Shown here one piece after another: positions 1 to 32,797 of a stretch of 32,797 nt of DNA. The notes below the pieces were generated by a model. That model saw only the letters and a list, made by a program, of their open reading frames with translations. It was not told where the DNA came from and did no database searches. Position 1 is the stretch's first letter; each line of letters begins with the position of its first letter. This DNA is from Carboxylicivirga sediminis (lineage in GTDB: Bacteria; Bacteroidota; Bacteroidia; Bacteroidales; Marinilabiliaceae). The stretch lies in the NCBI RefSeq assembly GCF_018156225.1, contig NZ_JAGTAR010000051.1, positions 1 through 32,797 of the forward strand, written 5' to 3'. Position numbers and translations under genes: made by a program.

Positions 1-137
1 TTGGCCAGCGAATAAGCCACGTTGGCCTCTCCACCTCCATAACATACTTCAAACTCGCTTGCCTGCGAAAAGCGTTGATAGCCTGGTGTTGACAAGCGGA
101 GCATTATCTCTCCGAAAGTGATTACTTTTTTGGTCAT
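1..137 (-). CDS. kdgK: 2-keto-3-deoxygluconate kinase, 5' end only (PfkB family)
   Basis: The first 45 codons of a minus-strand gene, cut by the left window edge. The reading begins MTKKVITFGEIMLRLS and continues to a YGGGEANVAYSLA stretch. The GE-M-RLS opening and the GGGxAN(V)A motif are typical of the N-terminus of PfkB-family KDG kinases. These enzymes phosphorylate 2-keto-3-deoxygluconate to KDPG in the cytoplasm, which is the sink for unsaturated uronic acids released by polysaccharide lyases and GH88. That is what a glycosaminoglycan PUL needs, so the context supports the call. It starts only 26 bp after the PL8 gene ends, so it is probably co-transcribed with it. No Shine-Dalgarno site is seen. 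Other PfkB sugar kinases remain possible because the substrate region is outside the window. Confidence 0.8.
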   Translation of the reverse strand, partial: MTKKVITFGEIMLRLSTPGYQRFSQASEFEVCYGGGEANVAYSLA

Positions 138-163
138 ATTTGATACTATTGTTTCAATTCTTG

Positions 164-3100
164 TTAAGCTTTCACAAAGCGGACTAACTCATCCCTGTCC
201 TGATAATTTAATTGCATCAGGTACACGCCTGCAGAAAGATTCCCAACGTAAATAGGCTTACCTGGCTGTCCTTGCAACAGATGTTTACCATCCAGTGTCA
301 GTACTGTTACCCGCTGCAAGCCGGCCGGACCACTATAGTTCAGAAAACTATGCACCGGATTAGGGAATATTTTCACCTGACTGTCCCGGGGACCATTTGC
401 ATTAGTAGATGCTGGATTCCGAATTAGTTCTACCTCGACAGATAAGCCATGAATAGAAGTAAACTCAAGGATGGTGTAGTCTTGTCCCTGTTCAACTAAT
501 CGGCATTTATCATTGGAGGCTTGCAACTTAAACCGCCCATTTAGTTTCACCTTCACCAGCCTTTCTTCAGCTATTGCAGTACCTATGAGTGTTGTGGGTG
601 CTTCCATATTAATGGAAGGATCAGAAAAAGCCAGCTGAATCACTTCTTCACTTTGCTCTTTCACCACCATGATACAAGGATATGAGCTGTTGACAATGTG
701 TGCCGACTCAATATCTGCATTGGCCTCGAACATGACATACCCTGTTGATGCCGAGGCTCTGTCGTAAACGATATGTGCCACCTCGTCTTTACGTAGTACC
801 TGGTATGGCTTACTTGACGACTCCATGTCCTGTTTAAATGTATTCAGCTCATCAACACTGCTTTGCACAAGGATGGCATATTCATAACTGGCATTGGAAG
901 GTGCAGCTCCATGGTCTAACCAAGCTGTGGCATAATCCCCGTAGTTAACCGCTTTGCTTTTGTTATCACGCGATTCCTGGTTACTCTTCATCACATGTAT
1001 GGTGCCTTCGGGTATGAAATAGCCATTGTCTTTAGCATCCATAAGCGTTATGGCCTCAACAGTATTCAGATGCTTACTATAAGGGAACTGCCCAATTGTA
1101 GACGCGTCCACAATTATATTGTCAGATGTTGCAGATAGTGCATTCTGAAACAGTGTTGTTTCGGTATGGTACTGATCATTACTGTTGGAGATATTACTTC
1201 CGAGGCAGATAATGCGGTTATCGAAAGTAAAAACAGACTTACGTGCTACAAAATCATCAGTATAATTGGTGTAATCATTTTCATCCAGTATCATACCAAA
1301 CACACCATTACCATCAAGCGAGCATGCTCCGGCAAAGCTTGAGTTTTTTGAACGTTCGTTAATGTTACCCCCTGCATAATTAAGGGCTTCGTAGGGCAAA
1401 TGAATGGTGGTAGCCCCCGGAAAACGATTCCAATCCCACCCTTCCAGCTTAAAGCCACTTTCTGAAGCACTTACAGGCTCACCTGCACCAAGTATCTGAA
1501 CCGTACCATAGCTTTGATAACGCCCATAACGGTTGTTGCTGGTATATATCTCTGTTCCGGTTACGATATTATTGAATCCTTTTGTAGCCACCAGCCAGTT
1601 ATCGCGACGGTGCATATTCAGCGCCCCGTAATTAACACTTGTATTACCTGTTGGGGCAGATGCCGGTGTAATGCCCTGGGCTACAAACTCATCATACAGC
1701 TCTTTCTTGTATTTGGTCAATCGCATGTACTCAGCCGCACATTCAGCATCAATTGGGTCGGTCGCTTTGGCCAGGTAGGCGAAGGCATTAATGGCACCTG
1801 TGCCTAATTCCTGATCCATTGGATTACGACCACAAACACTATTAACAAAAGAGCGATAGTTGGCATACCCAGCATGCACTATCAATGCTTTTTTGAAACG
1901 CTCTCTGGACTCTGCCGATAAATTATAGATGGTATTGCCTACATAGTTTAATACCTCTCCCAATCCTGCATAACCACCATTCATATAGCCGGCATACAGC
2001 ATACCATGATGAAAACCAGAGCCATCAGGTTTAAACCCGCCAACGGTACCAACACTATATTGCATCACGCCATCCATCCAGTTGGTAAATGCCTGCATGT
2101 CGCGAGCCAGTTCAGGCGAATCATCGCGAAGCATTATGGCCGTTAATCGGCCCGGTATGATGGTATTCCAGGCATCTACTATCCCCTGGAAGTTATCAAC
2201 TTGTGGTAATTGACGTACTTCAGGCACACCTGTCCAGTACTGAATCATCTCGAAGGCTTCCTGAAACTTCCCTTGGGCAACAAGCGTATCCTTCATCAAC
2301 CAAATGGCTTTGGGAAACCCGCGGAAATAATAACCGTAGTGATGGTTGGTACCCATACCACTTCCAACCGTTAGTCCCTGATCGTATAACCAATCCAGTA
2401 TATCACAAAACATGACATCAAAGCCCTGTTCCTTATTATGATACCAGGCTTTTGCCATATCATACATGAGGTTATCCAGATCGTTAAAACGCTTATCGCC
2501 ATTGGTCGACACATATTCGTCAGCCGACACAAAAGCAGCACCTGTAATAGTGCTTCCATTGCGTTGTATGTTAAGTGCAGCATACTGATTTCGGATTGCT
2601 GTCACACGACTGGCTGATGGGGCACTTCCTGCGATGTTGGCAGTAATTCGTTCGCGGATATTGGCAAAAGTTGCTATTTCTTCGTTGGTAAGGTTGGTCG
2701 GTAATTCTAACTCATAGGAGTAGGTGCTGTGCCAATGCCACAAGGCAGCCCAATGGTTGGCATTCATATCCGGATTGATATAAGACAGTTGCGCATCAGG
2801 TGTTACCCTATCATTGATACGGGTAGCCGGAAAGCGCATACGATCAAAATAGAGAACGCCACCTGTGGAGGTTGAAGGCGCTTTGATACGCATAGAAGTT
2901 AGGTTCTTACTGGATTTAGAGCCCATCATATCTTCATCGAACCGGATCCAACAGGCGCGCCAGCCTGTAAAATTGAGGTGGTAGGTAAAATAGTATTGCA
3001 CGGCGGCATTACTGCTTAGAAACTCAAACTTCAGATCGGCATCCTTTGCAGTTTCGTTGTAAATCCAAAGGATCATCCCTCCTTTATAGGTTTGGCAAGC

Positions 3101-3316
3101 TTGTGCCATACCTGATGGGTTATCAATAGCGATCTGACTACCCGGTGTCCACTCCCATTTAAGCGATTGAGTGCCCATTTTGTAGTGAGCGGATGATATG
3201 GACAAGTTAGTTTTGGGATTCCAGTTGTCAGGTACAATGCCTTCAAGCCCAAGGTAATTCTGAGCACACAATGAGGCAGTGATACAGAATGACAAAATAA
3301 ACAGGAGTGCTTTCAT
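164..3316 (-). CDS. Polysaccharide lyase family 8 (chondroitin ABC lyase type), T9SS-secreted
   Basis: A 1050-residue protein with a signal peptide (cleavage near Ala18), an N-terminal jelly-roll lyase domain (about 20-170), an alpha/alpha catalytic domain (about 190-560), a beta-sandwich domain (about 590-960) and a T9SS C-terminal sorting domain (about 978-1050, containing KIFPNPV and ending in VRFVKA). Candidate catalytic residues are His326 (HHYGYY), His437 and Tyr444 (in HHGMLYAGY) and Arg497 (CGRNP). The His-Tyr-Arg spacing (7 and 53 residues) matches, from memory, the Bacteroides chondroitinase ABC. Glu613 (GAGEP) is a plausible catalytic Glu. The family eliminates at uronic acids in chondroitin, dermatan or hyaluronan, leaving unsaturated ends. 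The sorting domain implies export to the surface or medium, so this is probably the first enzyme to meet the polymer. A hairpin separates it from the gene before it, and I found no operator-like site directly upstream. Confidence 0.88.
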   Translation of the reverse strand: MKALLFILSFCITASLCAQNYLGLEGIVPDNWNPKTNLSISSAHYKMGTQSLKWEWTPGSQIAIDNPSGMAQACQTYKGGMILWIYNETAKDADLKFEFLSSNAAVQYYFTYHLNFTGWRACWIRFDEDMMGSKSSKNLTSMRIKAPSTSTGGVLYFDRMRFPATRINDRVTPDAQLSYINPDMNANHWAALWHWHSTYSYELELPTNLTNEEIATFANIRERITANIAGSAPSASRVTAIRNQYAALNIQRNGSTITGAAFVSADEYVSTNGDKRFNDLDNLMYDMAKAWYHNKEQGFDVMFCDILDWLYDQGLTVGSGMGTNHHYGYYFRGFPKAIWLMKDTLVAQGKFQEAFEMIQYWTGVPEVRQLPQVDNFQGIVDAWNTIIPGRLTAIMLRDDSPELARDMQAFTNWMDGVMQYSVGTVGGFKPDGSGFHHGMLYAGYMNGGYAGLGEVLNYVGNTIYNLSAESRERFKKALIVHAGYANYRSFVNSVCGRNPMDQELGTGAINAFAYLAKATDPIDAECAAEYMRLTKYKKELYDEFVAQGITPASAPTGNTSVNYGALNMHRRDNWLVATKGFNNIVTGTEIYTSNNRYGRYQSYGTVQILGAGEPVSASESGFKLEGWDWNRFPGATTIHLPYEALNYAGGNINERSKNSSFAGACSLDGNGVFGMILDENDYTNYTDDFVARKSVFTFDNRIICLGSNISNSNDQYHTETTLFQNALSATSDNIIVDASTIGQFPYSKHLNTVEAITLMDAKDNGYFIPEGTIHVMKSNQESRDNKSKAVNYGDYATAWLDHGAAPSNASYEYAILVQSSVDELNTFKQDMESSSKPYQVLRKDEVAHIVYDRASASTGYVMFEANADIESAHIVNSSYPCIMVVKEQSEEVIQLAFSDPSINMEAPTTLIGTAIAEERLVKVKLNGRFKLQASNDKCRLVEQGQDYTILEFTSIHGLSVEVELIRNPASTNANGPRDSQVKIFPNPVHSFLNYSGPAGLQRVTVLTLDGKHLLQGQPGKPIYVGNLSAGVYLMQLNYQDRDELVRFVKA

Positions 3317-3371
3317 AGATACTGTTTGAACTATTATTCTTCTTAAAGTAATTGGGCTGATTTGGGAGAAA

Positions 3372-3391
3372 AGCCCTGCTAGTGCAGGGCT
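3372..3391 (-). terminator. Hairpin after the T9SS two-repeat protein gene
   Basis: An 8-bp perfect inverted repeat (AGCCCTGC / GCAGGGCT) with a four-base loop lies 9 bp past the stop of the minus-strand gene ending at 3400. On the minus strand it is followed by TTTTCTCCC, a short and weak U-tract. Termination is probably partial, so the PL8 gene downstream may be expressed by read-through. Confidence 0.6.
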
Positions 3392-3399
3392 CTATTAAT

Positions 3400-4899
3400 T
3401 CATCGTTTGATTAATTTAGTTGTGACATTTGAACCATCCTTAAGGCTTAGTTTGAGAATATAAATGCCCGGTGATAGTTGAGAAACATCCATATTATTTG
3501 AACTATTAGCTTTGCTCTTAACCTTGCTACCATTAATATTATATAACTCAACCCAAGCCACCTCATTTGACAGATTCAAAGAGTTTGAAACAGGGTTAGG
3601 GAAGAAATACTGAACAGGTAAATTACTTTTATCCCCAATACTATTAGGTATTTGCTCACCACCTATCTTTACATCACCAATTCGCCATGTGGCAGCCCGA
3701 TTTGTATTATCTGCTACACCTGTATCTGTGCTTTTGTAAACAAATGCAATAGTCATATTCGGATTCAACTGGTCAACTGGAATTTCTCCAATGCTCCATA
3801 TCCACTCACTATCATACCCTATAGCTTTATCTAAATTAAAGCTGCTGGTAATATCAGTCCATGTTGCCGATGAAATGGCACCCGCCTGATCATTTTCATT
3901 TTTAATATAGTTGGTTGACATTTTGATGCTTAAATCAGAATCGCCTCCCAATTTGTACTGGCTAATGTTCCAGAAGAACAAATAAAGTTTACTGTAACCA
4001 CTATAATCGGCAGCATTAAGCACTGCCCATGATTCAGTTGGTGACACATACTTAGTACCGCCATCATCGTACACTGCCGACATCTGCAATGACTTATAAT
4101 TACTATTGTCTAAACCAGGACGAAGGGCATTTACCTGCTTCCATCCCTGACCATTAGTACTAACAATATTTATCATCTCAAAGGAAGTCGCATCATCAAA
4201 CTGCCAACTGGTTTTTGTTTCAAATTGAATGGGGGAAGCAGTAAAACGTACTTCGGCAATATTCCATGTGGCTGATTGTTCTATATCTGAAATCTCAGCT
4301 GTTTTAGAACAAGTGTATTTAAATGCAATCGTCACTGCACCCTCGCCGGCATAATCATTCAAGCTTAAAGTAGACTTAACCCAATCTGCTCCTCCTGTTG
4401 CAATTTGATCAAGTAACCCGGTTACATCGGTCCATGTTGCGGTAGTAACATCACCTGCATAATCAGTAGAAAGCACTACCTCCATCTTCGACACATCTCC
4501 TCTACCAAATTGGTTCAGACTAAAAAATGTCATTTGAAGATCATAAACAGAAGTGAAAGCACTTAAATCAATAGCATCAACTACAGCATAGGTTTCGGTA
4601 GCATAAAACTTTGTTTCTGGCGGATTAGGAGCTACAGTAGCAGGAGTAGCTACTACTTTTAAAGATTTTTGATCGCCTTCGCGCGTATACCCAAGCAGGC
4701 TTGCATCTGGTAAGGTAGATACTCTATACCAGATATTGTTTTTTTCTGTTCCTTCAAACAAAACTGTTTGTTTGGTAAAACCTCTGTTATTGTCATAACG
4801 AAAATCAGGATAAAAAATAACCTGCTCCTGTGCTCTTCCATTAATATTAATCAGGAACAATACCGCGAATAGTAATAGTAAACTTTTTTTCATAATCAT
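3400..4899 (-). CDS. T9SS-exported protein with two copies of a beta-sandwich domain shared with the SGBP
   Basis: A 499-residue protein of no recognised enzymatic family. It has a signal peptide (to about Ala23), two homologous repeats (about 26-222 and 226-414) and a T9SS sorting domain (about 426-499, with YFFPNPVSNSLNLS and ending TTKLIKR). Each repeat ends in a similar block: SATWNIAEVRFTAS in the first and AATWRIGDVKIGG in the second. Repeat 1 contains DYAGDVTTATW, which also occurs exactly in the C-terminal domain of the surface glycan-binding lipoprotein at 11741-13624. I infer a cell-surface or secreted glycan-binding (or adhesion) role in the same pathway, but no ligand is shown by the sequence. 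The reading can also start two codons later (4893, MKKSLLL), which gives a more usual signal peptide. The gene has its own operator and promoter upstream and a hairpin downstream. Confidence 0.75.
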   Translation of the reverse strand: MIMKKSLLLLFAVLFLININGRAQEQVIFYPDFRYDNNRGFTKQTVLFEGTEKNNIWYRVSTLPDASLLGYTREGDQKSLKVVATPATVAPNPPETKFYATETYAVVDAIDLSAFTSVYDLQMTFFSLNQFGRGDVSKMEVVLSTDYAGDVTTATWTDVTGLLDQIATGGADWVKSTLSLNDYAGEGAVTIAFKYTCSKTAEISDIEQSATWNIAEVRFTASPIQFETKTSWQFDDATSFEMINIVSTNGQGWKQVNALRPGLDNSNYKSLQMSAVYDDGGTKYVSPTESWAVLNAADYSGYSKLYLFFWNISQYKLGGDSDLSIKMSTNYIKNENDQAGAISSATWTDITSSFNLDKAIGYDSEWIWSIGEIPVDQLNPNMTIAFVYKSTDTGVADNTNRAATWRIGDVKIGGEQIPNSIGDKSNLPVQYFFPNPVSNSLNLSNEVAWVELYNINGSKVKSKANSSNNMDVSQLSPGIYILKLSLKDGSNVTTKLIKR

Positions 4900-4924
4900 C
4901 AGATTTAAGTGAATTGATTGGGAA

Positions 4925-4989
4925 CGAAAGTAGGCTAGTCGCTTTTTTTAGATGTGCTGAAACGTTCGCAATAGGTGTGCTAATCGTAC
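4925..4989 (-). promoter_or_regulatory. Predicted promoter and HTCS operator (site 1) for the T9SS two-repeat protein
   Basis: On the minus strand TACTTTCG (4932-4925) resembles the Bacteroidota -7 box TAnnTTTG with one mismatch. Thirty bases further upstream is a bipartite site at 4963-4989 that reads on the plus strand CGTTCGCAATAGG, six bases, then AATCGTAC. It shares CGCAATAGG and AATCGT with the site before the SGBP gene. The half-site period here is 22 rather than 21. A second copy of the distal part (GTACAC-CGCCTTATT) follows at 5041-5056. Confidence 0.55.
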
Positions 4990-5040
4990 ACGCCTTATTG
5001 GTAACTTGCTCATAATTTGCCACAAATGATGTATACAATT

Positions 5041-5056
5041 GTACACTCGCCTTATT
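5041..5056. repeat. Second copy of a GTACAC(T)CGCCTTATT direct repeat
   Basis: GTACACGCCTTATT at 4986-4999 recurs at 5041-5056 with one inserted T, 55 bp apart. The first copy overlaps the distal half of operator site 1. The second sits next to the 10-bp palindrome TACAATTGTA (5034-5043). It may be an auxiliary regulator half-site; the function is inferred. Confidence 0.45.
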
Positions 5057-5110
5057 CTGCCTGTACCATCCACTTTTTGCCTGATGTAAGCATTCAACAA
5101 CCATAACAAC

Positions 5111-5139
5111 AAAAAAGCTGCCCTAAAAAGAGCAGCTTT
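5111..5139 (-). terminator. Rho-independent terminator after the sulfatase gene
   Basis: An 8-bp stem (AAAGCTGC / GCAGCTTT) with a 10-base A-rich loop lies 42 bp past the stop of the sulfatase gene ending at 5182. On the minus strand it runs into a TTTTTT tract (5116-5111). It separates the sulfatase unit from the next gene, which has its own promoter. Confidence 0.75.
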
Positions 5140-5181
5140 CAAACCATCATTACAGTTACAAATCAAACATACATGTCAGTA

Positions 5182-6726
5182 TTAAAATTCACTTGACTCA
5201 GGTAGATCATATTTTACGTGATCTTCTTTAATCTTTTCGTTCCATTGAAAAAAGCGTTGCTTCATCTGCTCTACCAATTCAGGATGGTCCACAGCCAGAT
5301 TATGTTCCTCAGAATAGTCATTGGTCAGATCATACAAGCCATATGAATCGGCACGACCATAATATCTCAATTTCCAGTTTTGATAGCGCACGGCCCAGCC
5401 TGTTTCATCGCCATAATAGGTTTTATCGTGTCGGGCCAAAGCGCCATTAGGGTCATCATAGGTGCGTGGCTTTCCTTTTAAATGAAAACCTGTCCAGAAC
5501 AACCATTCATGTGGGTTGCTGTCATCCTTGCCTAAAAGGTACGGCATAAGGTTTACACCATCTATCTCCGTATTTTCCGGTAAGGGCATATCGAGAGCAG
5601 CGTGCAGTGTTGGAAAGATATCCATGCCGCTAACCGTTTGATTGAACACCTTACCTTGTGGCAAATGCCCCGGCCAACTCAACACAAATGGCACCCTGAT
5701 ACCGCCTTCTTCCAGAATGTATTTATTCCCTTTGAGCGGCGTATTATCGGCATAAGTGCGCGGTGAACCCCCATTATCGGATATAAACACCACAATGGTA
5801 TTTTCATCCAATCCTTCGGCTTTCAGCTTAGCGGTGATGGTACCAATGGCATCATCCAACTTGTTTAGATGATAGAGGTAACGTTGGCGCCCTTGTGGCG
5901 TATGCGGCTTAACAGTATTGACATACCACTCCAGGTATTGGTCCCAATCACCGGTGCCCGGATCCCAGTCAGGCACCTTATCGATGCCCATCAGCTTCAG
6001 ATCCTCATCAGGTATCTGATGTGTGAACAGGTGAACCGCATTAAAAGAAACCATAAGGAAAAACGGATGATGCTTATACTCATCTATGTATTGAAGCGAT
6101 TTATCGAGGATAATATCCGTTGAATAACCCTCCATATCGACCTGTTTGTCATTCTCCCAGAAAGGACCAATGCCCAAGTGATTAGCCATTTTCTCAGTAA
6201 AGCCCTCACGATCGGCCGCCTTGTGACGCAGATAGTCCATCGTCCCACCTTCCTTACCAAAATAGTAGTCGAAGCCATGCGAGGTGGGGAACTCTGGTAC
6301 GCCGGGCCCCTGCACCGGACCGTAATGCGACTTACCCACCATGCCTGTTTGGTAGCCTTGTGCCTTTAATTGTTCAGCCAGGGTAATTTCACTATCAGGC
6401 AGTTGAGCACCAAAATTATACACTCCCCAACGTTGCTGTTGGCGGCCGGTTAGCATGGCCATGCGCGATGGACTACATACTGACATGGATACGTAAGCAT
6501 TGGTAAAACGTACACCTTTCTGAGCCAACTCATCGAGGTGAGGTGTATGTGCATCGCTTGCCCCACCATAGGCACTAAAATCACCGTAGCCCTGGTCGTC
6601 GGTGATGATGAACAGTACATTGGATTGTTGTTTGTTATGCGAGTTTGATGTGCCATGACTACATGCGCCTAACAGCGATAATGTTGCCCCAATCGTCATC
6701 AACACAGTATTCCGTAAAAGATTCAT
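5182..6726 (-). CDS. Family S1 sulfatase, lipoprotein
   Basis: A 514-residue S1 sulfatase with a lipoprotein signal peptide (LLGAC, Cys22). The metal-binding start ITDDQGYGD (about 41-49), the formylglycine motif CSPSRMAMLTG (Cys84) and a later SDNGG block are all present. The usual GKWH is GKSH here, keeping the Lys and His. The overall pattern resembles N-acetylgalactosamine-6-sulfatase or arylsulfatase A-like enzymes, so removal of a sulfate from GalNAc is plausible in this locus. The exact linkage (4-O or 6-O) cannot be read from the sequence. Activity needs conversion of Cys84 to formylglycine, and no maturase gene is in the window. The gene is a separate unit with its own promoter and operator upstream and terminators on both sides. 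Confidence 0.88.
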   Translation of the reverse strand: MNLLRNTVLMTIGATLSLLGACSHGTSNSHNKQQSNVLFIITDDQGYGDFSAYGGASDAHTPHLDELAQKGVRFTNAYVSMSVCSPSRMAMLTGRQQQRWGVYNFGAQLPDSEITLAEQLKAQGYQTGMVGKSHYGPVQGPGVPEFPTSHGFDYYFGKEGGTMDYLRHKAADREGFTEKMANHLGIGPFWENDKQVDMEGYSTDIILDKSLQYIDEYKHHPFFLMVSFNAVHLFTHQIPDEDLKLMGIDKVPDWDPGTGDWDQYLEWYVNTVKPHTPQGRQRYLYHLNKLDDAIGTITAKLKAEGLDENTIVVFISDNGGSPRTYADNTPLKGNKYILEEGGIRVPFVLSWPGHLPQGKVFNQTVSGMDIFPTLHAALDMPLPENTEIDGVNLMPYLLGKDDSNPHEWLFWTGFHLKGKPRTYDDPNGALARHDKTYYGDETGWAVRYQNWKLRYYGRADSYGLYDLTNDYSEEHNLAVDHPELVEQMKQRFFQWNEKIKEDHVKYDLPESSEF

Positions 6727-6750
6727 ATTCGTTGGTATTTAGTATTTGTT

Positions 6751-6815
6751 CAAAAATAAGGCTTGCACAAATGCTTATGTGACCAAATCATTCAGGATGC
6801 TTCCAAAATAGTTTC
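6751..6815 (-). promoter_or_regulatory. Predicted promoter and HTCS operator (site 4) for the sulfatase
   Basis: On the minus strand TATTTTTG (6758-6751) is a perfect match to the Bacteroidota -7 box, 25 bp before the start codon. Thirty bases upstream, at 6789-6815, the plus strand reads CATTCAGGATGC, then CCAAAATAGTTTC. It agrees with the site before the PL29-like gene at about 18 of 28 positions, and its position relative to the -7 box is identical. Confidence 0.5.
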
Positions 6816-6832
6816 TTCCCAATAAAAAGAAC

Positions 6833-6860
6833 AAAAAAAAGAGTGCCGCAAGGGCACTCT
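6833..6860 (-). terminator. Rho-independent terminator after susD
   Basis: An 8-bp stem (AGAGTGCC / GGCACTCT) with a five-base loop is followed on the minus strand by a run of T (A-tract at 6833-6840). It lies 26 bp past the susD stop and closes the SGBP-susC-susD unit. Confidence 0.85.
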
Positions 6861-6885
6861 CTTCAACAATTAAATCGTCTATAAA

Positions 6886-8538
6886 TTACCAATTGGGATG
6901 CTGGTCAAGTAACTTGTTGATGGTTATTTCCTGCAAAGGGTATGGTAATACCAGGTGCTTAGATTCATCGAAGTTTTCACCGGCTCTTAACAAATGTGTG
7001 TAGCCTGTATTTGATGGATTATAATCATCTGATGCTTCCGTTTGCATATTTAGCTCTTCAAGCGTCTGCCCTAAGATACCCCAGCGAATAAGGTCCTGTC
7101 GACGCACACCCTCGAAGCACAGCTCGCGCAAGCGCTCATCCTGTATTTCTTTGCGAAAAGAAACCTCATCCGACACACGGCTCTGATCAATATCACCTAA
7201 ACCGGCACGGTGTCTTACAGTATTAAGGTAAGCATAAGCATTAGCTGGCCCATTCAGTTCGTTTTCAGCTTCAGCGCGCATTAACAATACATCGGCATAT
7301 CTTAATAATGGGAAATTAATACCAGTAAAATTCTTATCGGGTGAAGCAATTGGTTCGAGTATCTCATACGACTCGTTTTCACCCGGTGTATCCACATCGT
7401 CCCAGTTAGTTGGCTCCCAACGGCGAAACTTACCAGGCCACCACTTCAACTCGTTGGTAATTCGCTTGAGTTCGTGCTTTTTCTTATCGTAGGTGTATGA
7501 AGCACAGTTCCAGTCGTATCGGGCATCACCGGTTGCATAGATGTTTTTCACCTTAATACTCAACTGCATAAACGCATAGGAGTATGGATAGCCCTCGCCA
7601 CCATATGTAAACTGAACACCATTCACATTACCATGACGGCCATGCTCGTTCAAGCCCTGATCTCTCAGATTTTTAAAGTTCACTTCAAACAAGGTTTCTT
7701 TTACATCGTGGATATTACCAATATAATTACGGAACACCTCATCGTAGTTATCCATCAGACCATGGAAACCATCTTCAATCACTGAGTCGCACTGTGCCAC
7801 TGCCTGCTCATACATAGCGGTATTCTGCAGCGGATAACCAGCCATAGTGAGGTACACCCTTGCCAATAAGCCATGGGCTGCCATTTTAGTAGCACGGCCG
7901 GTTTGTTTGTTCATTTCAGGATCCTGAACACGAGGCAGGTTCTCACTGGCAAAGGTTAAGTCTTCAACAATTACTTCGTACACCTTCTCAATGGATGAAG
8001 CTGCCACGTTATTGGCATCAATATCTTTAGATGGCTCTAAACGCAAAGGTACAGGACCCCACCAACGTACCAGGTCGAAATAATACAACGCTCTTAAGAA
8101 ACGTGCTTCTCCTAACACCCGGTTGAGTGTTACATCATCCAAATCTGGCGTATTGGGCACAGTTACTATGAACTTGTTAGCCGCATCAATACCGCGGTAC
8201 AGTGCATACCATGTTTGCTCTATATCGCGTGTGGCCGATGTATGACGATAAAGTGATACGGGCCAGCCTTCGTTGTAATGACGGCTATACAAAGCCTCAT
8301 CGGTACCAGCCTGAAAGTTGGATGGCAGATACGAACCATAGGTCTCGTCCTTGCCCAGGTAATTGTAGATACCCACAAGGCCCAATTGCACTTCTTTGGC
8401 ATCTTTATAGAAATTATCGCTATCCCAGCTGGTTTGCGGTTCCACATCCAGGAATTGGCTGCAGGCTGCTCCACCGAACATGATGGCAGCAACCACCGCT
8501 ATTTTTGATATCTTTTTAACTAATTGCATCATTTTCAC
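6886..8538 (-). CDS. susD-like: SusD/RagB-family glycan-binding outer-membrane lipoprotein
   Basis: A 550-residue SusD-family protein. The lipoprotein signal ends at Cys26 (GGAAC), followed by SQFLDVEPQTSW, typical of mature SusD proteins. The N-terminal TPR-rich part covers about 40-250. The C-terminal RagB/SusD signature RELCFEGVRRQDLIRWG is near 475-490, and the protein ends with the usual LPYPLQEITINKLLDQHPNW-type tail. SusD proteins sit as a lid on the SusC porin and bind oligosaccharides at the cell surface. It follows susC with a 9-bp gap and shares its operon. The ligand is inferred to be a glycosaminoglycan oligosaccharide from the neighbours, since SusD sequences do not themselves show specificity. 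Confidence 0.93.
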   Translation of the reverse strand: MKMMQLVKKISKIAVVAAIMFGGAACSQFLDVEPQTSWDSDNFYKDAKEVQLGLVGIYNYLGKDETYGSYLPSNFQAGTDEALYSRHYNEGWPVSLYRHTSATRDIEQTWYALYRGIDAANKFIVTVPNTPDLDDVTLNRVLGEARFLRALYYFDLVRWWGPVPLRLEPSKDIDANNVAASSIEKVYEVIVEDLTFASENLPRVQDPEMNKQTGRATKMAAHGLLARVYLTMAGYPLQNTAMYEQAVAQCDSVIEDGFHGLMDNYDEVFRNYIGNIHDVKETLFEVNFKNLRDQGLNEHGRHGNVNGVQFTYGGEGYPYSYAFMQLSIKVKNIYATGDARYDWNCASYTYDKKKHELKRITNELKWWPGKFRRWEPTNWDDVDTPGENESYEILEPIASPDKNFTGINFPLLRYADVLLMRAEAENELNGPANAYAYLNTVRHRAGLGDIDQSRVSDEVSFRKEIQDERLRELCFEGVRRQDLIRWGILGQTLEELNMQTEASDDYNPSNTGYTHLLRAGENFDESKHLVLPYPLQEITINKLLDQHPNW

Positions 8539-8547
8539 TTTTCCTGA

Positions 8548-11500
8548 TTAAAACTTAATTTCTAATCCACCCATTACAGTTGCACTCATCGGATAGGCTG
8601 AATAATCCAGACCTGGTGTTAGTGCGCCGAATTTCCCTACAGATACCTCAGGGTCAAATCCGCTGTAGTTGGTCCATGTGTACAGGTTTTGTCCGGCCAC
8701 ATAAATTCTACAAGCGCTTAAGCCTAATAAGTTGAGTGCTTTTTTACCTAATGAGTAGCCTAATGAAACGGTTTTCAGTCGCAGGTACGAACCATCTTCC
8801 ACAATGCGGTCTGACACATGGTTACCAGTTGGAGGTGCACCATATACGCCATCGAACCAAATGCCATGCATCTCATTTGATGGATTCTCAGGGGTCCAGC
8901 GATCAGCTACTGATGACAAGTAGTTGTAACCGGTTGTGTTACCTGGGTTTTCAAATTCTACACGGTTGGCATTTAAAATTTCATTGCCATAGCTCCACTG
9001 AAAGAACACCTGTAAATCGAAGTTCTTCACCTGGAAATCGTTAGTAAAACCACCAAAATGTTTTGGATGAGGATTACCAATAACTGCTCTATCCTTATCA
9101 TTGATGGTACCATCGCCATTTAAATCCTTGTACTTAATACTTCCCGGCGCTACATTACCACCATTATCAGGCAGACCCGGTTTTAGCACATATCTGCTTT
9201 CAGAGTTATCGTACACAAAATCATCCATTTGGTAAACGCCATCGTACTTCAAGCCATAGAACATACCTACCGGCTCATTAACCTTTGTGATGTACTGGTA
9301 CTCGTTATATTTAAAATACCAATCAGGATTAGTAAGCATAAAGTCTTGTCCATCGTTCAGGCCAATGGTTCTATTTTTGTTAAACGAAATATTGAACGAT
9401 GTTGACCATTTAAAATCACGCTTATCGATATTAACTGTGCTGATTGAGAATTCCAATCCCTCATTTTGTACCGCTCCAACATTTTGGAATACCTGGTTAT
9501 AACCCGAGCTTGGTGCCATTTCGGCATATAAAAGCAGGTCGGTGGTGTTTTTACGGTAATAATCAACCACACCCGAGATGCGGTTGTTCAGGAATCCGTA
9601 ATCAATACCTACGTTCATCTGCTTAGTGGTTTCCCACTTCAGGTCAGACGAGGCCAGGTTAGAATGATAGGCACCAGCGTAATAGATATTATCTAACACG
9701 TAACCGCTGGATGTGCTCGTCTCCATTTGTGAAAATGCAGCAAAATCGTTGATGCGGTTATTACCTGTAATACCATATCCGGCACGTAACTTAAGGTTAC
9801 TAAATACGTTCAGGTTGCGTACAAAGTTCTCCTCAATCAATCGCCATGCTGCTGCAAATGAAGGAAAGTAGCCCCATTTATTATCGCCTCTGAACTTAGA
9901 CGAACCATCGGCACGGAAGTTAGCTGTTAACAGGTAACGATCCTTCAAGCCATAGTTAAAGCTTCCGAAGAAAGAAGACATGGTATTCATGGTGGTGCCT
10001 GATTCAGGAATGGTTGGCTGTGTTCCCAGGTGTAACTTGTCTGTTCCGAAAATATCCACCGGCATGTTGGTGTTTTTAGCCCTGAAGTAGTCCGATTGTC
10101 TCTGCTGAGCTTCAAAACCACCTAAGGCAGTAACACTGTGAATGTATTTGAACTTTTTCTTCCAGGTCAAGGTATTGGATGTTGACAAAGTCTGGTAGCG
10201 TCGATCGGTTAAGGTACCATTGATGCCGTCAATACCACGTGTTCCCGAGAAGGTATCTTCCTTATAAAAAAGTGATTCCTGGCGGTTATCAACCTGGTAG
10301 GTGCCTGTTACACGCAGTCGTAAGCCTTTAATAATATCGTAGTTCAGGTAAAGATTACCTCTAATCACATCCTGACGTGTATAACGATCGGTGTTTTCCA
10401 ATGACTTCACCGGGTTAAAACGTAATTCATTCGGGTCGGCATCGTAATCAATACCGCCATCGCGTCCGTCGTCAACAATCGGACTAACCGGACGGAAAGT
10501 AACCGCCTCCTTAATCACACTGTGACGGTTATTCCCTGACACATCCTGACCTATACGCTTAATATAAGAGTAGTTAAGGTATCCTCCCATTTGCGCTTTT
10601 GAGTTAATACGGTGCGAAAACTTCAGGTTATTATTCATCTTCTGAAAGCCTGTGTTAAGCAGTGTACCTTCCTGATCGGTATAATCAGTTGACAAATAAA
10701 TAGTGGATGTTTTATTACCACCGTTTAATGAGAAGTTATAATTCTGCACCATGGCCTGACGGAAGATCTCATCCTGCCAGCTGGTAGCTGATTCACCGCG
10801 CTGGGCCAATGCTTCCTTTGTATAAAGCTCAGGATCCTGCCAGTGCGTGTTGAAACTTTCAATATAAGTATCTCCTTTATTGTAGGCTACTTCTTTTTCA
10901 TATTTCACATACTCATAGGGTGATAAAACTTCTAAACGCGATGGCACCCACTGCACACCCAAAGAAGTATTCATACTGATTTGGGTTTTACCGTCAGAAC
11001 GACCTTCTTTAGTAGTAATGATAATAACACCATTGGCACCACGTGAACCATAGATGGCCGTTGCCGAAGCATCCTTCAATACATCAAAATCCTTAATATC
11101 GTGTGAACTGATGCTTCCCGGATCAAAATCTTCCAAAGGAATACCATCTACCACATACAAGGGCGAGTTATCACCAGTGATGGAGTTACCACCACGGATA
11201 ACAATGTTTAAGCCCTCGCCGGGTGTACCGTCGGCGGCTGATACCTGCACCCCGGCCACACGACCTGCCAAGGCCTGGTCGTAGTTGGTAACAGGACTCT
11301 TCACAATATCAGATGGCTTTACCTGTGCTACAGCGCCGGTCAGGTCCTTCTTCTTAACTACATTATAACCAACAGCTACCACTTCATCCAACAGCTCCAC
11401 TTCAGGAAACAAGATAACGTCTATTTCCTTGCGCTTATTAATCACCTCTTCGTGGTCTTTATACCCGATAAATGAATACACCAGCGTACCATTCTGATCA

Positions 11501-11688
11501 TCCAAACTAAGAGTATAGCTACCATTCATATCAGAGATAGTTCCCTTCATGCTCCCTTTAAGCAAAATATTAACGCCAGGAATGGCTTCTCCCTGCTCAT
11601 CAACCACTTTACCGGTGATGGTATGCTGGGCTAAAAGAGCCCCCATACCCGCCAGGAGAAAATATACGATTGAAATTATATTTTTCAT
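8548..11688 (-). CDS. susC-like: SusC/RagA-family TonB-dependent oligosaccharide transporter
   Basis: A 1046-residue TonB-dependent transporter. It has a signal peptide (to Ala20), a carboxypeptidase-like regulatory domain (about 22-100, TITGKVVDEQGEAIPGVNI), the SusC signature EVVAVGYNVVKKKDLTGAV (about 102-120), a plug domain (about 120-230, with GSRGANGVIIITTK) and a 22-strand barrel ending in Phe (GGLEIKF), the usual signal for outer-membrane assembly. There is no N-terminal STN domain, so it is not a sigma/anti-sigma type transducer. It imports oligosaccharides across the outer membrane with its SusD partner. It lies 52 bp after the SGBP gene, with an intercistronic hairpin between them. 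Confidence 0.95.
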   Translation of the reverse strand: MKNIISIVYFLLAGMGALLAQHTITGKVVDEQGEAIPGVNILLKGSMKGTISDMNGSYTLSLDDQNGTLVYSFIGYKDHEEVINKRKEIDVILFPEVELLDEVVAVGYNVVKKKDLTGAVAQVKPSDIVKSPVTNYDQALAGRVAGVQVSAADGTPGEGLNIVIRGGNSITGDNSPLYVVDGIPLEDFDPGSISSHDIKDFDVLKDASATAIYGSRGANGVIIITTKEGRSDGKTQISMNTSLGVQWVPSRLEVLSPYEYVKYEKEVAYNKGDTYIESFNTHWQDPELYTKEALAQRGESATSWQDEIFRQAMVQNYNFSLNGGNKTSTIYLSTDYTDQEGTLLNTGFQKMNNNLKFSHRINSKAQMGGYLNYSYIKRIGQDVSGNNRHSVIKEAVTFRPVSPIVDDGRDGGIDYDADPNELRFNPVKSLENTDRYTRQDVIRGNLYLNYDIIKGLRLRVTGTYQVDNRQESLFYKEDTFSGTRGIDGINGTLTDRRYQTLSTSNTLTWKKKFKYIHSVTALGGFEAQQRQSDYFRAKNTNMPVDIFGTDKLHLGTQPTIPESGTTMNTMSSFFGSFNYGLKDRYLLTANFRADGSSKFRGDNKWGYFPSFAAAWRLIEENFVRNLNVFSNLKLRAGYGITGNNRINDFAAFSQMETSTSSGYVLDNIYYAGAYHSNLASSDLKWETTKQMNVGIDYGFLNNRISGVVDYYRKNTTDLLLYAEMAPSSGYNQVFQNVGAVQNEGLEFSISTVNIDKRDFKWSTSFNISFNKNRTIGLNDGQDFMLTNPDWYFKYNEYQYITKVNEPVGMFYGLKYDGVYQMDDFVYDNSESRYVLKPGLPDNGGNVAPGSIKYKDLNGDGTINDKDRAVIGNPHPKHFGGFTNDFQVKNFDLQVFFQWSYGNEILNANRVEFENPGNTTGYNYLSSVADRWTPENPSNEMHGIWFDGVYGAPPTGNHVSDRIVEDGSYLRLKTVSLGYSLGKKALNLLGLSACRIYVAGQNLYTWTNYSGFDPEVSVGKFGALTPGLDYSAYPMSATVMGGLEIKF

Positions 11689-11707
11689 GATTTGTGTCTT
11701 ATTGAAC

Positions 11708-11733
11708 CAGGATACTCACGGATGAGCATCCTG
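11708..11733 (-). promoter_or_regulatory. Intercistronic hairpin between the SGBP gene and susC
   Basis: A near-perfect inverted repeat (CAGGAT-A-CTCA / TGAG-C-ATCCTG; 10 pairs, one mismatch, loop CGGA) sits in the 52-bp gap. There is no U-tract on the minus strand, so it does not look like a terminator. It could be an mRNA processing or stability element that sets different levels of SGBP and SusC; that role is inferred. Confidence 0.5.
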
Positions 11734-11740
11734 ATTTATA

Positions 11741-13624
11741 TTATTTTTCTAATCCGCGAACAGTGAAATAAGGAATAAAGGTTGCGCGAGTTAAATGATT
11801 TGTTGTTTTAGCCGGATTTAATGCTAACGAATGCAAAGAATGTATAGCAATGGTAACAGTCTTACCACTATACGTGCTTAGGTCAATTATATCCTGATCC
11901 ACATAATCAGCAGTTACATCACCTCCACTACCCAGAATGTTATCTTTACTATCAAAGAGGTCATTGAGTTTGGCCACTTCTACCCAGGTGGCAGTCGTCA
12001 CATCACCTGCATAATCTTCCGATACTTTAACGGTAATAACGTTGACATCGTCATTTCCGCCACCATATAACATATAGTACTCAAGAAAGAGCTCCACTGA
12101 CTCAAAAGCAGAAAGATCAATGTTTTCAGCCAGCAACCAGTCGTCATTTTCAGCTTTATCCCCAAACATCTGGGCACCGCTACGCTTCACACCTTCCCTG
12201 GTCCAGAAAGTATTGTATTTACCATACCATGCCTTTTTGTAGGCTGTTGGGCCTGTACCATTGCCATCCAAATCAACCGACACCATGTTGCCTGTTGCGC
12301 CATCTTTTACAGCGCCACCAACATTAAATCCACCATCGAAAATAACTGTCTTAATCAATGTCGTAACATGCACTGTGTAAGTAACAGTTGCAGAGCCATA
12401 GGCGTTAGTGGCTTCAACCACCAAAGGATAATCGCCAACAGGCAGTGTATTACCCTTAGCCAGAGAAATCTGACCGGTAGTTGGTTCAATGGTAAACTCA
12501 CCTGACTCATTACCAGATGTAATGGCGAATGAAATAGGATAAGCACCTTCGGCTGATGGGATAGCACTGCTAAAGGCCAATGAAGCCATCACAGTTCCTT
12601 CGTTACCGTCGGCATACGTAAAGTTGTTAGGCGGAACAGGATCCTGAGGCACGATCTCGAATCCAAGGGCCTTTTCAAACAATGTTTCACCCAAATCATT
12701 ACCGGCAATCACATCAACATATTGGGTGCTGCCAGCTGTAAAAGTATGCATCGCCTGTAAGGTTACAGCACCAGTATTTTCATCAATAGCGAAAAACTCA
12801 GAAGTACCATCGGCCAGTTTGTATTTAACACTTCCCGTATTAGAAGCGGTAACCACCGGCTCCTGCGAAGTGCGTGACGCCAGCTCCTGCACATTGGTTT
12901 GCACCTCGGGATCATACACCAATCGATATGGTTTTGATACGACATTTACTGTTAACGCATTTTTGAATGTGATTACTGAATCTGCCAGGTTATTACCCTC
13001 CACATGCAATTTGAAAGTACCCACTTCAGGCTCTTGTTTGTCCGACATGCTTATGATACCTGTAGAAGCATCAATGGCGAAGAACTCTGAACCTTCAAAT
13101 TCACCAAAGGCAAATGACACATCGTTGGAATTGCCAGCGAAATCAGGCTCAGTAGTCGCGTTATTTTTTCCACGCTCAAATTGTACGGTGCTTGGCTGAT
13201 AAGCCAGTCCTTCCATTAATGCCGGAAGTACTTTTACACTATAGCCATTTGTGAAAGTGGTCATACCACCCATGGTTTCTACTTTAACATCCAGAAGGTA
13301 AGTAGCCGGAGTAAGTATATTGCCGTTGTTGACAAACACCAAACCTGTTGTGTCAACAATATTAAACTGTTGTAACAATTCTTCAGAAAGAGCTGCGCCA
13401 TCGATTTTACCTGAGCCAATCGTAAAAGTAGGCTCGGCGCCAAAGGTATTAACTGAAGGGCGTCCACTTTCAATGGCTTTCCCTTCTCTGGCTTCACCAG
13501 TTTCGGCATAACTTAAGTCAGCCGGTGGTGCCACCTTTTTGTTATCTGATAAAAACGTCTCATCTGTACATGCCCCTGCAAAAGCAAGAATTAACAGAAT
13601 GAGATGTAGCCGGAATTTTTTCAT
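11741..13624 (-). CDS. Surface glycan-binding lipoprotein (SGBP) with cadherin-like repeats
   Basis: A 627-residue lipoprotein (signal ending FAGAC, Cys19). It has a series of cadherin-like or Ig-like repeats: a divergent one at about 60-135, then clear ones at about 140-228 (FFAIDASTGIISM), 232-325 (FFAIDENTGAVTL) and 330-420 (EFTIEPTTGQISL). A different C-terminal beta-sandwich domain follows at about 426-627. That last domain contains DYAGDVTTATW, shared with the T9SS protein at 3400-4899, and is the likely glycan-binding part. The layout is that of elongated PUL surface glycan-binding proteins, where Ig-like spacers carry a distal binding domain away from the membrane. It precedes susC and susD in the operon, whereas such genes more often follow susD. 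No enzymatic residues are recognised. Confidence 0.8.
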   Translation of the reverse strand: MKKFRLHLILLILAFAGACTDETFLSDNKKVAPPADLSYAETGEAREGKAIESGRPSVNTFGAEPTFTIGSGKIDGAALSEELLQQFNIVDTTGLVFVNNGNILTPATYLLDVKVETMGGMTTFTNGYSVKVLPALMEGLAYQPSTVQFERGKNNATTEPDFAGNSNDVSFAFGEFEGSEFFAIDASTGIISMSDKQEPEVGTFKLHVEGNNLADSVITFKNALTVNVVSKPYRLVYDPEVQTNVQELASRTSQEPVVTASNTGSVKYKLADGTSEFFAIDENTGAVTLQAMHTFTAGSTQYVDVIAGNDLGETLFEKALGFEIVPQDPVPPNNFTYADGNEGTVMASLAFSSAIPSAEGAYPISFAITSGNESGEFTIEPTTGQISLAKGNTLPVGDYPLVVEATNAYGSATVTYTVHVTTLIKTVIFDGGFNVGGAVKDGATGNMVSVDLDGNGTGPTAYKKAWYGKYNTFWTREGVKRSGAQMFGDKAENDDWLLAENIDLSAFESVELFLEYYMLYGGGNDDVNVITVKVSEDYAGDVTTATWVEVAKLNDLFDSKDNILGSGGDVTADYVDQDIIDLSTYSGKTVTIAIHSLHSLALNPAKTTNHLTRATFIPYFTVRGLEK

Positions 13625-13664
13625 ATACTCGAATTTTTAGAAAATTTTACACTTCTTAACGTTG

Positions 13665-13728
13665 CAAATGTATCTGCAATACAACCATTATATGTGTAAA
13701 ATCTTCCGCAATAGGGTTTAAATCGTTC
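13665..13728 (-). promoter_or_regulatory. Predicted promoter and HTCS operator (site 2) for the SGBP-susC-susD operon
   Basis: On the minus strand TACATTTG (13672-13665) is a perfect -7 box, about 40 bp before the SGBP start. Thirty bases upstream, at 13703-13728, the plus strand reads CTTCCGCAATAGG, five bases, then AATCGTTC. CGCAATAGG starts exactly 35 bp from the edge of the -7 box, as at site 1. No clear -33 TTG is present, as expected for an activator-dependent promoter. Confidence 0.6.
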
Positions 13729-13775
13729 GTATTTTAACTTTCCTAATTAATTATGGATTTAGCTGCACTCGTCTA

Positions 13776-16700
13776 TTAATCAATTATTTGAAAGGAACAC
13801 TGTTGTGTCAATCCATCCTTACAGGCGAGTTTAACAATGGTATTTCCTTCTTCAGTAATGATTATTGATTCAACTTTATTATTGCATGCCCACTTTCCTT
13901 TGAGTTCTACTTCCAGGTAGGTCGTTTTGCTTTCAGCCGGACGCCATGGTCGCGAATAAATGCTTCGCTCAACGCGCTTGCCATCTTTGTAGATTTCATC
14001 GGCAGGTCCTTCGTACAAGGCTAAATCAGGATTGGTAATATTTAATTCCAGTTCCTTGTCCGACTCTTTGGTTAAAGCAATGCATGGTAGGTTGGTATTT
14101 TTAATGATCCCGGTTGAATTATCTTTCGCTGCTTCAAAGAAAACATAGCCGGTTTCATTGGTGGCCGTGTTATAGACCATGTGACACTTCTCAGTGTGTT
14201 GCAGCACCTCATAAGCAGGTTTGTTTGCTACTGTTTGCATGCGTTGCACATCGGCACCAGGAATGACGCAGTAGTGGTAACTGGCAGCCTGTGGCGCTTT
14301 CCCATGTTGTAACACCGCTGCAGCAAACTCCCCTTTGGTTGGCTTCTCACTACTTTCATCCCTTGAATGCTGCATTCCCTGATGGAAATAGACTGCTCCC
14401 GATGGCAGGTAATAACCATTTCCTTTATTATCAATCATCCACATATTCACTGCCGCATAACTTGATTCCTGTTCCCCGGTGCCGGCCTGCTGACCGTTAA
14501 TCAGCACCTCATCATCCTTTTTACCTATATGGTTTTGAAACAAAATGGTTTCGGTTGGATGCTCAGAATTGGTATTTTCAATACCAGAGCCCAGGCAAAC
14601 AATCTGATCATCGAAGAAAAACCACGACTTGCGAGCTCGCAGGCTACCCTGGTATTTATCGTGCTCATGCAAGATAAAGGCATAAACACCATTCTGATTA
14701 TTGGCGTGCACACCACCGGCAAATGCCTCATCAGAAAACAGCATTTCTTCATAGCCCGAAAACTGGTCTACATTCAGAATATTGGCCCGTAAATCATCAA
14801 TTGGCAGATTAATAACTGTGGTTCCGGGAAAACGGTTCCAGTCCCAGCCTTCCTGCACAAAACCACTGCCTTTATTATCGATTGGCTGACCGCCTCCCAT
14901 AATTTGCAATTGCCCGTGTGCGAGGTAACGACCATATAGGTTGGCCCCCAGGTAATGCTCAGCTGCCCACAAGTAGCGAGAATGCCCTCGTACAGAGGCA
15001 GTCCATTCGGCACACCTGTGCACCGATGATGATGCATAAGGCATGGTAATGTGTCCATTAGGTGTTGCCTCGGCTGAAATACCCTTTGCCAGAAACTCAT
15101 CTTTGAAAGAGCTTTTCTTTTTCTCCGGTATCAGGCGCATATAAGCCGCTGCCAACTCTGTATCAATGGCCGAGCTGCCATCAGGCGCTCCAGCCTTAGC
15201 CAGAATGGCAAAATGGTCGGGGTGTAAAGCCCCTTTTCCTTCAGGATGACGCCCGGACATAGAAATGGGCCATTGCGTGTGGTTGCAATAGAAGCGCATG
15301 GTTAACAAAGCCTTCTTGATGGTTTCGTGCCCCAATTGGGATACCTGAAAAGGAGTACCACTCATGAAATAGACCATACGAACGGCCCCATTCAAACCTC
15401 CTGTAGCATAGGCCGGATAATGATTAGCATGGTGGTAAGCTGAGCCATCCACCTTAAAAGCATCGTTAAGGCCAGGGGCAGGCAATAAACCATTATCTAT
15501 CCAGCGGGCAAAACATGACAGGTATTGAGCCTTCTCGGGTGTATCCTCCATAATCAGGATACTGGCCAAACGCCCCATCACCTGTGTATTAAAGGCATCC
15601 ATATCCATTCCGTTTATAACTGGAGCTTTGAAGGTTTCGCCAATGGCAGCAAACCACTGTAAACCATCAATAGCCGCCTGTAGTTGTCCTTCTTCACGCA
15701 GCACATCGCGCATGATAAACAAGGCCCGGTAATAGCTTCGCCAATTGTAGCCATAGTGGTGGATGGTACCTAAACCACTGCCAAAGGCAATACCCTGATC
15801 CAGCATGTGATCGTACATATCCATGTACATCTTTCTCAGGTTTTCCTTCAGGCCAGCCTCTTCGCAGTTGGCGTAGGCTGTGGCCACTTTCAACATTAAA
15901 TCAAAATAGCTTCTGATATCCTGCTTATTCTCGCGGTATAATTTGGCAATGCTATGATCGGCCAAAGGAATATATAACTCGGCATTGCGGCCAAACCAAA
16001 CTGGCAGCCCATTTATTTGTCCTTTGCGACGATTAATCTGGTAGCGGGCCACTTGTTTGTACAAGTTATCCACAGTCGCTGCATTCACCTTCTGGTTTCG
16101 TAAAATATCTGCTTCAAATCGCTGCTCAATCAGCCTGAAGGCGGCCAGCTGATCCTTTGAAAGTTCTGCTGGTGCCGGCAGGTCAGGCTGCATATGACTA
16201 GCCTCTTCCTGAATTAACCAGTGGCTCTCGGTACCTTTATTAACAAATGGCACTTGCCTGTCGGGCGTATGATGGCGGCTATCAATATTGATACACAAAA
16301 ACATGTGATCGAAAAAGAGCTGCCCCTTAGAAATTGACTGCGGACTTTCAATGCGCAAACGGTTCATAGTGGCAACAGGCAATCCTTCCATATCACGCTC
16401 AAAAGCTACCCATGCTGCGCGCCACCCTTTAAAGTTGAGATGAAATTTAAAGCTGCAGTTATCGGTTTCATCGGTGCCAAACACAAAAGTGGCTTCATCA
16501 TCCACAGGCGTTTCATTGTAAACCCATACAGCAAATGATGGAATGGATTTATCTTCACTTTCGGGATTGAAAGGCACAAAACCAATGGCTTGGTTTAAGG
16601 TAATAGCACCTGTTTTTTGCCAATCCCATCTCAAGGATTTTTGACCATGCTTGTAGTGCACATCTGAGGTTGATAACTTATGCCCCTTATCAAGGGTCCA

Positions 16701-16841
16701 TTGTTTTTTATTGACGCTTTCAAACGACCAGAGCTGCTCGTGCTGAAACTCCTGGCCGAATGCACTGAAGCTACTGCCTAAAACCAAGGCCGCTATTAGA
16801 AAGAGGGTACTAACCCTTTTAATCTGATTTTTTTTCATCAT
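13776..16841 (-). CDS. Polysaccharide lyase family 8 (chondroitin ABC lyase type), periplasmic
   Basis: A 1021-residue paralogue of the PL8 at 164-3316 with the same domain order: signal peptide (to about 30), jelly-roll (about 33-190), alpha/alpha catalytic domain (about 220-600) and beta-sandwich domains to the end. It lacks a T9SS sorting domain and ends CSFQIID, so I infer a periplasmic enzyme working on imported oligosaccharides. Candidate catalytic residues are His361/His362 (HHYGYN), His471 and Tyr478 (in HHANHYPAY) and Arg531 (SGRHP), at the same 7- and 53-residue spacing as in the paralogue. Where the paralogue has GAGEP, this one has GGGQP (Gln652), a possible change of a catalytic Glu. 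It is followed by a 151-bp gap holding the next promoter, and preceded by a terminator and its own operator. The second codon is also ATG (16838). Confidence 0.88.
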   Translation of the reverse strand: MMKKNQIKRVSTLFLIAALVLGSSFSAFGQEFQHEQLWSFESVNKKQWTLDKGHKLSTSDVHYKHGQKSLRWDWQKTGAITLNQAIGFVPFNPESEDKSIPSFAVWVYNETPVDDEATFVFGTDETDNCSFKFHLNFKGWRAAWVAFERDMEGLPVATMNRLRIESPQSISKGQLFFDHMFLCINIDSRHHTPDRQVPFVNKGTESHWLIQEEASHMQPDLPAPAELSKDQLAAFRLIEQRFEADILRNQKVNAATVDNLYKQVARYQINRRKGQINGLPVWFGRNAELYIPLADHSIAKLYRENKQDIRSYFDLMLKVATAYANCEEAGLKENLRKMYMDMYDHMLDQGIAFGSGLGTIHHYGYNWRSYYRALFIMRDVLREEGQLQAAIDGLQWFAAIGETFKAPVINGMDMDAFNTQVMGRLASILIMEDTPEKAQYLSCFARWIDNGLLPAPGLNDAFKVDGSAYHHANHYPAYATGGLNGAVRMVYFMSGTPFQVSQLGHETIKKALLTMRFYCNHTQWPISMSGRHPEGKGALHPDHFAILAKAGAPDGSSAIDTELAAAYMRLIPEKKKSSFKDEFLAKGISAEATPNGHITMPYASSSVHRCAEWTASVRGHSRYLWAAEHYLGANLYGRYLAHGQLQIMGGGQPIDNKGSGFVQEGWDWNRFPGTTVINLPIDDLRANILNVDQFSGYEEMLFSDEAFAGGVHANNQNGVYAFILHEHDKYQGSLRARKSWFFFDDQIVCLGSGIENTNSEHPTETILFQNHIGKKDDEVLINGQQAGTGEQESSYAAVNMWMIDNKGNGYYLPSGAVYFHQGMQHSRDESSEKPTKGEFAAAVLQHGKAPQAASYHYCVIPGADVQRMQTVANKPAYEVLQHTEKCHMVYNTATNETGYVFFEAAKDNSTGIIKNTNLPCIALTKESDKELELNITNPDLALYEGPADEIYKDGKRVERSIYSRPWRPAESKTTYLEVELKGKWACNNKVESIIITEEGNTIVKLACKDGLTQQCSFQIID

Positions 16842-16864
16842 TTACTCTTTAAATAAATCTGGAC

Positions 16865-16929
16865 TAAATGTACCCCATCATCAGGCCTGGCCATGGACAG
16901 AAACGTACAAACAAGTGCCAAATTCATTC
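16865..16929 (-). promoter_or_regulatory. Predicted promoter and HTCS operator (site 5) for the periplasmic PL8
   Basis: On the minus strand TACATTTA (16872-16865) differs from TAnnTTTG at one position. The site at 16904-16929 reads on the plus strand CGTACAAACAAGTGCC, then AAATTCATTC. It matches the site before the PL29-like gene at about 17 of 26 positions. The gap to the -7 box is 31 bp here instead of 30. Confidence 0.45.
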
Positions 16930-16971
16930 AGTTCACCTCACACCAATCAGATTAGTTTGGTTATTCAGTGA

Positions 16972-17008
16972 CAAAAATAAAAAAGGTCGCCAAATAACCT
17001 TGGCGACC
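16972..17008 (-). terminator. Rho-independent terminator after the CBM96-like gene
   Basis: A 9-bp perfect stem (GGTCGCCAA / TTGGCGACC, 16985-16993 with 17000-17008) and six-base loop are followed on the minus strand by TTTTTTATTTTTG. It lies 23 bp past the stop of the gene ending at 17032 and closes the PL29-like/CBM96-like unit. Confidence 0.88.
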
Positions 17009-17031
17009 AGTTAATATTATTGTTGTTCAGC

Positions 17032-17652
17032 TTATTTAAACTGCAAATAAGCTTCGCGGTTGGCAGGTGTGCCATTGCTCCATAAGCGTTCTTTTGATAG
17101 AACTACTCCACTGGTTTTATTGAAATTATCATTACTTAGTACCAATGAAATCTTGCCTTTTTTGCTTTGCTTTAGCATTTGCTTCACCTTATCGGCTGGC
17201 AGGCTAATCGTCACCCATTCATTTTTTTCATTAACACCCATTGTTTGCGTAGCCAGTAATTCACCTTTCTCAGGCTTGTTATTAAATGCCAATGATGATT
17301 CATTCCATTTATTATCAGCGCAGGCATATACCTGCATCTCAAATTCAGCCGAGGCATCCTCTTTGCTCTCGTATACCTTTATACAGATGTTTAGATCAAC
17401 ACTTGTAAAATCCTCTACTTTTTTGAGGTTAAACTGCAGGTAGGATGTGCGCGAATACTTATCCGTTCCGCCAGACTTCATGATGCGCAGCTCGCCAGAC
17501 TCAGTCACCCCCATTGGTTCATTGGCCGTATTACCACCCTGTACAAATGCATCCTGACTGACTTTAACTTTAACAGGCTTATTGGCCATAGCACTCATAG
17601 TGGTTGCACCTGCCATTAGCATTACTAGTAAAAATGTTGTTAATCCCTTCAT
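17032..17652 (-). CDS. Stand-alone CBM96/DNRLRE-like carbohydrate-binding protein
   Basis: A 206-residue exported protein: signal peptide to about Ala23, then one domain filling the rest. The pattern of an early AFVQGG strand, a SYLQFNL strand (about 70-76), a WNESSLAFNNKP block (about 114-125) and a final EAYLQFK strand is that of DNRLRE/CBM96-type beta-sandwiches. In other proteins these are attached to alginate or other uronic acid lyases. Here it is a separate cistron 12 bp after the PL29-like gene, so it probably acts as a binding partner for that protein's substrate. Having no lipobox, it should be soluble in the periplasm or released. The ligand is unknown. Confidence 0.65.
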   Translation of the reverse strand: MKGLTTFLLVMLMAGATTMSAMANKPVKVKVSQDAFVQGGNTANEPMGVTESGELRIMKSGGTDKYSRTSYLQFNLKKVEDFTSVDLNICIKVYESKEDASAEFEMQVYACADNKWNESSLAFNNKPEKGELLATQTMGVNEKNEWVTISLPADKVKQMLKQSKKGKISLVLSNDNFNKTSGVVLSKERLWSNGTPANREAYLQFK

Positions 17653-17664
17653 AATATCTTGATT

Positions 17665-19221
17665 TTAGTTGTTTTTAATTTCTTTAATCCAATTTGGCAG
17701 TTCGCCTAAGCGCAGCTCCAGTTGCGCTTCGTATAAGGACTCTGGATTGACTGGCGTACCCAAGGACTCAAGCACTTTAACCTGATCTTCTTTAAAAGTG
17801 GTACCGGCACCATGGAAACCCACCACATAAGGAGGAATGATTTTCCAGAACCAGGTTGTTGACGACCAGAATTCAAAATCCACCTCAGGCTCGCCTAACT
17901 CCTTATAATTCCACAACACCAAATGCTCCATGTGGTTAGGCAAATTCTGACGGGCACCTCCGCCACGACCAATAAAGAAACCACCTTCGACACAATCAAA
18001 CAATGTAGCACGTGGTTGCGAAGCGTGTGTTTCAAAGCTGGTGTCTTCATTATGCTTCACCCGCCAAAGCACCGTACCTAAAGTAGGCCCCGTAACTCCG
18101 GGGGCATGCCACTGTGATGAGCTGTCGTTAATTTTACCAATCAATACCCTGGTGGAGGCATTAGAACTGATGGAACTATGACCCGGCGTACCTGTTACCT
18201 CACAATTTAGCGCCGATACATTTGAGCAAAGGACGAAATTGGCTGCCCTGTTCACGTCTGTGAAACGACAATTACGCACCCAACTGTTGGCCAAACGCTG
18301 AAACTTCAGCAACGAATAGCCACCATCGTGTATATCGTCCTTATGATGAACAAACTCCTCGTGCCAGTTACCTGCAAACGCTATATTCTCAACCCCTACT
18401 TCTTCAAAATGGGCATAACGATAGACCTGCCACTCATGCTTTTTATCGATATCTCGCAACAAGGGTTCTTTCAGAGTAATTTCTTTACCCTTCACATCCA
18501 TTACCTGATGATAAGCATTAACATACACGCCTTTATTGAGTATGGATGTCCACTTTTCATCGGCATGACAACCACACATCTCCTTCTCAATCAAATCAGG
18601 TGCATTGTTCTTTACTCTCAGTACAATCCAGTCTCCGGCCTTTATACCTGCCGTATTACGCACCTTTATAGTGTGAGTACCACGCCCAGCATCGGCCGCT
18701 ATTTCAGTCAGCAAATCTTCACTACCTCCACCTACAAACTGAATCATATAGGGCGTTGTCCATAGCTTCTTAGGGTCTTTAGCCGGCAAATGGTTCTTCA
18801 TAAACAATTCAGTACCATCCTCGCCTGAGCCACTGCCCCGAAATACAATATTATTCCCTTTTACAATGATTGGTGTTGTATCATCCGTATCTTCGTTTAT
18901 CAGGAATCGCCCTTTGGGAAAGAAAACAAGGCCCGACTTGTTCTTTACAGCCGCATCAATGGCCATTTGAATAGCATTTTTATCAGACTTTCCATCGTTG
19001 GGTACCGCTCCAAAATGCGTTACATCAAATACTTTGTAGTCAACAGTTGGTATGGCCTTTTCGCCGTGATGATAGCCGGCATAGGAGAAATCCGGCAACT
19101 CGGCTGTCTTACCATGTTTAGAACAACTTTTAAAGTTCTCCCATAACTGACTTTTCTGTGCACGGAGAGCACCTGAAAACAATATGGCCAGAACTGCTAG
19201 TAATAATGTCTTGTTATACAT
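17665..19221 (-). CDS. DUF4955 beta-helix protein, candidate PL29-like glycosaminoglycan lyase
   Basis: A 518-residue exported protein: signal peptide to about Ala21, a pectate-lyase-3-type opening (about 62-115, FDVTHFGAVPNDGKSDKNAI and VFFPKGRF), a right-handed beta-helix core, and a C-terminal segment (about 370-512, ending in PESLYEAQLELRLGELPNWI) typical of DUF4955 proteins. From memory, a Bacteroides thetaiotaomicron chondroitin-locus protein of this type founded lyase family PL29. With two PL8 genes, GH88 and sulfatases alongside, a lyase acting on chondroitin, dermatan or hyaluronan is a reasonable inference. The catalytic residues are not known to me, and a non-catalytic or different beta-helix enzyme is possible. 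It starts a two-gene unit with the CBM96-like gene and has its own operator. Confidence 0.65.
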   Translation of the reverse strand: MYNKTLLLAVLAILFSGALRAQKSQLWENFKSCSKHGKTAELPDFSYAGYHHGEKAIPTVDYKVFDVTHFGAVPNDGKSDKNAIQMAIDAAVKNKSGLVFFPKGRFLINEDTDDTTPIIVKGNNIVFRGSGSGEDGTELFMKNHLPAKDPKKLWTTPYMIQFVGGGSEDLLTEIAADAGRGTHTIKVRNTAGIKAGDWIVLRVKNNAPDLIEKEMCGCHADEKWTSILNKGVYVNAYHQVMDVKGKEITLKEPLLRDIDKKHEWQVYRYAHFEEVGVENIAFAGNWHEEFVHHKDDIHDGGYSLLKFQRLANSWVRNCRFTDVNRAANFVLCSNVSALNCEVTGTPGHSSISSNASTRVLIGKINDSSSQWHAPGVTGPTLGTVLWRVKHNEDTSFETHASQPRATLFDCVEGGFFIGRGGGARQNLPNHMEHLVLWNYKELGEPEVDFEFWSSTTWFWKIIPPYVVGFHGAGTTFKEDQVKVLESLGTPVNPESLYEAQLELRLGELPNWIKEIKNN

Positions 19222-19245
19222 AAATCTTTGGATTCAATTTCTGCT

Positions 19246-19309
19246 GCAAAATAGCTTTACCTTAATCAAACGATGTGAAAAATCGTTCATTTAGCTGCTA
19301 AAATCTTTC
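19246..19309 (-). promoter_or_regulatory. Predicted promoter and HTCS operator (site 3) for the PL29-like unit
   Basis: The -7 box is weak: TATTTTGC on the minus strand (19253-19246). Thirty bases upstream, at 19284-19309, the plus strand reads CGTTCATTTAGCTGC, then TAAAATCTTTC. It carries a clear CGTTC half-site and a second (TC-TTTC) one 21 bp on. The spacing is the same as at sites 1, 2 and 4, although the -7 box itself is poor. Confidence 0.45.
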
Positions 19310-19344
19310 ATAAACGACAGATATTGTTGCTGCCGGGCCATCCC

Positions 19345-20049
19345 TTAATGCAGCTTTGTAACTCTAAACCCGCTAATTAGCTGGTGAGACTTATAAGTAC
19401 GTAGTCCAAACCATCCAGATGTATACGGATCAGGATCGTCAATATCAAATATCTCCTTTCCATCACGGATGTATTGAACATGCCCCTTGTTGGCTATCAA
19501 CTGCACCGTGTATTTTAGATTGGGTGTGAGTAATACATCTGGCGATGAGAGATCATGCCCCTCCTCCAATGGGCGGATGTCAGTGCCATTATAGCGGCGG
19601 AAACGTGTCCGGGTATTATCGTGACCACCACAGCCAACATAGTAAAGGTTCAGCCTGTCGTACTGGCGAAATTGCCCCCTTCGCTGACTTTCTGCATGAA
19701 AAAGATTGCTTTTATCGATTGGGTCCGTCGCCATCCAAAATACGTTCATGTCTGATACCCTGTCATACGACCCTTGTTCATCAATCATGGTCACCTGGTA
19801 TTCAATCATTATAGGCCCTTCCAGTTTGCTTTTAAACCAGACAGTGCAACCTGAAGAATCGAGAATCTCAATTCCTTTATCGGTAAAAAGCACATCCCCA
19901 CCAGGCTGCTGCTCCACCACCCACTGTGCAGGGTCGAACAACACTTCATCGCCATAAAGTTCATTATCACTGCGGCTGTTACATTGCCACAACAGCACAC
20001 CCAATAAACAGCATACGATGCTAAAACGCATTACATTATTCTTCTTCAT
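19345..20049 (-). CDS. DUF6250-like (concanavalin-type jelly-roll) lipoprotein coupled to the HTCS
   Basis: A 234-residue protein with a lipoprotein-like signal (LLWQC, Cys23; Gln at -1 is unusual, so anchoring is probable but not certain). The single domain has the FWMATDP, YYVGCGG and TRTRFRRYNG blocks that I associate with the DUF1961/DUF6250 families of jelly-roll proteins linked to polysaccharide degradation. Its start overlaps the end of the HTCS gene by 14 bp, so translation is probably coupled. This is an odd partner for a sensor. It might bind or process the glycan in the periplasm, either as an enzyme or as a ligand-presenting accessory. No catalytic residues can be assigned. Confidence 0.65.
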   Translation of the reverse strand: MKKNNVMRFSIVCCLLGVLLWQCNSRSDNELYGDEVLFDPAQWVVEQQPGGDVLFTDKGIEILDSSGCTVWFKSKLEGPIMIEYQVTMIDEQGSYDRVSDMNVFWMATDPIDKSNLFHAESQRRGQFRQYDRLNLYYVGCGGHDNTRTRFRRYNGTDIRPLEEGHDLSSPDVLLTPNLKYTVQLIANKGHVQYIRDGKEIFDIDDPDPYTSGWFGLRTYKSHQLISGFRVTKLH

Positions 20050-23000
20050 TACTTAATTTATCACTTTCTGATTCTTCACTACCGCCTTGTTTAATACCAT
20101 ATTTTGAAGGTGACACCCCAAAATGCTCGCGAAAACAACGACTGAAATACCGGGGCGTACTAAAACCAACCGCATAGGCTATTTCAGACACATTCATCTC
20201 CGGGTTGCCCATTAACAACTCCGCCGACTTCTTCAACCGGGTCGACAAGATAAAATCGTTGGGTGTTTGCCCGGTGACACCTTTAATTTTGGCATATAAA
20301 CGTGTTCGACCCAAGCCCATCTCACGGGCAAAGTCGTTTACATCAAACTCGGTATTGTCCATGTGTTTCTCAATAATATCACGCGCCTGCTCCATCATCT
20401 TCCTGTCAAGGGTGTTGGTAGCCACTTCTTTAATTTCTGCCTGAGGGTCCTGCTTGAATTTCTGCTGCATAATGGCCCTGTTCTGCAACAAATTCTTCAC
20501 CCGTGTGCGCAGTAAACGAATATTATAGGGCTTAGTCAGGTAATCATCGGCCCCTGTTTCAATGCCTTCTATTTTGTATTCCAGGGCTGTACGTGCCGTC
20601 AGCAACACCACCGGAATGTGGCTGGTTTGCACGTTACGTTTTATTTTGGCACACATTTGTGTACCCGACATATTTGGCATCATCACATCCGATATAATCA
20701 GATCAGGCTGATGCTCCAATGCCGCCTTCAGTCCCTCGCTGCCATCTTCAGCCTCAATTAGCTTATAACTCGCTCTGAAGATATCGACCAACAGGTGACG
20801 CGCCTCGGCATTATCTTCCACCAACAAGATAGTCGGCGCATTCTCAGGCAATTCGGCAGTCTCGTCCACCTCTTCTATATCATGCGGCATTATCACCGGT
20901 GGCTCAATGGTCTGAAGTATCTCTTCAGCAGGTGTTAATTGCTCTTCGCTGTAGTGCTTATTCCCTTTCTGAAGCCTCACTGTAAATGAAGTACCTTCCC
21001 CTTCCTGACTGTTGACCAATATCTTCCCATCATGCTCGGCAATAATCCCTTTGCATAAGGCCAGACCAATTCCACTGCCCTGACCACTTGTTTTTCCGGT
21101 CACGCGATCGATCTGGTAAAACCGATCGAAGATTTTTGATACTTTATCGGGTGGCATACCCGGCCCATTATCCGAAATGGTTATATCCACATATCCGGGC
21201 TGCTCAATTACCTCAATCACCACCTTGCCAATTTGCTCATCCACCACCTTAAATGCATTGGATATCAAATTATAAAACACCTTCTCCATCTGCGACTTAT
21301 CAAACCAAAGAGCCAGCGACTCGGGTGGTGTCTTAAAGCTGTAATCAACCTGATGATAATGGGCATATTCAACAAATGACTGGTAAATTTCATCAACAAA
21401 TTCACCCAGTCTAAACTCAGCAACCTTCAGTGTCAAAAAGCCTTGCTCCAGCTTTCTGAAGTCAAGCAATTCAGTAATCAGGTTATTCAATCGGATGGCA
21501 TTATTATTAATGGTCAGCAACTTCCGGTAGTTACGTGCCGATGTTTTGGTATCCTCTAATATAGACTCAAGCGTACCGGTAATAAGTGTCAGAGGTGTAC
21601 GAAATTCATGTGAGATGTTGGTAAAGAATCTGAGTTTCGACTGATTAAGCTCTTTAATCTGTTCTTTTTCACGCTGTTCAGCCTTCAGGTTATCCACCAA
21701 TCGTACCTTAGACAGGTATATCTGGTTGAGCCACCATATGATAGCCAGCAACACCAGGAAATAAAAGATATAAGCATACCATGTTTGATAAACAGGTGGA
21801 TTGACAGTAATGTGCAACAGCTTTTCGTCAACCACACTGTTTTCAATACCGCTAAGTCCCCGTATCTTAAGAGTGTAGGTACCTGCATCCAGGTTGGTGT
21901 AGGTCACAGATGTTTGCTCACCGGCATCCACCCAGTCCTCATTAAATCCCTCTAACTGATACTGGTAGCGACTTTGGTTGGTGGATATATAATTACAGGC
22001 CGAATAGTGCAGGGTAAAGATATTTTGATCGGGTTCTAATACAATATGATCGGTAAATGGCAAATCATCTTCCAGAATGCCGGAATTATCGCCCGGCACT
22101 ACTTTTTTATTATTCACCCACAGGGCCGACATCAGCAGGTTGTAGTTGGTCGATTTCTTCAGGATATCCTCTTCTTTAAAGGAAATTAAACCATTGATTC
22201 CTCCGACAAATACTTCGCCATCGCTGGTTACATAAAGAGAACCTTCATTGAGTTCCTCCAGCGGGAAACCATTGTGCCGGTCATAGTTATAGAAGCGGTT
22301 ATTCTCAATATCAAAACGGCTCAATCCTTTTCCTGTGGCTATCCAAAGATTCCCGTAGCGCGACTCCTGAATACCATACACAAAATCGCTGGGTAACTGA
22401 TGGGTGGCACGTGAATAATTGACAAAGTGATCCTTTTCGCGGATATACTGATTGAGTCCGCCACCAAAGGTCCCTATCCAAAGGCGGAACTGATGATCTT
22501 CAAAAATAGTGTAAATAGTATTACTGCTAATAGCATGTAAATCATTTGCTTTATATTGATACCTGTTTAGCTTGGCACTTTGAATATCATAGGCACAAAG
22601 ACCATTCTTTTCAGTCCCTATCCATAATTTACCAAAACTATCTTCGAACAGACAATAGATAACCTTACCAATATAAGCTCGTGTTTCGGCATCATCGATA
22701 AAATGCGAAAACTGCTGAGTGACAGGACTAAATCGGATAACCCCTTCGTGAGTACCCAGTAAATAGTCGCCATGAAACGGAATGATATCGGTGATAACCC
22801 CTGATGGCAGTGATGTCGTATCTTCCGGGTTATGGAGGAAGTTCTTGAACTTGCCACTTTCTAAATCAAGGATATTAAATCCCCCCATGTGTGTTCCGAT
22901 AAATAAGGTGTTTTTGTCTACCTTTAATAATGACTTCACATTGTTATGCGATAAACCGGCCTTTCCTTCACGGTAGTTATAATGTTTGAAGGTCTTGCTT

Positions 23001-24100
23001 TTACGGTTAAAATAATCCAGTCCGCCTCCTTCAGTAGCAATCCATAAGTTATTCTGTTCGTCTTCAATCATCTTACCCACCACACGGTAGCCAATTCCTT
23101 CGGGATGATCGGCTCTGACGGCATATTGCTGGTAAATCTGAAAATCAGGGTTATAATAACTGATAGCTCCAAAATAGGTGCCTACCCACATGGTCCCCTG
23201 ATGGTCGCGCATCACACTGTACACACTATTGTGCGATAAGGTTTTACTACCCTCATCGGTCTGCTTGTAATTAGTAATTGTATGATTTCGGCTATCAATA
23301 ATACTGAGGCCTAAAAAAGTACCTACCCACACATTACCTTTAGAATCCTCATTAATATCTCTGATAATATCATTGACAAGCGAACTATCCTCGTCATGAT
23401 GCTTAAAATGCTTAATGATCTGGTGATGCTGATTAAGCAGGTACACGCCCTGCCCGTTTGTACCTACCCATATGTGCTTGCGTGAATCGGTAAATACGGT
23501 GTTTATGGTATTATCAAGGATATGAGCCGTAACATTTTTCTTCGGGTTATATTTATAGAGTCCTTTATTACTGCAGATCCATACCATACCGGCGTTATCA
23601 AGGTAAAGCTCATTTATGGGGGTATTCTCATTGAATACATCCGACTTGAGCTTAAAGGCATTCAGTTTCCGATCCAGTTCAAACAAACCTCTGTTGGTAC
23701 CAACGAGTAAATTACCCTTAAAAGGCAATATGGATAATATACCATCGAATGGAAACTGCTGAAATTCAAGCGTAGTAATATCGAGGCGGGACACACCAGC
23801 GTAGGTGCTGGCCCAAATATAATTTCCGTCCCGCTTCAAATCCCTGACATTATGCCCCAGCAATGAGTTGGTATTACCCCTCACCGGCCTGAATGTTTTT
23901 ATTTGTGCCCCATCATACACATTCAAGCCATCGCGTGTACCAATCCATATCCGCCCTATGCTATCCTGCAGCATGGTAGTAACCGTTACCTGCGATAGTC
24001 CATCCTTCAGACCCAGGTAGTCAAAAGTTACCTTTTGGGCATTGGATGCTAATGCCAGCAGCAACATAAATGCCATCACTATCGTTTTCTTCATCCTCAT
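20036..24100 (-). CDS. Hybrid two-component system sensor/response regulator (HTCS)
   Basis: A 1354-residue one-piece sensor and regulator. Order: signal peptide (to about 21); periplasmic sensor of 14 or so reg_prop propeller blades (about 25-650, repeated IWIGT or LWIGT motifs); Y_Y_Y domain (about 690-768); one membrane helix (about 774-792); histidine kinase with His831 (SHEFRTPL) and ATPase boxes (NLISNAF, SDNGPGMPP, GSGIGLALCK); receiver domain (about 1088-1205) with Asp1138 and Lys1190; and a C-terminal AraC-type DNA-binding domain (about 1235-1336, two helix-turn-helix units). Family members sense periplasmic oligosaccharides and activate their PUL. All key phosphotransfer residues are present. 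The conserved sites upstream of the neighbouring units are its probable targets, and one lies upstream of its own gene. Confidence 0.95.
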   Translation of the reverse strand: MRMKKTIVMAFMLLLALASNAQKVTFDYLGLKDGLSQVTVTTMLQDSIGRIWIGTRDGLNVYDGAQIKTFRPVRGNTNSLLGHNVRDLKRDGNYIWASTYAGVSRLDITTLEFQQFPFDGILSILPFKGNLLVGTNRGLFELDRKLNAFKLKSDVFNENTPINELYLDNAGMVWICSNKGLYKYNPKKNVTAHILDNTINTVFTDSRKHIWVGTNGQGVYLLNQHHQIIKHFKHHDEDSSLVNDIIRDINEDSKGNVWVGTFLGLSIIDSRNHTITNYKQTDEGSKTLSHNSVYSVMRDHQGTMWVGTYFGAISYYNPDFQIYQQYAVRADHPEGIGYRVVGKMIEDEQNNLWIATEGGGLDYFNRKSKTFKHYNYREGKAGLSHNNVKSLLKVDKNTLFIGTHMGGFNILDLESGKFKNFLHNPEDTTSLPSGVITDIIPFHGDYLLGTHEGVIRFSPVTQQFSHFIDDAETRAYIGKVIYCLFEDSFGKLWIGTEKNGLCAYDIQSAKLNRYQYKANDLHAISSNTIYTIFEDHQFRLWIGTFGGGLNQYIREKDHFVNYSRATHQLPSDFVYGIQESRYGNLWIATGKGLSRFDIENNRFYNYDRHNGFPLEELNEGSLYVTSDGEVFVGGINGLISFKEEDILKKSTNYNLLMSALWVNNKKVVPGDNSGILEDDLPFTDHIVLEPDQNIFTLHYSACNYISTNQSRYQYQLEGFNEDWVDAGEQTSVTYTNLDAGTYTLKIRGLSGIENSVVDEKLLHITVNPPVYQTWYAYIFYFLVLLAIIWWLNQIYLSKVRLVDNLKAEQREKEQIKELNQSKLRFFTNISHEFRTPLTLITGTLESILEDTKTSARNYRKLLTINNNAIRLNNLITELLDFRKLEQGFLTLKVAEFRLGEFVDEIYQSFVEYAHYHQVDYSFKTPPESLALWFDKSQMEKVFYNLISNAFKVVDEQIGKVVIEVIEQPGYVDITISDNGPGMPPDKVSKIFDRFYQIDRVTGKTSGQGSGIGLALCKGIIAEHDGKILVNSQEGEGTSFTVRLQKGNKHYSEEQLTPAEEILQTIEPPVIMPHDIEEVDETAELPENAPTILLVEDNAEARHLLVDIFRASYKLIEAEDGSEGLKAALEHQPDLIISDVMMPNMSGTQMCAKIKRNVQTSHIPVVLLTARTALEYKIEGIETGADDYLTKPYNIRLLRTRVKNLLQNRAIMQQKFKQDPQAEIKEVATNTLDRKMMEQARDIIEKHMDNTEFDVNDFAREMGLGRTRLYAKIKGVTGQTPNDFILSTRLKKSAELLMGNPEMNVSEIAYAVGFSTPRYFSRCFREHFGVSPSKYGIKQGGSEESESDKLSNEEE

Positions 24101-24153
24101 AATCCCCTCAATTAATTAAAATGAAACACAGCAAAAACCTATCTATAACAAGG

Positions 24154-24233
24154 CAAATCTAATACATTTACAAAGGAACTTCACTCACAAAAATATTCAT
24201 CCAAAATAGTTCGCATTACGTACAATATCGTAC
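24154..24233 (-). promoter_or_regulatory. HTCS promoter candidates and operator site 6
   Basis: On the minus strand TAGATTTG (24161-24154) is a perfect -7 box 53 bp before the HTCS start. A second, weaker box TTCCTTTG lies at 24178-24171. The site at 24208-24233 reads on the plus strand AGTTCGCATTACGTACAATA, then TCGTAC, with GTTC and GTAC half-sites 21 bp apart. It lies 29-30 bp upstream of the weaker box, in the same orientation as sites 1-5. Within it CGTACAATATCGTACG (24219-24234) is a 14-of-16 imperfect palindrome. It may make the regulator autoregulated or act on the divergent GH88 operon. Confidence 0.5.
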
Positions 24234-24292
24234 GCCACAACATTTATCACCCAACTCTTTGCTACTGACAGTCAATTGTTTTTGCTTTTTCT

Positions 24293-24359
24293 GTACAATT
24301 TTAGTGTTTAAAGGCCAGATAGTTAGGCCTTTTTTACACCAAAGGGTTAGTTATTTTTG
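24293..24359 (+). promoter_or_regulatory. Promoter of the GH88 operon with a weak operator-like site (site 7)
   Basis: TATTTTTG (24352-24359) is a perfect -7 box 61 bp before the GH88 start. A region at 24293-24318 (GTACAATTTTAG, then TTTAAAGG) matches the reverse complement of site 3 at about 15 of 26 positions. The gap to the -7 box is 33 bp rather than 30, and the proximal GAACG half is poor, so this copy is uncertain. The rest of the 320-bp divergent spacer (24101-24420) shows several short GTTAG repeats and nothing else recognised. Confidence 0.35.
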
Positions 24360-24420
24360 TGTTAGACCAGTTAGGGAAAACAACAATAAAAAAGCTAATT
24401 TGAACTTATTGAAAAGAGAT

Positions 24421-25650
24421 ATGACAACATCGTTAATCAAAAATCTAGGACTCGCTGTTTTTGCACTGACCATTGGTGGCTGTCAGCAAACACAAACATC
24501 CGAGCCCTTATGTGAAGAGAATCTGAACTTCGCCACCAAGCAGATAAATTTGCTTTTGGAGGATGCCGAGCAAGCTAATAAAATACCACGCACGCTCACC
24601 GCTGAAGGAGAAATGCATTGGACACTTGAAGGATTTGACTGGACAGAAGGATTTTTCCCGGGCACTTGCTGGTATTTATATGAGTATACCAACAATAAGA
24701 AATGGGAACAGGCAGCTGATAAGTTCCAGAGTTTGTTTGAGGACCATCGCCTGCTTCCTTATTACCACGACCTGGGCTTTGTATTTAACTGCTCCTATGG
24801 CAACGGCTACCGCCTTACGTCCAATGAGCACTACAAACAGGTATTGATTGAAGCCGGTAATACCTTAATCACACGTTTTAATCCTAATGTAGGCTGTATC
24901 CGTTCGTGGGATGTGGATAAGGGCTGGCAATCAAAGCGGGGCTGGCAGTATCCTGTTATTATCGATAACATGATGAACCTGGAAATGCTGTTTGAATTAA
25001 CAAAGATGACTGGTGACCAGAAATACCAGGACGTTGCCATGGCACACGCCAACACCACCATGCAGCACCATTTCAGAGAGGATATGAGCTCGTACCACGT
25101 CATTGATTACGACAGCATCACCGGTGAGGTAAGAAACAAACACACAGCACAGGGCTATGCACACGAATCGGAATGGGCCAGAGGACAAGCCTGGGGTGTT
25201 TATGGTTATACAATCTGTTACCGTTATACAAAAGATGAGCGCTACCTGAAGCAGGCTGAAAAGATTGCTGATTATATTATGAACCATCAGGATATGCCGG
25301 CCGACCGTATTCCCTACTGGGATTATGATGCGCCAAAAATCCCGAATGAGCCGCGTGATGCCTCTGCAGCAGCCATTACAGCATCGGCATTAATCGAGCT
25401 CAATGACTATTCGAAGAACGATTACCTGAGCGAAGCCAAGGCCATTATCAGCAGTCTTTCATCAGATAGCTACCAGGCAAAACTGGGCACCAACCATAAC
25501 TTTATATTAAAGCATAGTGTAGGCAGTATTCCTCACAATAATGAAATTGATGTACCATTAAACTATGCCGATTACTATTATGTGGAAGCCCTGTTACGCC
25601 TAAGGGATTTAAATAAGAATGAAACAGGCCAACTGGCCCAGGTCAATTAA
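24421..25650 (+). CDS. GH88 unsaturated glucuronyl hydrolase, lipoprotein
   Basis: A 409-residue GH88 enzyme. I chose the start at 24421 because it gives a lipoprotein signal (TIGGC, Cys21); the longer open frame upstream adds a sequence with no such sense. The family blocks are clear: HDLGF with catalytic Asp117, and IIDNMMN with Asp182 (equivalent to Asp88 and Asp149 of the Bacillus enzyme). The enzyme hydrates the 4,5-double bond of unsaturated uronic acid at the end of lyase products, freeing the hexosamine and a 5-keto-4-deoxyuronate. This step follows PL8 or PL29 action and sulfate removal. The lipobox suggests membrane anchoring, probably facing the periplasm. It leads an operon with two sulfatases and a CBM9-like gene. 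Confidence 0.92.
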   Translation: MTTSLIKNLGLAVFALTIGGCQQTQTSEPLCEENLNFATKQINLLLEDAEQANKIPRTLTAEGEMHWTLEGFDWTEGFFPGTCWYLYEYTNNKKWEQAADKFQSLFEDHRLLPYYHDLGFVFNCSYGNGYRLTSNEHYKQVLIEAGNTLITRFNPNVGCIRSWDVDKGWQSKRGWQYPVIIDNMMNLEMLFELTKMTGDQKYQDVAMAHANTTMQHHFREDMSSYHVIDYDSITGEVRNKHTAQGYAHESEWARGQAWGVYGYTICYRYTKDERYLKQAEKIADYIMNHQDMPADRIPYWDYDAPKIPNEPRDASAAAITASALIELNDYSKNDYLSEAKAIISSLSSDSYQAKLGTNHNFILKHSVGSIPHNNEIDVPLNYADYYYVEALLRLRDLNKNETGQLAQVN

Positions 25651-25660
25651 CAGCAATAAT

Positions 25661-27208
25661 ATGATTAATTTCAGACATATAAACAGTGCCATTATGCTTA
25701 TAATGGCACTTGCTGCATGTAGCAGTCCGGTTAAGAAAGAGCCTAAAAAGCCCAACCTGGTCTATGTGTTTCCTGACCAGTTCAGAAAGCAAGCCATGAA
25801 CTTTTGGGATACACCTGAGTTCAAAGGTGCCATACGCACCAAGGCTGACCCGGTAAAGACACCTCAACTCGACAGTTTTGCCAAAGAGGCAGTTGTTCTG
25901 ACCAATGCTGTGAGCAACTGTCCGCTTTGCAGCCCTCACCGTGGCAGCCTGTTTACCGGCTTATACCCCGGTTCATCGGGCGTACCGCTCAACTGTAACG
26001 CCGATCGCCCCATCAGCTCATTACGCGATGATGCCGTGTGCATCAGCGATGTGTTGAGTACCAAAGGCTATAACCTGGCCTATTTTGGCAAATGGCACCT
26101 CGATTTTCCAACCCCCAATGACCCGGCTAATCCGGGTAACTATGTGGATCCGCGCACACCTGCCTGGGACACCTATACACCCAAAGAGAAGCGCCATGGG
26201 TTTGATTACTGGTACTCATATGGCACCTGGGACGTGCACAAAGATCCGCATTACTACGACAACAAGGGCAATCGATTCGATCCCAAAGAATGGTCGCCAC
26301 AGCACGAAGCCGATGAGGTTATCTCCTACCTGAAAAATGAGAAAGGACAACGCGATACAGAAAAGCCATTTGCCATATTTGTATCGATGAATCCGCCTCA
26401 TAATCCGTACAACTCACTGGACGACTGCCTGGAAGAGGACTACAGACAATACAATAGTGAGCCATTGAGCAAGCTCCTGCACAGGCACAATGCCAACCCG
26501 ACCATGAAAAAGGCCCAATCGGCCCCTTTCTATTTTGCTAATGTAACAGGTGTTGACCGGGAATTTGGTCGCATTATGGAGCAACTGAAACAGATGGGTG
26601 AATATGAGAATACCATTGTCGTATTTACCTCGGACCATGGCGAAACCATGTGCAGCCAGAATACTAACGATCCCAAAAACAATATCTTTACCGAGGCCTT
26701 TGATGTGCCTTTTATGATTCGCTGGCCTGACATGTCTCATGCCCGTACCGATAATCTGCTTATGGGAACGCCCGATATTACCCCAACGCTACTGGGACTG
26801 ATGGGTTTTGGAGAAAAGATTCCGGCTGAGATGCAAGGGCATAACTATGCCGATGCGCTCACTTTAGTGGATAATGCACACAGGCCTCAATCGGCACTCT
26901 ACATCAGAAATGTTAATGGGAGAAAAGATGAGGACGGCCTTGTTCAAAGCTATTTCCCAGTTGCCAGAGGCATTAAAACACACCAACATACACTGGAACT
27001 GATGATTGATAAGGAACATCAGTTGAAAGCTACGCGTTTTTATGATGATAATGCCGATCCTTACCAGCTGAACAACCTGCCGGTAGATAAAAGTGCTCCG
27101 GAGGTACAGGCGCTGTTAAAAGAAATGGCCTACTGGCTGAAACACAGTGACGACCCCTGGTACAACGAAAAGATACTAAACGACTGGATTAGCTATGATG
27201 GAGAATAA
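25661..27208 (+). CDS. Family S1 sulfatase, lipoprotein (possibly 6-O type)
   Basis: A 515-residue S1 sulfatase starting 10 bp after the GH88 stop. The start at 25661 gives a lipoprotein signal (LAAC, Cys20); the 14 codons upstream in frame lie inside the GH88 gene. Motifs: metal-binding VYVFPDQFRKQAM (about 34-46), formylglycine motif CSPHRGSLFTG with Cys90 (the fourth position is His rather than the common Ser), GKWHLD, and SDHGE. The PDQFRKQAMNFW opening resembles what I remember of hexosamine 6-O-sulfatases in chondroitin and heparin loci, but the linkage is an inference. It probably acts on oligosaccharides before or after GH88. Its 3' end lies just before the chosen start of the next sulfatase. 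Confidence 0.87.
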   Translation: MINFRHINSAIMLIMALAACSSPVKKEPKKPNLVYVFPDQFRKQAMNFWDTPEFKGAIRTKADPVKTPQLDSFAKEAVVLTNAVSNCPLCSPHRGSLFTGLYPGSSGVPLNCNADRPISSLRDDAVCISDVLSTKGYNLAYFGKWHLDFPTPNDPANPGNYVDPRTPAWDTYTPKEKRHGFDYWYSYGTWDVHKDPHYYDNKGNRFDPKEWSPQHEADEVISYLKNEKGQRDTEKPFAIFVSMNPPHNPYNSLDDCLEEDYRQYNSEPLSKLLHRHNANPTMKKAQSAPFYFANVTGVDREFGRIMEQLKQMGEYENTIVVFTSDHGETMCSQNTNDPKNNIFTEAFDVPFMIRWPDMSHARTDNLLMGTPDITPTLLGLMGFGEKIPAEMQGHNYADALTLVDNAHRPQSALYIRNVNGRKDEDGLVQSYFPVARGIKTHQHTLELMIDKEHQLKATRFYDDNADPYQLNNLPVDKSAPEVQALLKEMAYWLKHSDDPWYNEKILNDWISYDGE

Positions 27209-27218
27209 TTACAGGGAC

Positions 27219-28598
27219 ATGCTAAAAACCATATTTCTGGCTGCTGCAATGTTTACAGCAGCCAGTCTGGTATCAGCCCAATCGCCCCAACCCAATATTG
27301 TGGTGATTATGACGGACCAGCAAACAGCTAATGCCATGAGCTGCGCCGGTAATACTGACTTATCTACTCCGGCTATGGATCTGCTGGCATCTAATGGCAC
27401 ACGCTTTACGCGTGCCTATTGTCCGCAACCCTTGTGTGGTCCCAGTCGCTCATCAATGCTTACGGGGCAATACCCTCACCAGCTCAATGCATCCATCAAC
27501 CTGCCCGAAACCAATAACTACTGGGCCAATATGGAAGTTGACCTGATGGGTAAGGTATTCAAAGAGCAGGGCTATAGCACAGGCTACATTGGCAAATGGC
27601 ACCTGCCTGTGCCTGTTGATGAAAAAGAGGTCCATGGTTTTGACCTCATCACCAATACAAAAGAGCGCGACTGGCAGGATGCCTCCATCCCGGCCGACTG
27701 CTACGACTTTATTAAGCAACAAAGCAACGATAAGCCATTCCTGATGGTGGCATCCTTTGTTAATCCGCACGATATATGCGAATGGGCCCGCCGACAGAGC
27801 TTGCGTATGGAGCCAATTGCTGAAGCACCTGCTCCGGCTGAATGCCCGGATGTACCGGCTAACTATGCGATACCATACGGTCAGCCCGATATTCTGAAAC
27901 ACATACAAAGTCTGTCGTGGAGAACCTATCCTACCAATGACTGGGATAGAGACGACTGGCGCCAGTACCGCTGGGCCTACTATCGCCTGGTTGAACGGGT
28001 GGATACCTATGTAGGTCATGTGATTCATACCCTGGATAAACTTGGCAAACTGGATAACACGGTCATCTTCTTTTTGAGTGACCACGGTGATGGAGCGGGC
28101 AGCCACCAGTGGAATCAGAAGCAGGTACTTTACGAGGAATCTGTCAACGTACCTTTTATCATCGCTGATTTCAGAGTGAAACAGTCTGGTGTAAATTCTT
28201 CACAACTCATCAATATTGGTCTGGATTTGATCCCGACCATGTGCGACTATGCAACCATTGAGCAACCCGCCAGTATGGCCGGACAAAGTCAGAAGCCCTA
28301 TGCCCTTCATCCGCAGGCAAGCGATGAAAATAAAGTGATTGTGCTGGAAACCACCTTTGCCAACGGTAAGGAGAACTATGGTATCTCAGGACGCTGTATC
28401 ATACACAACAACTGGAAGTACATTATTTACTCTAAAGGTGAGAAGCGCGAACAGCTCTTCAACCTGGCGGATGATCCGGGTGAAATGAACGACCTGATTG
28501 ACCATGGCGATGCGCAGGCAATTAAAAAGAAATTAGTTTCTTTATTGAGCCAATGGGGCCAGGCTAATAATGACCCCGTTGTTAAAAACCTTTATTGA
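27219..28598 (+). CDS. Family S1 sulfatase, periplasmic (possibly uronate 2-O type)
   Basis: A 459-residue S1 sulfatase. I prefer the start at 27219, which gives a clean signal peptide (MLKTIFLAAAMFTAASLVSA, cleavage before QSPQ). A start at 27195 would overlap the previous gene by 14 bp and is possible. Motifs: IVVIMTDQQTANAMSCAGN (metal-binding Asp, about 27-45), CGPSRSSMLTG with formylglycine Cys73, GKWHLP and SDHGDG. The DQQ-ANAMSCAGN-TPAMD opening is reminiscent of S1_9-like 2-O-sulfatases that act on the unsaturated uronic acid; this is a low-confidence guess. With the other two sulfatases it would allow several sulfate positions to be cleared. Confidence 0.87.
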   Translation: MLKTIFLAAAMFTAASLVSAQSPQPNIVVIMTDQQTANAMSCAGNTDLSTPAMDLLASNGTRFTRAYCPQPLCGPSRSSMLTGQYPHQLNASINLPETNNYWANMEVDLMGKVFKEQGYSTGYIGKWHLPVPVDEKEVHGFDLITNTKERDWQDASIPADCYDFIKQQSNDKPFLMVASFVNPHDICEWARRQSLRMEPIAEAPAPAECPDVPANYAIPYGQPDILKHIQSLSWRTYPTNDWDRDDWRQYRWAYYRLVERVDTYVGHVIHTLDKLGKLDNTVIFFLSDHGDGAGSHQWNQKQVLYEESVNVPFIIADFRVKQSGVNSSQLINIGLDLIPTMCDYATIEQPASMAGQSQKPYALHPQASDENKVIVLETTFANGKENYGISGRCIIHNNWKYIIYSKGEKREQLFNLADDPGEMNDLIDHGDAQAIKKKLVSLLSQWGQANNDPVVKNLY

Positions 28599-28599
28599 A

Positions 28600-29223
28600 A
28601 TGAAGCAACTGGAGATTAAGCGTATTGAACAAAGTGCATCAGGCGACATTTGCTACCCTGAAGCCATCAACCCAATTGATAACGATAACTGGAACTACCC
28701 GGCCGATGTGAAGGTGAAATTTGGCATGGCCTATGACGATAGCCACCTTTACCTGCACTATGCCGTGAATGAAAATCACCCCAAAGCGGTATGCACCACC
28801 ACCAATGGTCCGGTGTGGGAAGACAGCTGCGTAGAGTTTTTTATTGCATTTGATGACGATAAATACTATAACCTGGAGTTTAACTGCATTGGCACTCGCT
28901 TGTCTGGCCTAGGCAAAAGTAACACAGACCGTCAGTGGCTCGCCACCGAACTGGTTGAAACCATTGAAACGATGCCGTCACTTGGCAAGCAAGCTATTGA
29001 TTTGGAAGACACACCAACCCAATGGGAGATGAAGATTAAAATTCCGAGAAGCGTGTTTGGCACTAACATTAAGCAGTTTGAAGCCGGCCAGAGCTACAAA
29101 GGCAACTTCTACAAGTGCGGCGATAAACAAAAGCAGATGCATTTCCTGTCGTGGAACCCCATCGGTCATGAAGCACCTAACTTTCACCTGCCGCAATATT
29201 TTGGCACCATCAAACTGGTATAG
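28600..29223 (+). CDS. CBM9-like carbohydrate-binding protein without a signal peptide
   Basis: A 207-residue protein from the ATG at 28600, one base after the sulfatase stop; another ATG at 28570 would overlap that gene. The FGMAYDDSHLYLHYAVNE block (about 40-57), VWEDSCVEFFIAFDD (about 72-86) and W-M-I-IPRSVFG (about 143-154) are the pattern of CBM9/DOMON-like sandwiches found in Bacteroidota PULs. No signal peptide or lipobox is seen, so as written it stays in the cytoplasm, which is odd for a carbohydrate-binding protein. It is the last gene of the GH88 operon and is followed by a strong terminator. Function unknown; an intracellular sugar-binding or accessory role is only a guess. Confidence 0.75.
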   Translation: MKQLEIKRIEQSASGDICYPEAINPIDNDNWNYPADVKVKFGMAYDDSHLYLHYAVNENHPKAVCTTTNGPVWEDSCVEFFIAFDDDKYYNLEFNCIGTRLSGLGKSNTDRQWLATELVETIETMPSLGKQAIDLEDTPTQWEMKIKIPRSVFGTNIKQFEAGQSYKGNFYKCGDKQKQMHFLSWNPIGHEAPNFHLPQYFGTIKLV

Positions 29224-29250
29224 GCTAAAGCCAGACAAAACAATAGTTAC

Positions 29251-29278
29251 AACCCGGTACTGATGTACCGGGTTTTTT
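29251..29278 (+). terminator. Rho-independent terminator of the GH88 operon
   Basis: A perfect 10-bp stem (AACCCGGTAC / GTACCGGGTT) with loop TGAT is followed by TTTT. It lies 27 bp past the CBM9-like stop and marks the end of the PUL. Confidence 0.93.
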
Positions 29279-29341
29279 ATTGGCTCCCCAGCTTGCCACT
29301 GTATCTGTACCTCTCATTTTATAAGGGATTTAAGGTGCTCA

Positions 29342-29450
29342 AAAACCGATAGTGATCAATCTTCAAATCGATAGTTATCGGTTTTGGGGTTAATCGCATG
29401 GTATAACTCAATTTTATCAATTGAGGTAACTGAACTGCCGTTATACCATG
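29342..29450. repeat. Two adjacent inverted-repeat structures in the PUL-purK spacer
   Basis: First, AAAACCGATA (29342-29351) pairs with TATCGGTTTT (29376-29385) around 24 bases that hold a second CGATAGT copy. Second, CATGGTATAAC (29397-29407) pairs perfectly with GTTATACCATG (29440-29450), and inside it CTCAATT (29407-29413) pairs with AATTGAG (29419-29425). No open frame of note covers this part of the 490-bp spacer (29224-29713). It could be a small RNA, a structured leader or the relic of a mobile element. It does not match a purine riboswitch core that I recognise. Confidence 0.5.
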
Positions 29451-29479
29451 TAGCGAGAGGCAATGACGAACAGAAAACC

Positions 29480-29496
29480 AAATAAAAAGACTCTGC
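29480..29496 (+). repeat. 17-bp direct repeat flanking the purK-purE-sua5 block (copy 1)
   Basis: AAATAAAAAGACTCTGC at 29480-29496 recurs exactly at 32306-32322, where it overlaps the stop codon of the Sua5-type gene. The two copies flank the three housekeeping genes in the same orientation. A looser match (ACTCTGCCA, then AGCC and TAA) is also seen near 32340. Confidence 0.5.
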
Positions 29497-29613
29497 CAGA
29501 CAGCCTAAACTTTTTTCATATCCATTGGTTTACCTACTGTTTTGTGAAACACCAGACAGACAAGGGTAATTGCAAACACAATTGTGAGTGCTGGCACATG
29601 CAAAAGAGTTGAT

Positions 29614-29671
29614 TATTTTTGCAGCCAATTAAAAGCAATGTCGATTGTTTGTCAGCTTTAGACTACTTTTG
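29614..29671 (+). promoter_or_regulatory. Candidate promoters of the purK operon
   Basis: Two perfect -7 boxes precede purK: TATTTTTG at 29614-29621 and TACTTTTG at 29664-29671, the latter 42 bp before the chosen start codon. Neither has a clearly placed -33 TTG. The second box falls inside a longer in-frame reading of purK, which argues for the shorter start. Confidence 0.45.
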
Positions 29672-29713
29672 TACTCTAAAGCCTTCAATGGAAACTTTTG
29701 CTACACAGATGAT

Positions 29714-30880
29714 ATGGAAAGACTGGTTACATCAAACTTAAAAATGGGAATTATAGCTGGCGGACAGCTGGGTAAAATGCTTATACAGGAGGCTAGCAAG
29801 TGGAATATTATCACCTACGTGTTGGATAAAGACGAAGACTGCCCCGCCGGTAAAATTGCATCGCACTTTGTCAAAGGCAGTAATCTTGATTTCAATGATG
29901 TCTACCAGTTTGGTAAGCAGGTGGATATCTTAACCTTTGAGATTGAGAATGTCAATATTGAGGCCCTCAATAAGCTGAAATCTGAAGGAGTAAGAATATT
30001 GCCCGACCCTGATATACTGGCTCTTATACAAGATAAAGGACTTCAAAAAGACTTCTACCGCAACAACCACATACCTACTTCGCCATTTAGGCTTGTACAG
30101 TCGGAACAGGATATTCTGAAAAGCATTGACAACGGTGACTTTAGCTTTCCGTTTGTTCAGAAATTACGAAAAGGCGGCTATGACGGCAAAGGCGTGGCTG
30201 TTATCAACAGTGCGAGTGATTTAAACAAGCTGCTGCCAGGTCCTTCGGTTATTGAAGAAAAAGTAGAAATAGACAAAGAAATAGCTGCGATTGTAGCCCG
30301 CAACAACAAAGGAGAAATCAAGTGCTACCCCATTGTTGAGATGCTGTTCGATCCGCAGGCCAACCTGGTGGATAAATTGATCTGCCCCTCATCTATTACT
30401 GTTGAGCAATCAGAAAAGGCCAAAAACATTGCCAGTGAAATAATTGAACTGCTTAATATGGAAGGCTTGCTGGCCGTTGAGTTTTTTATCGATAGCAAAG
30501 GGGAGGTCATCGTTAATGAAGTGGCACCGCGCACGCACAACAGCGGTCACCATACTATTGAAAGCATAGTAACATCGCAATTTGAGCAGCATTTGCGCGC
30601 CATATTGAACCTGCCATTGGGCAGTACCAAGCTTAAATTACCTTCGGTGATGATTAATATCTTAGGTGAAGAAGGTCACCATGGCAATGTATTATACGAG
30701 GGTTTAACTGAGAGTATGGCCATTGATGGTGTTAAAATTCACCTGTACGGTAAAAAAATCACGCAGCCTTATCGCAAAATGGGACATATTACCGTGCTTT
30801 CACCTTCGCTTGAATGTGCATTGAAAAAAGCTGAAAAAGTAAAACAATTAATAAAAGTTAAGTCATGGACAAAAAACTAG
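29714..30880 (+). CDS. purK: 5-(carboxyamino)imidazole ribonucleotide synthase
   Basis: A 388-residue ATP-grasp enzyme that carboxylates AIR to N5-CAIR with ATP and bicarbonate in purine synthesis (cytoplasm). The opening MGIIAGGQLGKMLIQEASK, the FEIENVN block, the KLRKGGYDGKGV loop, EFFIDSKGEVIVNEVAPRTHNSGHHTIE and the C-terminal GK..P.RKMGH block are all PurK signatures. I start at 29714 (MERLVTSNLK). The frame is open upstream to 29645, but that stretch is unlike the family and holds a -7 box; 29744 is a further possible start. The gene overlaps purE by 16 bp, so the two are translated together. The substrate is unstable, which fits a tight purK-purE pairing. Confidence 0.95.
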   Translation: MERLVTSNLKMGIIAGGQLGKMLIQEASKWNIITYVLDKDEDCPAGKIASHFVKGSNLDFNDVYQFGKQVDILTFEIENVNIEALNKLKSEGVRILPDPDILALIQDKGLQKDFYRNNHIPTSPFRLVQSEQDILKSIDNGDFSFPFVQKLRKGGYDGKGVAVINSASDLNKLLPGPSVIEEKVEIDKEIAAIVARNNKGEIKCYPIVEMLFDPQANLVDKLICPSSITVEQSEKAKNIASEIIELLNMEGLLAVEFFIDSKGEVIVNEVAPRTHNSGHHTIESIVTSQFEQHLRAILNLPLGSTKLKLPSVMINILGEEGHHGNVLYEGLTESMAIDGVKIHLYGKKITQPYRKMGHITVLSPSLECALKKAEKVKQLIKVKSWTKN

Positions 30881-31377
30881 TGAGCATTGTAATGGGCTCT
30901 GATTCGGATATGCCGGTGATGAAACAGGCAGCAGAAATGCTGGATAAATTTGATATTGCTTACGAAATTGACATCGTTTCGGCTCACCGCACACCCGAAA
31001 AGCTTTATGACTTTGCCAGTAAGGCCCATGAACGCGGTATGGTGGCAATAATAGCCGGTGCCGGTGGCGCAGCTCATCTGCCGGGCATGATAGCCGCCAT
31101 CTCACCACTCCCGGTTATTGGTGTGCCCATCAAATCGACCAACTCCATTGATGGATGGGATTCTGTCCTTTCAATTCTGCAAATGCCCGGTGGTGTACCT
31201 GTGGCTACAGTAGCATTGAATGGTGCCAAAAATGCAGGCATACTGGCTGCTCAAATTGTATCGGCGATGGATAAAACCATTCAAACCAAACTGATGGAAT
31301 ATAAGCTGGAAATGAAGGAGCAGGTGAATAAGAAATCAAATGACATTACATCGGGCAAAAATGGAGCGAACAAATAA
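30865..31377 (+). CDS. purE: N5-carboxyaminoimidazole ribonucleotide mutase (class I PurE)
   Basis: A 170-residue class I PurE that converts N5-CAIR to CAIR, the step after PurK. The substrate loop GSDSDMPVMKQA (about 10-21), SAHRTPEKLYDFA with the catalytic His (about 42-54), AGAGGAAHLPGM and the MPGGVPVATVALNGAKNAGILAAQI block are complete. It starts inside the end of purK and its last 17 bases overlap the start of the Sua5-type gene, making a compact three-gene unit. The lysine-rich tail beyond residue 150 is poorly conserved and typical of size variation in the family. Confidence 0.96.
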   Translation: MDKKLVSIVMGSDSDMPVMKQAAEMLDKFDIAYEIDIVSAHRTPEKLYDFASKAHERGMVAIIAGAGGAAHLPGMIAAISPLPVIGVPIKSTNSIDGWDSVLSILQMPGGVPVATVALNGAKNAGILAAQIVSAMDKTIQTKLMEYKLEMKEQVNKKSNDITSGKNGANK

Positions 31378-32311
31378 CATCGAAACTGCTGCCAAATATA
31401 TTCAGGAAGGCAAATTGGTTGCTTTTCCTACCGAAACCGTATATGGCCTTGGGGCCAATGGTTTGGACCCTATGGCTGTTGCCAAAATATTTGAACTGAA
31501 AGAGCGTCCGTCTTTTGATCCTCTGATACTGCATATTGCCAGCCTGGATCAACTAAAGGAGCTGATAAAAACGACTGATGAGCGGGTTTATCAACTGGCT
31601 GAGAAATTCTGGCCGGGACCTCTTACCATGGTTCTGCCCAAAAGCGAGCGAGTTCCTGACCTGGTCACATCAGGTTTGCCTACTGTGGGTATCCGCATGC
31701 CGGCCAATCCCATTGCTCTGGAATTAATCAGCCAGTCAGGCTGCCCCATTGCCGCCCCCAGTGCCAATAAATTTGGTCGTATCAGCCCAACCACGGCAGC
31801 TCATGTTCAGAAGCAACTGCCTGATGTGGATTATATATTGGATGGTGGTAAAACCACTGTGGGCATTGAGTCAACCATTATCCGACTGACCGACATGGGT
31901 TTTCAGATACTTCGCAATGGCATTATCACCCGCGAGGAACTGGAAACGGTTCTGCCGTGCGACGAACAATCGGCCATTGAAAGCATGGAAGCACCCGGCA
32001 TGCTCAAATCACATTACAGCCCACGGAAAAAGCTGCTGCTGGCAGATGATACTGCTAACTGGCAGGCAGACCTTAGCAAAGCCGGACTTATATCTTTTAC
32101 CGGTAAGCTGGAGAATGGCTTCCACAAGGTGATACGCATATCGCAGAATGAAGAGCTGAAAGATTATGCAGTTAATATGTTCGAAGCCATGCATACCTTT
32201 GAAGACGATGATAGTATTGAACTGATTATTGCCGAACCGGTACCTGAAACAGGCATTGGCATTGCCATCATGGATCGCCTGCGCAAGGCTGAGTATGACT
32301 GGCGTAAATAA
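31361..32311 (+). CDS. L-threonylcarbamoyladenylate synthase, Sua5 type
   Basis: A 316-residue protein with an N-terminal YrdC domain (about 8-200: AFPTETVYGLGANGLDP, KERPSFDPLILHI, FWPGPLTMVLP, GIRMPANPIA, APSANKFGRISPT) and a C-terminal Sua5 domain introduced by the GMLKSHYSPRKKLLL motif. It makes threonylcarbamoyl-AMP for the t6A37 modification of ANN-decoding tRNAs in the cytoplasm. The start at 31361 (MERTNN) overlaps purE by 17 bp; an in-frame ATG at 31340 is possible but less likely. No functional link with purine synthesis is needed to explain the overlap. Confidence 0.94.
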   Translation: MERTNNIETAAKYIQEGKLVAFPTETVYGLGANGLDPMAVAKIFELKERPSFDPLILHIASLDQLKELIKTTDERVYQLAEKFWPGPLTMVLPKSERVPDLVTSGLPTVGIRMPANPIALELISQSGCPIAAPSANKFGRISPTTAAHVQKQLPDVDYILDGGKTTVGIESTIIRLTDMGFQILRNGIITREELETVLPCDEQSAIESMEAPGMLKSHYSPRKKLLLADDTANWQADLSKAGLISFTGKLENGFHKVIRISQNEELKDYAVNMFEAMHTFEDDDSIELIIAEPVPETGIGIAIMDRLRKAEYDWRK

Positions 32312-32410
32312 AAAGACTCTGCTTGGTGCTGACCCGGCCACTCTGCCATCAAGCCCTAATAATACAGCCTGCCAGCAACATCGCGACGCTAAGCTAAACG
32401 GAAGTACAAA

Positions 32411-32437
32411 AAAAGCCACGCATTACTACGTGGCTTT
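32411..32437. terminator. Hairpin downstream of the Sua5-type gene, better oriented for the minus strand
   Basis: A 9-bp stem (AAAGCCACG / CGTGGCTTT) with an eight-base loop. On the plus strand only TTT follows, but on the minus strand the hairpin runs into TTTTTTTG. It could end transcription from both sides, and it hints at a minus-strand gene entering from the right. The rest of 32312-32797 holds a 12-bp palindrome CGTAGCGCTACG (32521-32532) and no gene I can support. Confidence 0.6.
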
Positions 32438-32797
32438 AAGTTGTATTGGTTTTGTTAGTTGTAAGCTAATTTTTAATCAGGACATAGATGGATTAGATTT
32501 CGGGCTATGTTTTAATATGACGTAGCGCTACGCCAAACGGGAACTCTTTCAAAATATACCCTTTAGCTATACCATAGAATTATTAATTTATTTCTGGGAA
32601 TGATACTTTTTTAGATTTTAAATGCCACTGTAAAAAATCCGATTCCTTCAACATTAAGCAACTAACAAGTATTTCACTTCCCTTAATATCAACAACTTTA
32701 TAATATCGTTAGTTTGTGGAATCACTATTCCAGCATACTAAAAAAGAATCAAACGTGATCTTTAACTTAGGCAAAAAGCTCCATCTGCTGCATTAAC

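Follow-up and report, generated by a model that had tools for sequence, protein, structure and literature searches.

Two direct half-sites about 21 bp apart, the downstream one lying against the core promoter, make up the araI1-I2 site of Escherichia coli AraC. AraC is a one-component arabinose sensor acting at sigma-70 promoters, whereas the HTCS considered here, which would share the ~21-bp direct half-sites, is predicted to be membrane-bound, gated by phosphorylation and active at a Bacteroidota-type promoter. Direct-repeat operators averaging 21 bp were predicted in 2013 for 16 HTCSs of Bacteroides thetaiotaomicron, including HTCS_Hya (BT3334), listed for chondroitin sulfate/hyaluronan, and HTCS_Hep (BT4663) (Ravcheev et al., PMC3878776). 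HTCS fragments are reported to shift promoters that carry such predicted sites (PMC5061871, PMC11253607). A fragment of the arabinan HTCS BT0366, which belongs to a different glycan and a different PUL from the cluster described here, shifts its target promoter and the BT0366-BT0367 intergenic region in EMSA, and BT0366 promotes its own transcription (PMC5061871). The present element has in common with the published HTCS_Hya and HTCS_Hep operators two conserved direct sites ~21 bp apart, upstream of PUL operons, and an AraC-type HTCS. This likeness is one of architecture, and the host is Carboxylicivirga instead of Bacteroides.

The window, that is the whole stretch of DNA analysed, comprises 32,797 nt from Carboxylicivirga sediminis (GCF_018156225.1, contig NZ_JAGTAR010000051.1, positions 1-32,797). 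It harbors a PUL with PL8 lyases, GH88, sulfatases, SusCD and an SGBP, a gene content that points to a glycosaminoglycan substrate, probably of the chondroitin type; PL8 of the PUL is chondroitinase-like by its match to PDB 2q1f (E 8.7e-288). The HTCS with an AraC-type domain proposed by the initial annotation is confirmed by its domain make-up, with a Reg_prop/Y_Y_Y periplasmic sensor, HisKA, HATPase, REC and AraC-type HTH in one protein; its signal peptide and TM segment were recognised by eye. The protein matches PDB 4a2l, a two-component sensor that we take to be HTCS BT4663, with an E of 2.5e-107, and its residues 1088-1341 match PDB 12aw, a hybrid two-component system protein, with an E of 1e-60. 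The REC domain contains TSHIP, its H being residue 1161, which corresponds to the S/CHIP contact motif defined for inhibitable HTCSs (PMC11253607). In the DNA-binding domain, the two regions for recognition hardly vary among seven orthologs but differ in seven aligned paralogs from the same genome. The HTCS of the sister genome, Carboxylicivirga mesophila, is 99% identical. Since the DUF6250 gene overlaps the HTCS end, the two are probably co-transcribed here. The terminator-like pattern search that gave 6836..6864 and 5113..5140 found hairpins just as often in shuffles.

Table 1. Genes, predicted operators and predicted promoter boxes of the PUL
Feature	Position	Strand	Sequence and remarks
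Predicted operator, HTCS gene (autoregulatory)	24204..24233	-	GTACGATAT-N12-GAACTATTT; highest-ranking profile match of both window and genome, with no window site in the training set; kept in 7/7 orthologous loci
Predicted operator, DUF4955/pectate-lyase-like - CBM96 operon	19280..19309	-	GAAAGATTT-N12-GAACGATTT; de novo fit, profile scans of window and genome
Predicted operator, PL8 lyase 13776-16841	16900..16929	-	GAATGAATT-N12-GTACGTTTC, letters divergent; de novo fit, profile scans
Predicted operator, SGBP-SusC-SusD operon	13699..13728	-	GAACGATTT-N12-GGAAGATTT; de novo fit, profile scans of window and genome
Predicted operator, sulfatase 5182-6726	6785..6814	-	AAACTATTT-N12-GAATGATTT; de novo fit, profile scans of window and genome
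Predicted operator, DUF5017/T9SS-tail protein	4959..4989	-	GTACGATTA-N13-GAACGTTTC, period 22; window profile scan
-7 box, HTCS promoter	24171..24178	-	TTCCTTTG, 25 nt past operator; same in all 7 aligned loci
-7 box region, DUF4955-CBM96	19247..19254	-	CTATTTTG (TATTTTG, one base short of TAnnTTTG)
-7 box, PL8 lyase	16865..16872	-	TACATTTA, 27 nt past operator
-7 box, SGBP-SusC-SusD	13665..13672	-	TACATTTG, 26 nt past operator
-7 box, sulfatase	6751..6758	-	TATTTTTG, 26 nt past operator
-7 box, DUF5017/T9SS	4925..4932	-	TACTTTCG, 26 nt past operator
Candidate half-operator, GH88-sulfatase-sulfatase-CBM9 operon	24293..24301	+	GTACAATTT; GWACRATNN here in 7/7 aligned loci
Conserved -7-like box, GH88 operon	24352..24359	+	TATTTTTG; alignment
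HTCS	20036..24100	-	Propeller sensor, Y_Y_Y, HisKA, HATPase, REC with SHIP motif, AraC-type HTH
DUF6250 gene	19345..20049	-	Overlaps HTCS end
PL8-kdgK unit (left)	PL8 164-3316		No operator in front
PL8 lyase	13776-16841		Preceded by predicted operator
Sulfatase	5182-6726		Preceded by predicted operator
Terminator-like hairpin, SusD / sulfatase unit gap	6836..6864	-	Pattern match only
Terminator-like hairpin, sulfatase / DUF5017 unit gap	5113..5140	-	Pattern match only
Terminator-like hairpin, CBM96 / PL8 unit gap	16985..17008	-	Pattern match only

The six sites first picked out by eye all exist, are intergenic and point in the same direction (minus strand) as the gene behind each. On the gene strand the element approximates GWACRATTT-N12/13-GAACRATTT, followed after 25-27 nt by a TAnnTTTG-like -7 box; the half-sites, taken as 9-mers, are GWACGATTT-like, and the second one of the PL8 site is divergent. 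The proposed period of 21-22 bp holds: only 4959-4989 has 22, the other five sites 21. For 6789-6815 the register shifts to 6785-6814, with period 21. As a description, the literal CGTTC-N16-CGTTC is poor. With up to two mismatches it matches the window 23 times against 13.8 expected (sd 3.6), a weak enrichment; 1 of 100 shuffles reached that count, and the 23 matches still miss two of the six sites (4963-4989 and 6789-6815). The word CGCAATAGG is indeed shared by the sites before the SGBP and T9SS genes, in the spacer directly after the first 9-mer, and is also found before SGBP in relatives.

We compared the repeat with shuffled controls, as the initial annotation had suggested. An unsupervised tied direct-repeat fit to seven PUL upstream regions gave period 21 as the best among 12-32, with a score of 120.7. 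Dinucleotide shuffles at equal settings averaged 94.1 with a maximum of 104.4, and 0 of 200 reached the observed score; an earlier shuffle set had used fewer periods and seeds than the observed data. The period-21 fit recovered the sites found by eye in five of the seven regions, a 22-bp fit placed the sixth, and the GH88 upstream region yielded a spurious site only. A profile was trained on 28 sites from five other genomes of the genus, with all window and G007 sites excluded and one G011 site, spanning a stretch boundary, omitted. With this profile the window has the six sites at ranks 1-6, each on the strand of its gene, with E from 8e-8 to 0.009. Under this independent model the T9SS-gene site, at rank 6 with 11.9 bits, stands only marginally above background, the next and spurious match having 11.5 bits.

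The comparison of orthologous PULs shows that the element is kept with its genes. It precedes the HTCS gene in 7/7 loci, and likewise in 7/7 it precedes SGBP or a short gene that replaces SGBP ahead of SusC. DUF6250 has a site of its own in all four loci where it is separate, and none in the three where it lies directly behind HTCS. A related site is found at the same place before the PL8 lyase in 7/7 loci, at ≤2/100 shuffles in four of them, and these PL8 sites of relatives are individually weak. Some training sites of the scan of these loci came from the window itself, and the box had to lie 25-27 nt away. The element follows its genes through rearrangements. Hits in the genus outside the aligned units precede a chondroitinase B gene, a PL8 lyase gene and a sulfatase gene; of the seven ortholog-bearing genomes scanned, five had supplied training sites and only G000 and G007 are independent. 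Eight weaker hits in related genomes were also fetched. Four were set aside, the next same-strand gene being about 400 nt or more away, and the others precede an AraC-type regulator, a GH3, a protein without Pfam match and an outer-membrane barrel; as these four have no GAG link, we regard them as chance or sites of other regulators.

Profile scans of whole genomes were performed with 150 first-look candidates scored per genome. In the 5.8 Mb genome of C. sediminis the top three matches all lie in the PUL, as do five of the top seven, and among the 150 of 4434 candidates scored, E below 0.09 occurs in the PUL only. The T9SS-gene site is absent from the genome-wide list of 27 hits. One match outside the PUL (C11:104860, E 0.1) was taken as chance because the genes it precedes, judged from translations only, have no evident PUL link. 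With three mismatches, a consensus word scan of the genome found 22 matches and the reversed control 26, which makes words too blunt a tool; the window, 0.6% of the genome, contains 4 of the 22 and three of the best six. In other genera we scanned all eight genomes with an HTCS ortholog and 10 of the 49 without. Best hits ranged from E 2.3e-6 to 0.03 with the ortholog, whereas without it seven genomes had none at 0.05 and three had hits at 0.014-0.022, so that G048 (0.03) overlaps the controls. G047, G048 and G051 have no hit on the HTCS contig. Ten of 22 hits were followed. Nine precede a DUF5017, DUF4955, HTCS, SGBP-like (2), sulfatase (2) or PL8 (2) gene, two of these being more than 200 nt from the gene, and one precedes an unrelated ABM-domain gene. 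The element thus co-occurs with the orthologous regulator in other genera, where it marks genes of predicted chondroitin-type function. Tandem sites ~21 bp apart before several PUL operons, conserved in loci with an orthologous HTCS, are what characterises an HTCS direct-repeat operator, and the present element shows both traits.

The genome encodes at least 12 other HTCS-like genes. Period 21 or 22, a pair selected after the window was seen, was best in 8/12 of their loci against 12% per locus in shuffles and at most 5/12 loci in any of 25 shuffle replicates. At nine of the 12 the score was not above the best of 40 shuffles; only C89, C47 and C43b beat all 40 (periods 18-24), C47 at period 18, in a per-locus de novo search with slightly more seeds for observed data than for shuffles. 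By eye, the C89 motif looks palindromic and the C43b one is convincing. A motif-free phasing on 33 TAnnTTTG boxes at these 12 loci placed period 21 highest in a tie with 32, a small effect. At the C43b locus several genes are preceded by a closely similar repeat, GAACCATTT-N13-GAACGATTT, and recognition could therefore overlap. With so many paralogs present, a different regulator might occupy the repeats of the PUL, be it a paralogous HTCS, an AraC-family protein encoded elsewhere or a SusR-like protein. We consider this improbable, because the best matches of the genome sit in the PUL, a site precedes the HTCS gene itself in every orthologous locus, the sites track the HTCS ortholog across genera, and the C43b DNA-binding domain is only 36% identical to that of the PUL HTCS; for SusR motifs the reported distance is 67 or 77 bp (PMC3878776). 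The reading first proposed, with the local HTCS sitting as an AraC-type dimer on the 21-bp direct repeat, is the best one: it is supported by the PUL-only top matches, the site before the HTCS gene, the co-occurrence with the ortholog and the recognition regions, and by a repeat architecture equal to that of the published HTCS operator (PMC3878776).

The gap to the -7 box, described initially as fixed at 30 or 31 bp, is near-constant, with different exact values. Measured from the end of the second 9-mer, so that 26 nt equals the former 30, it is 26 nt at three sites, 27 at one and 25 at two. Boxes within one mismatch of TAnnTTTG lie 25-27 nt from the operator at five of six window sites, as predicted promoters; the two 25-nt sites have TATTTTG (two mismatches as an 8-mer) and TTCCTTTG. 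Such boxes at four of six sites within two adjacent spacings occurred in 2 of 2000 shuffles, and three boxes sharing one spacing in 11 of 2000, which, with the repeat score, upholds the view that this arrangement is hard to get by chance. In the aligned HTCS upstream regions the conservation peaks are the half-sites and the box. TTTG at -33 (19-21 nt before the box) was found at 0 of 41 sites, where chance predicts fewer than one; in Flavobacterium johnsoniae a -33 element is reported as likewise not identifiable (PMC7366714). The 41-site set and the half-identity set omit three hits of relatives above 14 judged non-promoter (G002 35807 and 33341; G004 13395) and all in-gene hits except one in G007, where the gene start codon is mis-set. 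Still less probable than another regulator is a repressor site through which the HTCS would block transcription without glycan. BT2391 is one HTCS reported to be a repressor (PMC11253607), but its contact motif is described as non-consensus, unlike the consensus SHIP seen here; the operator stops short of the -7 box, on its upstream side, and the lack of TTTG at -33 fits activator-dependent promoters, though equally chance expectation. The two halves agree loosely, ~42% over 13 inner columns, part of which is built in because a tied model of the first nine columns had been used to choose the sites; the period is nearly fixed and the spacer letters vary among the aligned sites. It is hardly credible that promoter duplication or shared base composition produced the repeats, with no protein binding them: the upstream regions are AT-rich and the halves loose, but no dinucleotide shuffle scored as high, the half-sites and the box are the conservation peaks of the aligned HTCS upstream regions, and the period stays near-fixed despite variable spacers.

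The element precedes most units and not all, as had been claimed. None is found before PL8-kdgK in motif and profile scans. At the divergent GH88 operon, an alignment of seven upstream regions, read by eye, has a candidate half-site 50 nt upstream of the conserved box and no second half-site; as a full operator this region scored 5.5, with 15 of 100 shuffles as good, and was rejected. The element and one HTCS therefore do not explain the whole PUL.

The sugar sensor encoded in the cluster itself very probably docks at the six sites. Motif, significance, phasing, conservation, PUL concentration and HTCS domain make-up are directly established, and from them we infer HTCS binding, phosphorylation gating, activation and the ligand. 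A breakdown product of a chondroitin/dermatan-type glycan would bind the periplasmic propeller, and the kinase would phosphorylate the receiver domain, freeing the AraC-type domain from an inhibitory contact. Two monomers would then sit side by side on the same DNA face along the 21-22 bp direct repeat. With 25-27 nt between the end of the downstream half-site and the TAnnTTTG box, the bound protein would cover the -33 position, and may recruit RNA polymerase directly (class II activation). Units switched on would be SGBP-SusC-SusD, the PL8 lyase, DUF4955-CBM96, the sulfatase, the T9SS/DUF5017 protein and HTCS itself with DUF6250. We put at roughly 90% the joint reading that the six sites are operators of the HTCS, one sensor activating all these units.

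Operators of this type were already predicted in gut bacteria, and the present locus is a solid further example with well-resolved operator-promoter spacing. The predicted operator of a chondroitin-type HTCS outside Bacteroides is now precise enough for genome searching; in relatives the scans picked up genes for chondroitinase B, PL8, SGBP and sulfatase that lie on other contigs or beyond the units that were aligned. The operator-to-box geometry may help in studying how HTCSs activate promoters without a -33 element and in building reporters that respond to glycans in laboratory Bacteroidota. The odds are slightly in favour of HTCS promoters being a rigid cassette (half-site, 21-22 bp period, half-site, 25-27 nt, TAnnTTTG, no -33) that can be moved before any gene. 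If so, this would explain how PUL genes move and yet stay in their regulon, and HTCS regulons, unlinked genes included, would be predictable across Bacteroidota by sequence alone.

Six sites in the window, all on the minus strand, carry a direct repeat of 9-mers close to GWACRATTT-N12/13-GAACRATTT, read with the genes, and each precedes a unit of the PUL (glycan-degradation gene cluster) around a hybrid two-component system (HTCS) gene. This six-site operator finding is correct and well supported. The operator's kind is already known, because direct-repeat operators with an average of 21 bp between sites were predicted for 16 B. thetaiotaomicron HTCSs, among them BT3334, the chondroitin sulfate/hyaluronan HTCS (excerpts of Ravcheev et al. 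2013, PMC3878776), and HTCS fragments were later found by EMSA to bind promoters carrying such predicted operators (excerpts of PMC5061871 and PMC11253607). The excerpts of the open-licence literature searched hold no description of the present operator, or of a fixed spacing between an HTCS operator and a -7 box.

The window spans the whole of contig G000:C80, which belongs to a 5.8 Mb genome. Pfam scans revealed a glycosaminoglycan-type PUL comprising two PL8 lyases, a DUF5017/T9SS-tail protein, a sulfatase, SusD, SusC, a BT4661-like SGBP, CBM96, a DUF4955/pectate-lyase-like protein, DUF6250 and the HTCS, together with a divergent GH88-sulfatase-sulfatase-CBM9 operon. The PL8 lyase preceded by an operator matches the solved chondroitinase 2q1f (E 8.7e-288), and the HTCS of a named relative, Carboxylicivirga mesophila, is 99% identical. 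At its left edge the window contains a partial gene whose start resembles KdgK, as judged by eye. The PL8-kdgK unit carries no operator and lies 3' of the DUF5017 gene, from which a GC-rich hairpin separates it; it is likely transcribed by read-through out of the DUF5017 unit, perhaps with attenuation. Several PUL units have terminator-like hairpins between them, a pattern that suggests separate transcripts but occurs in shuffles at least as often.

Operator sites and associated features of the window
Feature	Coordinates	Strand
Operator, DUF5017/T9SS unit	4959-4989	-
Operator, sulfatase unit	6785-6814	-
Operator, SGBP-SusC-SusD unit	13699-13728	-
Operator, PL8 unit	16900-16929	-
Operator, DUF4955-CBM96 unit	19280-19309	-
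Operator, HTCS unit	24204-24233	-
PL8 lyase with operator	13776-16841	
DUF6250 gene	19345-20049	
HTCS gene	20036-24100	-
GH88 operon, half-site and box	24293-24359	+
KdgK-like partial gene	from about 139	-
Region with GC-rich hairpin, DUF5017 gene to PL8-kdgK	3317-3399	

We performed a de novo search for a tied direct repeat of 9-mers, with periods of 12 to 32, in seven PUL upstream regions. The best period was 21 (score 120.7), followed by 22 (100.4). Under identical settings, 200 dinucleotide shuffles gave a mean of 94.1 (sd 3.4) and a maximum of 104.4; a first, narrower control gave a mean of 90.6 and a maximum of 105.9. The period-21 fit recovered the annotated sites in five regions. The DUF5017/T9SS site, whose period is 22, was misplaced by this fit and correctly placed by the 22-bp fit. 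The site fitted upstream of GH88 is spurious. The literal CGTTC pattern first used to describe the sites is only weakly enriched, but the operator sites themselves are real.

With the operators held fixed, the best nearby TAnnTTTG-like -7 box lies 26 nt from the second 9-mer at three sites, 27 nt at one and 25 nt at two. Of 2000 shuffles, 11 reached three boxes at a single exact spacing and 2 reached four boxes over two adjacent spacings, which bears out in substance the 30/31 bp phasing originally counted from a 5-mer. Upstream of the HTCS, a perfect TAGATTTG is also present further downstream, at 42 nt; the box conserved in relatives is the one at 25 nt.

An independent, sequence-only profile was built from 28 sites in five other genomes, leaving out those of the window and its sister genome. 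Its six best matches in the window are the six sites (E 8e-8 to 0.0092), with the seventh, on the plus strand inside susC, close behind (E 0.012). Genome-wide, the top three matches are all operator sites, as are five of the top seven; the sixth site is absent from this match list. Among 14 genomes of the genus, the best E is 2.2e-4 or lower in the seven with an HTCS ortholog, five of which supplied training sites, and 0.007 to 0.13 in the seven without. Outside the genus, eight genomes with an ortholog (44-73% identity) gave best E values of 2.3e-6 to 0.03, with a match on the HTCS contig in five, and among ten without, three had matches (0.014 to 0.022) and seven had none at 0.05. The scores of these two non-genus groups differ but overlap.

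Seven genus genomes, the window's included, encode the HTCS (identity about 62% or higher) within its surrounding PUL; these loci were scanned with 100 shuffles per region. This comparison, also suggested at the outset, placed the operator before the HTCS in 7/7 loci, six in the first scan and G010 in a second, its HTCS start codon having been mis-set. The operator likewise precedes the SGBP, or the short gene replacing it before SusC (G002, G004), in all seven. Counterparts of the PL8 site are present in 7/7 loci (2/100 shuffles or fewer in four; 9, 11 and 20/100 in the remaining three), and the DUF4955 operator in six, G004 being doubtful. The strongest single point of conservation evidence is a natural experiment, the differing position of DUF6250. 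Directly 3' of the HTCS (G000, its sister G007, and G004), whose end it overlaps by 14 bases in the window, this gene lacks its own operator; elsewhere and in opposite orientation (G009, G002, G010, G011), it has its own operator and box in 4/4 genomes.

Genus matches outside the aligned units precede GAG genes: in G009, chondroitinase B at the edge of the PUL (a site found by the ortholog scan, then included in profile training), a sulfatase adjoining chondroitinase B on a different contig in G010, and, in G011, a PL8 lyase on a contig other than that of the closest HTCS ortholog, with a paralogous HTCS 28 kb away. In other genera, 10 of 22 profile matches were followed to their genes: one each for DUF5017, DUF4955, the HTCS and an unrelated ABM-domain protein, and two each for SGBP homologs, sulfatases and PL8 lyases. 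One of these sulfatases and one of these PL8 lyases start > 200 nt from the site.

No complete operator was found before the divergent GH88 operon, where, in 7/7 aligned loci, only one half-site is conserved, 50 nt ahead of a likewise conserved TATTTTTG-like box. With the neighboring operator facing the HTCS and a half-site only on the GH88 side, the sulfatase arm may be under different control.

Twelve other HTCS loci of the genome were searched in the same way (periods 14-30). The best period was 21 or 22 in eight; shuffles gave these periods in 12% per locus, and in at most 5/12 loci over 25 replicates. Single-locus scores exceeded all 40 shuffles in three of the 12 only. At another HTCS locus (G000:C43:70993-90137; L092, L093), a near-identical repeat, GAACCATTT-N13-GAACGATTT, precedes several units, including that locus's own HTCS, which makes cross-recognition between the two HTCSs possible. 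A locus with a 38%-identical HTCS (G006:C140; L041, L042) carries six related sites with an A-tract in every spacer, suggesting that the DNA may bend between half-sites.

The HTCS has all its parts, including the NISHEFRTPL H-box and a TSHIP motif; SHIP-type motifs mark HTCSs whose DNA-binding domain is restrained by the receiver until phosphorylation (excerpts of PMC11253607). Its two HTH recognition regions (RTRLYxKIKG and TPRYFSRCFREHFG) are the same, or nearly so, in the seven orthologs and differ in the seven own-genome paralogs aligned. PDB 12aw, a solved 279-aa hybrid two-component fragment, matches residues 1088-1341, the receiver and DNA-binding domain (E 1e-60), and is useful for modelling the operator complex. 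Each monomer would place one HTH on GWACRATT and the other on the looser stretch that follows, which is CCTATTGC at two sites. Half-to-half agreement peaks at the exact repeat period (0.42 vs 0.35 or less at shifts 1 to 4), a value to which the selection of the sites itself contributed in part. Because the downstream half-site and its looser stretch would cover the -33 region, where TTTG is absent (0/41 sites at 19-21 nt before the box; with less than one expected by chance, an absence and not a depletion), we infer class II activation.
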